A stretch of 64,000 nucleotides of DNA from Nematocida parisii ERTm1 (Eukaryota > Microsporidia), in assembly GCF_000250985.1 (NCBI RefSeq), contig NW_013524652.1, forward strand, positions 1 to 64,000, read 5' to 3'. This document shows positions 1-64,000 of the stretch, piece by piece; the stretch's first letter is position 1; every line of letters begins with the position of its first letter. Both the position numbers and the translations under genes were made by a program. Below the pieces are notes generated by a model. That model saw only the letters and a list, made by a program, of their open reading frames with translations, did no database searches and was not told where the DNA came from.

Positions 1-1941
1 GCTTGCTTTTTGTTCAACTGATCGAATCATCCCGTGAAGGAAAATATCATTTATATTATCATGGTTATTTCTAATACTTTCTTGAATTCGGCCTAATGCA
101 GACCTTTTCTCCATCTTAGCAAGTTCTATGTTTATGTACTGTCTAATTGTGTATGCAGTGTAACTCTCTATATTACTATAAGTATTCTGTATTTCAGTCA
201 GCTTTTCTTTAATAATATTTTTGTCTTCACTAGACAATAGGTCTTCCAATAAGCTTAATGAGGAATGCCCAGAATCTATTCCTACTAATATTCCATTTTT
301 TTTCTTATTGAAAGTATATACTAGCTTAAACTTACCAAATAAGTCCATCTTTTTATCTTCTCGTGTACCTACTATAAATTTGTCACACTCTACTTCAAGG
401 TTCTTGTTATTTGATAGCTCCTTGAATATTGTAGTCAAGCTTTCTTCTATATCAAGCTTATCATTAATATTCTTATCAGCAAGAAGTTCTTCTATGTGCT
501 CAATTTCTTTAACTACTTCTTCTTTGCTTCCAGTTATATTCGATAAAACATAGAGAATATTCAACAAACTGCTGTCCAGCTCATTCGTCTTCTCCTTTAA
601 GTAAAGAATCTTGTCATTCTTCAAGTCTGCTATCACTCTACACCAATCCTCGTGCATTTCATAGTCAGTGGCTTCTCTTGGCTCAGTGTACTTTTTAAAG
701 AAGTCTTTCAGTGGCTTAGTTTCTTTATTGTCGGGCAGATGGTCTGTATTGTACTTCTTTTTATTTGGATCATATACTAAACAGCAGACTAGTCCTAGTA
801 TACCTGCTTCTACACAGTTGGAGTACTTTCTGCTTTCATTGTTTATGAACTCGCCCTTTTCCCGATCATATGCTTTAACCCGAGTATAGGACGGAAGCTG
901 TGATGAATCCATGAATGGAAATATTTTATACTTGTCTATTGTATCCTTAAGATCGCAAATAATCTTAGTATGGTCGATTTCGTTTGATTGTGCACCTTCT
1001 TTTACAAAGCACTTGTTAAGCACTCTTTCGTATGACTTTTCATTTTTTATCTGGTCATTCAAAAGAGTATATACAGCCTCTACAAACTCAATATACTTTT
1101 CTTTTGTGTCAATAAACTCGTATATATACGACTGAATAAGGAACTCGGATGTGTTCAAAAATTCTCCTGTCATGAACTGCTCATAGTTGGTTGGCTCAGT
1201 GGGCAGTCCTTCCATTGTACTTGGATTCACCCCTTCGTTGTCTATATACTTTTTAAGGAATTCAATAAGACTCAGTAAATTTTCGTTTGTTCTTGGCTGG
1301 TTAATGTATGTAGTTGTTCCATCTGCACTTTTCAGAACAAGTTTTTTCTCTTTTTTCTTTGTTTCTATAGTAAAAGGAACATCCACCTGCTCAGACAGAA
1401 GGAAAAGGACTGCCATAATGTGCATGCACTCTGGCTTTACTCTATCTTTTATAAGAAATGAATAAATTGAATCCTGTCTTCCTGATACAATAGAAAATGA
1501 CCCGTCGGTCGAAGGAAACATTTTGACTAGCAGTGCATGGGACTGTGTGAGATATTCATTCTTTTTTGTGTCCTCACAAATATCATCATATGCCAGGTCA
1601 TTTACTGGCTCTCTTGTATAAGCATAAATTGTTTCGTAATTTTCATCTTTTTGTTCCAATTTATACATTGTGTCTATTTCTGGCGCATATAATCGTTTGT
1701 TGTACATACATCCGCTCTTGTGCATGATATATCCTCTGAGCGGATTTAATGGTCCGTCTGGATGGATTAACAAGTTATCTTCTTCAATAACTACTGAATC
1801 TCCTATTGTCTCTATATCACTCAACTCAAGTCTTGCACACACTGTGTACATCGCCAATAACAGTTTTATGATCTTACTGTTTTTCATTCTGGGAATAAAT
1901 AAAATATTTTTTATTACCCGATTCGTTTTTTTTAATTTCAT
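1..1941 (-). CDS. Secreted large-gene-family protein (3' part missing at window edge)
   Basis: The frame is open from an ATG at 1941 down to position 1, so about 647 codons are present and the C-terminus lies outside the window. It is a paralogue of the genes at 13958-16807 and 19797-22493. Shared blocks are an N-terminal NPLRGYI...GCMYNKRLYAPEI, then IMAVLFLLSEQVDVPF, NCVEAGILGLVCCL, and HEDWCRVIADLK followed by SLLNILYVLSNITG. A second ATG at 1887 gives a cleaner signal peptide (MKNSKIIKLLLAMYTVCA), so the true start may be there. I do not recognise a domain. Large secreted families of this kind are known from Nematocida, and membership in one is inference. A host-exposed role is possible but not shown by the sequence. 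Confidence 0.85.
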   Translation of the reverse strand, partial: MKLKKTNRVIKNILFIPRMKNSKIIKLLLAMYTVCARLELSDIETIGDSVVIEEDNLLIHPDGPLNPLRGYIMHKSGCMYNKRLYAPEIDTMYKLEQKDENYETIYAYTREPVNDLAYDDICEDTKKNEYLTQSHALLVKMFPSTDGSFSIVSGRQDSIYSFLIKDRVKPECMHIMAVLFLLSEQVDVPFTIETKKKEKKLVLKSADGTTTYINQPRTNENLLSLIEFLKKYIDNEGVNPSTMEGLPTEPTNYEQFMTGEFLNTSEFLIQSYIYEFIDTKEKYIEFVEAVYTLLNDQIKNEKSYERVLNKCFVKEGAQSNEIDHTKIICDLKDTIDKYKIFPFMDSSQLPSYTRVKAYDREKGEFINNESRKYSNCVEAGILGLVCCLVYDPNKKKYNTDHLPDNKETKPLKDFFKKYTEPREATDYEMHEDWCRVIADLKNDKILYLKEKTNELDSSLLNILYVLSNITGSKEEVVKEIEHIEELLADKNINDKLDIEESLTTIFKELSNNKNLEVECDKFIVGTREDKKMDLFGKFKLVYTFNKKKNGILVGIDSGHSSLSLLEDLLSSEDKNIIKEKLTEIQNTYSNIESYTAYTIRQYINIELAKMEKRSALGRIQESIRNNHDNINDIFLHGMIRSVEQKAS

Positions 1942-3637
1942 CTAATTAACGATCTTTTATTTTGATATTTATATTTTAATTTAGAGGGGTCTTTCAACTA
2001 ATTGGTTATTGCTTACCTCTTAACGAACTAATCAAATACGGTTCTTCGTTATATTGATTGATCAAATTAACACTGTCTAATTAATTGGCCAGTTATGTAG
2101 TTGGTATACTGTTTGATTGGTGTTTACAGTATAGCAGTATTTACTACAACTTTCAAAGTTTATATAAATAAGGAAATAAATAGAAGATGCTCCCTACGCT
2201 GCTTCTTTCTTTTAAACTTCTTCTGTTTCCTACTTCTTCTTACATCTCTATGCGGCTATTTATAACCCGAATATTACAGATCCATCCATACACATAAGAA
2301 TTTAAGAATAGCTGGTTGCTTATGCCCGCTTGTATGTCATTAATATACTACAAGTGCCTGCATATATTCTATATATTATGTACCATGTTCTACTGATCTC
2401 TTTATGCCATCTTGTTCCATTCTATATATGGCCTTTGTACTACTTTTCGATTCTTCTGTCTTTTTCTCTTTTCGTTCCTTTTCTTCTTATTTTCTTATTT
2501 TTACTATTCTGTATAAGAAAAAGTACAATACATGAATTCAATATGTAATGTGTACACTAATAATATTTTTATTTTTGTAAAAAATAAATAACTCGAATTT
2601 CTAATAAACTTATACTTGTACTATATTTTTTACTTTATTTCCAATACCAACAAACAAATCTAATAACCCGAAATTCTCAAGTGTACTCAGATGCCCCATA
2701 GATCTTTATACTACTGAATCGTATTACATAGGCCACTTCTCACTGGCTTGGGATAGATATTTAATTTCTTCTTCTATATTCTTTTAATTTTAATTTTTAT
2801 ACTAGAACTACTGCTGCATGTTAGTATATGGGCGTGCAGAACATCTAACACAAGTCAGTTTTCCCTTTTTGAGTATAAAATAACGTGGGAATAGCTAAAT
2901 CTGAAATTTAATAAATACCAGAAGCTATTATATAGCTCAATTTGGCAAGATATCACAATAATAACACATAATATCATAGATTCGTATATAAGATATCAAG
3001 ATGGCAGCTGACATCTTTTTAAATTTTGATGTCACTACTTGCTTCAGTTTCTCTGTACGAGTGAATGCCACTTCTGAAGTGCACACCATATGCACATATG
3101 GTATATGTGTGTCCGCAGAGAACCAATACTAAAAATATAAATATTTCTAATACAGAAAGAATAGAAAATGCAAATAAAATAGAAGCCATTTGTCAAAGAA
3201 GCATACATGAACAAGCACTGAGTATTTACCTATTTGGTTAAATGGCGAATGTATTTATTATACAATAGAAGACACCTACCTAGTGGTAAGGCTGTAAATA
3301 TAGATGTTTACTGTGCACCATTAAAAAATACTTTTATACTCTATTACACGTGTATATATTTAATTTTTACCAAACTGTATAGATCTGGTGTGCAGGCAGA
3401 TGTAGCATAGTTTAAGATAAAGACGTATAGTGTGGACCTTCTACTGCAGCTATCAGATGATCTTGGTGTAAGACAGTATCCCATGTTATTCATGGTTAGT
3501 CTGGGGTTTAATGCATTATTGCTTTCTTCTATTTTCTGGACATGCACTACTTAAATATCCTAGGAGTAATTTATGAATTTTCATGTTATATCGGGCTATT
3601 TTACTTGATATAATTAGATGGCGAATCATTAGAAAGG
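1942..3637. other. Intergenic region, no gene supported
   Basis: AT-rich. It holds two exact copies of the intergenic decamer (ATAACCCGAA at 2262-2271 and 2663-2672) and a one-base variant at 2588-2597. Two small inverted repeats lie next to each other: CACTTC-T-GAAGTG at 3069-3081 and ACCATATG-CA-CATATGGT at 3085-3102. The small open frames here have no coding character that I can see. Confidence 0.6.
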
Positions 3638-5719
3638 CTATGTGGATTCTATAATTTTAAAATTATTTCCATTTTTTATAAGCTTGCATTTAAAATTGGC
3701 AGAATCATTACTTCGGGTTATATATGCAGCATAGGATTCCAGAGCATGCTCTTCATCAGCAGTTTTAGGATTGTTTTTAGCTTTAGTAAAAGCAATATTT
3801 GAGAAATATATCTCTTCAAGGTCTGGCATGTTGGTATTAAACATAACAATTTGGGTTATATCTACTGTGACTGGTTGGACTAAAGACACTAACTGCAGCC
3901 TTCTAATCTTATTATGTTTTGTATATTTTAGGATTTGGTCATAGAACATGCTAATTATGGTGCTTTCACTAAATTCTTTAAGCGAATTCACAAAATACAT
4001 TTCATCAATAGTGTTGATAGCCGAGAATGGAAAATCAATACACCGAATGTAATTAAGTAAGATGGGCTTGGCCAAAGCAGCTGATTTGGCATTAATATTA
4101 AGACAAGTATGCTTACTATTTATGGAAAACATAAATTTAATTGAGTATATCCAGACATAGTCTACTTTTTCTGTAAATAAAATACACATAGTGCACGCAT
4201 GTCCCTTCTTTGGAATTACTTTGCACAATCCTAAGTCATTATATAGCTTACTGTTTATGTAAACATTAGTAGGAGAAATATAATCCCCCACAGTTTTATT
4301 GTTCTTAATCACATCTGCATATTGGACTGGCTCAATTTGCCCTAAAACAGGTGAGTAATCTGGTAGACTTATTGGATTTAGATATTCAATATTTTTTTTG
4401 ATCTCATGCACGTCCGTTAGATCAAAATCGTCTTTATATGAGTAGAAAATCCTGTCCATAATTAGCTTTTGAAGCGCCTGCATTTTTTTGAGAAATGCAA
4501 AGTCTGGATACCCCGAAATAACTATATTGTTAAGAGTAAATGTGGTTATATTCTCTAAATTGGCCATGCTATTCAGCCCTTCAGTGTCTATGAAATCAAT
4601 ATCGGATATATCTATTTCTTTGAGAGAGTGACAAGAGTTTACCCCACTTAATATCCAGGTCACTTTCTTTTTATCAACACAGCATAGTTTTAGTTTTTCT
4701 AAATTTTTTGGCAAACACAATTCTAACTCTGCATTAGAGCTTAAAATAGACCCCATGTAAAAGGAAAGTTCTTTTAGATTATTAAAATCATCCAATACAT
4801 TTAGTGTATCTGTATAAACAACCAGGTTGTCTAGCATAAGTTTTTTGGCCGAGAAAAATATCGCATATTGATTAAATACACTTTCATTGGGCCCAAAGAT
4901 AAATTTTTCTAGTGACAAACAAATATTGCTCATCTCACGCGGGTTATAGTATGTAAGAATTGCATATTTAATGGAAGAAATAGATAACATTCGCATAGGA
5001 TATAAAAGAATGATGTTTTTAATATCATTTGAATGAACATTGTCTATATCTATGGAAAATTCTTTGCCGCATGCATGCAATACTTCCCACAGTGTTTTCT
5101 TTTCTAGTTCTCCTGTTGCTCTAGTAAGTTTAACTACAATTTCATTTTTATATTTAATAATTTCATTTATGGCTTTTTTATCATTATAATGCGAGGTTTT
5201 AAACAAGTGTTTATTTTTTCTAAAAATACTTTCTAGAATCCCCAGCAACTCAATTTCTTCTTCACTATATGTTAAAGCATAATCTATGCCCTGTGAAGTT
5301 TCTACTGCTAGCCTCTGATTTATTATGTGTTCTATATCTAAAATCTTGTCCATGCCCGCGTTTTCTTGTTTTATTTGTTTTTCTGTAGTAGTATTATATT
5401 CACTAGACACACTTTCTGGATTAAATGCTGTTTCCAGAGGCAGTGCCAATTCTACCATAGACTCAATAGTTGATAGATCTTTTGTTTTCGATAGACTTAT
5501 TTCTGCATCGGAAGAATCAATTGTATTCGAGTGGAACTGTTCTATTCTCACAGAATTGCTGCTAACGGCATTTACTGATATAGAGTCATCGCTGCCAGCA
5601 GCATCGCTGTTTTCTAACTTAAAGAGCAACTCTGCATCCGCAGCAAGTAATGTGCTCATCCCTGCCAAACATCCAATTACATATAAAAATAGCAAAGTCC
5701 TTATATTCACCCTTTTCAT
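3638..5719 (-). CDS. Secreted leucine-rich-repeat-like protein, paralogue of 11067-13241
   Basis: 693 residues from an ATG at 5719. The N-terminus (MKRVNIRTLLFLYVIGCLAG, then an AADAELL stretch) is a signal peptide. About residues 25-130 are acidic and Ser/Thr-rich. The rest has regularly spaced leucines and isoleucines resembling irregular leucine-rich repeats, for example LEKLKLCCVD, LKEIDISDIDFIDTEGLN, LENITTFTLNNIVISG and LQKLIMDRIFYSY. The same blocks occur in the same order in the gene at 11067-13241, so the two are duplicates. LRRs usually bind proteins; the partner here is unknown. The upstream 50 bp is also conserved with the paralogue. Confidence 0.85.
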   Translation of the reverse strand: MKRVNIRTLLFLYVIGCLAGMSTLLAADAELLFKLENSDAAGSDDSISVNAVSSNSVRIEQFHSNTIDSSDAEISLSKTKDLSTIESMVELALPLETAFNPESVSSEYNTTTEKQIKQENAGMDKILDIEHIINQRLAVETSQGIDYALTYSEEEIELLGILESIFRKNKHLFKTSHYNDKKAINEIIKYKNEIVVKLTRATGELEKKTLWEVLHACGKEFSIDIDNVHSNDIKNIILLYPMRMLSISSIKYAILTYYNPREMSNICLSLEKFIFGPNESVFNQYAIFFSAKKLMLDNLVVYTDTLNVLDDFNNLKELSFYMGSILSSNAELELCLPKNLEKLKLCCVDKKKVTWILSGVNSCHSLKEIDISDIDFIDTEGLNSMANLENITTFTLNNIVISGYPDFAFLKKMQALQKLIMDRIFYSYKDDFDLTDVHEIKKNIEYLNPISLPDYSPVLGQIEPVQYADVIKNNKTVGDYISPTNVYINSKLYNDLGLCKVIPKKGHACTMCILFTEKVDYVWIYSIKFMFSINSKHTCLNINAKSAALAKPILLNYIRCIDFPFSAINTIDEMYFVNSLKEFSESTIISMFYDQILKYTKHNKIRRLQLVSLVQPVTVDITQIVMFNTNMPDLEEIYFSNIAFTKAKNNPKTADEEHALESYAAYITRSNDSANFKCKLIKNGNNFKIIEST

Positions 5720-5766
5720 TAAAAAATAGAAAGCCTTAGATATTTATATCTGTGTAAACATCAGTG
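5720..5766 (-). promoter_or_regulatory. Promoter block shared with the LRR paralogue
   Basis: The 47 bp before this start and before the paralogue at 13241 both read, in plus-strand order, ATTAAAAA, then TTAGATATTTATAT, then CATCAGTG. Read toward the gene, this is CACTGATG, a TATAAATATCTAAG box, and an A/T-rich leader into ATG. Conservation between diverged paralogues suggests a promoter, or that the duplication carried it along. Confidence 0.55.
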
Positions 5767-6139
5767 CTTTATTATTACAAGTTATATAAAACTGATATTA
5801 ACCACGTATATACCTGTAATTGTGATATATCTAGATATAACCCGAAAGCCGAAGTTACTGCACTGTAGCATTGTATGCATAAATCACTCTAAGTATATGC
5901 AGCAAATGCAATGAATATATTTTTCTTTATATTTAGGCGTGGTTTAATTGGTGCTTTCATCACACTAGATTCTAGCACCAATTTTTGAATTTATTTATTA
6001 GAATAACTTTTACTAAAGACCAAAACACAAATATACGCAAACAGAATACTAACCCGAATTGTTATACTCCAATATGCATAATATATACTGGATGCCCCAA
6101 ATAAAGAGAGCATTAATTATCTATATAGAAGAAATGAAA

Positions 6140-6196
6140 ATTGTAAGGCATAAATAATATTTTATTTTTAATAAATTATGTATAGTTCACAAAAAA
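6140..6196 (+). repeat. Dispersed ~60-bp AT-rich element, copy 1
   Basis: Core TGTAAGGCATAAATAATA, then TTTTATTTTTAATAAAT, then TAGTTCACAAAA. Near-identical to copies at 19702-19763 (plus) and 52264-52330 (minus). Confidence 0.7.
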
Positions 6197-6743
6197 TGAG
6201 CAATATATTAACAAAAGATATATCCATGCGTGTATCTTATACCAACTTTGGCTGTTATATGCATACACAAATAAAAATAAAGATTATTCAATCTCATATG
6301 CGCATCCATGATAATACTTACACTTCTAAAGTTACTTGTTATGTTATATCTTATAATTTATTGTATATGCCCCTTTATATAGGAGTACTCTATATTATTT
6401 CTTCTGTTTTGACAAAACGCAATAACATTACTATATTCTATGCCATGTTATTTATTCCATTACACGCATCCAATAACAATATAATCCGAAAATTTACACT
6501 AAAAATCTTGCTCTATGTATCGTAATATAAATTCATAGCCAGAGTTGTTTTCTTAGGAAAAGGCACTCTTAAACTTAAACTTTTATTTAATTTGTATACG
6601 TGTTTATAGACCGTATAATCAATTTAATTTATGTTGATGTGTTGTGTCACCAAATATTTCTGATTTAATTTATGCTATCATGTTCTTCTGAAACTTTTCT
6701 TTTGGATTTGTATACTGTCTTTATTTACAATAACCGTGCATAA

Positions 6744-6790
6744 TATGCAAAGGATAAATAACATTTATTTTTAATAAATTATAGCATTAG
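6744..6790 (+). repeat. Dispersed AT-rich element, diverged copy
   Basis: ATGCAAAGGATAAATAAC followed by ATTTATTTTTAATAAATTAT. It keeps the core of the element but loses the TAGTTCAC end. Confidence 0.45.
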
Positions 6791-7187
6791 CTTACATAAA
6801 ATAAAATTATTTTTCTTTTAGTGCCTCTTTTGCCAATGCATCTTTCTCATGTTATATCATTTTAAACACCCGAATTTCGAGCTTCGCAGCTTATATGAAC
6901 CTTTTATACCAAGTAAATCGCTGTATAATATCATGTATTTGTTATTTTATGGCGTATTTACAAACCTCTCATATATTAAACTATTTATCCTGCCCGTTTT
7001 AGCATTCATGGTGTCTATAATTTCTGTACTAATGGCAGTGCTTCTGCTTATAACATATTTATAACGGTATTTTTGCCTACTAGACTCTATAGAAAAATAG
7101 GCACTACTTTTTATTTTTATTCCAACTTAAGAATCGTACTTATTTGTATTATATTTCGGGCCACGTCAATTTTGATAGAAATAAATC

Positions 7188-7197
7188 TATATAAGAG
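7188..7197 (+). promoter_or_regulatory. TATATAAGAG box before truncated gene
   Basis: The same decamer precedes the relics at 7834 and 22940, and a variant (TATATAATAG) precedes the intact gene at 8553. Spacing to ATG is about 18 bp here and 30-33 bp in the other copies. Confidence 0.5.
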
Positions 7198-7215
7198 TTT
7201 TTAGCTTTATTATGC

Positions 7216-7623
7216 ATGAAAGGTAATAAAACAACACACGTTAAGTACCAATTAGTAATATACGCAGTATATGTGGTAGGAATAATCTTCACAAACATTA
7301 GATTAGTAAAGGCATCTATGGTACCAGTCAACGCGCCAGCAGCAGAAACAATACTCACCCCACAATCACATATACATAAAGGGTCAACTAATGTTATTAG
7401 TGATGTGAATCCAAATCCAAAAGCAAGTGAAAGAGAGAATGCCATTAAGCGCTTAAAAGCCTTGCTAGATACATCAATAGAAAGGTATGAAGATGGCGAA
7501 TATATTAACAGCAATGAAAAGTCAAAAATAAACTCAAGAAATGTTAGACAAATATATTTTGAACAATATTCTACTATTGAAAAAACAGAACAGCCCGCAT
7601 TCAACTCTGTAAAAAATAAATAA
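7216..7623 (+). pseudogene. Truncated copy of the 8553-10418 gene
   Basis: An open frame of 135 residues whose N-terminal half parallels the long protein at 8553-10418: a short basic leader, a hydrophobic stretch (YAVYVVGIIFTNIRLVKASM, against SILVVGIICTNVRLIKASM), then a VPVNAP/IPANAP match and an RE-rich region ending with RNVRQIYFEQY against RNVRSPRETHS. It stops where the intact copy has about 490 more residues. The stop is followed at once by the sequence normally found upstream of the family promoter, so the body of the gene was lost by deletion. It could still be expressed as a small signal-anchored protein. Confidence 0.6.
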
Positions 7624-7636
7624 TTGTTTTTATTGG

Positions 7637-7720
7637 TTCTCTGTGGGCGCACGGAGACCACACGTGCCTCTGCGGTGGCATTGCATCCTGTGAAGCAATT
7701 AAACAATTGGCGTGATGGTA
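7637..7720 (+). repeat. 5'-flank element of the 8553 gene family, copy 1
   Basis: Reads TTCTCTGTGGGC, then CGTGCCTCTGCGGTGGCATT, then GTGAAGCAATTAAACAATT. Matching copies lie at 8379-8465 and 22719-22802, each about 70-130 bp before a TATATAAGAG-type box. The unit seems to be the upstream flank of a repeatedly duplicated gene. Confidence 0.6.
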
Positions 7721-7790
7721 ATATATATGTGTGCATCATTTATGATATGAATACGCTTGTAGCATTCATAAAAGATGGGGGAACAGGAAC

Positions 7791-7800
7791 TATATAAGAG
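7791..7800 (+). promoter_or_regulatory. TATATAAGAG box before relic
   Basis: Exact copy, 33 bp before the ATG at 7834. It is followed by a leader (GTTTAATAAAG) that is also present before the intact gene. Confidence 0.5.
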
Positions 7801-7833
7801 TTTCTGGAGTTTAATAAAGAACGAAAATTAATT

Positions 7834-7974
7834 ATGACAAATAGGAGTTCACACTTACGAAGAAGAGGAACCCCCCGGCTGTTTTTAATAAATTCGGGTT
7901 ATATTGCGAATTGTGGCAACACCACCACTCAAGCGCGCAGGCCCAAGATCGATCCTCCAATGCGCTTTTTTTAG
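7834..7974 (+). pseudogene. Relic 5' end of the 8553-10418 gene
   Basis: The first 15 codons (MTNRSSHLRRRGTPRL) match the intact copy's MTNQNSHLQERGKPQL. Similarity ends at a TTCGGGTTAT copy (7893-7902), after which a GC-rich island begins. The frame runs to a stop at 7972-7974. Because this copy has ACG where the intact gene has an upstream ATG (8541), the family start is most likely the second ATG, at 8553. Confidence 0.65.
7893..7902 (+). promoter_or_regulatory. TTCGGGTTAT motif at relic/island junction
   Basis: Exact copy of the intergenic decamer. It marks the point where similarity to the 8553 gene stops and the GC-rich island begins. Confidence 0.5.
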
Positions 7975-8340
7975 TTTAAAACAGTTTATTGATATAAGAT
8001 TCGAGGCCCCTCGAACGGATGGCCATAGAGCGCCACACACTCTCTAAGCTGTTCCTCGTTCTCCTAAGACGGCTGTAACAAGTTAATGTCTTTGACTGCT
8101 AGCGTGGAGGAACGTGGCTTATAAAGTAGGACCTTATACGGCCACTTCTCAATGGGATGATGGCACTGAGATATAGTGCGACCGCGCGAGTGATACTCAC
8201 GCTACGGTCTACGCACTGGGCCTTAGCTTTGGGATAGTCTCAGAACAGAGTCCTCCATGCGTGCTTAGGTAACTTCCCCCTAAGAAGCGCATCGACCAAA
8301 CTGTTCGCCGATACTTGAGATAGTGCGCCTATCTCCAGCA
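7905..8340. other. GC-rich, structure-rich island of unknown nature
   Basis: Base composition is far richer in G+C than any other non-coding stretch in the window apart from the 5S gene. Strong hairpins are visible: one at 8176-8214, with outer arms GTGCG/CGCAC and inner arms ACCG/CGGT, and a perfect seven-base-pair stem GAGATAG/CTATCTC at 8317-8335. Every frame has stops; the longest minus-strand frame is 68 codons. It could be a structured non-coding RNA gene or a decayed mobile element. I see no match to rRNA, tRNA or SRP RNA landmarks. Confidence 0.45.
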
Positions 8341-8378
8341 AAAGATTTAAAGTAGATAAAAATATTATATCACTCTTG

Positions 8379-8465
8379 ATTCTCTGTGGGCATAACCATT
8401 CGCGCCTCGACAGCGGCATTACGCCTCCTGGGGAGCAATGGAACATAATCTATGAAATGTTCATC
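8379..8465 (+). repeat. 5'-flank element of the 8553 gene family, copy 2
   Basis: GATTCTCTGTGGGCATAACC, then GACAGCGGCATTACGCCTCC, then GGAGCAATGGAACA. This copy lies directly upstream of the intact gene. Confidence 0.6.
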
Positions 8466-8512
8466 AATTGAAATCAGATCCGCTCATCGAGATCAAATGA
8501 TGAGACCAAAAT

Positions 8513-8522
8513 TATATAATAG
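8513..8522 (+). promoter_or_regulatory. TATATAATAG box of the intact gene
   Basis: One-base variant of TATATAAGAG, 30 bp before the ATG at 8553, followed by an ATTAATAAAG leader also seen in the relic copies. Confidence 0.5.
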
Positions 8523-8552
8523 TTTCGGAAATTAATAAAGATGAAATTTAAG

Positions 8553-10418
8553 ATGACCAATCAGAATTCACACTTACAAGAAAGAGGGAAACCCCAGCTG
8601 TCATATTCTAAATGCAAAAAATCCATAATAACATATTCTATACTTGTAGTAGGAATAATCTGCACAAATGTTAGACTAATAAAAGCATCTATGATACCCG
8701 CCAACGCACCAGTACAAGCGCACTCCCCACAAGTAAATACACACAGAGGAATAATTAGTGCTCTGCGTAACATAGACTCGGCTGCAATTGAAAGAGAAGA
8801 TGCTAGTCAATATGCAAATAATATGCTAAATGCATCAATACAAAAATATGAAAAAAATACAATAGCTTCTAATAATAGCACTGAAAAGCCAGAAAGAAAT
8901 GTAAGAAGCCCCCGGGAAACCCACTCGCAGAATTATTTGGACTACTTTTATATTACGGGCCAGATAAATAAGTTTGAATTAATTTTTAACAATATTACAG
9001 GGGTAGAGTTTAATGCTTATTTGTATAATTCGCAAGAGCATCAAAATTACAGATGGTTTAGTAGTTTTCAAATTTCCGACGGGGATAGATATTTTGAAGA
9101 ATTAATACAAAAATTTGTTATTAACAATGATATAAAAAAGCAAAGTAGCAATTCTTCTGAATTGTTTAATATATTGAGCCAGAGCCCAAAAATTATAGAT
9201 TTGCCCATTCTTAGTGCAAGAATACATGAATACTATCCATTTATAAAAGAAGACTTTAAAGACATGATTGAAACAGACTATAAAATAAAAAATCCAAATA
9301 AACAAAAAGGTTTATTGGAAGAGTATGGAATGAATGATGAACAAGTAGCTACCATGTTTTTAGGATTAATTTTTTTGCCCAAATTATACAAACCCTATTC
9401 CTTTAAAGATATAACAAAGTATAACAACTCTAACGAGTTCATAGATAAAATAGTTGACTACTCGACACTAGACACAATTTCAAGTAGTTTGAATAATCTT
9501 AAAGAAGACATAAACAAGCTCCAAAAAAGCTTAACCATGTTTATTAGCGATATTTTCTATGAGATATCAAATTTTGGAATATACCACCCGAAATTTAATG
9601 TAACTAAAGAAAGAGCATACGTTGATTCCAACTACTATTTATTTAACATAGATTTAAGAAACAATAGCAAAAGCACTTCTGAATTAAAAATAAGTCAACT
9701 TAAAAAGACATGGAAATTTACAAGCAACTGCTTTGTTCATCAGCTATCTGGAGTGCTTAAGCTTATTCAAAATATATCAAATATAGAAACAACATGTGGA
9801 TTAAAAGATTTAAAAGACTTTTTGCATAACGAAACATCTGACCATACTATGAATGACGAGTATTTCAAAAAAATGGACTCTAGACTAGAAAATGCAAAAA
9901 AAAGCATTGCTAATGTTAATACATGTAATGCCAATGTGCATGATGCCAATTTCATGTTTAACGAAATAATGTATTTAGTAACCACGACAATGGATCTGCT
10001 AAATTTAATTCTAGAAAGCTTTGAAAATAAGCTAGAGAACTTACATGAATACAATGTATTAACCAATAAGACAAGCCCATTCTATCCACTGGATAAAAGC
10101 AGTAATGAGCTCAGTGGAGCCATGAAGAGCATAGAATCCTATGTAGATTATATACAGAGAGTAGCAAAATATGCCAATGAGTACATAGGAATAACAAACA
10201 ACGAAATTTACTTTGATAAAAAAGTGTATACTATGGATTTTATAAAAGATCTCTCTTCTCTGCCCTCTGTTGTTTATATATCTCCTAATGCCACAAAAAG
10301 CACAACAGCTGTTTGTTCTTACAACAGTGCTGCAATCCAGCTGGCATTGAATACGTTTCTGGCTATCTTTACAGCAGGCGCCTATGCTTTTCAAAAGCTT
10401 TTCTTGGGTAATTATTAA
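8553..10418 (+). CDS. Signal-anchored lineage-specific protein
   Basis: 621 residues from the ATG at 8553; an upstream in-frame ATG at 8541 is not conserved in the relic copy. A hydrophobic segment near residues 24-46 (SIITYSILVVGIICTNVRLI) is a signal anchor or uncleaved signal peptide. The body is long, hydrophilic and apparently helical, with many Asn, Lys and Ser residues, a few cysteines and the stretch LNNLKEDINKLQKSL. The C-terminus is hydrophobic (residues about 595-615, LALNTFLAIFTAGAYAF), so the protein may be held at both ends. I do not recognise a family. Three partial copies of its 5' end lie in this window (7216, 7834, 22940), so it duplicates readily. The same general layout is seen in the 57982-61980 protein. 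Confidence 0.85.
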   Translation: MTNQNSHLQERGKPQLSYSKCKKSIITYSILVVGIICTNVRLIKASMIPANAPVQAHSPQVNTHRGIISALRNIDSAAIEREDASQYANNMLNASIQKYEKNTIASNNSTEKPERNVRSPRETHSQNYLDYFYITGQINKFELIFNNITGVEFNAYLYNSQEHQNYRWFSSFQISDGDRYFEELIQKFVINNDIKKQSSNSSELFNILSQSPKIIDLPILSARIHEYYPFIKEDFKDMIETDYKIKNPNKQKGLLEEYGMNDEQVATMFLGLIFLPKLYKPYSFKDITKYNNSNEFIDKIVDYSTLDTISSSLNNLKEDINKLQKSLTMFISDIFYEISNFGIYHPKFNVTKERAYVDSNYYLFNIDLRNNSKSTSELKISQLKKTWKFTSNCFVHQLSGVLKLIQNISNIETTCGLKDLKDFLHNETSDHTMNDEYFKKMDSRLENAKKSIANVNTCNANVHDANFMFNEIMYLVTTTMDLLNLILESFENKLENLHEYNVLTNKTSPFYPLDKSSNELSGAMKSIESYVDYIQRVAKYANEYIGITNNEIYFDKKVYTMDFIKDLSSLPSVVYISPNATKSTTAVCSYNSAAIQLALNTFLAIFTAGAYAFQKLFLGNY

Positions 10419-11066
10419 TATCAAGTGTTGTATACTAAGACTAACATTAGTATCGTAATACATTCGGGTTATCTGAATGTTTACATGAACATGACAGTAT
10501 AAATTAAATTGATTATACGGTATATAAATACGTATTCAAAATTCAATAAACATTAAAGTATCTTAATGACTTTTTCTAAGAAATCAACTAATTGAACTAT
10601 ATTCACATAAATAGAATCTTATATGAATAATCTGTTTTAAACCCGAAAAACAGATTGCACAGTTTCTTATATTGCATTTGCACTAAATATATTCACTTAA
10701 TAGAAATCTCTATTTCATATCATATAACAAGCTAATAAATATTTTACACGGCATGCTTATTAATAGTAATAAAGCTGTTAAAATCACAGCTTGATTTGTC
10801 TTATTATGTGTGTTTCCCTGCCTTTACTTGTAACATTCTACATTTATATACTCCATTATCCTTTTTTTTCTTTTCTTCTTCTATTTTATTTTTAAATATA
10901 AACTGCTTGTAAATAAATCCATTCATGTTATTATTAGCAGTACTATACACTTTATTTTAAAAGTAAAATATTTATTAATTATACAACAATATTATAAATA
11001 GTCAATAGCTGTGGATAAACAGAACAACAGGCAGTTTAACAGCAACTAGTGAATATTAAGGACAAA
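10419..11066. other. Intergenic region, 3' flank repeat
   Basis: Holds TTCGGGTTAT at 10463-10472 and, at about 10485-10526, AACATGACAGTATAAATT followed by AAATTGATTATACGGTATAT. That second sequence recurs at 22675-22718 and, reversed, at about 6600-6632. A TTAAACCCGAAA variant lies at 10637-10648. No gene seen. Confidence 0.55.
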
Positions 11067-13241
11067 TTAAGGATCCATGCACACAGCCTTGGTAATCCGA
11101 AGAATATTTTCTTTTTTAACAAACATGAAGCTAAAGCTAGACAAACTAAACTCGGATTGAATATATTTAGCATACGATTGCAGGGCCTTTTCTTCATTGC
11201 TGTTTCTGGGTATTGTTTTGGTTGGAGAAAAAGAAACATTGTGCATTTCTACGCTTTCAAGATATGCCATATTATTAGTAATTTCAATAATATCATATAT
11301 ATCTACTGTGGCAAAGCACGATAAAGATGAAATTTGTATATTTTTGATCTTATTAAATTCTGCATACTTAATAATTTGTTTAAAAAATACACTAATTAAT
11401 TTGTTTTTACTAGGTTCCAGCAGAGACTTTACAAAGAATATTTCATCAATAGTTTCAGCATGTAAAAATGGAAAGTCAATGCACTCCATATAGTTAAGTA
11501 GCTGATGGTCAATAAAAATAAATTGCGTGGTAACAATATAAAGCTCCATATGCGAATAATTTATAAAGAATCCCAGCACAACTGAATCTATCCAGTTAGA
11601 CGCTGCCTTTTTTGAAAATCCAATGTAAATATTATATTCACTTTCTTGCTTAGGCACCATTTTATGAATTCCTAGATCGTTATATAGTTTGCTATCTATA
11701 TAAATACTAGTAGGCGAAATGGCCGTGCCTATTGCTTTGTTTCTATTTATCATATCTGAAAAATGAACTGCATTTCTCTTTTTTAAATCCAGCGTGGGTT
11801 CGCCTAAGCATTCTGGATTTAAACGCGAGGGATCCTGCTTAATTTCACTCAAGTTTTCTATTGTAAACTTTTCTGTATAAGAATAGAAAATATTTTGCAT
11901 AGTCAACTCTTTAAGTGCACTCATTTTTTCCAGAAAGGTAAAATCTGGAAATCCAATAAAGACTATATTTTTTAGTGTAAATGAAGTTATATTTTCAAGA
12001 TTTCCTATGCTATTCAGCCGATCAGTGTCTATTAAATCGATTTGTTCTATAGTTATTTCTTTAATGCACACACAAAAGTTTAATATGTCAAGTAGCAAAT
12101 TTACATATTTTTCGTTGACATATTGTATTTTCAGTCTTTCTAAGTTGGGTAGACTCAGATCTAAACTGTTATTAGTGTTTAAAATTGTTTCTTTGCCAAA
12201 AGACAATTCTTTTAGATTACTAAAATCATTCAATAGATTCAATGCACTTGTCCAAGCAGTTGTATTTGATATTGTAAGTTTTTTAAAAAAGTGAAATATT
12301 TTATATTCACTGAATGCCTTTTCATTCGGGTTAAAGAAAAATCCACTAATTGACAAAGAACCATCACACGTATTTCTTGGGGTATAGTACGAAAATAGTG
12401 CATGTTTAACAATTAGGCAGGGCTTTATAGCCTCAGGATATTCAATAGAGACATCTATGCTAGTATTTAAGTCATCATAGTCGTTATATATGGTTATTTC
12501 TTTTGAGCATGCCTGTAGTACCTCCCATAGAGTTTTTTTTTCTATATCATCTAAACTTCTAGTAATTTCAACTACAACTTTATTTTGGTGCTTAATGATT
12601 TCATTAATATCTGTATTAGAATAGGATGACTTAACCAAATGAGGATTCTTTTTAGAAATGGTTTCTAACGCTTCTATTATACTTTTTGGTTTCGCTAAGG
12701 GCTTCGGCACTGTGTCTTTTATGGCGCTAGTTACAGGACTTTTGGTAGGATTGGATTTTATTGCCAGGTTTTCTTTTATGGAATCAGCTATTTGCTTTTT
12801 AGCAATCATTATGGCATCAGCTATTTGCTTTTTAGTAAACATAGGAGCATTGCATGAATTTATCTTATTATTTTTCTGTGCTGTGGCATTCTTTGATGAG
12901 GAGCGCCTTGCATGAGAAAATTTAGTGTCAGAAGGTTTTTTTAAAATTAATACTGGTTTGTCATTGCAGGAGGAAGAAGAAGGAATTTCTACTTTGTGAA
13001 ACTTCCTTTCTATATTTAAAGAAACGTTTGTATTGGAATTATCTTGGCCTACTCCTGTAAAAGTAGTGTTAGCTAGAGAAGCCGGCCTACTCATGTGCGC
13101 AGGTGCAAGGCCTATCCAGGCTTTTAGATTATTTTTATTTAATTTAGACACAAGCTCTGTATTTATAACCATTAACATGCCTATTCCTACTAAACAAATA
13201 AGCCCGCATAAAAGTAACAAAATTCTTACACACCTCTTCAT
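11067..13241 (-). CDS. Secreted leucine-rich-repeat-like protein, paralogue of 3638-5719
   Basis: 724 residues from the ATG at 13241. The N-terminus (MKRCVRILLLLCGLICLVGI) is a signal peptide or signal anchor. Residues about 30-190 are a basic, Ser/Lys-rich spacer with a near-repeat (KKQIADAIMIAKKQIADSIK). The LRR-like region follows, with LERLKIQYVN, IKEITIEQIDLIDTDRLN, LENITSFTLKNIVFIG and LKELTMQNIFYSY aligning block for block with the 3638-5719 gene. Both end in a conserved region that includes ALQSYAKYI (ALESYAAYI in the paralogue). The spacer is the least conserved part, as expected for a secreted protein evolving fast outside its fold. Confidence 0.85.
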   Translation of the reverse strand: MKRCVRILLLLCGLICLVGIGMLMVINTELVSKLNKNNLKAWIGLAPAHMSRPASLANTTFTGVGQDNSNTNVSLNIERKFHKVEIPSSSSCNDKPVLILKKPSDTKFSHARRSSSKNATAQKNNKINSCNAPMFTKKQIADAIMIAKKQIADSIKENLAIKSNPTKSPVTSAIKDTVPKPLAKPKSIIEALETISKKNPHLVKSSYSNTDINEIIKHQNKVVVEITRSLDDIEKKTLWEVLQACSKEITIYNDYDDLNTSIDVSIEYPEAIKPCLIVKHALFSYYTPRNTCDGSLSISGFFFNPNEKAFSEYKIFHFFKKLTISNTTAWTSALNLLNDFSNLKELSFGKETILNTNNSLDLSLPNLERLKIQYVNEKYVNLLLDILNFCVCIKEITIEQIDLIDTDRLNSIGNLENITSFTLKNIVFIGFPDFTFLEKMSALKELTMQNIFYSYTEKFTIENLSEIKQDPSRLNPECLGEPTLDLKKRNAVHFSDMINRNKAIGTAISPTSIYIDSKLYNDLGIHKMVPKQESEYNIYIGFSKKAASNWIDSVVLGFFINYSHMELYIVTTQFIFIDHQLLNYMECIDFPFLHAETIDEIFFVKSLLEPSKNKLISVFFKQIIKYAEFNKIKNIQISSLSCFATVDIYDIIEITNNMAYLESVEMHNVSFSPTKTIPRNSNEEKALQSYAKYIQSEFSLSSFSFMFVKKENILRITKAVCMDP

Positions 13242-13288
13242 TAAAAATTAAAATATCTTAGATATTTATATATCTATAATCATCAGTG
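13242..13288 (-). promoter_or_regulatory. Promoter block shared with the LRR paralogue
   Basis: Carries the same order of ATTAAAAA, TTAGATATTTATAT and ATCATCAGTG (plus-strand reading) as 5720-5766. Confidence 0.55.
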
Positions 13289-13957
13289 AATTGCTAGTAT
13301 AGAATATATAAATCAGGTGTTATGTGTATTTACCTAAACCAGTTAGCAAATATAATGTATAAATCACTAGTATCTTGTGACATTATATGCATAAACCTTC
13401 TCCATGGAGGTGAATAGTGTTTTTAGATGGTAGAACTAAGTATATTTGGACTATTTCGGGTTATAGATTTGTGTGAATAATTATTGTTTACATCACATTT
13501 GATGAAATTGATGCTTTTTGATTATATTAATTGAAATAACTCTTTCTATACATTATTTTTAAAATGAATTTTCAACTATTGGTATAGGGTATAAAGACAC
13601 TCAAACTTTGGTGTGATCTTTTAACAATGTTAGTGTAATTAACCACCCGCACAATACAAGAAGTAATTTCATCCAGCAGACCAAAATTAAAAATATTCAT
13701 CTAGAGAGTGATTTTTGATTTAATTATATAAATCGTGAGGCATGCTTCTACATGCACTGAAAATAGTACATAATATACACACATTTACATCAACAAATGT
13801 ATGGATTAATGACATTTTCTAGAATTATATGGGATTTGCTTATTTTGTAGAGGAGTTTGTACACCAGCATATTTTGAAAATTGGATATTAAAGCTGCATT
13901 ATTGTTATCTAAATGATTTTACTTTATTCATATATGGAATAAAATGCTGAATAAAAA
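13289..13957. other. Intergenic region
   Basis: Contains one exact TTCGGGTTAT (13455-13464), about 490 bp before the start of the next gene. Nothing else recognised. Confidence 0.5.
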
Positions 13958-16807
13958 ATGTCCAGAATATTTAAAGAAGCCGCCAGATGCTTGGTATTGT
14001 TTATTTTTTGGGCTGTGCACCTTGGTGTAATCTGGCAGATACATGGAGAGCTAGACATAGAGCAGCTAGAAAACTGGTGTGAGCTACAGAGTGGTGATAA
14101 ATATCCATGGCACATAAATCCCAATGGCATTTTAAATTTGCTGCGAGGTTATGTTTATCATGTAGATGGGTATATCTATAACATGCGAATGTATGCGCCA
14201 GAAATTGATAGAAAATATCTTCTTGCTATTAAAATGAAGAATTCTGATGAGGTAGAGTGTATATTTACATCAGACCCCCACAAAGACAAACTGCATGGCA
14301 TGTATCAAGATGGACCGGAAAAAAATATATATACATATAAGTTCTATAGTACCCTGCTGGCTATGTTTTCAATTGAAAACGATGAGATATCTATATATAG
14401 CAATAACAGTCAAAAACTTTCTAACATTCTAAGACAAGAAAGTGTGAAAGATTATGCCTGCTATTTTCTTGCTGCGCTTCTATTAATTTCAGAAGGCATC
14501 CAGCTGCCGCTTAATATCTTTAATTCTTCAATAGAGGAAAAAGAAACAAAAGAACTTGTTTTACAGAAAACCAATGAGAAAGACTATTTTAGAATTTGCT
14601 TGAGCGCACGGGATAGCACAGAGGGTGGTGAAAAACGCAGCTCGCCCAAAAAACTAGGAATATACGCGATGGAAATTGCAAAAAGCGCCCTAGGCATGCA
14701 GGATATACAGGAAAATGGATGGGAGAACAATAGTGCAGATATAATAGAAAATATAGTTATTTTCTTTAAACAATGCACAACCGATGCGAAAACAAAAAGT
14801 ATATGCGAGTTAGCAGAGCCCGAAAATATGGTGCAGTTTAAAAGAGGACTATTTTTAAAAACTCCACAATTTTTGATACAGGCATACATATATAAGTTTG
14901 TAGAAAGTATAGAGGAGATAGACCTTTTTCATAGCGCTGTGCATGAAATTCTTACAAACTGCCTAGAGAACCCAGGAGATCTCTTGCCAAAAGATGCGCA
15001 GAACAAGGCCCTGGCAGTGTACAAAAGATGCTTTGTGCCGATAGATGAGATAACCACAAAAGACAGGTGTGCCTTTATAGAGCAGTTGGAAAAGTTGAAG
15101 GAAATGTACATGATTTTTGGGATTGAACAGATAGTGCCATTTGCAGATACTATGCAGCTTCCTTATAGCATGAACATTTTTCCATATAACCGAGAGTCTG
15201 GCTTGTTTATGGAAGACCGTGCGCGCTTTACAGATTCTGTTGAAACTTCTATCTATATTCTTTTTTGCTTTCTCACATATAATGCATACGAAAACCAGTA
15301 CACAACTGTTCATATGCACAATGCATCTTATGAACTAATAGAATTCTTTAAAAAATACTACATCCCAGAACAGGATGAAAGCATGGAGGTACACAGAAAC
15401 TGGAGCAGAGTGGTTTCTGATCTACCTAATAACAACATTATATATAAAAAGAATGGAAATCAGCTCCAGCCCGGTATTTTAAATATGCTTTTTCTAATAG
15501 AAGAAATTACAGGCAAGGCAGCGAAAAGCGAAAACACACTTCTAGAGCTAAAAAGTTTATTGTGCCTGCCTAATAATATAAATCCTAAATATTATAATGA
15601 ATTATTAGCCATTTACATAGAAAGGCTTTTTAAAAGTCTGTCCTATAATCTATTCTTGTCCGTGTGCTGCACAAACTTATGTGTTTTTCAGAGGAACAAG
15701 AAAGAGCGTGATGTTTCAGGGAATATCCATATGAAATATACATATATTGGTGTTGAAAGACAGCTAGACATCTGTGTTAAGAAGAGCGGGGTATCCTTAA
15801 AGCTTTTATCTGATAGAACTTCTTTTTCAATTTCATGCAGAAAATCCTTTTCCAACATAAAAACCTTCTGGGAGGAGAAGAACACTTTTTTAGGAAATCT
15901 TCTGGCAGCGCACACCTGCAACTATGAAAGAAGGCTTGACTACACATCGGAGCCTTCTTTTATTTTAGAGATGATTGCAAAAGACATCATAGAGCAGAAA
16001 ACTTTCTTTGTGAATGCGCTATTTTTACTAGGAAAGCTTAACACGTTTTTATACAAAAAACTCATTATTATGGGGGCACTTATTCCTTTTAGCTCAGAAG
16101 AATTAAATGCAAATCATCTAATTATTAGGTTTACATCAAACATTCTAGCAAACATGCCATGTAAATCTTGGAATGAAACGCGGCAGCTTCTTCTTCCCAT
16201 TTTATATATAAAAGAGTATAATGGGTGCTATCCAAATATCCATATGGGCAATGGAGTGCCTACTGCGATTGCATTCAGAAATCCAGGAAGTCTTGAAATA
16301 TTTAGACTTTCTATAAGAATCGGGACAATTAAAGTTTTTCATCGCTGCCTAATAGTATGTAAAACTCTTGATGCACATAAAATAGGCGCGTATTGCCCCT
16401 TCTCAGATACAAAAGTAAACAGAGAAGTATTCAGGCAACTAGTGATATGGAGCAAGGATGTGGGAATGTCCTATATTATGAACAAGACAGAATATGTGCT
16501 GAATATGCGAGGCATTATACGAGAGGAGCACAACAGAATCTACTTATCCTGGCTGGCATATTTATGTGACGAGGCAGAGTATGACCAGAAAACAATTGAA
16601 AAAGTCTATGATAGAATATATATTAAGCACCCTCTTTCAGCACAGCTAAGCAGCATTGACCGTAGTTGCGATTTTTCAAATGTAATTAGTGCTCTGTCCT
16701 CTATGCGCACTGTATTAGTAAAAAAACGACAGGCAGCGAGCAAGTTTAACCACATTCAAGAGTTTTATCGTTTTCTGCAGAAACAAATAATAGTTACCGA
16801 GCTATAG
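13958..16807 (+). CDS. Secreted large-gene-family protein (complete)
   Basis: 949 residues. The N-terminus (LVLFIFWAVHLGVIWQ at about residues 12-27) is a signal peptide. Family blocks occur in order: NLLRGYVYHVDGYIYNMRMY plus APEIDRKYLL near residue 60, FLAALLLISEGIQLPLNIF near 170, DSVETSIYILFCFLTYNAYE near 430, and HRNWSRVVSDL...GILNMLFLIEEITG near 480-520. The C-terminal 400 residues are less conserved with the other two members. There is no transmembrane segment after the signal peptide, so the protein is probably secreted. No enzyme motif is visible. It resembles the large lineage-specific families reported in Nematocida; that link is inference. Confidence 0.88.
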   Translation: MSRIFKEAARCLVLFIFWAVHLGVIWQIHGELDIEQLENWCELQSGDKYPWHINPNGILNLLRGYVYHVDGYIYNMRMYAPEIDRKYLLAIKMKNSDEVECIFTSDPHKDKLHGMYQDGPEKNIYTYKFYSTLLAMFSIENDEISIYSNNSQKLSNILRQESVKDYACYFLAALLLISEGIQLPLNIFNSSIEEKETKELVLQKTNEKDYFRICLSARDSTEGGEKRSSPKKLGIYAMEIAKSALGMQDIQENGWENNSADIIENIVIFFKQCTTDAKTKSICELAEPENMVQFKRGLFLKTPQFLIQAYIYKFVESIEEIDLFHSAVHEILTNCLENPGDLLPKDAQNKALAVYKRCFVPIDEITTKDRCAFIEQLEKLKEMYMIFGIEQIVPFADTMQLPYSMNIFPYNRESGLFMEDRARFTDSVETSIYILFCFLTYNAYENQYTTVHMHNASYELIEFFKKYYIPEQDESMEVHRNWSRVVSDLPNNNIIYKKNGNQLQPGILNMLFLIEEITGKAAKSENTLLELKSLLCLPNNINPKYYNELLAIYIERLFKSLSYNLFLSVCCTNLCVFQRNKKERDVSGNIHMKYTYIGVERQLDICVKKSGVSLKLLSDRTSFSISCRKSFSNIKTFWEEKNTFLGNLLAAHTCNYERRLDYTSEPSFILEMIAKDIIEQKTFFVNALFLLGKLNTFLYKKLIIMGALIPFSSEELNANHLIIRFTSNILANMPCKSWNETRQLLLPILYIKEYNGCYPNIHMGNGVPTAIAFRNPGSLEIFRLSIRIGTIKVFHRCLIVCKTLDAHKIGAYCPFSDTKVNREVFRQLVIWSKDVGMSYIMNKTEYVLNMRGIIREEHNRIYLSWLAYLCDEAEYDQKTIEKVYDRIYIKHPLSAQLSSIDRSCDFSNVISALSSMRTVLVKKRQAASKFNHIQEFYRFLQKQIIVTEL

Positions 16808-17320
16808 TCCTAAAAAGAAGAATGTCTATTTCAATTTCAGATCATTATAAAAAGTATGCAGAAAGGCTTGCATTGGCATAAATACATCTAAATGTTAACT
16901 CTATACATGCCTATCAACCGTTCTACTAATTTTCCTTTGAATTCTATAACTGCACAAATAAATTATAGAATCATAGGTAAATTTTCAAGACATATTCTTA
17001 TATAGTCAAAATATACATTAAAAAGAAGCTTTCATCTAGCTATTATGCCTATATTAATTTAAATTACCTATAGTCTATAAGAAGTTATTATCTGCGAGAG
17101 GAATCTCAGTAATTCTAATGCTTTTATTTATTAATATCCAAATATGTTTCCGGGTTATAAAAGAGTATACTTTACATTTCTGGCCAGAATTAAATAGAAC
17201 ACGCATTCTATCTTCTCCATAATATCTATACTCGTGCATTTGGGATTAAATTTCAAATTTGTGTAGAAAATATCTTGAAAAGACACAGCTTTTGTGCTCT
17301 ATATTTAAGATATATGACGA
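16808..17320. other. Intergenic region
   Basis: AT-rich. A near-copy of the decamer (TTCCGGGTTATAA) sits at 17148-17160. No gene seen. Confidence 0.5.
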
Positions 17321-17545
17321 CTACTCCCCCTTCTTTCTGGAAGAAACTGTCTTATCCAGCAGATCTAGATAGGACTTTTTAAGATTGTTATAGTTTCTTT
17401 CATACCCCTTATATTTATCTAGATCATTCATTAAATCCGCCACTTTCTTTTCCAGTGCCTTTATTTTTTCTGCCTCTTCCTGGTTCTTGTTTATTTGATG
17501 TGCTAGGTAGAAAAGAAGGATAACCACACACAGCTGCAAAAGCAT
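17321..17545 (-). CDS. Small single-pass membrane coiled-coil protein
   Basis: 74 residues from the ATG at 17545. The first 16 residues (MLLQLCVVILLFYLAH) form a membrane segment or uncleaved signal. The rest is charged, with a clear heptad pattern (AEKIKALEKKVADLMNDLDK and onward), predicting a coiled coil, and ends in a basic SSRKKGE tail. I do not recognise the family. The layout resembles small SNARE-like or scaffold membrane proteins, but it lacks features that would decide. It is called because of its clean organisation, which is unlikely in random AT-rich sequence. Confidence 0.55.
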   Translation of the reverse strand: MLLQLCVVILLFYLAHQINKNQEEAEKIKALEKKVADLMNDLDKYKGYERNYNNLKKSYLDLLDKTVSSRKKGE

Positions 17546-17803
17546 ATACTAATGGCACAGAAAAAATAAAAAGTATTACTAGAGACAGCCAATTGAAGCA
17601 CTAACAATTTTCTCTATACTACCAGAAAGCAGAGTAAATAACTAGCAGGTGTTCTGCTAGGGCCAGTATATAAAAACCAGCACCAGCCACATAAGTTAAT
17701 ATTTATTAAAGCAAGCAGGCTGCGTCTCTACTTGGATTTATTTAGAGCACGCCGAAATGTCCTTAACCATCCTTTAATAGCAATACAATGAAGAAAGAAC
17801 AAA

Positions 17804-17921
17804 AAGTGCAGCACTCTGTGTTCCCACGCGGTCTCCCATCGCAGTACTATCAAAGCTGTCACGCGCTTAACTTCAGAGATCGAACGGGTTCTGGTGTGTA
17901 CGCAGGCATATGGCCGCACAT
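17804..17921 (-). rRNA. 5S ribosomal RNA
   Basis: The minus strand carries the 5S landmarks in order: GTGCGGCCATA at the 5' end, CCCGTTCGATC, GAAGTTAAGC (plus-strand 17865-17874), GATGGGAGACC (plus-strand 17831-17841) and GTGCTGCAC at the 3' end. The ends pair (GUGCGGC with GCUGCAC) to form helix I. The length of about 118 nt is typical. A run of five T residues follows the 3' end (plus-strand A run at 17801-17805), as expected for RNA polymerase III termination. End coordinates are good to within about three bases. Confidence 0.95.
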
Positions 17922-18373
17922 GCATATTCCATGCCCATGGGTTTTCTGCCCGTGCATATTCTATTCTACAATAATAAAGTGTTTTTTATATGGCAGTGCT
18001 CTTCTTCTATATAATAATTGTAAATGTATGTATAGAAAGATGCATATTTTTATGTTTAGTGCATATCCTTTTCCTTTCTTTTAAATACTTACTTTAGTGG
18101 CCTGGAGTGTCTTGGGCTATCTAGAAAGCAGTAAAGCTTGAAATTAATTGCCGTCTGAATATAATCGCTGGTTGTAATGCGTACTATTGTAAGCAGAAAG
18201 GACAGTAGATCTTTTAGTTTCTTCTATTTCGGGTTATATTCTTCTCTATTGTGTTTCTATATATATCTGCATAAAGAATTTATTTAAGGACTTTCTGTGC
18301 ACATTATAGGATAGAGGTGTGATCGGGGTGATTTTTGGCCAATTTATTTAGGATTGTTTATAAATATATAGAA
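17922..18373. other. Spacer upstream of 5S and of the 18374 gene
   Basis: Just upstream of the 5S gene are ATGCCC and TGCCCG words (17930-17955). An exact TTCGGGTTAT lies at 18228-18237, 137 bp before the next start. The open frame at 17788-18084 is mostly the antisense of 5S and is not a gene. Confidence 0.6.
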
Positions 18374-19024
18374 ATGGAATCTATGGGGAGCTTCTTCAGC
18401 TCGAATTGGTCTATCCCAGTCTTCTCACAAAGTCTTAAAATAATATTTATCTCTGCTGAGAAGAAAGAAGAGTGGTTGGCATTGTATGAAGCTATTACCC
18501 AGCAGTGGAAAATAAACAAAGAACCTGTTGACTCTTCAGATACAATTGAGCTGTGTTTTGAAAAAAGCCGGTTTTTTCTCGGTGTGATAGTCCCCTCGTC
18601 TTTGTATGCATACGAGATAAAAGAAATGCTGTGCATAGTGGGCAGATATAATAACGGGATTAAGCTTAAACAAATATACAAAAAAATAAAAAGAAAGCTA
18701 GGAACCTCGGCCAACACAATTATACACTACCAATCCCTACTGAAATCTTCAAACTGCTTTGTGCAGAAAAGAAAGATTGATATGTATGGGAAGAAAAGTG
18801 TGTGGTGGGTAGTATGCTCTGAAGGAGTCAGAAAGTTTTATGCAACTAGGGAGAGTGTGCAGACTATCCAAGTAAAAATTTCGGGTCTAAAAGAAAGTAT
18901 AAAGGTTTTCTACACAGAAAAGGGAAGTGTTAAAAGGCTCAGAAAAGACAAAAATACAAAAGCGAATGGCTACAGTCTAGAAAGAATAAAATCAAAAGTC
19001 CCAGAAAGTTCAACTAAAGAATAG
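18374..19024 (+). CDS. Hypothetical protein, possible winged-helix domain
   Basis: 216 residues from the first ATG, at 18374; upstream in-frame codons begin only with TTG. The N-terminal 90 residues are mixed. Residues about 100-165 (GIKLKQIYKKIKRKLG, TIIHYQSLLKSSNCFVQKRK, KSVWWVV) have the helix-turn-helix-then-hairpin spacing of a winged helix. The C-terminus is basic (KRLRKDKNTKANG) and could enter the nucleus. There is no signal peptide, unlike its neighbours. A DNA-binding role is inference only. Confidence 0.6.
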   Translation: MESMGSFFSSNWSIPVFSQSLKIIFISAEKKEEWLALYEAITQQWKINKEPVDSSDTIELCFEKSRFFLGVIVPSSLYAYEIKEMLCIVGRYNNGIKLKQIYKKIKRKLGTSANTIIHYQSLLKSSNCFVQKRKIDMYGKKSVWWVVCSEGVRKFYATRESVQTIQVKISGLKESIKVFYTEKGSVKRLRKDKNTKANGYSLERIKSKVPESSTKE

Positions 19025-19796
19025 ATTGTTTCTTTTCTTGGCCTAATATATTGTAGTAGAAGAGCTGATCTTTGATTATTTAATAATAAAACTGTAACAT
19101 ATGAGAAAATAGCAATAATAAGTTTTCTCGAGTTATTTCATATAAAAAACAATTTAAAAGAATATGCCGCTATGCCAAAGACTTTCAAAACATACGTATA
19201 AAATAGATTGTGTAGCTTTAATATACCCTAACTTGAATTCTTCCGTGGTGTTTCTGGAAGAGGTTAAATTATTGTAATGGATGGTTAATGGTCATTTTTA
19301 TAGCACATTCTAAGATAGGCTAGGTGTTTGCTATGTTTTTTCTCTATCCTCTCTGTTGTGTATATTCGGGTTATATTTTTAGTTCATTCTAAAATAATTT
19401 GAAAATATGAAACTGTACTAGAATGTAAAAAGCTCTTTTGAGAAAACACATTTTTAGACGGATTAAATATTATTTGAGTTTTAGGATTTTTACATAAAAA
19501 TAATATAAGCAACTTTAGTACACTTCTATAAGCTAAAAGGAAAAATAGCAAAGCATAAATAAATCCAATCGAAGTCAATAGGAAACATAATAAGATAACA
19601 TATAAAGTGCCTGTTATATAAAACCGTACGGCAGATTATAGTAAAAAGAATAATCTAATAATTCGGGTTATATAATAAAACTTATAAATACACTATGTAA
19701 TAATATGTAAGGCATAAATAATATTTTATTTTTAATAGAACATAGATAGTTCACAAAATATAAACACACTAGTGTATAAATAAATGGTCTAGCTAC
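19025..19796. other. Intergenic region with motifs and repeat
   Basis: Contains TTCGGGTTAT at 19365-19374 and 19662-19671, and a good copy of the dispersed AT-rich element. No gene seen. Confidence 0.55.
19702..19763 (+). repeat. Dispersed ~60-bp AT-rich element, copy 2
   Basis: ATGTAAGGCATAAATAATA, TTTTATTTTTAATAGA, then TAGTTCACAAAATATAAAC. It lies beyond the 3' end of the 19797-22493 gene. Confidence 0.7.
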
Positions 19797-22493
19797 TTAG
19801 TATTCTTGAGCACATAAAATGCTGTCAACTTTTTCAAAGAAGCAAAGTAACATATCTAATTTTTGGAAATCTTTTTCAAGACACATGCCGTTCTTCATTG
19901 TGTTCAGAGTAGATATAACCTTTTTAAAGTTTTTTCGGTCCGAGAGATATCCTATGTGCTCCAATTGTAGGTCTAATGGAATTATCCTAGTGTATAGATA
20001 CCTAATTACTTCATACTTGATATCCATTTTCTCACACGCATAAATAAGCCATATGAATCGTAGAAGGCCTGCTACATATGTTTTATTATACCAGTACTTT
20101 TCTATCAAACATAAAAGCTTTTCTGCTCGCATAGTGTTTCCATCTTTAAATATGCAATCAAACATAGGCTCCATAAGCTCTTTTGATAAAAATGGAACGT
20201 TCGCAGACCCATAGCTCTTTTCCAGTTTAATAAACGTATCTAGAGCCATGAGAAGAATTTCTGGATCGCCTCTCTCTAAAATATGACTAAAAATATTTTT
20301 GTTTTCTGTGGCGTTGTATACCCCTATTTTTAAATATAGGCTTTCAGGGATTTTTACGCTGGGAAAGCACTTTTTGTAGGATCCATTGTATATTACGCTG
20401 GAAAGCATATTTAGCTGTGTGCAATAATTAGACAGAAGAACGCTTCCTAAAATGTTGTGAATAAACCGGGCCACAGGATGTTCTGCATCGATCTTCTTTT
20501 CAATTGTATATGCCACGAGGCAGTGTATAAGATTCTTTTTGTAGTTAATGCTTTGTATTTTCCCTGCCATAAGCAAAGCGTTCATAGAGTGAAAATCTGT
20601 ATAGGAAAGCTCTCTAATCACATCTTTTGGAACTGACTCTGACATTGCATCTTCATTAATGCATGTTATAGAAGATCTGATATAGCGAGAAACCAAATGG
20701 CCAATAAAACAGTTTTCTCTTTTGTGCATATTTTCCAAAGACTGGAGAGAAGAGGGCAGGGAAATTGTGTCTGCTCTGTTTTGTGGAAGAAGAGAAATTT
20801 TTGCATGCCCGCTTTTTAAGTAGAGCTGTATTCCACAATTTATCTCATTAACACTATATTTAATGGAGATAGTTCCAAATACGTCAACTTTATCATCGGT
20901 TCTGTAGTCTACTATAAAATCCTCAAAAAGCACAGATATATTTTTGTTATTAGAAAGCAGTGTGAAGACTTTTTCCGTGTACTGCTGAATGTCTCTACGC
21001 AGTTGGCTGCTAATTGGCGCATTCCTATTGATTTGGGTAAAGTAGCCTAAATGTTCATCTTTTAACTTTTCATAATACCCAGAAATCTGCAAAAGAATAC
21101 ACAGCATGTTTAAAAGGCCGGCTCTTATGTTATGTCCCCCTTCTTTATAGGAAATCTCTGGACAACTTAAGTCTGAAACAACTTTACTCCATTCCATGTG
21201 TAGATTTAAGTCCATATCTTCCATAAGCAATTTGTTATTAGCAAAAAATGCTTTTAGATCTGGAGAAGGATCTCTAATATGGTCAATCGTATGACTCTGT
21301 GTTTCTGGAGAGTAGGAAAAGCAGCAAAAAAGAATATATAAGCTATTCTCTACACAGTTTCTAAAACAATTTCTTTTTGGAAAAAACTCCTTATTTGTTC
21401 TGCTATACTTTGGAATACTTTTGAATTCGGGTAGTTGTTTAGCATGCACGAAAGGAAATGTGTTGTACTTGTCTATGCATGCTTTCACCTCTTTTATGCT
21501 GTCAAAATATGAGATATTTTCTTTTTTAACTTGCGAAGCAGGAGAAAAACACCTTTTAAGAACTTCACTTGCTCTTTTTTGGTTTTCATCCCCCAAAATG
21601 TGATTTTCTTCATTTATGCAGTACTCTAGCATTTCATACACAGCCACAATAATGCTTTGTGCTTCCTTAACAGTGTTTACAAGCTTAAATATATACACCT
21701 GTATAAAGAACTTTATGCTATTAAGAAATTCACCACTTTTAAACTCTTCTAATGTATTGGGCTCATCAATTCCAAACACATCATAAAGATATGGCATGGT
21801 ACAGCAATCTTTAAAAAATTGTATTAGATCCCTTGCCTCTGTTTGTTCTCTATGGACTAGCTCATTGGTTTTTGAGTTCAAGAAAGAAACTCTCATAGGT
21901 ATATTTAAGCAAATTTCTTTTGTTACATTCATAATAAGACAAAAGTCTTTTCTTTCTTGTGTAAAGAAAATAGGCACATCTATTCCCTCAGATAAAAGAA
22001 AAAGCGCAGCCATAATGCGTGGCATGTGAGGCTTAACTGCTTCATTCTGAATAAATCTAAAAAACGAGTCATCTCTCATTGCTTCTATTGAGTAATCTCC
22101 ATCCGATGATGGGAAAGCACTGATTAAAATTTTATTAAAGACTCTCTTGTGTACTTCTATTGGGTCGGATGAATGCTTTGTTTTCCAATGGGTGTCTTTA
22201 GCTCGAGAAACCGTCATCTTAAAGTTAGGCCAAAAGGCATCCGGCACACTAATCGGCTCTAGCAAGAAGTTTGCAACTATATCAGGCGAAAATAGCCGCT
22301 TATTTGCCATATACCCTTCCTGTTCATAAATATAGCCGCGCAATAGGTTTAAAGGCCCATTAAGGTTCACTTCCATTTCTTTCTTAGAAGACCCTACTCT
22401 TGTGGTTCTTTGTACTTCTTCAATGTTCTCAAAAGTAAACTTTCCATATATTTGATCGCTCAGTAGCATCATAATTAGTAAGTTTATTCTCAT
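19797..22493 (-). CDS. Secreted large-gene-family protein (complete)
   Basis: 898 residues from the ATG at 22493. The signal peptide is MRINLLIMMLLSDQIYGKF. Family blocks are NLLRGYIYEQEGYMANKRLF and SPDIVANFLL, then IMAALFLLSEGIDVPIFF, NCVENSLYILFCCFSYSPE, and HMEWSKVVSDL...GLLNMLCILLQISG. Compared with 13958-16807 the order and spacing are the same, and identity is concentrated in these blocks. No membrane segment follows the signal peptide. The immediate upstream sequence, read toward the gene, has an AAATTT core followed by TATAGCCC, a combination like the AAATTT-like and CCC-like start signals described in other microsporidia. Confidence 0.88.
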   Translation of the reverse strand: MRINLLIMMLLSDQIYGKFTFENIEEVQRTTRVGSSKKEMEVNLNGPLNLLRGYIYEQEGYMANKRLFSPDIVANFLLEPISVPDAFWPNFKMTVSRAKDTHWKTKHSSDPIEVHKRVFNKILISAFPSSDGDYSIEAMRDDSFFRFIQNEAVKPHMPRIMAALFLLSEGIDVPIFFTQERKDFCLIMNVTKEICLNIPMRVSFLNSKTNELVHREQTEARDLIQFFKDCCTMPYLYDVFGIDEPNTLEEFKSGEFLNSIKFFIQVYIFKLVNTVKEAQSIIVAVYEMLEYCINEENHILGDENQKRASEVLKRCFSPASQVKKENISYFDSIKEVKACIDKYNTFPFVHAKQLPEFKSIPKYSRTNKEFFPKRNCFRNCVENSLYILFCCFSYSPETQSHTIDHIRDPSPDLKAFFANNKLLMEDMDLNLHMEWSKVVSDLSCPEISYKEGGHNIRAGLLNMLCILLQISGYYEKLKDEHLGYFTQINRNAPISSQLRRDIQQYTEKVFTLLSNNKNISVLFEDFIVDYRTDDKVDVFGTISIKYSVNEINCGIQLYLKSGHAKISLLPQNRADTISLPSSLQSLENMHKRENCFIGHLVSRYIRSSITCINEDAMSESVPKDVIRELSYTDFHSMNALLMAGKIQSINYKKNLIHCLVAYTIEKKIDAEHPVARFIHNILGSVLLSNYCTQLNMLSSVIYNGSYKKCFPSVKIPESLYLKIGVYNATENKNIFSHILERGDPEILLMALDTFIKLEKSYGSANVPFLSKELMEPMFDCIFKDGNTMRAEKLLCLIEKYWYNKTYVAGLLRFIWLIYACEKMDIKYEVIRYLYTRIIPLDLQLEHIGYLSDRKNFKKVISTLNTMKNGMCLEKDFQKLDMLLCFFEKVDSILCAQEY

Positions 22494-22497
22494 TAAT

Positions 22498-22515
22498 GGG
22501 CTATAAATTTTTTTT
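22498..22515 (-). promoter_or_regulatory. AAATTT plus GCCC start signal
   Basis: Read toward the 22493 start: eight A residues, TTTATAGCCC, then ATTAATG. A similar A-run plus TTTATTT precedes the 25210 start (25217-25231). Confidence 0.45.
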
Positions 22516-22588
22516 CATAAAACCTTGAAAATCAGAAATACCAAAATATCCATTCCGCTGCATGATAAGGCTAGCACATGTAGTGTAT

Positions 22589-22598
22589 TTCGGGTTAT
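22589..22598 (+). promoter_or_regulatory. TTCGGGTTAT motif upstream of 22493 start
   Basis: Exact copy, 96 bp before the ATG of the minus-strand gene. It is also the start of sequence shared with 10463 onward. Confidence 0.45.
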
Positions 22599-22659
22599 TT
22601 GAATTCTTCATATTAATGACAGTTTGTATGCCAAGTGCAGCATAAGTTAAGTAGTACGT

Positions 22660-22718
22660 AGATTATCTGAATATTTTGTAAACATGCCAGTATATAAATT
22701 AAATTAATTATACGGTAT
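22660..22718 (+). repeat. Copy of the 3' flank of the 8553-10418 gene
   Basis: GATTATCTGAATATTTTGTA, AACATGCCAGTATA, then AAATTAATTATACGGTAT, matching 10468-10520 closely. It is joined directly to a copy of the family's 5' flank, as if two tandem gene copies had lost the body between them. Confidence 0.6.
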
Positions 22719-22802
22719 GTTGGTTCTTCGTGTGCTCAAGAAGATCATGCGTGTCTCAGCAATGGCACTGCCTCTTGTGATGTAATGGAACAATTCGTGA
22801 TA
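22719..22802 (+). repeat. 5'-flank element of the 8553 gene family, copy 3
   Basis: TTGGTTCTTCGTGTGCTC, GCGTGTCTCAGCAATGGCA, then GTGATGTAATGGAACAATT. Confidence 0.55.
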
Positions 22803-22897
22803 TCAAAATACTAGATGCGATCACAGAGCATGATATTAAATAAACAAAAATCATGGTATTCCATGCCCGCATATTATGATATCGTGCGAAGTAAAGC

Positions 22898-23030
22898 TAT
22901 ATAAGAGCTTCTGAAATTCAATAAATGCAAAGCTTTATTATGGCATCTAGTAGTTAACATTCTTCAAGAAGAGAAAACCACAGTTTGGTCTATAAATACA
23001 AAATGTAAAGTATGGTGGCACTGCTACTAG
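22898..23030 (+). pseudogene. Decayed 5' end of the 8553-10418 gene
   Basis: TATATAAGAG at 22898-22907, the TTCAATAAA leader, an ATG at 22940 and about 90 bp alignable to the start of the intact gene (CATTCTTCAAGAAGAG against CACTTACAAGAAAGAG). A stop codon is at the sixth position, so this copy is dead. Confidence 0.6.
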
Positions 23031-23662
23031 GTATAACTACTAAAAGATGATCTGTCAATGTACTAGCTCGTGCGATGATCTAGCCAAAACAAAAGGCCGG
23101 GATCGCAAATTAATAGCCCAAAATTCAAAATATTTAAGCAGAAAGCATACTTCCAATTCACAGGGAACTCCTTTTTTATTAGAAATCAGTTTATTACAAA
23201 AAATCTTGGAGTATCGAAGCCATACTTCAGAGGCAGGTCTAGCAAAGATATGCCATATGGACTATGAGCCTGTGCGAGCTTAGACTGCCCCACTAAAAAT
23301 AATAAAGAGTTTAATCCTTTAACTATCTTGTGCTACTTAGCAAAACAGTAATAGCACTACCACTTATGCGTATGCCCGAAATAAATAACATTTATTAATC
23401 GCCAATTCTAAGAATTCAACTAATAAAATGTAGTTTAAAACAATGGTGTTTATTATATTGTTGTTATTCTATATAGTTTTATATTTAAATTTATACTTAA
23501 TTAGCACTATATAACCCGAAACTAAATTATTATATAAATAGCCACAAAAATTATCATGTATAAGGCATAAATAATATTTTATTTTAATAGAGTATGCTTA
23601 TATTACATCATGTAAAACAAGTGCAAAATTATTCTTTTATATTTCTCTTAAAAATCTATGCA
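23031..23662. other. Intergenic region
   Basis: A 78-codon plus-strand frame (23047-23283) may be random or part of the decayed gene copy; I do not support it as a gene. ATAACCCGAA lies at 23511-23520 and a TATGCCCGAAATAA variant at about 23371. A partial dispersed element follows. Confidence 0.45.
23561..23600 (+). repeat. Dispersed AT-rich element, partial copy
   Basis: TAAGGCATAAATAATATTTT followed by ATTTTAATAGAGTATG. The TAGTTCAC end is missing. Confidence 0.55.
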
Positions 23663-25210
23663 TTAAACACAAATTAAGATGTTAAGAGCCGGTACATCAC
23701 TAACATTTGGGTGTGATTTAAAGTACAAATGCATAGCAATGGTGAAAGCCATTGAGAATACAATTTTCACTAAAGCCCATGCATATTCTCTTAGATTGAT
23801 TTTTTTCACAAATAAATTTTTAGTTTCGTGTGATATGCTGCCCAAAGAGCACCCAAGGTTCATTAGAATTAGAACTAGCTCAAAGAGATAAATTGAATAG
23901 TTCAGCAAGTTTGTTGGGAACATTATACACATTACAGTAGACATAAGCACAAAAAATCCTACTAAATACAAAAAGTCCTCTGGATGCTTTTTGTATGGGC
24001 TTAGATTCGTATTTCTCTTGTTCATTAATATTGGATTGTTATAAAGATCTATTATGCACATAATAGATAAAATAGCTTCAATTGGGCTTGGTTTTGATAT
24101 GTGCTTCATAGATAGCCCCATAATACCATTATTCTTGACCACCATATTTAGCATGAAAACTAAGGAAAATATTGACTGAATAAACTTCAAGAAATTTTTT
24201 AGCCTATAATAGTGCCCATGCTCTTTATATAATTCTTCAATTGGGGGTTTTGCAGTAAGTAGGTCTATAACTACAGACTCGTTTTTATCACCATCTTCGC
24301 TGTCTTTTATGCCGTTCATGGCTTGCATCGCATGCATGTCTTTCTTGATCATTTCAACAATGCACATTCTGCGAGAAAGTTGTTCATCTGTGCTATGAAG
24401 CAGATTGAAGGAGTTTCCAAACATTTCAAGCACTTTTTTATGATCTATTTTAGTTGTTTTCTTTTGCATTTTCTTGATTGCATCCGAGTGATGTGCTGCA
24501 GTAAGAATAAAACAATAGATTTGTATATATATCTCAGATGGATAGAAATCATCACCTAATCTTCCTAAAATGCACTCGCAATAGTTTAGTATTTGGAATA
24601 GGCCATTTCTTCTAATAAATTCTAACGTTGTATCGACAGGCTGAATTGGTATTTTAAGAAGCTCCTCTGGATTGGCTTCAAATTCCTTGTATACTTTCCG
24701 TGAGAGGCTATTTAGCAGTGTTTCGCACATTTCTTCCTGCGCTTGGATGTATAGATAGTAGTTTAGCGCCTGCAAAACATCAACTCCACTACTAGCCATG
24801 TCGTCCCGAACATTTGCAACACCAGTATATATTTTGGCTCTTGCACACAGCTCTTTCTGAATGCATCCTATCATGTGATCAAGAACTTCACTCGCACTGT
24901 GCTTTTCTGATTTTAGCATGTTAATTATATTCTCTTCTTCTTTCTTTTCATATTGAATATGCTGTATATTTGCAGTCATATTCTTTAGATTCTCTCCCTC
25001 ATCTCTGCCTTCTGCATTCTTAACTATGATGCCTTCTGCTAATTTGCTTTTCTCCACCAATGATTTAAGTACCAGCTGGAATATTTCCTTCTTTGGAACA
25101 TATTTTTCTTCTAATATTTTCTCAATGTCTTCTATGCACTGTTTTCTTATTGGTTCAAATATTTTCTTAATATTACCCGTCCATATGTTGATCACTGTTT
25201 CATTTTCCAT
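23663..25210 (-). CDS. Multi-pass membrane protein of unknown function
   Basis: 515 residues from the ATG at 25210. About the first 335 residues are soluble and charged, with coiled-coil character near residues 85-125. The C-terminal 170 residues hold about five hydrophobic segments, for example IQSIFSLVFMLNMVV, FLYLVGFFVLMSTVMCIMF, YSIYLFELVLILMNLGC and ALVKIVFSMAFTIAMHLYF. There is no signal peptide. The topology, a large cytosolic N-terminal domain before a bundle of membrane helices, could suit an organelle membrane protein. I do not recognise the family. Upstream, read toward the gene, is an A7TTTATTTATCAG leader. Confidence 0.8.
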   Translation of the reverse strand: MENETVINIWTGNIKKIFEPIRKQCIEDIEKILEEKYVPKKEIFQLVLKSLVEKSKLAEGIIVKNAEGRDEGENLKNMTANIQHIQYEKKEEENIINMLKSEKHSASEVLDHMIGCIQKELCARAKIYTGVANVRDDMASSGVDVLQALNYYLYIQAQEEMCETLLNSLSRKVYKEFEANPEELLKIPIQPVDTTLEFIRRNGLFQILNYCECILGRLGDDFYPSEIYIQIYCFILTAAHHSDAIKKMQKKTTKIDHKKVLEMFGNSFNLLHSTDEQLSRRMCIVEMIKKDMHAMQAMNGIKDSEDGDKNESVVIDLLTAKPPIEELYKEHGHYYRLKNFLKFIQSIFSLVFMLNMVVKNNGIMGLSMKHISKPSPIEAILSIMCIIDLYNNPILMNKRNTNLSPYKKHPEDFLYLVGFFVLMSTVMCIMFPTNLLNYSIYLFELVLILMNLGCSLGSISHETKNLFVKKINLREYAWALVKIVFSMAFTIAMHLYFKSHPNVSDVPALNILICV

Positions 25211-25968
25211 TCTGATAAATAAATTTTTTTGCTATTTATAACGTAGTATTTTCTATAAAGTACCTATGCTTGCTGTGTATAAGAGAATCCTGCAGCGCAT
25301 CATACACAAGTAGTGTATTTAGTATCATACGAAAATGTGTAAGACCCCTTATTTTCTCAATTAGAAATTTTCGTAAAAGCTAAAAAATAAAGTATACTAT
25401 TAGCGTATACTATAAGAAAATAAAAACCCATTAAACAATTACGTGCATAATATTCTATTGAATAAATAATATACCTGGCGACATTCAAAATATCACGCTG
25501 TTTGAGTTAAATTAAATTATCTAAGTTATAATCATTAGCGATTAATACAAACCTATCTTAATGCATATCTTTATTTTAAATGAAATTTTTCTCTGTATGT
25601 CTTCTTCTTTCTCTAATCCTTTTATTTTCAATTTTAGTCATATACATGTATTTAGAAAATTTGGGTTATATATAGTGCTTAGCTTAATAGTTTGGAAAGC
25701 CTTTCTATCTATTGCTGGATTTATGCAGTGATTTCCTATGCATTTGTTAAAAATATGCTAAGTACATATAAGCTACTAAGCAAGTATACTTTGAAATCGC
25801 CCGATATAACCCGAAATAAATATTAGTTTGAAGAGAAGCGGAAGAAAGGCAATATTTTCAGAAACAGCTCGCTATTCTGCTTTTTGAGTTCTCTAATAAT
25901 ACACATATACATACAACTTCCTATACTTATATAAAAAGACGGCAGATTTTTATAATTTTTGGAAATTT
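25211..25968. other. Intergenic region
   Basis: Exact ATAACCCGAA at 25806-25815 and a TTTGGGTTAT variant at 25660-25669. No gene seen. Confidence 0.5.
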
Positions 25969-26463
25969 CTATTTATACCCCCTCTTGGTTATTTCATTAT
26001 ACAGTCTTTTCATGCATGATATAAGAGAACAAAATCTTCCATAGAGAGAGGATTCATTCTGCTGGTTTATATTAATTAATCGAGAAAGATAAAATAGAGA
26101 AGAAGCGCATACCGGCATTCTGTTTATAGACAAGACAAATATATCTATATTCTCCTTAGAAGCTTCTTCTTCTTCTGAAGTATATGTAGAAATTGACTCA
26201 AGTATTTCTGTTATGTACTCCCAGAACATGATTTCTTCAGTAGAAGTACTTCCTGCTGAACTTTCTTCATCCAAAGATGTGCACAGGCGCATCCAAGCGC
26301 GCATTGCTGCCATAAAAAGTGTTTTGTCCCATTTTTCCTCTTTAATATGCAGTATACTATTCATTAAGAAGCTTTTATTCTTTTCAAGTAGCATCTTTTT
26401 GGTTGTCAAGTTCATATTTTCAATGTCCTGCTCGCTTGGTAGATCCATTAAAAAATTATTCAT
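25969..26463 (-). CDS. Small hydrophilic hypothetical protein
   Basis: 164 residues from the ATG at 26463; a second ATG at 26448 is also possible. There is no signal peptide or membrane segment. The protein is rich in Glu and Ser, with an acidic middle (YTSEEEEASKEN), and predicted helices on either side. An exact TTCGGGTTAT lies only 4 bp before the first ATG and 19 bp before the second. If the motif acts in transcription, the second start is the more likely one. No family recognised. Confidence 0.65.
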   Translation of the reverse strand: MNNFLMDLPSEQDIENMNLTTKKMLLEKNKSFLMNSILHIKEEKWDKTLFMAAMRAWMRLCTSLDEESSAGSTSTEEIMFWEYITEILESISTYTSEEEEASKENIDIFVLSINRMPVCASSLFYLSRLININQQNESSLYGRFCSLISCMKRLYNEITKRGYK

Positions 26464-26467
26464 AAAC

Positions 26468-26477
26468 TTCGGGTTAT
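26468..26477 (+). promoter_or_regulatory. TTCGGGTTAT motif next to a start codon
   Basis: Reads ATAACCCGAA toward the minus-strand gene. It is the closest placement to any start codon in the window. Confidence 0.5.
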
Positions 26478-27420
26478 ATCTGCATTAGCCGAGACTAAAG
26501 TTTTTGAGGTGTATAAGAAGGCATGCCCGCATGGGTTGCAAATATATACACCAATTAGAAATTCATTTCTTATTCTATATTCAGATATGCATGGGATTTA
26601 ATGCTCTAAATTGTGTGCAGTAAATTAGATCAGAATTGAAAATTAATTATTATACAAAAGTGAAATATCTGTTGATTAATTCATTAGTACTATTAATCAT
26701 AAAATGTAATTGTCTCATTATCAAATTACGAAAAAAATATTCTAATATAATACCAATATTTGAGTATGGCTCTGCTCTATAAAACAAAAGTAAAATATGC
26801 TTTAACTAAAGAATTTGAAATTTAAATTAGTAGCAAAATAACTCTTCTTTGACTAAGCATTATATTATACTACAGAAGATATTATAGTTTTAGTTGTGTT
26901 TTCTTTTGTTCTTCTACTATATTATCTAGCTAACCAAGAAGAAATTAAAATGCACAGCATGTTCTAGAGAATACTTTTCAACTATTTCGGGTTATAACAT
27001 AGTAATATATTTAGTACTTTTTATACCAATAGTATTTACTGCCATACTATTAAATATAGCATAAACACCCACAATATATACTGTACAACAATATAATTTT
27101 AAGTTCTTAAGATCTAACATCTCTCTACTTGGTTGATATACTACTTTGAGATAGAATATTTTGTACTACTAAATTTTACTGAATTTATTTCGGATGACCC
27201 GAATAAACTCCCCTAAATATTGTGTACTGTCTTTCTTGCCGGTTCTTCGCCCTTTCTCTTTAACTCTTTTCTTTTCCTTCTAAGACCAAACTTAGTTCAT
27301 TTAGGATTTTCTTTTATTTTTCTTAATTTGTCTATGAAAGGTCACGGGGTATTCAAATGGGAATGATTAAAAGAAAGTTTTCTGCTTTTCTAAAAGAATT
27401 TTTTAGGATTATTACAGGAG
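26478..27420. other. Intergenic region
   Basis: TTCGGGTTAT at 26986-26995 and a TGACCCGAA variant at 27195-27203. The 27320-27420 stretch is T-rich, with AATTTTTTAGG 22 bp before the kinase start. No gene seen. Confidence 0.5.
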
Positions 27421-28392
27421 ATGTTTTTACTTAGAGATTTAAAGATGGTGAGAGTTCTAGGAGAAGGTTCCTACGGGAGAGTATTCCTTGTTTCGTTCGA
27501 TGGTCTTGCCGGGCTGAAGATGAAGAAGCTTTATGCACTTAAGATAATGAGCAAATCGCAAATTCTTCACAGCAACCAACTATTGCACGTATATAATGAA
27601 AAGGCAGTAATGCTGAGCTTATATTCGTCTTTCTTTGTTCGGCTGTATAGCACGTTTCAAGACAAAAGATATCTTTTTATGGTTATGGAGTATGTTCCTG
27701 GAGGAGAGCTTTTCTCTTTTATGAAAGAAATTATTAAGTTTACTGTAAAACAAGCAAGATTCTATATTGCGGAAATACTTGTTGCACTGGAAACCCTGCA
27801 TGGGCTGGGGATTATTTACCGAGATTTAAAGCCAGAGAATGTTCTACTTGACCGGGAGGGGCATATAAAGCTTGCAGACTTTGGGTTTTCCAAAAAGCTA
27901 TACCAGCCGCTTACATGGACACTTTGCGGAACACCAGAGTATCTGGCTCCCGAGATTGTAATGAACATAGGGCATGGTTTTGAGGTAGACTTCTGGTCGC
28001 TTGGTGTTATTTTGTATGAAATGATAGTGGGGCAGCCGCCATTTTACCACGAAAACCAAGTTGAACTGTGTAGGCTTATTATCCGTGGCAATATTAAGTT
28101 TCCAGCATTTGTGGACCCAGTGTCTAAAGACCTCATAAAACAGCTTTTGCAGACAGACAGGAGGAAGAGACTAGGCTATAAAAAGGGAGTAAAGATGATA
28201 TGCAGACATTCTTTCTTTAGGGAGATAAACTGGACAATTGTTCAGAGCCGAAGCTACACTCCCCCAATAATTCCTGTTACCAATGAGGAAAATGACAGAA
28301 AGGACAATCCTGCGGGCTGTTCGATTCAGTCCCACATAATGGGAATGGAGAACGACCTGCCTGTTATGGACCAGTTGTTTGACCAATACTAA
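27421..28392 (+). CDS. cAMP-dependent protein kinase catalytic subunit-like (AGC kinase)
   Basis: 323 residues; a complete AGC kinase domain starts almost at residue 1. Glycine loop GEGSYGRV is 14-21, catalytic Lys 41, helix-C Glu 60, the YRDLKPEN loop 133-140 (catalytic Asp 135), DFG 153-155, and activation segment TWTLCGTPEYLAPE 165-178 with Thr 167 at the PKA phosphorylation site. The C-terminal tail is shortened and ends in FDQY, a possible remnant of the AGC hydrophobic motif. The N-terminal helix that precedes the domain in animal and yeast PKA is absent. It should phosphorylate Ser/Thr in basic contexts. The start is the first in-frame ATG; an upstream in-frame ATG at 27334 runs into a stop. 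Confidence 0.93.
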   Translation: MFLLRDLKMVRVLGEGSYGRVFLVSFDGLAGLKMKKLYALKIMSKSQILHSNQLLHVYNEKAVMLSLYSSFFVRLYSTFQDKRYLFMVMEYVPGGELFSFMKEIIKFTVKQARFYIAEILVALETLHGLGIIYRDLKPENVLLDREGHIKLADFGFSKKLYQPLTWTLCGTPEYLAPEIVMNIGHGFEVDFWSLGVILYEMIVGQPPFYHENQVELCRLIIRGNIKFPAFVDPVSKDLIKQLLQTDRRKRLGYKKGVKMICRHSFFREINWTIVQSRSYTPPIIPVTNEENDRKDNPAGCSIQSHIMGMENDLPVMDQLFDQY

Positions 28393-28403
28393 CTAATACC
28401 AAG

Positions 28404-28418
28404 GAAGGCATTGCCTTC
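28404..28418 (+). terminator. Hairpin just after the kinase stop
   Basis: GAAGGC-ATT-GCCTTC followed by TTATT, beginning 12 bp after the stop codon. A eukaryotic mRNA would not need it to terminate, so it may be a 3' end structure instead. Confidence 0.3.
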
Positions 28419-29533
28419 TTATTAATGTGCAGTTTACCTATCCACTGCCTTTACTATTCAAAAATTACTGGAATCTTGGTGTCAAAATGTTACAAATCAT
28501 ACCACACACATATCTATTATTCATTTCTTCATGTGCTTTACATGGAAGTGATTCAGCAGATGCCAAGTGTCCATACGTCAATAAATAGTAATTATGCCAA
28601 TATTTCATGTGTTTATCCTAATGTATTAGATTGCATCTATTAAATGCCTATAATAGCATATGTAATAAGCCGCGAAGTGCGGCAAATGGTATTTTGGCAC
28701 ATCTTTTAGATATATATTGCTGGAAAATGTGTTAAAAAGCCATTCACTCTCCATCTTTTTGCTGGATATCTTAAGACACTTCTTGCATCAATTGATGTGG
28801 ACGATGGCTTTATCATTATCTTATAGAATCCAATATGCAGTGTAAATCCTACTTTACTTCACAAAGCACTATCCTTTTGCGCTAAAGAAGTCTTATTGGC
28901 AGAGTAGACTATTAACTATATAACCCGAATATTGGAAAGCAGTGTGGTGTATATATTTGTATAATTGATAGGATTTAATATCTCTTATTACATGCCATAT
29001 AAAATACAAAGTCTAAATATGCATGCACTCTCCTAAAAATAAAGAATGACTGTGTGTGAGAAAAGGATTTAATACAAGCACAAATAATTTTATGTGCTAA
29101 GGTATTAGGTTATTTCTAACAGCAATGCTCTCTTCATAGCATTGCACATCCTCTTCTATCATCAAAAAAGGGATTAAAACTTCGGGTTATTTTAATTTAA
29201 GCTACTCCAAGTAATTATTATACAGTTTATATAAGAGTAGAGAAACAATACAAAGTTAGTAAAAATGATCAAGAATGCCCGAAGACGCGCACGACTTTAA
29301 GCACATAAAATTATAAGCGCTTAAATGCAGAACAGCTAGAAATATTGAACAGCTTTATAAAGCACAGGGATATATAGACTAGAAGAATGAGAGAAAAGGG
29401 CACAATACTAATAAGATAACTTATGAAAACTCTAAATTAACAAAATCTAGTAGGCTTTGTGATAGAATGTTAAAAAGGCGCACCATTATACAAAGCACAT
29501 ATTTATTCAACAAAAAACGCAAAAAGGCTAAGC
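28419..29533. other. Long intergenic region
   Basis: Contains ATAACCCGAA at 28920-28929, TTCGGGTTAT at 29181-29190, a GCCGC-GAAGT-GCGGC hairpin at 28669-28683, and a TATATAAGAG box at 29228-29237 followed 28 bp later by an 11-codon basic frame (MIKNARRRARL, 29265-29300). No larger gene seen. Confidence 0.5.
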
Positions 29534-29728
29534 TTATCCCTCAGAAATGGTTAAGACATTTTCACTTCTTAGGAAGAGAACTTCCTTTGGAAAGTCAACT
29601 ATATCTGAGACCACTAAATTTATGTGCTCGTCGAACATACGCAGAGTGCCTGTGTATTCAGTACTGTCTCTTAGTCTAATGCATATTTTTGTGCCTAATA
29701 GTCCTCGGATAAAGTCAAGCGGATACAT
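29534..29728 (-). CDS. LSm-type Sm-fold RNA-binding protein
   Basis: 64 residues from the first ATG, at 29728; longer readings would start with GTG inside the GPN1 gene. PLDFIRGLLGTKICIRLRDS and YTGTLRMFDEHINLVVSD are the Sm1 motif (strands 1-3, with the D-x-x-x-N signature as DEHIN), and VLFLRSENVLTIS is the Sm2 motif. It is close to LSm3, and LSm5 cannot be excluded. The loop between Sm1 and Sm2 is very short. LSm1-7 rings act in mRNA decay, and LSm2-8 binds U6 snRNA. Reported absence of introns in Nematocida would favour the decay role, which is inference. Confidence 0.88.
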   Translation of the reverse strand: MYPLDFIRGLLGTKICIRLRDSTEYTGTLRMFDEHINLVVSDIVDFPKEVLFLRSENVLTISEG

Positions 29729-29750
29729 TACGAGAATAAAATTTTTAGCT
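29729..29750. promoter_or_regulatory. 22-bp divergent promoter LSm/GPN1
   Basis: The whole space between the two start codons is TACGAGAATAAAATTTTTAG plus CT. The AAAATTTTT core reads as an AAATTT-type signal on both strands. Transcripts must begin inside the space or inside the neighbouring coding sequence. Confidence 0.55.
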
Positions 29751-30794
29751 ATGACAAATACCGTATTAATTGTTCTGGGAATGGCAGGAAGTGGAAAAAG
29801 CACTTTCTGTCACCGGCTGCACACATGGCTTTCTGACAAAACAATGCAAATAAACAGCAGAACTGGGTTAAATGATGCAGTATGTGGGATCAATTTAGAC
29901 CCAGCGGTGCAGACTGTAAAAATGCCCGTGCATTATGACATAAGAGACACGATTGATATAGACGAATTGATGCAAAAGAAGAAGCTAGGGCCAAATGGAG
30001 CAATTCTAACCGCATTAAACCTCTTTGCAGCACACATTGATGTGTTGATATCACAAATCGAGGGATTAAAGCCGCAGTATACAATTATAGATACCCCTGG
30101 GCAAATAGAAATGTTTACTACGTCAGTATCCGGGCAGATCATCACACAATGCTTGTCAAAAACAAAAGGTGTTCGTGTTAAAATGATATATCTTGTAGAT
30201 GGAGAAAAGGCCCAGAATCCACAATGCTTTATCAGCAATATGCTTTTTGCAACATCTGTTTACTATAGATTCAGAGAGGAGCTCTTAATAACAGTAAACA
30301 AGTCAGATATTGAAGGGGCTGAGCAAATAAAGTCTTGGGCCACTGATTATGATTCTTTTTCGGGCGCACTGCCAGAGGACGGGATGAACACTCCTCTTAC
30401 AAATTCAATTGCTCTGTGGATGGAGGAGTTTTATAGCAGATTCAATCTATTCTACCTCTCCGCAGCAACTGGAATGGGCAAGACTGCCTTTATTGCTGAA
30501 GTAGATAGAGAGATAGAGAGCAAAGAAACCAGTGAACTGCATGATGTTGATTTGTCTGATGCACAGAGCAATGACAGTATCATTTCAAAAGAAATAGAAA
30601 CAGAAGAGGACAAAACACCGAATGCCCCTGCCAATGTAATTCAGAACATCCTTGATGCGTTAAAAAAAACAACCATCATGTGCGCCCAGTCAAATGAAGG
30701 CGACAGCAGTGAATCAAATGAAGAAAACGAAAAAGAAAAAAACACGCACTCCCCGCCACAAAAAGATCAATTAGAAGAAACTAAAGAAGAATAA
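29751..30794 (+). CDS. GPN1: GPN-loop GTPase 1
   Basis: 347 residues from the ATG at 29751. P-loop GMAGSGKS 10-17, GPN loop (GPNGAI) 80-85, G3 motif DTPGQIE 114-120 and G4 motif NKSD 183-186. The GPN tripeptide and the QIEMF context place it in the GPN1/Npa3 group. That group helps assemble RNA polymerase II and bring it into the nucleus, as a dimer with GPN3. The C-terminal 90 residues are acidic and Glu/Ser/Asn-rich, matching the variable tail of the group. It shares its 22-bp promoter with the LSm gene. Confidence 0.92.
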   Translation: MTNTVLIVLGMAGSGKSTFCHRLHTWLSDKTMQINSRTGLNDAVCGINLDPAVQTVKMPVHYDIRDTIDIDELMQKKKLGPNGAILTALNLFAAHIDVLISQIEGLKPQYTIIDTPGQIEMFTTSVSGQIITQCLSKTKGVRVKMIYLVDGEKAQNPQCFISNMLFATSVYYRFREELLITVNKSDIEGAEQIKSWATDYDSFSGALPEDGMNTPLTNSIALWMEEFYSRFNLFYLSAATGMGKTAFIAEVDREIESKETSELHDVDLSDAQSNDSIISKEIETEEDKTPNAPANVIQNILDALKKTTIMCAQSNEGDSSESNEENEKEKNTHSPPQKDQLEETKEE

Positions 30795-31365
30795 ATACTA
30801 AACCAAATATACAGCTTGTCTGAATTATTGCACTATACCAATAGAATGGCCCAGTATAACTCAGAATATATTTAAAGTTTCGGGTATTCTTTTATTTAGA
30901 AATAAATTCAGTATTGCTTTAATTTTAAATACTACTAAAAAGTTCAAATACTAATCTGAGAGGCATAGCAAATATTAAGAATCTTTGCTAGAATGCTTTT
31001 TTGTTCTTATGTACTAGAAAGGCTTTTATAAAAGGAAATTAATTAATGAACTAATTATATCTTGAAATAATCTGAAATTTCGAAATAAAACACCCACTTA
31101 ATTATATATACATTATATACCTCAAAGCCCGAGAGAATCCTTCTTAGACAATGATGAATTTAATTTTTATAACCCGAAATTATTTACATCCTATTGGACT
31201 AAAAGCAGTCTGCCTGGAGTAAACAAGCCTAAGCAGACGGGAGATAAATCATAAAACCCAATAACTGCGCAAACACTAAAAATAAAAACAAGCAAAAACA
31301 AAGAAAAGTCCAAAGGACGGGATAAACCAGTCCTCGGATAGAAAAGTATCCGTGATTCTGGTTTA
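30795..31365. other. Intergenic region with hairpins after uS8
   Basis: ATAACCCGAA at 31169-31178 and a shorter TTTCGGGTATTC at 30877-30888. The right-hand third holds the stem-loops described separately. Confidence 0.5.
31208..31364 (-). other. Three stem-loops downstream of uS8 (3' UTR or small RNA)
   Basis: Plus-strand coordinates: AAACCAG 31324-31330 pairs with CTGGTTT 31358-31364, with an inner CGGATA/TATCCG stem (31335-31340, 31347-31352) and a six-base loop. GTCC-AAA-GGAC lies at 31308-31318, and GTCTGC 31208-31213 pairs with GCAGAC 31233-31238. The first begins two bases after the uS8 stop codon. It could be a structured 3' UTR or a separate small RNA. Confidence 0.4.
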
Positions 31366-31746
31366 TTAGTAGAAGAACCCGAGTATTTTACCTCCTACGT
31401 GCTTCTCAACACACTCTTTGTGGTCTAATATTCCCTTTGAAGTTGTTATGACAACATGTCCAAACTGTCTGGCTGGAAGAAGCTTTCTCCATCTCTCTAC
31501 GTCACGGAATGCCACGTCAAATCTTGGGCAAATTGATCCACACTTGTTAAGTCTTCCGTTAAGTGAAATAATAGCCTTTCCTTTTCTGTGATCATCTACA
31601 TACTCAATGGTTCCGATGTAGCCCTTGCTTTGCATGAACTCAAGGAATCCCTTTATTACTTTGTTTGGTGATCTGACAAGTACTTCAGACTTTCCGCTTA
31701 TAGTTGCATTGTTTATTGTTTTTAATGCTGCTGTTAACTGGTCCAT
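31366..31746 (-). CDS. RPS22: Small-subunit ribosomal protein uS8
   Basis: 126 residues from the ATG at 31746. Typical blocks are AALKTINNA at the N-terminus, [40 protein letters not shown] and [13 protein letters not shown], and the C-terminus is [12 protein letters not shown]...[11 protein letters not shown]. Length and order match eukaryotic uS8 (S15a in animals, S22 in yeast), which sits in the 40S body. Upstream codons (to 31824) are open but hydrophobic and unlike the family, so the inner ATG is chosen. TTGCCCTTG lies about 10 bp before it, a possible CCC-type start signal. Confidence 0.95.
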
Positions 31747-32293
31747 TGTTAATACAAGGGCAATAATTAAAAAAAATATATATTTTCCAACAACTACAAA
31801 AAGTCCAGTATACTCGCATAGCAAGCTAAATACGCACAGTAAGGCTTTATACGCGCCTTAATAAACCGCATAGCCAAATAAACTCTGAAATGCCTAGCAC
31901 TATAAATATCACAGCTGGCACAATATCCAAAATTGGCAGATCCATTAATAATACTACAATGCTGTATCAAAGAATTGTACTACAAAGCTCGCTGTATACC
32001 AATCTAGCCATTTCACTAATATACTCAACTGTCTGTTATTGTTTATGTGAAATCGGTATTTATAGTAAACTACCGCCAATTTTTCTTTATATGCCATATT
32101 TATAACCCAAATAAAATAATCCAATTTTCTTTATTTGTCTTTTACTATAATAAAGTGTACGTATTTTTCTTTTTGGGATATTCTTTAGGAGGTCTTAATT
32201 AATTTAAGGGAATAAATAAAGTAAAGAGAAATTTATTTGTACAAATGTGCATATGCACAACTCTGCAGCTCTAAATAGATCACAGAATGCAGA
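31747..32293. other. Intergenic region
   Basis: ATAACCCAAA, a one-base variant of the decamer, at 32102-32111. No gene seen; the plus-strand frame at 31890-32105 has no support. Confidence 0.5.
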
Positions 32294-34576
32294 TTATTCA
32301 ATGTTTTCAAAGTCAACTAGCGAGGCTTTCATACTTGAGTCTATGGACGGGTCCTCTTCCCCTTCTCCATGCCCGCCTTTTGGTGCACCTCCAGTGATTT
32401 GCCTGGTTTCTCCCCAGGAGAAATCATCAAAGTGCCAGAAAGCATAGATTGGAAGAACAAAGTTCCATATAGGCAAAGAGCACAGATAGATAATAAGCCA
32501 GACAAAGTAGAAGAGATTGAAATTTGTAAAGAAAATTAGTAAGGACGGCAGTCCAAGGATGCAGAAAAGAAGAAATAGAGGAATCCAAACAGGCACCCAT
32601 ATAAGGGAAGAAATGACCAAAACCAGCGTAAAAACCATTGCAGCCGGCAACACCAAAGTACCAAATAGCTCTAAGATCACCACATATTGCATCGAAAAGA
32701 AGAAGGTGCCGCATAAATCCACACGAAGCAACTCAAAGAGATTATGTATTGTGGAGTTAATCCACCTTCGCCTCTGACTTAGAAGAACTGAAAAGTTGTC
32801 TGGAACAATGGTATCACACAGTGCGCTGGGAACAAAAACAAGCTTCTTCTTTGGATAGTTTTTGAGAAGAAGTGTTGTTAAGTACCTATCCTCTCCTAGA
32901 AGCAGTAGATTCTTCTCATGGAGCGTCTTTGTTTCATCGCTGCCATACGCATGCAGAACGGTTGGAGAAACAAGAATGGGCGTGCACCCGTTCTTTCTCT
33001 CAAGCTTCAGTCTGTACATGCAAAAGCATCCTGGAAGACACGTCACATTGCCGAAAACACTTTCAAATCCCTTTGCTAAATGGTGACTTACATAGTACTC
33101 AAATACCTGTATTGCAGTAACCCAAGAATCAAACTTATTTGATATCAGAGTTTCTCCGCATATTCCCATGATAGACTTATCACTCTGCATTGTTCTAGCC
33201 ATTATTCTAACAGCCCCCTGCCTAACCGTTGTGTCTGCATCCACCATAAGAATAGCCCCAAACTCGTCAGGTGCAATCCGAGATAGTGCCTTTATTTTCT
33301 TGTATAAGTCAAGGTCAAGCTGTGTTAACCGTGTTCTGTACAGCACGTGATGGAAAAAGCTCATTATAACCATTTGGCTGTCTCTCTTCCCTCGGTTCTC
33401 TGTCTTCAGGATGAGAATGATATCCGAAGTGACCACACCGTGCTTAGTCTCCACAGAATAGGTTCCTGGATGCACTTCTGCGTGGTTTAGCTTTTTAGCG
33501 CCCGCTGCGATGGAAATGTACTGTTTTGCTGTAGTAGGCATTCCAGCGGTGGCACTTCCATTTTTTGGTGTAATAAGAGACTTAAGAATCTCTGGTGTGG
33601 AGGCATCATTCCCTGCGCCTGTTATAAACCCATCGGCAACAACAATAATAAGCTTTTTATCGTACTCCTGCATGCACAGACTGTCAAGCGTGGCTTTAAG
33701 GCCCTCTCTTCCCTCAGAGTAGCAAGTAGTCATCAGAATCACTGGAAGCACGTCTGTGTTCTTTCTAACCAACTGCCAGGTATTTATCTTCATATACAGT
33801 GAATATATTGCTGCTAGGAAAAATCTAATCAGAACAAGACCAAGCACTGCAAGTGCAGATAAGTACAGAAAAGAATAGGTCAGCTGGCACCCAGTTGACT
33901 GAAGAGCAAGTTCGCCTGCATAGCACATCTCTTTAAAGCACTGCAGCTCTTTTGGAGAAAGGCCCTCACTCGCTCTGGTTGCATCAACACTTCCGCTCAG
34001 TATATCCAGCTTATCCGGGAGATTTATGTTTTTTGAATCATATACGCCAGATCCTATTACAGTGAGCTCGTTGCTAAGCACAGAAGACCACGTGTAGTGA
34101 ACAGGCGCCACTTCTGCGTAGTCATGCAGGTTCAAACCTCCTGCTTTGCCTGGGGAGTATCCTGGAAATGCCTGCGTGCAGCTTGGTGCATTAATTTTAA
34201 ACATAGAAGAAATGTCACTCCCAGAGTAACTCTCCATCTTATCCCCAGACTCCACACGGAATATCTTTCCACGGGCAGCAAACCAAGGATAGGTGCTTAT
34301 TTCATTCATTGTTTCCATGGTATAGGTCAGCTGCGGCTTGCAGACAAGCATAGTCAGTCCATATGTGATAAAGGATAGGAACATACACGCCAGAGCAATA
34401 AGCCAGCATAGCGCCACCTTCTCTCTCCACGCGCTTTGCATCTCTTTAGACTTCATTCCAAATATTCCCAGAATGAAAGATGGAATAAAGGATGTACACA
34501 CCTTTGTAAACTGCTGCCATACGGTTTTCTTGGGAAGAAGTACCACCTGATTCTCCTCAGCTCTTACTTCATTCAT
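32294..34576 (-). CDS. CHS: Chitin synthase (division 2, class IV-like)
   Basis: 760 residues. Two N-terminal membrane segments (about residues 50-75 and 230-260) flank a luminal domain with a cytochrome-b5-like remnant (PWFAARGKIFRV). The catalytic domain has VDADT 446-450, EYYVSHHLAK, LPGCF, EDRYL 562-566 and QRRRW 601-605. At least four membrane helices and a WHFDDFSWGETRQ motif follow, then an acidic tail. The enzyme polymerises UDP-GlcNAc into chitin, which forms the inner layer of the microsporidian spore wall. The length is short for class IV, as usual in reduced genomes. The start is the first ATG of the frame. Confidence 0.95.
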   Translation of the reverse strand: MNEVRAEENQVVLLPKKTVWQQFTKVCTSFIPSFILGIFGMKSKEMQSAWREKVALCWLIALACMFLSFITYGLTMLVCKPQLTYTMETMNEISTYPWFAARGKIFRVESGDKMESYSGSDISSMFKINAPSCTQAFPGYSPGKAGGLNLHDYAEVAPVHYTWSSVLSNELTVIGSGVYDSKNINLPDKLDILSGSVDATRASEGLSPKELQCFKEMCYAGELALQSTGCQLTYSFLYLSALAVLGLVLIRFFLAAIYSLYMKINTWQLVRKNTDVLPVILMTTCYSEGREGLKATLDSLCMQEYDKKLIIVVADGFITGAGNDASTPEILKSLITPKNGSATAGMPTTAKQYISIAAGAKKLNHAEVHPGTYSVETKHGVVTSDIILILKTENRGKRDSQMVIMSFFHHVLYRTRLTQLDLDLYKKIKALSRIAPDEFGAILMVDADTTVRQGAVRIMARTMQSDKSIMGICGETLISNKFDSWVTAIQVFEYYVSHHLAKGFESVFGNVTCLPGCFCMYRLKLERKNGCTPILVSPTVLHAYGSDETKTLHEKNLLLLGEDRYLTTLLLKNYPKKKLVFVPSALCDTIVPDNFSVLLSQRRRWINSTIHNLFELLRVDLCGTFFFSMQYVVILELFGTLVLPAAMVFTLVLVISSLIWVPVWIPLFLLFCILGLPSLLIFFTNFNLFYFVWLIIYLCSLPIWNFVLPIYAFWHFDDFSWGETRQITGGAPKGGHGEGEEDPSIDSSMKASLVDFENIE

Positions 34577-34790
34577 ATACCAAACAAACAGAAAAGAGAT
34601 TGAATAGAATCTGAATTAGAGTTATATTTGTTATGAAATTAATTGCGGCTTAATAATGATGTTTTTATATAAAATAAACACACCCCACAACAGACTTATG
34701 ATAGCCCGAAATTCTAATGGTCTGTGCCCGTTGCTGGGCAGTGGAAAGCGCCAAGTTATATTAGAATAGTTCGCTGGAAAAATTTTCAGA
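34577..34790. promoter_or_regulatory. Divergent promoter region chitin synthase/Tsr1
   Basis: 214 bp. Near the Tsr1 start is AAAAATTTT (34778-34786), 4 bp before the ATG. ATAGCCCGAA, a one-base variant of the intergenic decamer, lies at 34701-34710. Other GCCC words occur around 34725-34740. Confidence 0.45.
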
Positions 34791-36611
34791 ATGGCAACAC
34801 ATAAACTATCACCAGGCCTAAAGGGACTAACACAGAAGGAAAGAGCCACAAGCGGGCTTGTTTCGACCGTAATGATTACTGCGCTGGGCACTCACATTAG
34901 TGCAGAGGACGCTCTTCCGTCTATCCTCTCTTCTTTCCGAAAGAGCGAAGAAGGGGAAAGAGTAATAAACACTGAAAAAATGCATCTGGGACACAGAGTT
35001 GTGTGTAAGAAAGGCATTTTTACATTCTTTGTAAACAGCCCAGACTCAAGCATGCAAATGAAAAATAAAATGCATGGAGCAGACATAAACATCATTCTTG
35101 TGGATAAGAAAATGAATGACGAAACAAGCGACTTAATATCACAGACAAAGCAGGACAATCTTGTATTTTTGTCCTGTATAAGAGACACACCAGCAGAAAT
35201 AAAAAAAGAGGTGAAGAAGACATTTGGAAAGACAAAAGTATACACGCTAAATGAAATAGCACGTGTGCTGCAAAACAAAACCGTTTTGAACAGAAAAAGA
35301 TACAGCCGGCCTCACTTCTTCCCCGATACAATACAGCAAGTAGGAGAACGACTGTTTAAAATCACAGGGGCAGTAGACAAGGGGTTTGTTTCCCGGCAGG
35401 TCTTAATTAACGGGGGTATAACAGGAAAGATCCAGGAAATTTCCGTTAATGGAAAACCTCTTGACATTTCAAGCTTGGCAGTGCTTACAAGAGAGGAGAT
35501 ATATCAGAAAAAGAAAGACCAGGAAGAGGAAATGACCGATCTTCTGTCAACTCTGAAGATAACCGAAAACCAGATAAATGACCAACCGGAATATTCAGAC
35601 GACTCGATTGGGTGCATTAATGTAGAAGAAACTCAAGAAGAGGAAGAGGATAGCGAGGAAATGAGCGAAAACTACTCAGATTTTGAAGAAGAGGAAGGCT
35701 CGTGTGAGATAGACTCAGAAGATCTTGCTGGATATAGTGCACTGGAAAAGGAGAATATTAAAAAAGAGCTTGTGCACAAGTACAAAGACTTCAAAGGGTT
35801 CCGGACAATTAACATGGGGCTGCACAAGAAGGCTAATGAAAAAGAAAATGAAAGCTTGCGAGTGTTTAGATCACAGAATCTTCCAGAATACTACCAGAGG
35901 CTTAGCTTCATTGGATCCGAGCGCGTTAGAAGAAAGCTGCTCTCAAAGAAAAGCCCTGTACCAGTGAGCACTCCACTTGAAATTGTTCTTGAAATATGCG
36001 AGGAGCACATACCAGCGTTTGCAGATGCAGTTGAGTCTAGATTCTTATCTGTTCATGGGTTGTTTGATTATGAAGGAGCAATGACAATATGCGCACTTTC
36101 ATTCCAGACAAAAGAGGCCATTAGCATATATGACGGCAGCCTATCCTTTGATTATGGATTTATGTGCACTACTCCCTCCTCTTGTGTTTTAGGAAACGGC
36201 ACAGAAATAGTCAAGTGTAAGACCGAGGGAACAACTGGAACAGCGTGCTTCCTTGGCCCTTTGATTCTTACAGATGACAAGATAGCCATCTACAAAGAAG
36301 GCCGGTGTGTAGGAAGTGCGGTGTGTGCAACAAGAAAAGACCCCATTCTCATTAGGACAGTGGTGTTTAAAGGAATACCTGCAAAGATACTGAGAAGATC
36401 TTGTGTTGTCAGCAAAATGTTCCACTCCAGAGAAGAAGTGAACTATTTCAAAGGAATTAAGCTATACTCTAGTCTGAAAAAGGAAGGCCACATTAAAAGG
36501 GCCCTAGGTGAAAACGGCCTAATGAAGTGCTACTTCTTCCCTCCAGTTAAGCACGGAGAGAAGATATATATGGAGCTGGCCAGGCGAGTGTTCATCACCC
36601 CAGATAACTAA
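34791..36611 (+). CDS. TSR1: 40S ribosome maturation factor Tsr1
   Basis: 606 residues. The N-terminal half is a Bms1/Tsr1-type GTPase-like domain without a usable P-loop, as is normal for Tsr1. A central acidic stretch (about residues 245-330) is Glu/Asp-rich. The C-terminal half has the family signature YKDFKGFRTINMG, then TRKDPILIRTVVFKGIP, REEVNYFKGIKLYS, GHIKRALGENGLMKCYFFPP and a final RRVFITPDN. Tsr1 binds pre-40S particles and blocks early subunit joining. It is shorter than the yeast protein (about 788 residues). It is transcribed divergently from the chitin synthase gene. Confidence 0.9.
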   Translation: MATHKLSPGLKGLTQKERATSGLVSTVMITALGTHISAEDALPSILSSFRKSEEGERVINTEKMHLGHRVVCKKGIFTFFVNSPDSSMQMKNKMHGADINIILVDKKMNDETSDLISQTKQDNLVFLSCIRDTPAEIKKEVKKTFGKTKVYTLNEIARVLQNKTVLNRKRYSRPHFFPDTIQQVGERLFKITGAVDKGFVSRQVLINGGITGKIQEISVNGKPLDISSLAVLTREEIYQKKKDQEEEMTDLLSTLKITENQINDQPEYSDDSIGCINVEETQEEEEDSEEMSENYSDFEEEEGSCEIDSEDLAGYSALEKENIKKELVHKYKDFKGFRTINMGLHKKANEKENESLRVFRSQNLPEYYQRLSFIGSERVRRKLLSKKSPVPVSTPLEIVLEICEEHIPAFADAVESRFLSVHGLFDYEGAMTICALSFQTKEAISIYDGSLSFDYGFMCTTPSSCVLGNGTEIVKCKTEGTTGTACFLGPLILTDDKIAIYKEGRCVGSAVCATRKDPILIRTVVFKGIPAKILRRSCVVSKMFHSREEVNYFKGIKLYSSLKKEGHIKRALGENGLMKCYFFPPVKHGEKIYMELARRVFITPDN

Positions 36612-36963
36612 ACAAAAATGCGAACAGAATAGAAAAGCACTGCCTATTATTAAAATAAAACAGTTTTTACTTACTTTTCCTATAACACGCAAAAAACTTT
36701 ATATACAGTTTGTTAAATCATTTAAGCTCTAAACTAGCACTTGAAATTTTATATATTTCCAGTTATACTCTGTTATACACAAAGAAGCTAACTGTGCACA
36801 ATTTTCAGTAAAACTCAATAACTAATTACTACATCTTTTTAAATTTAAAATTAAGTAAAAACAACCAGAATAAGTAGTTTATTTCTGGGCTTGGAATGGT
36901 TTAGGCTATGCCCCCGGTTAGTATAATACTCAAAGAGTGCTGCATATTCTATGTGTGCCTTGG
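36612..36963. other. Convergent 3' region Tsr1/HDAC
   Basis: AT-rich, with several AATAAA-like words. No gene seen. Confidence 0.55.
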
Positions 36964-38073
36964 CTATGCCTTTTTTCCTTCTGATGCTTCCTCCTGCTCT
37001 GAGAGCACCTCTTTAACTAATGATATAATTCTTTCTAAGTTATCTTTTGAGTTTTTATTCACATACTCACACTCTAGATTAATGTACAGTTCGGCATCCT
37101 CACCTAAATACTCCGAGTGCGGGTTTGGCGGGATTTTATTATCTACCTCCACGCCACAAAGTATTGCAGTTTCTGATGCCCAGCACCGAGACACGTGCTT
37201 TGGCTTGTATCCTCCCCCGCCTACCACAAGCATGGGAATATTGAAGTCGCGAACATATCTAACACACTCACTGTGCCCCTTAATGCTTAGCCCAAAGCAC
37301 CCTATTCGATCAGCTGCAAGCGAGTCAGACCCGCACTGCATCAAGATCGCCTCCGGGCCAAAAGATTCTATGCACATCTTTACCACATTCTTAAATACAT
37401 AGTGGTATGACTCATCGTCTATGCCAAAATCAAGAGGCACATTCACAGCACACCCGCGGCCTGCGCCTCTTCCTGTGCAGCATATGTTTCCAGTGCCAGG
37501 GAAAAATCTGTCTCCGTACTTGTGGAAAGAAAGCGTGAGAACCCTATCTGTGTGGTAGAAAGCCTCCTCCACGCCATCTCCATGATGTATGTCTATATCT
37601 ATGTACATAACCTTTCTGTGCTTTTTAAGCAGCTCTTGAATTGCCAGCACAATATCATTTGTGTAGCAAAAGCCACTTGGCCCTGCTTTCTTTGCGTGGT
37701 GTAGGCCGCCAGACCAGTTTATTGCTATGTCATATTGGCTTTGGTTTAGTGCCCGGGCCGCCTGGAGCGACCCCCCAGAGTACAGAGCGCACATTTCTCC
37801 AATGCCCTCAAAATACGGGCAGTCATCTGTGATCCTATCGCAGGGCACATCAGATCCCTCAGAAATAAGCGAGCTTATATACTCCTCTGTGTGATACTGC
37901 TGCATTTCCATCTTGGTTGCTGGCTTTATTGCAAATATGTCCATATATTTCTGCAGGCCGTATGCAAATACAATCGAGTTGGTCACTGCAATTCTGTGCG
38001 GCTTCATAGGATGCGAGGCTCCGTAGTGAAAGCTGCCCGAGTCTGGACTATAAAAATATGCTATCCGCCTCAT
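36964..38073 (-). CDS. Class I histone deacetylase (Rpd3/HDAC3-like)
   Basis: 369 residues from the ATG at 38073; the longer reading starts with TTG. Motifs are HPMKPHR 21-27, NWSGGLHHAKK 119-129 (catalytic His 125 and 126), GFCYTNDI, and DIDIHHGDGVEEAFY (zinc ligands Asp 161 and His 163). Further on come SFHKYGDRFFPGTG, CGSDSLAADRIGCF and VVGGGGYKPKHVSRCW. The usual Ser-Glu-Ala before GFCY is replaced by Ala-Gly-Pro. The protein removes acetyl groups from histone lysines and represses transcription, normally in a co-repressor complex. It has a short charged tail. It is divergently paired with SMC3, 17 bp apart. Confidence 0.95.
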   Translation of the reverse strand: MRRIAYFYSPDSGSFHYGASHPMKPHRIAVTNSIVFAYGLQKYMDIFAIKPATKMEMQQYHTEEYISSLISEGSDVPCDRITDDCPYFEGIGEMCALYSGGSLQAARALNQSQYDIAINWSGGLHHAKKAGPSGFCYTNDIVLAIQELLKKHRKVMYIDIDIHHGDGVEEAFYHTDRVLTLSFHKYGDRFFPGTGNICCTGRGAGRGCAVNVPLDFGIDDESYHYVFKNVVKMCIESFGPEAILMQCGSDSLAADRIGCFGLSIKGHSECVRYVRDFNIPMLVVGGGGYKPKHVSRCWASETAILCGVEVDNKIPPNPHSEYLGEDAELYINLECEYVNKNSKDNLERIISLVKEVLSEQEEASEGKKA

Positions 38074-38090
38074 AAAATTTTTCAAGATTT
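38074..38090. promoter_or_regulatory. 17-bp divergent promoter HDAC/SMC3
   Basis: AAAATTTTTCAAGATTT fills the whole gap between the two start codons. The AAAATTTTT core is the same as in the LSm/GPN1 gap. Confidence 0.55.
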
Positions 38091-40886
38091 ATGAGAATAA
38101 GTAGAATAGCCCTTTTTAACTTCAAAAGCTTTTTTGAAGAAACCCGAATCGACTGTGTGTCTGAGGGCATAAACATACTCATAGGGAAAAATGGAACAGG
38201 AAAGTCAAGCATTTTGAGCGCAATCCGGTTTGTTATTGATGCACACCAGAGAGTCGGGCCTTTAGAAAGAAGAATATTCGTAAATGAAAACAGCAGCGAG
38301 CTAATGGCATACGTAGAAATAGAATTCTCAAACAGCAACAAAGCCTTTCCAGCAGGAGAACATGTGGTTATAAGACGAACAATTACCCAGAAATCTGATG
38401 AGTACACAGTAGATGGCCGCAGCGTGTCCAGGGAAGAGATGATATCCCTATACGAAACAGCAGGAATTTCAAAAACCATGCCGTACTTTGTGGTGGAGCA
38501 GGGTAAGATAGGGGAGCTTGCCCAGATGAACGGCCGCGCACGAATGCACCTTATCCGGGAGCTTGCAGGGTCTACGGTATATGAAAAGGACAAAGAAGAA
38601 ATTCAGAAGGTTCTAAATGAGTCAGAGACAATTGGGCAGAGAATAGAAGAGCTGGTGAAGACTATTGAGAGAAGAGTTGAGGCAATAAAAACAGACAAGC
38701 TGCGCGCAGAAAAAAGGAATGAAATGGAAAAAACAAAGGAAATACTGATCCACGAGATTTACAAGAGAGAGCTGAATAAAATAAGAATAAAGCTAGAGTC
38801 GCTGATTACCGAAGAAACCAGCCAAATGGAAGACACAAATGATCTAACAGAGGATGCTCTCAGAATGCAGCTGGAGGAGCTACTGGCATCTATTCATGCT
38901 ATTGTAATTGATCCTTCGCTAGAAAATCAGATCGCTCTTAATGCAAACACACTAGACACTCTGCAGAAAAAAAGAGAGGAGCTGGAGGCCTTTTTAAAGG
39001 AGCAAGAAAGAACAGCAAGCGCACTGCATGCAGAAATAAAGCGGCTAGAGCGGATTCAGGAGAGCAGTAAGACAATCCTTCCAGAAATCAACATACTGCG
39101 CATGCGAGGGCCCCAGGCAGTGGAAAAAAAGCTCAATGAACTAAAGAGCATGGAAGAGCAGGATGTTTTATCAAGCTCCCAAAACAAAGAAGACCTTTTA
39201 GAAAGAAAGAGAGCCATCTGGAAGAAAGAAAAAGAGCACAGCAAAAAGATGAAAACCGTCGAATATGAGATGAAAGAGGCTGAGCGGGCATTTTTGTCTT
39301 CGCAAAGAGCCTTCTCTCTGGGAGATGAAGTGCGGAATATCAAGGGCGTTATTGGATATGTCTATGACTTAGTGACCATTCCAAAAGAAATACTTTTTGC
39401 AGTTTCAAGTGCTCTTCCAAACTATTTGACTACTATTGTTACAGAAAGCGTTGAGGATGCAATTAGCCTTGTACGAACCCACCATATAGAACAGCGCGTA
39501 ATATCTATTCAGGCAGCATCTAATAGCACGTATAAACCCGCGGTCCCCCTTCCTTCTCTTGCTCAGTATATATCCTCATCTGAAAAGCACGCATCGCTGG
39601 TTGATAGGCTTTTTGGGCGGATCTATTTCGTGTCAGACTTTGAGACCGCAAGGGCTGCATCAAAGCTGCATTGGGTAGCTGTAATAACTGCTGCTGGCGA
39701 GTACTTTGGGTCCTCGGGAACCATTACAGGAGGAAACGACAAGTCTTCATATCTTTTTAAGGCATATACAGCAGATAAAGCAAGGTACAGGAGTATTTTA
39801 GAGGAAAACGCAGAGATACAAGCACAGAAGAGAAAAATCTCTGAGGAGTATAATAGAACCACACCAGAGAGTGCGCTAAGTGCTCCAGGGTATTTTGAAG
39901 ATGCGATCTTTCTTTTAGAAAATGAAGCAGGTGATATAGAAGTAGAGCTTCTGCAAAAGAAAACAGACTTAGAAAGAATCTCAGCGCAGGACACGCAAAA
40001 AGAGATAGAAAATTGCCACAGACTAGAAGCAGCTATTAAAAAGCACAGAGAAAGAACATCTCTGGAAGAAGCCGCCCAGATGATAGAGCAGAGGCTGTAT
40101 AAGTGCGCAGGATCCCCTGAGTGGAAAGAAAGAGCAGCAGAGAAGTTACGGCTAGAAAGCAAGTTTAGGAGAATTCAGAAAAGGATTCTTTCTTTAAACG
40201 TAGAAAGCAGAGAGGAAATAGCAGTAAATAATATCACAATAGACATACAGCGCTCTTCTAAGGAAGAACTAGTCCAAGCACTTTCTATTATTAAGAAAGA
40301 CCTATCTGAAAGTGTTTCTTTATCAGAAGGATCGGATACTGTTCTGCACGACTATAACAAGACACTTGCCAAGCTAGAAGAGCTCTCGCACGCGAAAGAG
40401 AAAATTCTTGAGATGCAGGCCCACCTGGAGGCAAAAAAAGAGCAGGTTATAAACATAACAATATTCCAAGTAAAGTCTAATTTTGAGTACTTTTTCAGAA
40501 AGCTAACAGGAGGAACTGCTTGTATGTCAGCAGAACAGCCGGAAGCCCTTGAAATAGATGTGTCCTTTGCAGGAGAGCCCATGGTCAAGTCTGATGAGCT
40601 CAGCGGTGGCCAAAAGACAGTTATTGCACTCTGTATGATACTTGCTGTGCAAAGAATATACGAGGCCCCGTTCTATCTAATGGATGAATTTGATGCAAAT
40701 TTAGATACGCAGGTGCTTATGAACATCATCAACAGCCGGGTGTTTGAAAACAAGCAGCTGTTCATATGCACGTTCAGAGGGGAAACACTCGGTGCAGGAA
40801 ATAAGTTTTTCTGTATAAAAGATTCTTCCATATCTGACATATCGCTTGAATCTGCTCAAGACCAACTCTGCGCATTTATGCCATAG
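38091..40886 (+). CDS. SMC3: Cohesin subunit SMC3
   Basis: 931 residues; starts on the ATG at 38091. N-terminal ATPase half: Walker A GKNGTGKS 32-39, then the SMC3-type block TMPYFVVEQGKIGELAQM. Coiled coils are at about residues 165-390 and 570-790, around a hinge near 400-545 (GVIGYVYDL through GTITGGN). The C-terminal half has the LSGGQ signature at 837-841 and Walker B with DEFD 865-868. SMC3 pairs with SMC1 to form the cohesin ring that holds sister chromatids. At about three quarters of the usual 1,200 residues, the shortening is mainly in the coiled-coil arms. Walker B has Phe-Asp where Ile-Asp is usual in yeast and animals. Confidence 0.93.
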   Translation: MRISRIALFNFKSFFEETRIDCVSEGINILIGKNGTGKSSILSAIRFVIDAHQRVGPLERRIFVNENSSELMAYVEIEFSNSNKAFPAGEHVVIRRTITQKSDEYTVDGRSVSREEMISLYETAGISKTMPYFVVEQGKIGELAQMNGRARMHLIRELAGSTVYEKDKEEIQKVLNESETIGQRIEELVKTIERRVEAIKTDKLRAEKRNEMEKTKEILIHEIYKRELNKIRIKLESLITEETSQMEDTNDLTEDALRMQLEELLASIHAIVIDPSLENQIALNANTLDTLQKKREELEAFLKEQERTASALHAEIKRLERIQESSKTILPEINILRMRGPQAVEKKLNELKSMEEQDVLSSSQNKEDLLERKRAIWKKEKEHSKKMKTVEYEMKEAERAFLSSQRAFSLGDEVRNIKGVIGYVYDLVTIPKEILFAVSSALPNYLTTIVTESVEDAISLVRTHHIEQRVISIQAASNSTYKPAVPLPSLAQYISSSEKHASLVDRLFGRIYFVSDFETARAASKLHWVAVITAAGEYFGSSGTITGGNDKSSYLFKAYTADKARYRSILEENAEIQAQKRKISEEYNRTTPESALSAPGYFEDAIFLLENEAGDIEVELLQKKTDLERISAQDTQKEIENCHRLEAAIKKHRERTSLEEAAQMIEQRLYKCAGSPEWKERAAEKLRLESKFRRIQKRILSLNVESREEIAVNNITIDIQRSSKEELVQALSIIKKDLSESVSLSEGSDTVLHDYNKTLAKLEELSHAKEKILEMQAHLEAKKEQVINITIFQVKSNFEYFFRKLTGGTACMSAEQPEALEIDVSFAGEPMVKSDELSGGQKTVIALCMILAVQRIYEAPFYLMDEFDANLDTQVLMNIINSRVFENKQLFICTFRGETLGAGNKFFCIKDSSISDISLESAQDQLCAFMP

Positions 40887-41107
40887 TATTCTAAGGGATG
40901 TAACATTGCCTATTAAGTAACTATAAATTAGTATTTCTATTTTTCTTGGCAATCTTTTATTTTGGGCTATTTCAGTTAATTATAATTATTCTATGTACCT
41001 TCTCTTTCATCACCATTGCTGGTAAATAATAAAATATTTCCATCTATAAATATGTTTCTTTTATGCTAATACTTTATTATATTGGATTTTATATAAACTC
41101 AATCACT

Positions 41108-41791
41108 TTAATGCAGATAAAGCACTCCAGATTTACTTCCTACAAGCAAAGTGCCAGCTGGTACCCGCGTACTGGCTGTGTACTCTGCCATATTAAAGGC
41201 GGTGCCTCCATTCTTATTTGCTTCATTTTTAGATGCCTCTTGCATGGAAAGGAACATAAATGTCCTTAGATCGTTTGACCCATTTGAGCACTCTTGCAGA
41301 CTAACCTCTAATGTGTTTATGTCCAATGAGAAACACCTCTGTCTAGAAGCAGAAACAATCTCAAAAACTGGCTTTTTCGCATTCTTTGCTATTACATTTC
41401 GAATAATCATCAAATTAGACTTTGCTTCTTGCTCTGTTTCTATTGGAATTTCTACATTCAGGCCTTCTCCTACTGGGTTGGATTCAATAACATACTTTTT
41501 GCCTTCTACCCACGGCTCGAGCTTTATTTCTTGCGGGTCAGTCTCCTTTGTAGGAAGATCGATATCAAAAAGATTTGCTTGTCTGGGATCTCTTACTCCA
41601 ATGACCTTTCCATCCTTTATAGCTATATATAGATCTCCTGTATACGTGGATATAAGCACTCCTTCTTTTTTATTTTCGTCTTGAATAAGATACTCAAGGT
41701 CTTTGTTCGAATTTCCCTTCTTAGAGCTTCCGCAGACCTGATAAATAAATATACATAGTGATATAAGAATGCATGTTCGCATTTTCTGCAT
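41108..41791 (-). CDS. Secreted protein, beta-trefoil array member 1 (divergent)
   Basis: 227 residues from the ATG at 41791; an ATG three codons in is also possible. Signal peptide ILISLCIFIYQVCGSS. The mature part has the array's C-terminal signature in weakened form (CFSLDINTLEVSLQEC, then FMFLSMQEA in place of QLFxW). The N-terminal GYLYN motif is reduced to GDLYIAIKDGK. It is the most diverged of the array and lies at its left end, convergent with SMC3. Function is unknown; a lectin-like fold is inference from the neighbours. Confidence 0.75.
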   Translation of the reverse strand: MQKMRTCILISLCIFIYQVCGSSKKGNSNKDLEYLIQDENKKEGVLISTYTGDLYIAIKDGKVIGVRDPRQANLFDIDLPTKETDPQEIKLEPWVEGKKYVIESNPVGEGLNVEIPIETEQEAKSNLMIIRNVIAKNAKKPVFEIVSASRQRCFSLDINTLEVSLQECSNGSNDLRTFMFLSMQEASKNEANKNGGTAFNMAEYTASTRVPAGTLLVGSKSGVLYLH

Positions 41792-42728
41792 GCTTTTCCT
41801 GAAATGATTCCTATTTATGTACTGCCAGTGATTCTGATACCTTGTTTTGTTTCAGATTAAAGACTTCCTATAGACCAGCCGTATTTATTTATTTTTATTC
41901 TTAGCCCCTGCTCTTTCGAAGGCAAAAATTTCATAATTTCTCTGTTCAATACATGAGCAACATAAATGCAATTTACTTGCTGTGTGTTTTATAAAGAACA
42001 CATACATTTTATATTTAAACCCATATATAAAACCCGCCATCTGTTTTTTACATAGCAAACTAGGTGCCGTGAAATTGAATCTGTATAGTGTTTGTGCTTA
42101 GAAAATTGAATAAATTTAGACATTACTAGCGCTTATTCTTCTTATTAGAAGGTTGGATTATTTCTTCTATTTTTATGATAGTATTATTAAATGTTAGCTA
42201 ATTAAGTAAGGCCAAATAGAAAATATTAATAGAGCATGAAATAACCAGAAAGTCCAAAGTTATATAGGAAACAAAAAATTCCCTTTAATTTTCTGAATAT
42301 AATAGAATAAATGAAACAGGAAATAATGGAGAAATGCGAACAGATGCATGTCTATAAATAACCTAAAAATTAAGATACTGCAAATACTTAATTAAGCACT
42401 AAAATTGGCCTATACCACAGTGCTAAATATATTTAAAACATATGATGGATTGCTATTTATATAGCGTGGTTTTATGCATCTTATTTATATATGGATACCA
42501 ACTGGCTCTATATGGCCTAACAATGCTATGGGATGTTTCTTAGGATCTTTTAATATGCGTGTAGATCCTTCTAAGTATTTTGTAGTGTTTTCAGATTGGG
42601 AAATAAAAATACATTATGAAACAGTGAGACTTAGTAAAATATCCAGATATAAACAGAACCCATCTGGAAAGATATACAGTGTGACTGCACTAAATTGTAT
42701 TTATTGCTGCTGGGGTGTGGTGATTAGG
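41792..42728. other. Intergenic region
   Basis: AT-rich, no TTCGGGTTAT copy. The plus-strand frame at 42474-42794 overlaps the next gene and is not supported. Confidence 0.5.
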
Positions 42729-43325
42729 TTATTTTTCATCCCTTTTATTTTTCATTCCTCTGTCAAACCATGCTTTGTCAACCCACATAAATAACTGCTT
42801 GTCCTTTGCTAGGGAGGTTTCCTCCACACAGTCTGAAAGATCCAGGGCACCAACGGAATCTATACCCAAACACATCCCTTGGTTGTATATCTGAAAGGCG
42901 TTTGTTTTGCGGGTTAAAGGAAGCGAAAACATAAAGTAGTTGTTAAAACTGCCCTTTTCTGGAGAAAGTGCTAATCCTGCACGTGTCCCCAGGTCCTTTG
43001 TATAGCTAAATACACACTTGCCCATGCCATTCTGGCTTTCCGTGCTTCTTTGACACCACTTGTCTGCAGCAGATATAGTATGGTATGTGAGATCTTTGAA
43101 GCTCTTTCTTGTTACCTTTAGCTCTAAAGCATCATCGACATCGTTTGTCACAGACAATGCATTTTTTACTCCATTTGCCCCATTTATTGGAGAGTTTGTT
43201 ATGTATCCTCTTCCTCCTATGTTGTATAGATATCCAGACTGATTGTTGGCAAAAATGACTTTCATTCCTAAGGCCTTTTCAACACACAGCGCTCCTAGAA
43301 TAATAAGAATATAAAATAGTTCCAT
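42729..43325 (-). CDS. Secreted beta-trefoil-like protein, array member 2
   Basis: 198 residues from the ATG at 43325. Signal peptide MELFYILIILGALCVEKALG. The mature protein has SGYLYNIGGRGYI near residue 30, FMFSLPLTRKTNAFQIY, then CLGIDSVGALDLSDC and QLFMWVD near the C-terminus. The spacing CLx(I/V)...G.L.L..C...QLFxW is like the QxW repeat end of ricin-type lectins. It is the smallest full member and shows the core unit: signal peptide plus one domain, no linker. It may bind sugars or host proteins; neither is shown. Confidence 0.85.
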   Translation of the reverse strand: MELFYILIILGALCVEKALGMKVIFANNQSGYLYNIGGRGYITNSPINGANGVKNALSVTNDVDDALELKVTRKSFKDLTYHTISAADKWCQRSTESQNGMGKCVFSYTKDLGTRAGLALSPEKGSFNNYFMFSLPLTRKTNAFQIYNQGMCLGIDSVGALDLSDCVEETSLAKDKQLFMWVDKAWFDRGMKNKRDEK

Positions 43326-43920
43326 TTCGAGCTACGTGTTAGAATGATTATATAGCTTAAACCAGTGTTTCAGGCATAAAACACAGTATAGGCATACGCT
43401 ATACACTGCCAGAAATTTATACACGCGGTGCTGCGTCTTGCAATACACACTCCTTGCTACTGCATCATTTGATAGATTGATTAAATCTGATTAAATCAAT
43501 CTTCTATCAAAAAGCAGATCAAATTTATTTTGTAAGTTTATTATACACACTCAGCATGACCCCATTTAAATTATCTCTATAAAATATATGTTTGTATATA
43601 GAAAGAACTGCTTTGCTTCTTAGTATTTCATTAAAAATATTGTTTAAACATATGCTAAATTATTCTGATTATATGTGTAACTATACGCATGTACTTGCGA
43701 GCTTATTCAAATAGAAAAGATATTTAGAGCATTTTAAAATCTACTTCTGCTATGGCTTTCTCAATATATTTATAAATAAGCTTCATTCTTACTTATTATG
43801 CAGCAAGAAATATTCTAAGTCTCTGGCATTCAATAAAAGCAAGAATTTGTGGCACACATGCATAAAATATAGCTTAAAATAAATTAAGTGTTTTATTGTG
43901 TATAATAATCACATGCTCCC
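43326..43920. other. Intergenic region with a long inverted repeat
   Basis: Apart from the inverted repeat at 43468-43513, nothing recognised. Read toward the 43325 gene there is a GAAACACTGG...TATATAATC stretch, like the promoter block of other array genes. Confidence 0.5.
43468..43513. repeat. Imperfect inverted repeat (hairpin)
   Basis: TTTGATAGATTGATTAAATC on the left and GATTAAATCAATCTTCTATC plus AAA on the right can pair, with small bulges. It lies between two array genes. Confidence 0.5.
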
Positions 43921-44616
43921 TTACTTCCAAACTGTATTGTCGTTTGGATTATCTGCAATGTAATATGGAGTAGATGGGTTCTTTGACTGATCAAGTGTTT
44001 GCATTGGGTCGTAGTTTTTAGAGAACAGACCATCATCAACCCATACAAATAGCTGAGTTGCCTTCTTAACTATGTCCTCATACTCGCACTCCTCTATTCC
44101 AAGCTCTCCAGTCTCCCGAACTGCCAAGCACCTTCCTCCGTTAAATATTCTAATAGCATGGAATGCAGGCAGCACTGCAGGAGAAAAGAAAAATTTAAAC
44201 TCTGCAGCAGGACTAAACCTTTCCATAGTAATAAGGCCTTTCTCTCCGGTTTTTATTTTCATGGCTGGGCATCCTAGATATTGCTTTGTTTTTCCTGATC
44301 CATACTCATCCTGTGCACTACTGCATGACTTGGTGTCATGCTCTTCTGCAGATAGAATCAAGCCGTAGGCAGCCGATCCATCTCGCACAATTCGAATATG
44401 CATTCTTGCTGCCATTTCTTTCTTATCATCTATCCCCACATACTGGGCATCTTTACTGATGGAGAATGAAAGATATTTTTTTGTCCCAATATTGTACAAG
44501 CGACCTATTTTATTTTCATTAAAGAAGGCAATTTCTCTTTCTTCACCAAGCGCACGGGCCCAAGACACTAAGGGTAGTATAACACATAAAAACAAAAACT
44601 TATCATGCAAATTCAT
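43921..44616 (-). CDS. Secreted beta-trefoil-like protein, array member 3
   Basis: 231 residues from the ATG at 44616; a longer reading would start with TTG. Signal peptide KFLFLCVILPLVSWARALG. Conserved positions are IGRLYNIGTKKYLSFS near the start, FFFSPAVLPAFHAIRIF, CLAVRETGELGIEEC and QLFVWVD. A Pro/Asn-rich tail follows the domain (about the last 35 residues). Cysteines in the middle (CSSAQDEYG, YLGCPAM) suggest an extra disulfide loop. Confidence 0.85.
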   Translation of the reverse strand: MNLHDKFLFLCVILPLVSWARALGEEREIAFFNENKIGRLYNIGTKKYLSFSISKDAQYVGIDDKKEMAARMHIRIVRDGSAAYGLILSAEEHDTKSCSSAQDEYGSGKTKQYLGCPAMKIKTGEKGLITMERFSPAAEFKFFFSPAVLPAFHAIRIFNGGRCLAVRETGELGIEECEYEDIVKKATQLFVWVDDGLFSKNYDPMQTLDQSKNPSTPYYIADNPNDNTVWK

Positions 44617-45243
44617 ACTGCATAAAGAATCAAATGTTTTATATAAATCTTGCAACGCTGTATCACATAGTTACACATCAAATGGTTTCAAACAGATGAT
44701 GATTTCATTACATAAACACACTACAGCTTTCGGTACTCGCTATACTTTATGCTACACACCCATGCACACCGAAAATTCTGCTGTTTTATTATTTAGACAT
44801 TTTATGCTTTTTCCTCTATATTCATATCTGCCGGCTTCATTTACAAAAACTTCTTTCTTTTACATATTTAAAACTCACAAACAGAAGAATTATCTATAGA
44901 AGTATTATAAAACACAATTGTAATCAATACTAACCAATGCGCCATCCATTAATTATAATGGTTTTTTTGCAGCTCATTAATATTAATGGGGATTGTTTGA
45001 AATCTACTCTGTGCAATATATTACTAGCTATGTAATGTAGAGCATATAAATGTGTTCTAATATACCTAAAATAGCCCTAGAAATGCTATTTTTTATTGTA
45101 AATAGTCTGAAATAGACCTAAAATAGTATATATTCATGCATAAACTATAAAATAAAAATGTTCGCTGCTACACCAGCTATAAAAGTACTATGAAATTAAA
45201 ATATTTACTTTCAGATTATTTTTGTCTGCTGTACTACTTAATG
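44617..45243. other. Intergenic region
   Basis: No decamer copy. Read toward the 44616 start there is GAAACCATTTGATG then TTTATATAAA, a looser version of the array promoter block. No gene seen. Confidence 0.45.
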
Positions 45244-46191
45244 CTAAAAGCCCGGAGGAAGATATTCACTGTTTGTATTGTTGTTCTTGGGGGTAGAGGA
45301 ATTTTCATCCACATTTAGTAGTTTTTTAGCTTTTTCTGTTGCTTTTTTAGGTAACTCTGGCTCGTCATAATATCCCAGTGGCTTTCCATTAATAGATACA
45401 ATAGAGTCATTGTTTATTGCAACAACTGCAGTTGGAACATCCTTGTTTAGAATTGGATCTGGATGGTTCAAAAGATATGGATCTTTTCTACTAGGATGTG
45501 CATCTGGGTTATAGTACATCCGAGTGTCTGGGGTGTATCCCTTTACACTTAACGTTTGTTTTTTTATCGGCCCTATCGATATTCTTCTAATGACTTTTCG
45601 AGTTACTATAATGTTTTCATTATCGGCCAGCCACCTAAACAACTGCCTTGCATGCCTTTCATCTGGGCCAGAAACACAGTCTTCTAGAATGGCATACCCT
45701 GTGTCTCCTATAGCCAGACACTTGTTTTTAAGATATATCTTGAAAAAGTTCTCTCTGGTAATTGGGGGAGAGAAGGAAACCCATGCATTCGAGTCTGCTG
45801 TATCTGTTGTCATTCCAATGTGCATCTGCCCTTGATTACCAATTAACCCTATTGTTGGAGTTCCATAAAATGGGAAGTCAATATGCGTAGTGGAGGTTTT
45901 CTTTTTAGCATTTAAAATTCTAGGATCTGCTGACATAATAAGGCTGTATGTTGCACTATGATATTTTGTTCTTTGTATTTTAAACAATGAGGCTATTTTG
46001 TCGGACTTAGTTCCCTTTATCCACATGTATTTATCGTGTGGTGCCCTTGCCCATGAGAGAAACATATGGCTTCCTACGTTGTATAAATACCCTGCGGATC
46101 CTGCTGCAAACGCAGGGAAATACTCACACATAACGGAAACTAGCCCAAGTATAAAAATAAAAGCGATCTTAACGCATCTCGGCATAATCAT
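45244..46191 (-). CDS. Secreted beta-trefoil-like protein with C-terminal extension, array member 4
   Basis: 315 residues from the ATG at 46191 (a TTG lies two codons upstream; another ATG at 46185). Signal peptide CVKIAFIFILGLVSVMC. The domain shows AGYLYNVGSHMFLSWA, VSFSPPITRENFFKIY, CLAIGDTGYAILEDC and QLFRWLAD, ending near residue 190. About 120 further residues form a basic, Pro/Asn/Asp-rich tail (for example YYNPDAHPSRKDPYLLN) of unknown role. The tail is not found in the neighbours. Confidence 0.85.
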   Translation of the reverse strand: MIMPRCVKIAFIFILGLVSVMCEYFPAFAAGSAGYLYNVGSHMFLSWARAPHDKYMWIKGTKSDKIASLFKIQRTKYHSATYSLIMSADPRILNAKKKTSTTHIDFPFYGTPTIGLIGNQGQMHIGMTTDTADSNAWVSFSPPITRENFFKIYLKNKCLAIGDTGYAILEDCVSGPDERHARQLFRWLADNENIIVTRKVIRRISIGPIKKQTLSVKGYTPDTRMYYNPDAHPSRKDPYLLNHPDPILNKDVPTAVVAINNDSIVSINGKPLGYYDEPELPKKATEKAKKLLNVDENSSTPKNNNTNSEYLPPGF

Positions 46192-47264
46192 AAACAAAAG
46201 ATGCTGTTCTGGGTTATATCTGATTGTGTAACCTGTTTCATTCTGATAAAATGTTTGAAAACACGCATAGTTTCATCTTATTAAAACAGCCACGCAAAAA
46301 TCAAATCATATTATACTCCCGATTAAATAACCTGAAAATATAATAGCCTGCTAATATATTCTTTATTTGTATACCGTATTTCTCTATTTGATTGTTTTTA
46401 TATTTAATTATGGCCCAAAAATCAAATTATGCGAGCTATGAGTAATACAAGAAAGCCCTAATCCTATGTATCCGTCTTCCTATATTATATGCAATTTACA
46501 AGCCAATAATCTGCTTTTATATATAGAATTAAAAATAGTCTTTTGTAATACATCGTCCAATTTACTTTGAATATATTTATTATCCCAGAATAATTTTTTG
46601 TGTGCTTTCTTATTTTTTTGCATGTTTTTGCACCCATTTTTGCTTTCAAAGTAGAACAGCAGCACATTCTTTGTGGGGTTTAAATTCTTGATTGTATGTA
46701 ACTATATTTTCACCTTTTGTATTTCTTATACACAAAACATTATATTTAATTTCTTTTATTTCAAAGTATAATTATCCTGGATATAATCTGAAATAGACAA
46801 AATACCACATACTAGCAAATTCACAAAACCCGAAATTATAATTAAACTATACTCCCCCATTATTCAAGCGCTGCGGTAATATTTATAAAATTTCGGGGTT
46901 CTAGTTGTAAATACAGAGTCTTATTTGTCATAACTAAGTTTTTATGTTTGTCAAAAGCTAAAACTATTATATAGCCTAACTTGTAATCATGCCCGATTCT
47001 AATAAAATAATCTAAATTATATTTATTATCACCCATCCATGCCTTATTAAGAACAATTTCTACTCTAAAACCGCGCATGGTATTCGCGGGCCCCAAAATA
47101 ACTAACAATGATCATATTAGAAATAAATTAGAAATAATTATGTGTTGTTTATTGGTGAATATGAAAAGGTCTAAAGCAGCTATTTTATTACTGGTTACTA
47201 GATGTGGCTATTTTCTGTTAGAAGGGTGCTTAGCATATCCACTAGCAGTATTTATATAGAAAAT
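46192..47264. other. Intergenic region with possible small gene
   Basis: TTCTGGGTTAT (variant decamer) at 46207-46217, upstream of the 46191 start, and AAAACCCGAAA at 46824-46834. A 72-codon minus-strand frame is listed separately. Confidence 0.45.
46860..47078 (-). CDS. Possible small protein or gene fragment
   Basis: 72 codons from an ATG at 47078 (MRGFRVEIVLNKAWMG and on). Alternating hydrophobic and polar residues suggest beta strands (YIIVLAFDKHKNLVM). There is no signal peptide and no array signature. The 5' end is GC-richer than its surroundings. It may be a relic of a larger gene or may not be coding. Confidence 0.25.
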   Translation of the reverse strand: MRGFRVEIVLNKAWMGDNKYNLDYFIRIGHDYKLGYIIVLAFDKHKNLVMTNKTLYLQLEPRNFINITAALE

Positions 47265-48605
47265 TCAATAATAGTCAGCGTGGGCCCATCTTAAAATATG
47301 CTGGCCTCTTTTCAGCGGAACAATCCCTTTATAATAGTTTCCTTGATCTAAATAGCTCATATCCGGGTGGAAATACTTATCTGTTGACGAAACAACTATT
47401 ACTGGATTAACTTCCTCTGTTTTAACATATCTATTATTAGATTTCTTATAGGGGCTCCATCTACCAATGTTTTTATAAAGAATGCTCTTTTTATTTGTTG
47501 GACTGGGGGGTTCTCTGTTGTTTTTGCTTGGGGCCTCTTTCCTATTCTCAGCTTGTGGTTTGAGTCTATTTCCAGCTTGTGGTTTGGATCTATTCTCAGC
47601 TTGTGGTTTGAGCCTATTTCCAGCTTGTGGTTTGAATCTATTTCCAGCTTGTGGTTTGAGCCTATTCTCAGCTTGTGGCTTGAGTCTATTCCCAGCTTGT
47701 GGTTTGGGTTTATTATTATCCTTACCTTCATTCCTATTTTCATTTATGTTTTCATTTTTATTGGCATTTCCTGTTTTATTTCTTTTGATAGATTGCTTAT
47801 TTACTGCGTTTTCATAGTAGGCTGCTTTTTTATAATATGGATTGTTGTTCTTTTGTTCGTTTATATCCAATCGCATGCGGTTTCTACCATTTGAGTATGC
47901 GTTCCTGTGCTCTGAAATCTCGTTTTCATCTATCTGTAGATAGTCTGGCATTCTCTTCATGTTATATGTGGTTTTTTCAAAATCATCCATTCCAATCCAT
48001 AGCCAAAGATCATCTATATACTCCTCGTCTGGGGTTTGTGTATCCTTACAGTTCTGATAATAAACACTTGCACTAATGCCCCCAGACATGCACCTATAGC
48101 TTCCCATAAGAACCCGAAATGCCGGCCTGGTTCCTGATACAAGTGTGTCTATCAGTACAGACTGCTCAGGTAAATTTTTATTGTCATTCTTGCTCAAAAC
48201 CACCCGGTTGTCATTGCTCGTGCCTCTTTGTAGAATATACCTCGCACTATTTAGTAACTTGGGAAGCTTTGAATCATTTGTAATAATTCGTGTTAATGGC
48301 GCCTCTTCTCCCGATACTTCTTTGCTTAGTTCAAAAACAATGGCCTGCTTTGGATCTGCAGTCATTCTTAGTGAAAGATATCCTAAATTATCAGAATATC
48401 TATCGATGGCCATAAACTTTTTTAGTCCTATATTGTATAAATAACCAGGCTGGTTAAAAACAAAGAACTCTGAATCCATTATCTTTTCTCGTAGCGATAT
48501 AAATCTTTCATTTGCTGCCATAACCGGCACTCCCTGAAACATGCACCCCAGTGCTAAAATAAGCCTGGCAGCCCAAGATACAGTGACTTTTTTTATTTTA
48601 TGCAT
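47265..48605 (-). CDS. Secreted beta-trefoil-like protein with long repeat tail, array member 5
   Basis: 446 residues from the ATG at 48605. Signal peptide LILALGCMFQGVPVMA. The domain has PGYLYNIGLKKFMAIDR, a conserved hydrophobic block (AFRVLMGSYRCMSGG), a C...C pair and LWLWIGMDDF in place of QLFxW. After about residue 220 the protein becomes Asn/Lys-rich, with an eight-residue repeat (L/F/S-KPQAGNR and LKPQAENR, about eight units). It ends in a basic, Tyr-rich region. The repeat region is the kind of module that changes quickly by slippage. Confidence 0.85.
   Translation of the reverse strand: MHKIKKVTVSWAARLILALGCMFQGVPVMAANERFISLREKIMDSEFFVFNQPGYLYNIGLKKFMAIDRYSDNLGYLSLRMTADPKQAIVFELSKEVSGEEAPLTRIITNDSKLPKLLNSARYILQRGTSNDNRVVLSKNDNKNLPEQSVLIDTLVSGTRPAFRVLMGSYRCMSGGISASVYYQNCKDTQTPDEEYIDDLWLWIGMDDFEKTTYNMKRMPDYLQIDENEISEHRNAYSNGRNRMRLDINEQKNNNPYYKKAAYYENAVNKQSIKRNKTGNANKNENINENRNEGKDNNKPKPQAGNRLKPQAENRLKPQAGNRFKPQAGNRLKPQAENRSKPQAGNRLKPQAENRKEAPSKNNREPPSPTNKKSILYKNIGRWSPYKKSNNRYVKTEEVNPVIVVSSTDKYFHPDMSYLDQGNYYKGIVPLKRGQHILRWAHADYY
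47523..47715 (-). repeat. 24-bp tandem repeat in 47265-48605
   Basis: Encodes alternating KPQAGNR and KPQAENR units. The plus strand shows CCAGCTTGTGGTTTG and CTCAGCTTGTGGTTTG variants. Confidence 0.75.
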
Positions 48606-48921
48606 ATGTAACTTTTTCTTAAACGCTTTATATTTACTCTACTTGTAACTGTTTTATGATATATACCTATAGCCCTGCATCGAATTGCCATGGACCTCCT
48701 TTTTTTTTCTTTTCTTCTAATGTTTGACATTTTTGGTATAGCATATATCCATAAAAATTTATCTTTGAACAAATCGCGCATTGTTCTAAAACAGCCTAGC
48801 CCACTGGCCTCAACTAGTATATTTAATATAGAATCCAAATTTTTATAGCAGGTTATATGATAAAAACAATATTATTTAAATACTGTGCATATTATATCTA
48901 ATTAATCTAAAATTACCAGTA

Positions 48922-48940
48922 TTCGGGTTATTCGGGTTAT
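48922..48940 (+). promoter_or_regulatory. Two overlapping TTCGGGTTAT motifs
   Basis: Exact copies at 48922-48931 and 48931-48940, sharing one T. This is the only exact pair and the only exact site in the array. They lie about 320 bp before the 48605 start. Confidence 0.55.
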
Positions 48941-49147
48941 ACTTAAACATATATTCACTACCCGTCATTAAATATATTGCTGTACGTTGTAAAAAAACTT
49001 AAATATCCAATGCTCTTTATATGAATAATTTACACTGGTTAAAGCTTTATTGTATATGTGTATGCACGTTTTTACCAAGATCTGAAAAATTATTTGTGTT
49101 TTTACATATTTCTATTCTTAATGCTTGTATACTGTAAGAGTGCACAT

Positions 49148-49194
49148 GGATTTATTGAAAATAAAATTAATTTATTCTTTACATGTACTAAATA
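49148..49194 (-). repeat. Dispersed AT-rich element, diverged copy
   Basis: Minus strand reads ACATGTAAAGAATAAATTA, then TTTTATTTTCAATAAATCC. Confidence 0.5.
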
Positions 49195-49340
49195 AATATT
49201 TTAAAGTGTACACCAAAGAAACAAAATAAAACAAAATTAGAATATTTATAAAAATTAATCCAAAACTCAAATATTCTAATTACTAACAAAAACATATGAT
49301 TAATATTAAAATCAATTTATTATCCAAGAAACAAAACACT

Positions 49341-50126
49341 CTAGTGGCCACAGTAATCTGGCTGCTGGGATCTTCCATGCTCCGGCCGATATGGGCCATC
49401 AAACGCAAGGTTTGAGGGGTTCTTAAGATGGGCATGAAACACACCCGATACTTTATGCTTCTTACATTCTTCTTTTCTGCTATCATCATCAGGTTTGTTT
49501 TTGGCGTATACATTGGGGTTGGGTCTATACGTTATAGGATCTACTCCTCGGTTGTACTGCCCAGAGTCCACCCAGGAAAACATTTGATAGTTTCTGTCTT
49601 CATTCGGAGAGTCAACACAAATGGCCGCCATTAACATATTGGTTTCTTTATCTACAGTAATACACTCATTCCCCACCATTAGATTGAATGCATTCTCATG
49701 CAAAAGCACTGGCGGCGTAATAAAAAAACCAAAATGACTTGACGCATCGTATGAGTCCAAAACAACCTTTCTAGGAACACTGTACCCACAAGTCTTTAGC
49801 GCGTCTTTTCCAAAAATCTCAGTCTTACCTGGCATATTTCCTGGGGTTTCTGGGGCTTCCATTTTTTTGTCTTCTATGAACACAAACCCAGCGTCCCCAG
49901 TTTTTCCATTTAAATAGCTGCGAAATCGAATCGCTAGCCTTGGCTCCTCAAGTATCTTGGCTACCTCTTTCTTAGCCGTGTCGCGCCCTATATAGCCCTT
50001 TGCTCCCAGATTGTATAAATATCCAGATTTATTTAGCTCAAATGCAGAGTCAAAATACGAAGCTTCTGATCTTATGCCCAGTAAAAAGAGCGATGATATG
50101 CCTGCAACCTTTACAAATTTGATCAT
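49341..50126 (-). CDS. Secreted beta-trefoil-like protein, array member 6
   Basis: 261 residues from the ATG at 50126. Signal peptide KVAGISSLFLLGIRSEA. Conserved positions are SGYLYNLGAKGYIGRD, FGFFITPPVLLHENAFNLM, ECITVDKETNMLMAAIC, and QMFSWVDSGQYNRG. A 60-residue tail is rich in Pro, His and Lys with two cysteines. The YNRGVDPITYRPNPN region resembles the end of member 3 (KNYDPMQTLDQ). Confidence 0.85.
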   Translation of the reverse strand: MIKFVKVAGISSLFLLGIRSEASYFDSAFELNKSGYLYNLGAKGYIGRDTAKKEVAKILEEPRLAIRFRSYLNGKTGDAGFVFIEDKKMEAPETPGNMPGKTEIFGKDALKTCGYSVPRKVVLDSYDASSHFGFFITPPVLLHENAFNLMVGNECITVDKETNMLMAAICVDSPNEDRNYQMFSWVDSGQYNRGVDPITYRPNPNVYAKNKPDDDSRKEECKKHKVSGVFHAHLKNPSNLAFDGPYRPEHGRSQQPDYCGH

Positions 50127-50715
50127 TAGGCTAGAAACTAGTCTCTTCTTATTTATTTATACGTATCAAATTGGCCCAATGTAGACAGCATACTATAAAA
50201 CACAGCAAGTATATGTAACACATGTTTTAATTTTGGACGGCTCTGAGGTATTTTATGTTATGCATGACTATTGGCTCGCTTAGATCCTGCCATAGAAACT
50301 CTTAAAGATGCATATAGTTTGATGAGTACTAAGGAAATAGAATACTAGCAACTTAATAAAAATATAATTGGTGCTATACTCATAATAGACTAAATAAAAA
50401 AATAAAGCAAGGAAAGTATATAACTTGGCTTAGCTGGAAAATAAAGCACCGGGCAAGTCGTGGGCCAGTTAAAAAATCTAGAATGCTATATGCACATAAT
50501 TGCAATAAATTAAGTGAAGTGAAAAAAGAAATAAGTTGCTTAAGAAAAGTAATGCTTTAATTATTATTAAGAAGATTTCTTCTATTGTGCATCCAAGTAA
50601 AAGAATGCGCATAAAATGAATTGTTTAGTATCACATAATGTAATATTGTGCCTAGGAGATAGCTGATGTCTAGACACTGATAAGTGGTGCCAGATGTTTA
50701 ATATACACTGTTTAG
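50127..50715. other. Intergenic region
   Basis: No decamer copy and no gene seen. Confidence 0.5.
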
Positions 50716-51480
50716 TTAGTAATAGCATTTATCTGCAGAGTTTTGGCGGCAGAACTTAAAAAGCTGTCGATCATTCTCTTCCGTGCCCTCTCCTTCAGTA
50801 GTATCATCTACACAAGGCAACTCCATTAAAGAGTTGTCTGAGGTCACGCCCAAACAAAAGGAAGATCTTAATATTTTAAATGCACTATCTCCTTTGTAAT
50901 AAGGAGGGGTTATTGAAAATCTATTATAGGTAGAGGTGTGACCATATAAATAACAGGTTTTTTTGTTTTTTCCTCCACCTACATCGAATCTCTTTACGTC
51001 TGAATGGAAGTCCGTATTGGCTCTTTTGCCTTCATTAGGCGACTTTACGCTGTCTACTGAGATGATTTCTGTATATGTTCCTATTCCATTTCCATAAGAC
51101 ACCACAATTTCAATGGGAAGAGGGGAAGATGCCTCATCTACTGCCTTTAGCCAGTATCTATGAGCATCAGTTCCTATGAACTTCTTGGCGCCTACGTTGT
51201 AAAGAAACCCTACATTATTTTTATTCGTGTAGAAATTAATTGTCTTAGGCTCTGGTTTTGCTGGAGCAGGTGATGTGTTTGAAGAGCTATAGTTTGGCTG
51301 CCCTGCGTTGGTGTTGCTGCTTGGGGATGGATTTTGTGGCTCGTGCCTAGGTCCTCGATTGCCGCCCTCTGAGCTATAGAACCTTTCCTCTCGAGTACCA
51401 ACAGCCATTACAAGAAAGTTTCTGGATGCTATGCAAATAATAGAAAATGCAGATATAAATATTTTTACTAACTTTGCCAT
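50716..51480 (-). CDS. Secreted beta-trefoil-like protein, array member 7
   Basis: 254 residues from the ATG at 51480. Signal peptide KIFISAFSIICIASRNFLVMA. Residues about 30-80 are a Pro/Ser/Asn-rich linker (NPSPSSNTNAGQPNYSSSN). The domain follows: VGFLYNVGAKKFIGTD, the FSITPPYYKGDSAFKIL block, CLGVTSDNSLMELPC and QLFKFCR. The final 10 residues add a cysteine. It is the closest paralogue of member 8 (52601-53455); the domains are nearly alike, while the linkers have nothing in common. Confidence 0.88.
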   Translation of the reverse strand: MAKLVKIFISAFSIICIASRNFLVMAVGTREERFYSSEGGNRGPRHEPQNPSPSSNTNAGQPNYSSSNTSPAPAKPEPKTINFYTNKNNVGFLYNVGAKKFIGTDAHRYWLKAVDEASSPLPIEIVVSYGNGIGTYTEIISVDSVKSPNEGKRANTDFHSDVKRFDVGGGKNKKTCYLYGHTSTYNRFSITPPYYKGDSAFKILRSSFCLGVTSDNSLMELPCVDDTTEGEGTEENDRQLFKFCRQNSADKCYY

Positions 51481-51498
51481 ATTGAGGAGATCATTCTG

Positions 51499-51527
51499 CT
51501 ATATAAACATCATATGATACAATGTTT
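51499..51527 (-). promoter_or_regulatory. Array promoter block
   Basis: Read toward the gene: AAACATTGT, ATCATATGATG, then TTTATATAG, ending 18 bp before ATG. The same order occurs before 53455 and 55503. Confidence 0.5.
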
Positions 51528-51688
51528 GATCACTCCACGTGGGAAAAGGTGTGTTTTGCTTTCAAACGACATCATGCAATAATTGCACATGGTGAATAAT
51601 AAAACACCATAAACCATTAAATGCACTATATGTGTTAATAAGTAAAGCACAGTTAAAATATTAATAGTGCAAAAGCATGTAAAGACAA

Positions 51689-51730
51689 CATGAATATATT
51701 AAAAATAAAATAATTTATCCATTACAAAAC
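51689..51730 (-). repeat. Dispersed AT-rich element, diverged copy
   Basis: Minus strand reads TTTTGTAATGGATAAATTA, then TTTTATTTTTAATATATTC. Confidence 0.5.
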
Positions 51731-52263
51731 ATAAAAAGAATCAATAGAAAGGGTGTATGTATATCTAGATAGAAAACAACATAATATAATCCAAAATTGT
51801 GCTGGCTATATTTTATTGTGCATAAAACACAAACTTCTGCATGATTTGTAATATATTTAAATAGAAAAACAATAAATCCACTAAAGAGTCATGTTTTTAA
51901 TAAATGCTATCACCTGGCATTTTATATAAAAACAGTTATAGTAATTTCTAAAATATATTTGACCACCAGTTTAGTAAGCTTGATTCCATCTAAGAAACAA
52001 CTTAGTTGGTTACTCCCTTGAACATTATTAAAACTCATGCCAATTTTTATTATTCTTATCTTATATAGTTTCAATTTCCAATTATGCAACTCTATAAGAC
52101 TTCGCGGATGTGGGCGTGAGGCTCCCACATGGAATATGGTTCCTCTCATACGATAGAAACTAACAAACTTCACAAAAATTTTAGTATTTTAGCATATTAT
52201 ATATAAGAATCCAAAATATAACCCAAAAGTAGATTTTAACATAATGTATAAAGATTAAATAAT

Positions 52264-52330
52264 TTTATATTTTGTGTGAACTATGCATGATTTATTAAAA
52301 ATAAAATATTATTTATGCTTTACATATTTT
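52264..52330 (-). repeat. Dispersed ~60-bp AT-rich element, copy 3
   Basis: Minus strand reads TATGTAAAGCATAAATAATA, TTTTATTTTTAATAAATC, then TAGTTCACACAAAATATAAA. It matches copies 1 and 2 over its whole length, 38-46 kb away. Confidence 0.7.
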
Positions 52331-52600
52331 AATAAATCTATGCGTACTCCACATTTAATAAACATGTGCATATATTACAAATAGGCAAAAACTTAATTTA
52401 ATCGCCCAATCTCACAAAAAGAACTTACCAACAAAAAGACATTAGTGCTAGAAAAAAGACAAGTTGCCTAGGAATATAGAAATAAAATGCAGTGCTTTCT
52501 GGCTAGTCAGAAATGTAACACATATACATTTTATGTTATAGCAGGCGCGTATACACTAGAATCATTAGTGAATTGCGTGAAATCCATACCTAGACAAAAA

Positions 52601-53455
52601 TTAACATTTAGAAATATCAGAAGAAATGGTTCTACAAAATTTGAAAAGTTGTCGGTCATTCTCTTCGGTGCCCTCGCCTTCAGTAGTATCATCTACACAA
52701 GGCATCTCGATTAAAGAGTTGTCTGTGGTCACGCCCAAACAGTTTGGAGATTTTAGTATTTTAAATTCTGAGCCTCCTTTGTAATAAGGAGGGGTTATTG
52801 AAAATCTATTATAGGTAGAGCTACGGTCATGTAAATAACAGGATTTATTGTTTTTTCCTCCACCTACATCGATTCTCTTTACATTCTCATAATATCCGGT
52901 GCTTGTTTTATTTCCAAGATTCGGGCTTTCCACACTATCCACAGAAAGAATTTCAGTGTAGACTCCTACACCATCTCCAAACGATGCAACAATTGCAATA
53001 GGAAGAGGTTTCGAATGTATATCCACCGCAGACACCCAATATTTCTTGTCATCCGTGCCTATAAACCGCTTTGTACCTACATTATAAAGATACCCAGCAT
53101 TAATCTTTTTACTGTAGAAGTTAATTTTTCTGCAGTCATGCATTTTTGGTGCTTTTGTTTTATGTGAAACTCCATAATCAGGCGGTCTTTCTTCGTTATA
53201 TCTAGAATAGTAGTGATTGTACGAACTTGGCTCTTGTGGCTTGTAATAAACGCCTCTGTCATATGGCCTGTAATAACCGCCTCTGTCATATGGCCTGTAA
53301 TAAATACCTCTGTCATATGGCCTGTAATAACCGCCTTTGTCATATCTAGAGTCATACATTTGCATATATTGTATTCTTGCTCGCACTATCAAGCTTTCTG
53401 AATGCAAAACGGCGTTAAGAGCTATTCCTATAATGATTGCTGCCAATAGTGTCAT
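52601..53455 (-). CDS. Secreted beta-trefoil-like protein with Tyr-rich repeat, array member 8
   Basis: 284 residues from the ATG at 53455. Signal peptide LLAAIIIGIALNAVLHSES. Residues about 34-75 hold a nine-residue repeat (YDRGGYYRP, YDRGIYYRP, YDRGVYYKP), followed by a Tyr/Ser stretch. The domain then matches member 7 closely: AGYLYNVGTKRFIGTD, FSITPPYYKGGSEFKIL, CLGVTTDNSLIEMPC, and QLFKFCR. The domain has been kept and the linker replaced, so these are recent duplicates under different constraints along their length. Confidence 0.88.
   Translation of the reverse strand: MTLLAAIIIGIALNAVLHSESLIVRARIQYMQMYDSRYDKGGYYRPYDRGIYYRPYDRGGYYRPYDRGVYYKPQEPSSYNHYYSRYNEERPPDYGVSHKTKAPKMHDCRKINFYSKKINAGYLYNVGTKRFIGTDDKKYWVSAVDIHSKPLPIAIVASFGDGVGVYTEILSVDSVESPNLGNKTSTGYYENVKRIDVGGGKNNKSCYLHDRSSTYNRFSITPPYYKGGSEFKILKSPNCLGVTTDNSLIEMPCVDDTTEGEGTEENDRQLFKFCRTISSDISKC
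53238..53346 (-). repeat. 27-bp tandem repeat in 52601-53455
   Basis: Four units with the plus-strand core CTGTCATATGGCCTGTAATA. The units encode the YDRGxYYRP repeat. Confidence 0.8.
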
Positions 53456-54436
53456 ACTAGATAGATTGTTTTGCTATATAACTGCCGCATGTTACATTGT
53501 TTGGTTTACATGCGATTTAAATAGATCTTTCTTCTTTGGAATGCAATCTTTTCATGCAAAACTAAATTTGTTTGAACTCATTTCTTTTTGTTTTTTATTA
53601 GTGATGGTCTAATACCAAATATTCTGAAATTTAAAGACCAAAAGAATTGTATTTCAGAAATAATTGCTATGTATGCCTGGCATTCCAAAAACACCCAATC
53701 CGCCTACTAGCATAGGCCTAAATAGACCGGCCTAAAAAGTTTCATACAAAACTCTGAATCTATAGACTAAGTATATTAGAAGAGAACTATACGTGCTTAC
53801 TGATTTTTTATTTAGGCTTCATATGGTATAAAATATTGATTTATTTAAGCTATAGCCAGAAACAAACAGTAAGCTAAAGATTTGTCTTTAGCTATAATCT
53901 ATTACTTGCTTAAGTATGGGGAAAAACTCAATTTAAATAGAAACTGTTTAACAAAAAGAAATCAACTATACTAACCCGAATAATCCTAGTGGCCCCATAA
54001 ATTTGGAATATACACAGTTTCAAATCCAATAAAAATCATTCAGAACCATCATAATAGTATTCAAATATTATTTCTGCTGTATTATTTCTGCATGCCGTCT
54101 ATTGTACAATACCAGAGCATGTATATATTCTTTTTGGTGTACAATATCATGTAAAAATACTAGATTTACTCATAAATTTTCAAGTATATATTAGACACTT
54201 CTATCTAAATGAATACAATCGGCTGTTTTTTCTTTTGTTTGAAATTAAAAAATGAATTGCCCAAATACGCTGTTTCATCCCACTCTGTTGTTCTATGGAC
54301 TAATTTCTGGCTGAATTTCTTTGACCTATTAATCAGAAAAAGACCAGCATAATAGATAGATCTAAATAATAGAAATAGCATAAATACGAAGCACAGTTAC
54401 ACATAAAGCTATATGTATAGCAAGAAGCAAGTTTGT
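53456..54436. other. Intergenic region at strand switch
   Basis: CTAACCCGAA (variant decamer) at 53971-53980. This is the divergent space between the minus-strand array and the plus-strand members. No gene seen. Confidence 0.5.
53474..53502 (-). promoter_or_regulatory. Array promoter block
   Basis: Read toward the gene: AAACAATGTAACATGC, GGCAG, then TTATATAGC. It matches 51499-51527 in order and spacing. Confidence 0.5.
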
Positions 54437-55276
54437 ATGAACATGCGCTACAAGCTATATGCTTTTTTAAGTATATTATATACTGTAAGCGCGAGACATT
54501 CAGACTTTTTATCTTGGGATTTTAGAAGATCAAACTTTCACCCATCTCCTCTACAAGATGACTCATCCTTTCGTAACGCAGTTGCAAATATCACTGATTT
54601 GCGTAAAGAGTCTATAGATATAATGAATGAAGGAAAGGAAAAGCCACCGTATCCCAATGACGAAAGCCTAGTTTATCCAGGAGAAAATCACATGGGGTAT
54701 TTGTATGTCCCATTTTTAAAAGCCCCGCTGGGAATCAAAAAGAAAGAGATTGGATATGATCCTTTGTTTGGTGTAGGTAGTGATTATGAAAAAGTTATGT
54801 TTTCTATCTACCATAAAGAAGAAGACCAGAGCAGTCCTGTTGTTTTTCTTGTGAATAACAAAAATATTGCAAAAGAGTTTGTTAATACATATAATATAGA
54901 AAACACCCCAAAGGCAGAATCTGTTCCAGGACTGCAAAACAACAACCACGAGGTTTCAGTAGGCCCAGGGCCTTTGCTTAGTAAGTCATTTAAGATACTG
55001 GGAGTAAGTTCTAGATACAAAAACTACAGATTAAGAGGCAAAAAGGAGAAAGGCGTCATAGGAAAAGCTGTTGATTTGCTTTCTCTTAATCGCCAAATAA
55101 ATAAGTACCAAGAATTTGCATTGCAATCTGAATTAGACCAGGAATTTGTATCTGTACCAGGAAAGGAATCACATGCCAAGTTTGTATCTGAATTGAAATG
55201 CAATGAAAACCCACAAATGTGTACTTTTATCTGGGTTCCATACAAAGAGGAAAATAACATGATTCGTTTATGGTGA
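54437..55276 (+). CDS. Secreted protein, diverged array member 9
   Basis: 279 residues from the ATG at 54437; in-frame ATGs at 54413 and 54443 are also possible, and this one gives a clean signal peptide (YKLYAFLSILYTVSA). The mature N-terminus is polar. MGYLYVPFLKAPLGIKKKEI aligns with the GYLYNxG motif, and the C-terminus ends CNENPQMCTFIWVPYKE, a weak form of C...QLFxW. Between them the sequence is charged and not clearly related to the others. Placement in the family is tentative. Confidence 0.7.
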   Translation: MNMRYKLYAFLSILYTVSARHSDFLSWDFRRSNFHPSPLQDDSSFRNAVANITDLRKESIDIMNEGKEKPPYPNDESLVYPGENHMGYLYVPFLKAPLGIKKKEIGYDPLFGVGSDYEKVMFSIYHKEEDQSSPVVFLVNNKNIAKEFVNTYNIENTPKAESVPGLQNNNHEVSVGPGPLLSKSFKILGVSSRYKNYRLRGKKEKGVIGKAVDLLSLNRQINKYQEFALQSELDQEFVSVPGKESHAKFVSELKCNENPQMCTFIWVPYKEENNMIRLW

Positions 55277-55502
55277 TTACCCGCTATGCAGCTAGTCTCT
55301 ATATTATATAAAATTTACATTCGATCACAGATAATTTGGGCGAATTAGATGGCCAAAATTAAATAAATAACTTGTATTAAACGCTTTGGTCTTTGGCATA
55401 GGCCATTTATACCGGTCTTACATTGTTTGATATGATCATTATGAAACATTGTTTAAGCATTCATATGATTTTATACATAGTGAATCATAAATCAAAACAC
55501 GC
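55277..55502 (+). promoter_or_regulatory. Spacer with array promoter block
   Basis: AAACATTGT (55444-55452), CATATGAT, then TATACATAG (55472-55480), 22 bp before the ATG. An ATTGTTTGATATGATC copy lies just upstream. Confidence 0.45.
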
Positions 55503-56756
55503 ATGCGTACTAGCACACTGCCACTACTACTTTTTTTCTTATACGAATCACTTGCTATAGCACTGCCCCGTACATATGAATCAACTGGCCTGCCTACTCA
55601 AGGACTTTTATATAACTACGGATCATATGGATTTGTATCAACACCCAAAATATTTGAAGGAGTTCCTATGGGGAATCTTATTGTGATAGGAAGAGATAAT
55701 GACATAAAGCTAGGAATAACGATATTCCAGCCGATAAAAATGGTTCCTGTATATAATTTAAAAGTAACTCCTGCTAAATTGGCCGGTGACAAAAAAGCAG
55801 GCAATTCATCAGAACAAGTCCTCTCCATGACACCGCTGGGAATGCTTACTAAGCTTCCATATGACGAGAGAAATCCGCTTCAGTATTTTACAATACTACT
55901 TGCTAAAAACTTCCCTGGATATTTCAGAATAATATCCTCTACCGGACTTTGTCTAACCCCAAATAGAAAACAATTATTGACACTGTCGCTGTGCTGGAGT
56001 GAAAATAGCCGAGTGATTACAAAGCAGCTTTTTAAAATGTATAAAAAGGATAATGATGACAAAAACTCAGATCCTATCTATATTCAAAAGGGAATATCGC
56101 CATATTACTTTAGAGGGTGCGCACCATGTACCCGTTCTATTCCAGACCCTTCAAATGGGGAGTATATACTTGTTAATAGCAAGTACTGCGAAGAGAACTG
56201 TGGAAAAAACCAGCAGCCTAATCCAAATGAAAAGCCAGAAAATCTACACGTTCCAAACCCTCCGCATCAACAACAAAACTCTTCTGGCGGGCAACAATCA
56301 TCGCCCTCTTTTGGCAGGCAACAATCATCTCCTTCTTCTGGTGGGCAACAGTCATCTCCTTCTTCTGGTGGGCAGCAGTCATCTCCTTCTTCTGGCAGGC
56401 AACAGTCATCTCCTTCTTCTGGCGGGCAGCAGTCATCTCCTTCTTCTGGTGGGTGGCAATCCTCGCCATCATCACAATACAATCCAAGCGAGTCTAATAA
56501 TTCATCGCAAAATTCCGCCCAGCCAGAACAGCAGTCCAACCCAGCCCCAGGTTCTGGATCATCACCATCTTCTCAGCCAGCAACAAGTGGTGAGCAGCCC
56601 TCCTCTCAGCCAGCAGAAAGTGTAGAGTATTCATCTTCTGAGCCAAAAACAACCACTGAAGAGATAACTTCTACTGATCCTAATAACCCAGGAAAAACAA
56701 CCATAACAACCACCACTCGCTCCAGTAGCTCTCGTCATGTACGGCCTATGCCTTAA
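55503..56756 (+). CDS. Secreted beta-trefoil-like protein with Ser/Gln repeat tail, array member 10
   Basis: 417 residues from the ATG at 55503. Signal peptide LPLLLFFLYESLAIA. The domain has TQGLLYNYGSYGFVSTP, FTILLAKNFPGYFRII, CLTPNRKQLLTLSLC and QLFKMYK. After about residue 195 there is a Cys-rich stretch (CAPCTRS, YCEENCG), then a nine-residue repeat QQSSPSSGG in about seven units, then a Ser/Thr/Pro-rich end that could carry O-glycans. Like members 5 and 8 it pairs a conserved domain with its own tandem repeat. Confidence 0.85.
   Translation: MRTSTLPLLLFFLYESLAIALPRTYESTGLPTQGLLYNYGSYGFVSTPKIFEGVPMGNLIVIGRDNDIKLGITIFQPIKMVPVYNLKVTPAKLAGDKKAGNSSEQVLSMTPLGMLTKLPYDERNPLQYFTILLAKNFPGYFRIISSTGLCLTPNRKQLLTLSLCWSENSRVITKQLFKMYKKDNDDKNSDPIYIQKGISPYYFRGCAPCTRSIPDPSNGEYILVNSKYCEENCGKNQQPNPNEKPENLHVPNPPHQQQNSSGGQQSSPSFGRQQSSPSSGGQQSSPSSGGQQSSPSSGRQQSSPSSGGQQSSPSSGGWQSSPSSQYNPSESNNSSQNSAQPEQQSNPAPGSGSSPSSQPATSGEQPSSQPAESVEYSSSEPKTTTEEITSTDPNNPGKTTITTTTRSSSSRHVRPMP
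56280..56460 (+). repeat. 27-bp tandem repeat in 55503-56756
   Basis: Core TCATCTCCTTCTTCTGGTGG. The units differ by one or two bases, so they arose recently. Confidence 0.8.
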
Positions 56757-56893
56757 ATTATATAGGCCTTTATATGTTATAAAATAGTTGTAAAATATGT
56801 GGATTTTTATTTTAGTTATAAGAAGCTCATTAAATAAGACTCGCTGCATATAATTATAGTAAAATAAATAATCCATTCGTTTATCTGTCTTAT

Positions 56894-57256
56894 ATGAAGA
56901 AAGAAGCATTGAGGTCCTTACTTCTTTATGAATTTAGATGTGGAAGAACACCAATAGAAGCCACTAAAAATATCAATATATCTCAACCAGAACAGATAAT
57001 AACCTGCTCTACGGTTAAAAGATGGTTTTCTAAATTTTCAACAGGAGACATTTCTTTATCTGACAAAAGCAGGTCGGGACGGCCGTCCAAGGTTAATCTG
57101 CAAAAGCTAGAAGAATTAGTTAAAGATAATCCTTCTGCCACATGCGATGTGCTTGCATCTCAGATGGGCATAAGCAGATCAACCATACAAAAACAGCTAC
57201 GAAAGTTAGGACATAAAAAAAGATTCTTTAACTGGAAGTGTGCCTCTATCTCCTAG
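56894..57256 (+). CDS. Mariner-type transposase DNA-binding domain only
   Basis: 120 residues. The protein matches the N-terminal pair of helix-turn-helix motifs of mariner transposases: LLLYEFRCGRTPIEATKNI, TVKRWFSKFSTGDISLSDK, SRSGRPSK, then ATCDVLASQMGISRSTIQK and LRKLGHKKRFFNW. In a full transposase the DDD/DDE catalytic domain follows directly; here the frame stops soon after the second HTH. I see no terminal inverted repeats nearby. It is either a truncated remnant or a domain kept for DNA binding. The frame is intact, which leaves the second option open. Confidence 0.85.
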   Translation: MKKEALRSLLLYEFRCGRTPIEATKNINISQPEQIITCSTVKRWFSKFSTGDISLSDKSRSGRPSKVNLQKLEELVKDNPSATCDVLASQMGISRSTIQKQLRKLGHKKRFFNWKCASIS

Positions 57257-57981
57257 CTCTGTGTAAAAGAGACTAAATAAAAAGTGTACAGTTATATACA
57301 TCCAATTATAAATAAAGCTTCTTAATATCTTGTTATTTCAAAATATGCCTGTAAATATACCCTAATAGTATATTATAGAAATAATTAGTTAGCTATTCTA
57401 AATATTAGGAAATAACTATTATTAATATTGTAAGAATAGTATTAAATATATAAAGAGAATAGAACATAAGAAAGTAGAATAGAGCATAAAGAGAAGACAA
57501 GAAATAACATAAAGTACTAAAGCAGCAATATATAACTTCTGTTGGTTTTGGATATTCAGACCCTGAATAGCAACCAAAAAGATTGTATTGAAGTGTCAAA
57601 AGAATAAGTGGCCGCTTTTATACTCGCAAGTCGTCTATATAAGGACGGCGCGGATTAAATAAACAACAAGTTTTCGTATTTCTAAGCCTTCAAGAAAAAA
57701 ACAGCCACTCCAATAAACTAATAGAATGAAAAAAGCCAACAAAAATTGTATTGTGATGTGTTATATATGAATAATTTTAATATTCTAAATATTTAATGTT
57801 TAATTAGATAATTTCTGCTTCTAAGAATATAATTTTAATGAATTCCTATATTTGGGGAATATTTCTTTAATAATAGTAAAGCTTACATAAAAATATTAAA
57901 AATCTGTATTTAAAAAATCAATAGAAGAAAAAGATTTAGAGATTAAAACATGGATATAAGCCTAAGAATAAAATTAATTTT
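57257..57981. other. Intergenic region with promoter-like GC-rich box
   Basis: TATATAAGGA at 57636-57645 is followed by a GC-rich patch and an ATTAAATAAAC leader, as in the 8553 promoter. It lies 346 bp before the next long gene. A 14-codon frame starts at 57726. Confidence 0.5.
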
Positions 57982-60900
57982 ATGAAAATATTTGAAAATA
58001 TATCTATGACAGCTACATTAGCACTCCCGTTTATGGGTCTTTTAACTAATGGACTACCAACCACACAAAACAACTTAAACAATCCAGGCCAGCAGCCCGC
58101 GCTTTTACATAAGCCTGGAACAATTGAGAATAGCCCGATAGGCTCTAGCAATATGTACAGTGCAGCCAGTAGAAATTTAAGAGATGACCAGCAAAATATA
58201 AATCTTGAGCACCCTGCACCGAACACGCCAATAAATAACCCAGATACCTATGCTAGCAGTCAAAATAGTCTTTCTAAAACTACTTTTGAAAAAAATCCGA
58301 TAAATAGCCCAACTAGCCATAAATCTAGTATACAGAATAGTAAATCTACTAATATATGGAATTACTCACTAGGTTCATATATACAATCCGAAAACTTTCT
58401 TTATAGTATTATGAATATAATATATGGCAAACCAGAAATAAAAAATACAATTACGCTACAAAATATTAAAAAAGAAATAGTAGACGCTAAGCATATGATT
58501 TCGGAGTTTAAAAATAAAGTTATAATCGGAAGAAGTAAACTTATGGCAGCCAAGTTGGATGAAAATACAAGCACCCTCAAGGGAGTCTATAATCATTTTA
58601 AAAATAATTTTATCCGGCCAATAACAGAGATAATTAAATATTATTCAAATGAAATAGATAATGGCTACTATGCTATAGAGAATCTAAATGTAGAAAAAGA
58701 TTTTGTAGACTATTTATCAGAGCATTATAAACCAGCCTCCTTAGCTAACAAACAAATAGAATATAATAAAATACTGGAAATGTTCCCGCAAGACATAGAA
58801 AAAATGCGATATACAAAAGGAATTATATTAAATATGGGAGAATTAATTTCAAATACTGCTATTATTTTAAAAGAAATTGGCAGTACTATGAGTATAAATG
58901 AAGATCATAACAGCCCTTTAAATACTAATATTGATAGCCTTTTAGAGAAATCGGCAAACTTATTAAATAGTTTACAGTCATTTGATCCTAATAATTTAGA
59001 CACCTGTATTAACAGTCATAAAAAATTAATAAGTGACTTTAAAGCAATAAGTAATATATATATAAATATAGTAAGCGATCTATCATCAGATATAGATAAT
59101 TATTTACATAAAATGGCTAAAGAAATAGTTAACTCAGAAAATTATGATGAAATTTTTAATGATATATCCAAAAAATGTGTTAATTCTTTAAATTCATTAG
59201 AGGAGTCTCTTCAAACTGCCATGGAACAAAGTGTAGTGAGTTTAAATAGAATTAATGAGCTAACCAGGAATCAAAATAGCCCATACAATATTTTTGAAAA
59301 TAATCCAAAAATAGTAAATACAAACGACATAATAGCAGACTTACAGAAGAATTATAACAATATAGCCAATAGGGATCTGGTAATAACTCCCGCTAATCCT
59401 AGTAGTTCGTCTGCAAGTTCAAATAGCGAAGATCCAGCAGATTCAAAAAAAAACGAAACTGCTATTCCAGAAAATCCTGCCCCAGAAGATCCCAGCTCTA
59501 ATTCACCTGCTGCGGCCAATCCAGAAGATTCACCAGCAGAAGGCAATAACAGCGAAACAGCACCTCAAAATGTAGCGGATGGCTCAGGGGATGATGAAAA
59601 TGAGGGGTCTACACACACTACACCCGAAGAAAATAATAATGAAACAGCACCACAAAATCCAACAGAAGACAATAACAGCGAAACAGCACCACAAAAACCA
59701 GAAGAAGACAATAACAACGAAACAGCACCACAAAAACCAGAAGAAGGCAATAACAGCGAAACAACACCACAAAATCCAACAGATGGCTCAGGAGATAATG
59801 AAAATGAGGGGTCTACACACACTACACCCGAAGACAATAACAGCGAAACAGCACCACAAAATCCAACAGATGGCTCAGGAGATAATGAAAATGAGGGGTC
59901 TACACACACTAAGCCTGAAGACAATAACAGCGAAACAGTACCACAAAAACCAACAGATGGCTCAGGAGATAATGAAAATGAGGGGTCTACACACACTAAG
60001 CCTGAAGGCAATAACAGCGAAACAGCACCACAAAATCCAACAGAAGACAATAACAGCGAAACAGCACCTCAAAAACCAGCAGAAGGCAATAATAGCGAAA
60101 CAGCACCTCAAAATGTAGCGGATGGCTCAGGGGATGATGAAAATGAGGTGTCTACACACACTATACCCGAAGACAATAACAGCGAAACAGTACCTCAAAA
60201 ACCAACAGAAGACAATAACAACGAAACAGTACCTCAAAATGTAACGGATGGCTCAGGCGATAATGAAAATGAGGGGTCTACACACACTATATCCGAAGAA
60301 AATAATAATGAAACAGCATCTCAAAACCCAGCAGAAGACAATAACAGCGAAACAGCACCACAAAATCCAACGGATGGCTCAGGGGATGATGAAAATGAGG
60401 GGTCTACACACACTACACCTGAAGACAATAACAACGAAACAGCATCTCAAAACCCAGCAGAAGACAATAACAACGAAACAGCATCTCAAAACCCAGCAGA
60501 AGACAATAACAGCGAAACAGTACCACAAAATCCAACAGAAGACAATAACAGCGAAACAGCGCCTCAAAAACCAGAAGAAGGCAATAATAATGAAACAGCA
60601 CCTCAAAACCCAGCAGAAGGGAATAACAGCGAAACAGTACCACAAAATGCAACAGATGGCTCAGGGGATGATGAAAATGAGGGGTCTACACACACTACAC
60701 CTGAAGACAATAACAGCGAAACAGTACCTCAAAAACCAACAGAAGACAATAACAACGAAACAGCATCTCAAAACCCAGCAGAAGACAATAACAACGAAAC
60801 AGCACCTCAAAACCCAGCAGAAGACAATAACAGCGAAACAGCGCCACAAAATGTAACGGATGGCTCAGGGGATGATGAAAATGAGGGGTCTACACACACT

Positions 60901-61980
60901 AAGCCTGAAGACAATAACAGCGAAACAGCACCTCAAAAACCAGCAGAAGGTACTAACAGCGAAACAGCACCTCAAAATGTAACGGATGGCTCTGGAGATA
61001 ATGAAAATAATGATAAAAGTCATGATAATACACAAAAAACTCCAATCAAAACTCCTGAAGAATCAGCCACAAAAAAAACTGAACAAGAAAATAACTATGC
61101 GATTGATATCTCAGAAGAAAAGCCCGCACTCCCACCCGCTTCTACTAAACCAGAACTAAAAGACACTTCAAAAACACCCATACAATCTCCTACTTTGGCT
61201 ATTAATAATCAAGAAGAAAGCAATACACGCGGCGCACCTGCAAAAATACACGAAAATAAACCTTCCACTCAAGAAGACAGTAATAAGCAGCCGCCCGCCA
61301 CAGCCACTTCAGGCTCTTCTACATCGCAGAAAAACAAAGTGCCCTCCCAAACACCTGCAATCTCTTCAAATGAAGATACTCTGAAAAAAGCCAGCAGTGC
61401 AGATCCTGCTATACCAGAAAAAACGCTTACTATACAAAAGAATACTCTGCCAACACCTGCTCTAAATCCTTCTTTAAATGAAAATAAGCACGAAAGCGGC
61501 AGCTCTCAAGAAGCCCGCACCACTTCTAAATCATCGGAGGCACCCACTAAACCAAAAGATGCTCCTACTATGGCACCAGAAAAAGCACCAACACCCGCCA
61601 CTACAGAGGCAACAAGAACATCAGCACGCCCTCCTTTCACTAATTCAAATGAAAGTAAGCCTACTGCCCCTGCTGAAACCCCACCAATTGCAATAAGTGC
61701 AGATTCTCCGAATAATAAAACTGTGCTATCCAAAACATCTGATGGCAAAACACAACTGAACCGCAAAACAGAAGACTCTCCTAAGGGAAAACCAACAAAC
61801 AAGCCCCAGAAAGAAGATTTTAGCACCAAGTTCATGCCCGAAACTCCCAAAATAACTGAAGATAGTAGCAATCCTTGCAATAATATCCATAGCGCTTCAG
61901 GAAAACCATCTTCAATGGCATCTCTACCAAGCATGATAATTGCTGGAGCTGCACTGTACTTAGCACATAACAATAGGTAA
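57982..61980 (+). CDS. Long secreted or anchored repeat protein
   Basis: 1332 residues from the ATG at 57982. A weak signal peptide (ISMTATLALPFMGLLTNG) is followed by a Pro/Asn-rich stretch and a helical domain at about residues 130-460. Residues about 510-1015 are an acidic tandem repeat: a 13-residue unit such as EDNNSETAPQNPT, and a longer unit that adds DGSGDNENEGSTHTTP. The C-terminal 300 residues are Pro/Thr/Lys-rich, and the last 20 hydrophobic residues (SLPSMIIAGAALYLAH) could hold a membrane or a lipid anchor. The layout recalls surface or polar-tube-type proteins, but no known family is recognised. Confidence 0.85.
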   Translation: MKIFENISMTATLALPFMGLLTNGLPTTQNNLNNPGQQPALLHKPGTIENSPIGSSNMYSAASRNLRDDQQNINLEHPAPNTPINNPDTYASSQNSLSKTTFEKNPINSPTSHKSSIQNSKSTNIWNYSLGSYIQSENFLYSIMNIIYGKPEIKNTITLQNIKKEIVDAKHMISEFKNKVIIGRSKLMAAKLDENTSTLKGVYNHFKNNFIRPITEIIKYYSNEIDNGYYAIENLNVEKDFVDYLSEHYKPASLANKQIEYNKILEMFPQDIEKMRYTKGIILNMGELISNTAIILKEIGSTMSINEDHNSPLNTNIDSLLEKSANLLNSLQSFDPNNLDTCINSHKKLISDFKAISNIYINIVSDLSSDIDNYLHKMAKEIVNSENYDEIFNDISKKCVNSLNSLEESLQTAMEQSVVSLNRINELTRNQNSPYNIFENNPKIVNTNDIIADLQKNYNNIANRDLVITPANPSSSSASSNSEDPADSKKNETAIPENPAPEDPSSNSPAAANPEDSPAEGNNSETAPQNVADGSGDDENEGSTHTTPEENNNETAPQNPTEDNNSETAPQKPEEDNNNETAPQKPEEGNNSETTPQNPTDGSGDNENEGSTHTTPEDNNSETAPQNPTDGSGDNENEGSTHTKPEDNNSETVPQKPTDGSGDNENEGSTHTKPEGNNSETAPQNPTEDNNSETAPQKPAEGNNSETAPQNVADGSGDDENEVSTHTIPEDNNSETVPQKPTEDNNNETVPQNVTDGSGDNENEGSTHTISEENNNETASQNPAEDNNSETAPQNPTDGSGDDENEGSTHTTPEDNNNETASQNPAEDNNNETASQNPAEDNNSETVPQNPTEDNNSETAPQKPEEGNNNETAPQNPAEGNNSETVPQNATDGSGDDENEGSTHTTPEDNNSETVPQKPTEDNNNETASQNPAEDNNNETAPQNPAEDNNSETAPQNVTDGSGDDENEGSTHTKPEDNNSETAPQKPAEGTNSETAPQNVTDGSGDNENNDKSHDNTQKTPIKTPEESATKKTEQENNYAIDISEEKPALPPASTKPELKDTSKTPIQSPTLAINNQEESNTRGAPAKIHENKPSTQEDSNKQPPATATSGSSTSQKNKVPSQTPAISSNEDTLKKASSADPAIPEKTLTIQKNTLPTPALNPSLNENKHESGSSQEARTTSKSSEAPTKPKDAPTMAPEKAPTPATTEATRTSARPPFTNSNESKPTAPAETPPIAISADSPNNKTVLSKTSDGKTQLNRKTEDSPKGKPTNKPQKEDFSTKFMPETPKITEDSSNPCNNIHSASGKPSSMASLPSMIIAGAALYLAHNNR
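59530..61010 (+). repeat. 39/87-bp acidic minisatellite in 57982-61980
   Basis: The short unit is about 39 bp with core AATAACAGCGAAACAGCACC. The long unit inserts GATGGCTCAGGGGATGATGA and ATGAGGGGTCTACACACACT. Units are in mixed order, which points to repeated slippage and conversion. Confidence 0.85.
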
Positions 61981-62312
61981 TTAAAACAGCTTTGATTATT
62001 ATTATACTAAGTATAAAAATAAATTAATATTACCAAAATATTCGCTTTGTAGCTTTATTTATATTTTACAACCAATAAAATAATTATTGGCTACAGTTTA
62101 CTACTTTTTCTATTATTTCTACAGTATCATTAATTAAACTAAGCTTTATTCTTATATGTACCTAGACATCCCATCTTCTTTACTATGTAGAGCTAAGGCT
62201 GCAAAACATGCCAAATACTATTTTAGAGTGAAGTTTATATTTACAGTAGACGATTCCAAATAATTTCATTCTGTTATTTTATGTTTTTAAATAGAGGTGC
62301 TGGTGCTGTTCA
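61981..62312. other. Intergenic region
   Basis: AT-rich, no motif copy, no gene seen. Confidence 0.55.
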
Positions 62313-63308
62313 TTAATCGAACTTATTTAAAGTTCTTCTCAATGAGAAATATGGGCTTCTTTCTCTAAGAAGATCACGAGCCTCATATAAAGCATTAGAT
62401 AGCCTTATTCCACCATGCGGTCCTAATAAATGCCTTGGTGGATAGGGCGAATGCATGGCTACTGGCGTCACAGGAGGCGGCAGGGCCATTCTACTTACAG
62501 GCTCTTGCGGTACCACTTCTTTTTTATCGATGGTAGAGTTTAAGACAAGACTAGTTGATTGTTCTATTGAAGTATTTTGTACTGCTGATGGGTTTTCCTC
62601 TTTAATTGCACGCGCGAATGGGGATAGTGTACTGACCAGTGCCTGTTCATTTATACCATGGATTGGAAAGTCTTTATGGCTAAATATAGTTTCTATTGAA
62701 TCCGGCTCATACATATATGCGCCAGTTGAAATAATACGATTTATATCTTCTTTAAGCTTTGAGTCGTCATCAATATTCATATTCAACAACTTATTCAAAA
62801 ACAAGAACCGCGTGCGCATTGATGGTGTTCCATACATAAAAGCCATGGTTGGAAAGTCGGGCCGACATGTTTCTACTCTAATCTGGCTGTCATCAAAATT
62901 ATTTATACACAGTGTTTGGTCATTGTATGGCTTAATATAAAAGCCACCTAAAGGCCTCTGTGCAAAAATCCACTGGTCAGTACAGTTAGAAGTATTTTTG
63001 TACAGAATAGATTGAATAGTAAGCCCGCATAGTCCTAGTGACTGCCGCCCGCGCGTCCAAATATTCACAGGCAGCGCGTTTTTAACCGGGTTCTCCTGTG
63101 GCTGCGGGAAATATCTAATTTGAAAGCTGCACAGCGGATTGTCGCTGTCATCTGTGCCTATTTTAAAGACTCCTGTTCCGCCATATGTCTGCCAGCTAAG
63201 CAGTCTATTGGGCGCAGAATACCTCCATATATTTATGTTCTCTATTCTCTCTTCTGGGGTTATAGAGTGTAACATCTGTAGAATCACCTTGCCAAATCGG
63301 GTAAGCAT
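62313..63308 (-). CDS. Trefoil-like protein, array member 11 (outlier)
   Basis: 331 residues from the ATG at 63308. Two trefoil-type subdomains are visible: SLGLCGLTIQSILYKNTSNC then DQWIFAQRP, and TLCINNFDDSQIRVETC then TMAFMYG, which place C...C...(W/F)xF as in ricin-type repeats. Unlike the others there is no convincing signal peptide (MLTRFGKVILQMLHS is short). The C-terminal 150 residues are helical, then Pro-rich, ending with SNALYEARDLLRERS. It may be a cytosolic relative or be exported another way. Confidence 0.75.
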   Translation of the reverse strand: MLTRFGKVILQMLHSITPEERIENINIWRYSAPNRLLSWQTYGGTGVFKIGTDDSDNPLCSFQIRYFPQPQENPVKNALPVNIWTRGRQSLGLCGLTIQSILYKNTSNCTDQWIFAQRPLGGFYIKPYNDQTLCINNFDDSQIRVETCRPDFPTMAFMYGTPSMRTRFLFLNKLLNMNIDDDSKLKEDINRIISTGAYMYEPDSIETIFSHKDFPIHGINEQALVSTLSPFARAIKEENPSAVQNTSIEQSTSLVLNSTIDKKEVVPQEPVSRMALPPPVTPVAMHSPYPPRHLLGPHGGIRLSNALYEARDLLRERSPYFSLRRTLNKFD

Positions 63309-64000
63309 ATATCAGATAAAATAAGTTGAAACGCTTTAGAGGCTTCCAGTTGAAACACTGCCCATTGTGAGCAATCATTGGTCATGCATCTGTAAAAGAG
63401 TAAAGCGCACTATCAGAATTCTTTATACAGTAAATTCTGGTATAAATACCTGTTTTTAAGTCACCCGGTAGAATTGTTAGATATATGCAATAAATGGTCC
63501 ATTATAAATAGAACCCGTGTTAGTTATGTGTTATTAAATAATGTATTTGTCTCTATGCTATAAAACAGAATGTTCTATTATATGTGATATCTAACATTTG
63601 CATTTAAATAGGTTTTTAAATAAACTTTCTGCCTGCCATATTTTATAGCTTTCTATACATTATATTGTGTGTGCTGTGTTTATTGAGTCGCCTTTTCTCT
63701 TTTCTATTCTATAAAATTTGAATTATTCCTCTATTCTTTTCTATTATTCCTTTGTTTTTTAAATTAGAAACCAATCCCTTCAATTTTATATTACAATAAA
63801 AATATGAACATGTTCATTTTTATTTTACAATATTCATTATACAAGAGTACAAAATAAGATATAATTAGATAATTAAAGGTAAACTATTAAATACATCACT
63901 ATTATTTCTATACAAAATGCACTAGAAGCAGGGAGAATGTATTATGAACTATATAAAATAATTACATGGCATCAGCAAGACACCCAACAAATGAGCTACT
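63309..64000. other. Right-edge intergenic region
   Basis: AT-rich. An imperfect palindrome centred at 63810/63811 (ATGAACA-TGTTCAT with A/T-rich arms) spans about 63791-63830. No gene seen up to the window end. Confidence 0.5.

Follow-up and report, generated by a model that had tools for sequence, protein, structure and literature searches.

Yeast Reb1, a general regulatory factor, has many genomic sites with the consensus TTACCCG. The yeast telobox protein TBF1 contributes to nucleosome exclusion, insulation and transcription regulation (excerpt of PMC6410037). In mammals, interstitial telomeric sequences have been described as insertions at breaks (excerpt of PMC2246262). The microsporidian regulatory signals described in the literature examined are short motifs beside the start codon, with CCC-/GGG-like signals adjoining it immediately upstream (excerpt of PMC2803860). 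Mitosporidium daphniae and Hamiltosporidium tvaerminnensis are reported to have the telomere-type word TTAGGG (excerpt of PMC12449221), and a shortening of this word within the phylum has been proposed (excerpt of PMC13174016).

The window, i.e., the whole stretch of 64,000 nt of Nematocida parisii ERTm1 that was analysed, contains the decamer TTCGGGTTAT (reverse-strand form ATAACCCGAA) in 20 exact copies on either strand, as against a mean of 0.06 and a maximum of 1 in 100 dinucleotide shuffles, which agrees with the claim of the sequence-only reading that chance predicts well under one. That reading had listed 19 copies, all of them at exact coordinates, but had missed the one at 3712–3721 (+), and its estimate of about ten one-base variants fell short of the 17 counted; allowing up to one mismatch, there were 37 matches vs. 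2.6 expected. In the whole assembly (3,978,357 bases, 11 contigs), 356 + 344 = 700 exact copies were found on the two strands, far above the level expected from composition, vs. 8 copies of the reversed word used as a control; with up to one mismatch, the numbers were 1802 and 284, respectively. In the 284 kb of genome sampled, TTCGGGTTAT was the top-scoring 10-mer of intergenic DNA (54 vs. 0.8 expected). The recurrence of the decamer is confirmed and is larger than first reported. The literature examined contained nothing of this kind for Nematocida, and a search with the letters of the word returned no microsporidian paper by title among the matches listed.

Table 1. Exact copies of the decamer in the window and their setting relative to open reading frames
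Feature	Position	Strand	Context
exact TTCGGGTTAT	2262..2271	-	outside ATG ORFs of >=80 aa
exact TTCGGGTTAT	2663..2672	-	outside ATG ORFs of >=80 aa
exact TTCGGGTTAT	3712..3721	+	inside ORF 3638-5719 (-), 74 bp from the ORF's stop end
exact TTCGGGTTAT	5837..5846	-	divergent gap
exact TTCGGGTTAT	7893..7902	+	divergent gap
exact TTCGGGTTAT	10463..10472	+	convergent gap; lacking in three other genome copies with both flank words
exact TTCGGGTTAT	13455..13464	+	divergent gap
exact TTCGGGTTAT	18228..18237	+	tandem gap
exact TTCGGGTTAT	19365..19374	+	convergent gap
exact TTCGGGTTAT	19662..19671	+	convergent gap
exact TTCGGGTTAT	22589..22598	+	tandem gap
exact TTCGGGTTAT	23511..23520	-	tandem gap
exact TTCGGGTTAT	25806..25815	-	tandem gap
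exact TTCGGGTTAT	26468..26477	+	divergent gap; 4 bp from ATG, the sole 1/46 at <=15 bp from a called start
exact TTCGGGTTAT	26986..26995	+	divergent gap
exact TTCGGGTTAT	28920..28929	-	tandem gap
exact TTCGGGTTAT	29181..29190	+	tandem gap
exact TTCGGGTTAT	31169..31178	-	convergent gap
head-to-tail doublet, exact 48922-48931 + 48931-48940	48922..48940	+	tandem gap; one-base overlap, spacing 9

The decamer differs by one base from the telobox or telomere-type word TTAGGGTTAT, which is itself scarce (5 vs. 82 copies of TTCGGGTTAT in 318 kb). Like the yeast TBF1 sites, it is a TTAGGG-type word present at many genomic sites, with a telobox Myb as the candidate reader (excerpt of PMC6410037); it differs in that the word is one base off TTAGGG(TTA), having C instead of A as the third base, with TTTGGG as the next commonest variant at that position, in that no promoter preference was seen and in that the candidate protein is only weakly similar. 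With the Reb1 sites, it shares the CCCG core and the large number of genomic sites. However, the AACCCG core, which the sequence-only reading had likened to that of Reb1, lies within TAACCCG and not TTACCCG, so that the resemblance holds to within one base.

The sequence-only reading had described the decamer as strictly intergenic, with no copy in a gene. This did not hold, as the copy it had missed lies inside an ORF and, in the 284 kb sampled, 12 of the 66 copies overlap ORFs of at least 100 aa, 11 of them lying wholly within called ORFs vs. 0.3 expected. Nevertheless, the coding and inter-ORF densities are far from equal, the latter being 8.8-fold higher (54 copies in 105.5 kb, a length that includes masked N, vs. 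11 in 188.8 kb; p = 7e-15). No exact copy occurs at 31.2–48.9 kb, as had been stated (p = 0.045 at the sampled intergenic density; p = 0.001 if that of the first 31 kb is taken); however, this stretch contains only 4.6 kb of intergenic DNA and harbors six one-mismatch variants. Both strands carry copies, as do gaps of the divergent, tandem and convergent types, and hence the decamer is no plain promoter box. A promoter role, as proposed by the sequence-only reading, was rejected as the sole role since convergent gaps are no poorer in TTCGGGTTAT than tandem gaps and gene orientation is mixed. No preferred position relative to start codons was observed among the sites between called ORFs. The decamer resembles the CCC-/GGG-like start signals in its CCC/GGG content and its presence in noncoding DNA of a microsporidian (excerpt of PMC2803860), but a start signal of this type was rejected: of the 46 sites between called ORFs, just one is found 15 bp or less from a called start.

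Neighboring copies showed a definite geometry. Among the 42 same-direction neighbors found genome-wide within a 30-bp gap, 34 were spaced at 9 bp (17), 10 bp (11) or 11 bp (6), i.e., about one helical turn apart, where ∼0.24 would be expected; only one inverted pair and no everted pair were present, and triple arrays were not found genome-wide. Of the 24 flanking positions tested, the three before the word and the one after it were A/T-rich, with weaker signals 9–10 bases past its end. The flanks had no common sequence apart from this A/T bias, which indicates that the copies were not spread as fragments of a longer repeat. The one-mismatch variants were unevenly distributed across the positions (p = 0.007): the third G of the word showed no excess of changes, while C to T variants numbered 17 and those with the mirror CpG change 4 (p = 0.007, with the Markov backgrounds of 1.8 and 0.8 still included). 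Neutral decay of copies fits the one-mismatch count but not this position spectrum and was rejected. The uneven tolerance and the A/T-rich adjoining bases look like those of a protein contact site.

A second enriched intergenic word, TGTAATAAGT with its neighbors, was rejected as a partner of the decamer, being mainly a ∼21-bp satellite on contig C1 (48/49 matches). Separately, for a ∼50-bp dispersed element, 8 of 13 distinct copies lay no more than 250 bp from a site differing by at most one base, a count not used as evidence since it had no control.

We infer, at about even chances, that the decamer resembles the sites of general regulatory factors and is read by a telobox-type Myb protein. 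A DNA-binding protein that is abundant and sequence-specific would then recognise TTCGGGTTAT; this reader would most probably be a telobox Myb of the TRF/TBF1 kind, with L039 as the candidate, and its preferred site would have shifted by one base from TTAGGGTTA to TTCGGGTTA. Such a reader would occupy single sites and side-by-side pairs on the same helix face at 9–11 bp, would exclude nucleosomes and partition long intergenic stretches as yeast general regulatory factors do, and would probably affect some genes, among which may be its own gene and the one for a SWI3-like chromatin remodeller.

The proposal of a Reb1/Tbf1-like Myb reader by the sequence-only reading is partly supported. Myb proteins do exist in the genome, L039, L037 and L033 among them. 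The L039 locus (643–1680) encodes a 345-aa protein identical to an N. parisii protein, with a single C-terminal Myb domain whose best match among solved structures was Terfa (E = 0.0074). This match is weak, with MYB21 (E = 0.012) and SWI3 (0.029) scoring nearly as well; the 16 matches at E <= 10 further included TBF1, a plant telomere-repeat-binding protein and TRF1. Homologue searches with the 345-aa protein gave no relative outside N. parisii. Single-sequence structure prediction yielded a helical N-terminus in a poor model (mean pLDDT 44), with which a fold search returned nothing at E <= 0.001, so that a TRFH dimerisation domain is at most putative. The 3' gap of L039 holds six sites (three exact, three one-mismatch) in ∼370 bp, among them TTAGGGTTAT at 10 bp from TTCGGGTTAC, and the SWIRM/SANT (SWI3-like) gene L038 has seven sites (five exact) in ∼390 bp upstream; no clusters denser than these two occurred in the DNA examined for clusters, an observation made post hoc on six Myb loci.

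It is rather unlikely that the word is read by a different binder, such as the SNAPC4/c-Myb-like L037 or some zinc-finger or replication-origin protein, and serves to mark insulators, terminators or origins. That convergent gaps have no fewer copies than tandem gaps would suit such roles, and the core is a single base from the Reb1 consensus. L037 (352 aa, three Myb repeats) does match Schizosaccharomyces pombe Reb1 at 7e-8, although c-Myb and SNAPC4 score far better. However, the decamer agrees with the telobox word at 9/10 positions, and, next to the telobox-like gene, the telobox word itself lies at a distance of 10 bp from a copy of the motif; moreover, the L033 protein is c-Myb-like and should favor AAC(T/G)G sites.

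Duplicated stretches bear on the origin of the copies. Five exact sites lie in stretches that were aligned with duplicates (>=85% identity overall), and none of them was common to both, two of these sites having local flanks aligned only at 72–88% and three having duplicates at >=95%. The window copy at 10463 reads ACATTCGGGTTATC, while ACATAAGTTATC, ACATGAGTTATC and ATATGAGTCATC stand in its place in the three other copies of the genome that have these flank words, the closest being identical over 149 flanking columns; the motif reads as derived, a recent gain with +2 nt. This was the one polarised gain, two further cases being unpolarised. At C4:2764, two adjacent bases differ from the C3 duplicate amid 170 identical flanking columns, and the case at C3:457 is weak since C3–C4 differences are clustered in general. 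The non-sharing of exact sites, including the recent gain, is left unexplained by the telobox-reader explanation.

These observations would suit a word written by template-copying repair, e.g., by telomerase adding one or two units of TTCGGGTTA(T)(A) at breaks, with the restriction to DNA between genes reflecting purging from coding DNA; we regard this origin as improbable. The decamer resembles one and a half TTAGGG units, the doublets, with spacings of 9, 10 or 11 bp, have the look of repeat units, TTAGGG and its proposed shortening are on record for the phylum, and, at ∼826:700 genome-wide, the one-mismatch excess relative to exact copies is near the neutral-decay expectation. The likeness extends to interstitial telomeric sequences, as telomere-like interior units are absent from the aligned duplicates examined (excerpt of PMC2246262), but here only one or two adjoining units occur, in fixed phase. 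Against repair also stand the fixed length of the word, the lack of triple arrays and the contact-like variant spectrum and flanks; the contig termini that were read showed no telomere repeat, nor were TTAGG/TTAGGG triplets found. A 2-base insertion together with a single A-to-G change may also account for the gain at 10463 and, with a more distant relative (C2:8097) already reading GGGTTAT at that place, stepwise change is possible. There is a slimmer chance that the word is a self-spreading mark, whereby telomerase-like RNA-templated repair, its template having changed, inserts TTCGGGTTA(T) units singly or in pairs at intergenic breaks throughout the genome and a co-shifted telobox protein uses the marks; if true, drift of the telomere word would rewire gene regulation via regulatory or boundary sites. 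That the copies descend from a dispersed repeat, e.g., a transposon or MITE, or stem from an assembly artefact is hardly credible in spite of the high copy number and of another dispersed element in this genome, as flanks are not shared, inter-ORF density is ∼9-fold higher and doublet geometry is strict.

N. parisii is a microsporidian parasite of worms, in which the decamer recurs mostly between genes. If the non-sharing between near-identical duplicates is true in larger samples, site turnover would be directly measurable. With 700 copies and a candidate reader that can be named, the word would offer a testable entry to chromatin organisation in a lineage of extreme genome reduction, and it bears on how telomere-word readers gain genome-wide regulatory roles, a scenario discussed for yeast TBF1 and RAP1 (excerpt of PMC6410037).

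The decamer TTCGGGTTAT is a real, genome-wide, telobox-like word in Nematocida parisii, a microsporidian that parasitizes nematodes. The assembly (11 contigs, 3.98 Mb, with the window spanning the opening 64 kb of contig C7) was found to harbor 700 copies, 356 and 344 per strand, as against 8 of the reversed word. The recurrence noted in the sequence-only reading was borne out, with 20 copies in the window rather than the 19 reported. The coding versus intergenic comparison was carried out on a 284-kb sample consisting of the window, C7 64–114 kb, C1 300–390 kb and the starts of nine contigs (the start of C9, all N, was dropped). TTCGGGTTAT was the top-scoring intergenic 10-mer in this sample (54 copies against 0.8 expected), and its density between ORFs was 8.8 times that inside, a ratio lowered by counting masked N as intergenic length. 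N runs were present within L008, L018, L019, L023 and L024, and L017 was N over its whole length. The decamer thus strongly prefers intergenic DNA, but it is not strictly intergenic as had been proposed, since the window copy at 3712 and other genome copies overlap ORFs. In the sample, 12 of 66 copies overlapped ORFs of at least 100 aa and 11 lay wholly within ORFs (0.3 expected); because ORFs were called mechanically (ATG start, 100 aa minimum), some of these may sit in spurious ORFs or in wrongly extended N-termini. As for relatedness, the window chitin synthase is 99% identical to its Nematocida sp. AWRm78 counterpart, and one C8-encoded protein has an identical match in N. parisii.

The 46 inter-ORF sites were distributed as 15 in divergent gaps (1.16/kb), 9 in convergent gaps (0.78/kb) and 22 in tandem gaps (0.51/kb). 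Density was higher in divergent than in tandem gaps (p = 0.017), and the convergent density over these 46 sites differed from neither (p = 0.27 against tandem, 0.42 against divergent). Tandem gaps carried 9 sites in the gene direction and 13 against it. Gaps of at least 700 bp held 38 of the 46, above their share of length (p = 0.0008). The reported absence of copies from 31.2–48.9 kb held for exact copies, in a stretch with just 4.6 kb of intergenic DNA. CCC/GGG signals near start codons are known in microsporidia (available part of PMC2803860); the decamer did not fit such a signal, with one of 46 sites lying 15 bp or less from the start of a called ORF. A description of the decamer was found neither in the literature searched, with its incomplete coverage, nor by term in the Nematocida papers PMC10393165 and PMC9762603; for its letters, too, no description was present among the matches listed (15 of 44 papers).

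Variants were analyzed in 318 kb of unique DNA with 82 exact copies, a few loci having been chosen for carrying the motif. One-mismatch copies numbered 105 against 22 expected, and their changes were unevenly distributed over the decamer (p = 0.007), with no excess at the third G in these 318 kb. C to T at position 3 occurred 17 times and the mirror-image CpG change 4 times (p = 0.007; backgrounds of 1.8 and 0.8 not subtracted). Neutral decay should spread changes evenly and symmetrically, so a protein contact site is the simpler reading of this spectrum. Among 24 flanking positions tested, the A/T content of the three bases preceding and the one following the decamer exceeded the local background, with p between 0.0003 and 0.004; weaker enrichment was seen at two positions 9–10 bases farther on. 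Same-direction pairs of the 9-mer TTCGGGTTA with gaps of 0–30 bp numbered 42 genome-wide, spaced at 9 (17 pairs), 10 (11), 11 (6) or other distances (8); from an estimated 9-mer total of ~800, ~0.24 were expected for spacings 9, 10 and 11 combined and 2.3 for the others. Genome-wide there was one inverted pair, no everted pair and no triple with gaps of 3 bp or less. Such geometry is what would be expected of an asymmetric unit set side by side on one helix face; the pairs could also arise by local tandem duplication.

The Myb proteins sought as possible readers are present, with 10 matches at six loci. The best match of the L039 Myb domain was Terfa (E = 0.0074); further matches included TBF1, a plant telomere-repeat-binding protein and TRF1, with MYB21 and SWI3 scoring nearly equal to these telobox-type proteins. 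Yeast TBF1, a general regulatory factor of the telobox type, has TTAGGG sites and is reported to insulate and to help exclude nucleosomes (PMC6410037). In the convergent gap 3' of L039, TTAGGGTTATTTCGGGTTAC lies directly past the stop codon, with four more sites (at most one mismatch). Upstream of the SWI3-like gene, L038:75-463 carries seven sites (at most one mismatch), arranged as a pair in forward orientation and one further site, followed by two pairs in reverse orientation, so that head-to-tail pairs face each other. These were the two densest clusters (440-bp windows) of the DNA scanned, from which duplicate loci and short contig ends were omitted. The clusters are suggestive but post hoc, because six Myb loci were inspected.

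Location of Myb-family loci and other elements
Feature	Location	Strand
c-Myb-like protein	L033	
SNAPC4/c-Myb-like protein, Reb1 also matched	L037	
SWIRM/SANT (SWI3-like) protein	L038	
345-aa protein, single C-terminal Myb	L039:643-1680	
580-aa protein, no PDB match at E ≤ 0.01	L040	
Protein with PF15963, presumably Bdp1-like	L041	
5S rRNA gene	window 17803-17921	-
98-aa ORF overlapping the 5S rRNA gene, probably spurious	window 17788-18084	
~50-bp dispersed element near TGTAAGGCATAAATAATATTTTATTTTTAATAAATTATGCATAGTTCACA	window 6145, 19709, 23562, 52291; other contigs	
~21-bp minisatellite built on TGTGTAATAAGT	L020, L021, L027, L028 (C1:300-316 kb, 379-390 kb)	
Protein with HTH domain of Mos1/mariner transposases	window 56894-57256	

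Among the other elements, the stretch around the 5S rRNA gene is repeated at eight more places (94–100% identity). The dispersed element has many genome copies; for 8 of the 13 distinct ones sampled, the decamer occurred within 250 bp with at most one mismatch. The minisatellite is possibly a satellite or centromere candidate.

Turnover was evaluated in duplicated stretches of the sampled DNA (at least 120 bp, at least 85% identity overall), where none of five exact sites was common to the duplicates. Three have duplicates at 95% identity or more; local flanks of the other two align at just 72–88%, so three are really informative. One one-mismatch site was common to the C5 and C11 duplicates. 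At window 10463, relatives carry GAGTTAT in place of TCGGGTTAT, and a more distant relative has GGGTTAT; the motif there is derived, possibly by one 2-base insertion and one substitution. C4:2764 showed two adjacent base differences with identical flanks. The C3:457 case counts for little, since C3–C4 differences are clustered in general (92 in 48 clusters). On these small numbers, the turnover may reflect either template-directed writing or selection acting on a site that is gained and lost rapidly. Telomere repeats of TTAGGG, TTAGG and TTAG have been reported in microsporidia, and none is given for Nematocida, in the available parts of PMC12449221 and PMC13174016. The bold alternative that the decamers are telomere-like units written from a template is improbable.

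The decamer is best explained, with good probability, as a site bound by a regulatory protein. The chances are about even that its reader belongs to the telobox Myb class, and, more tentatively, this reader may perhaps be L039 itself.
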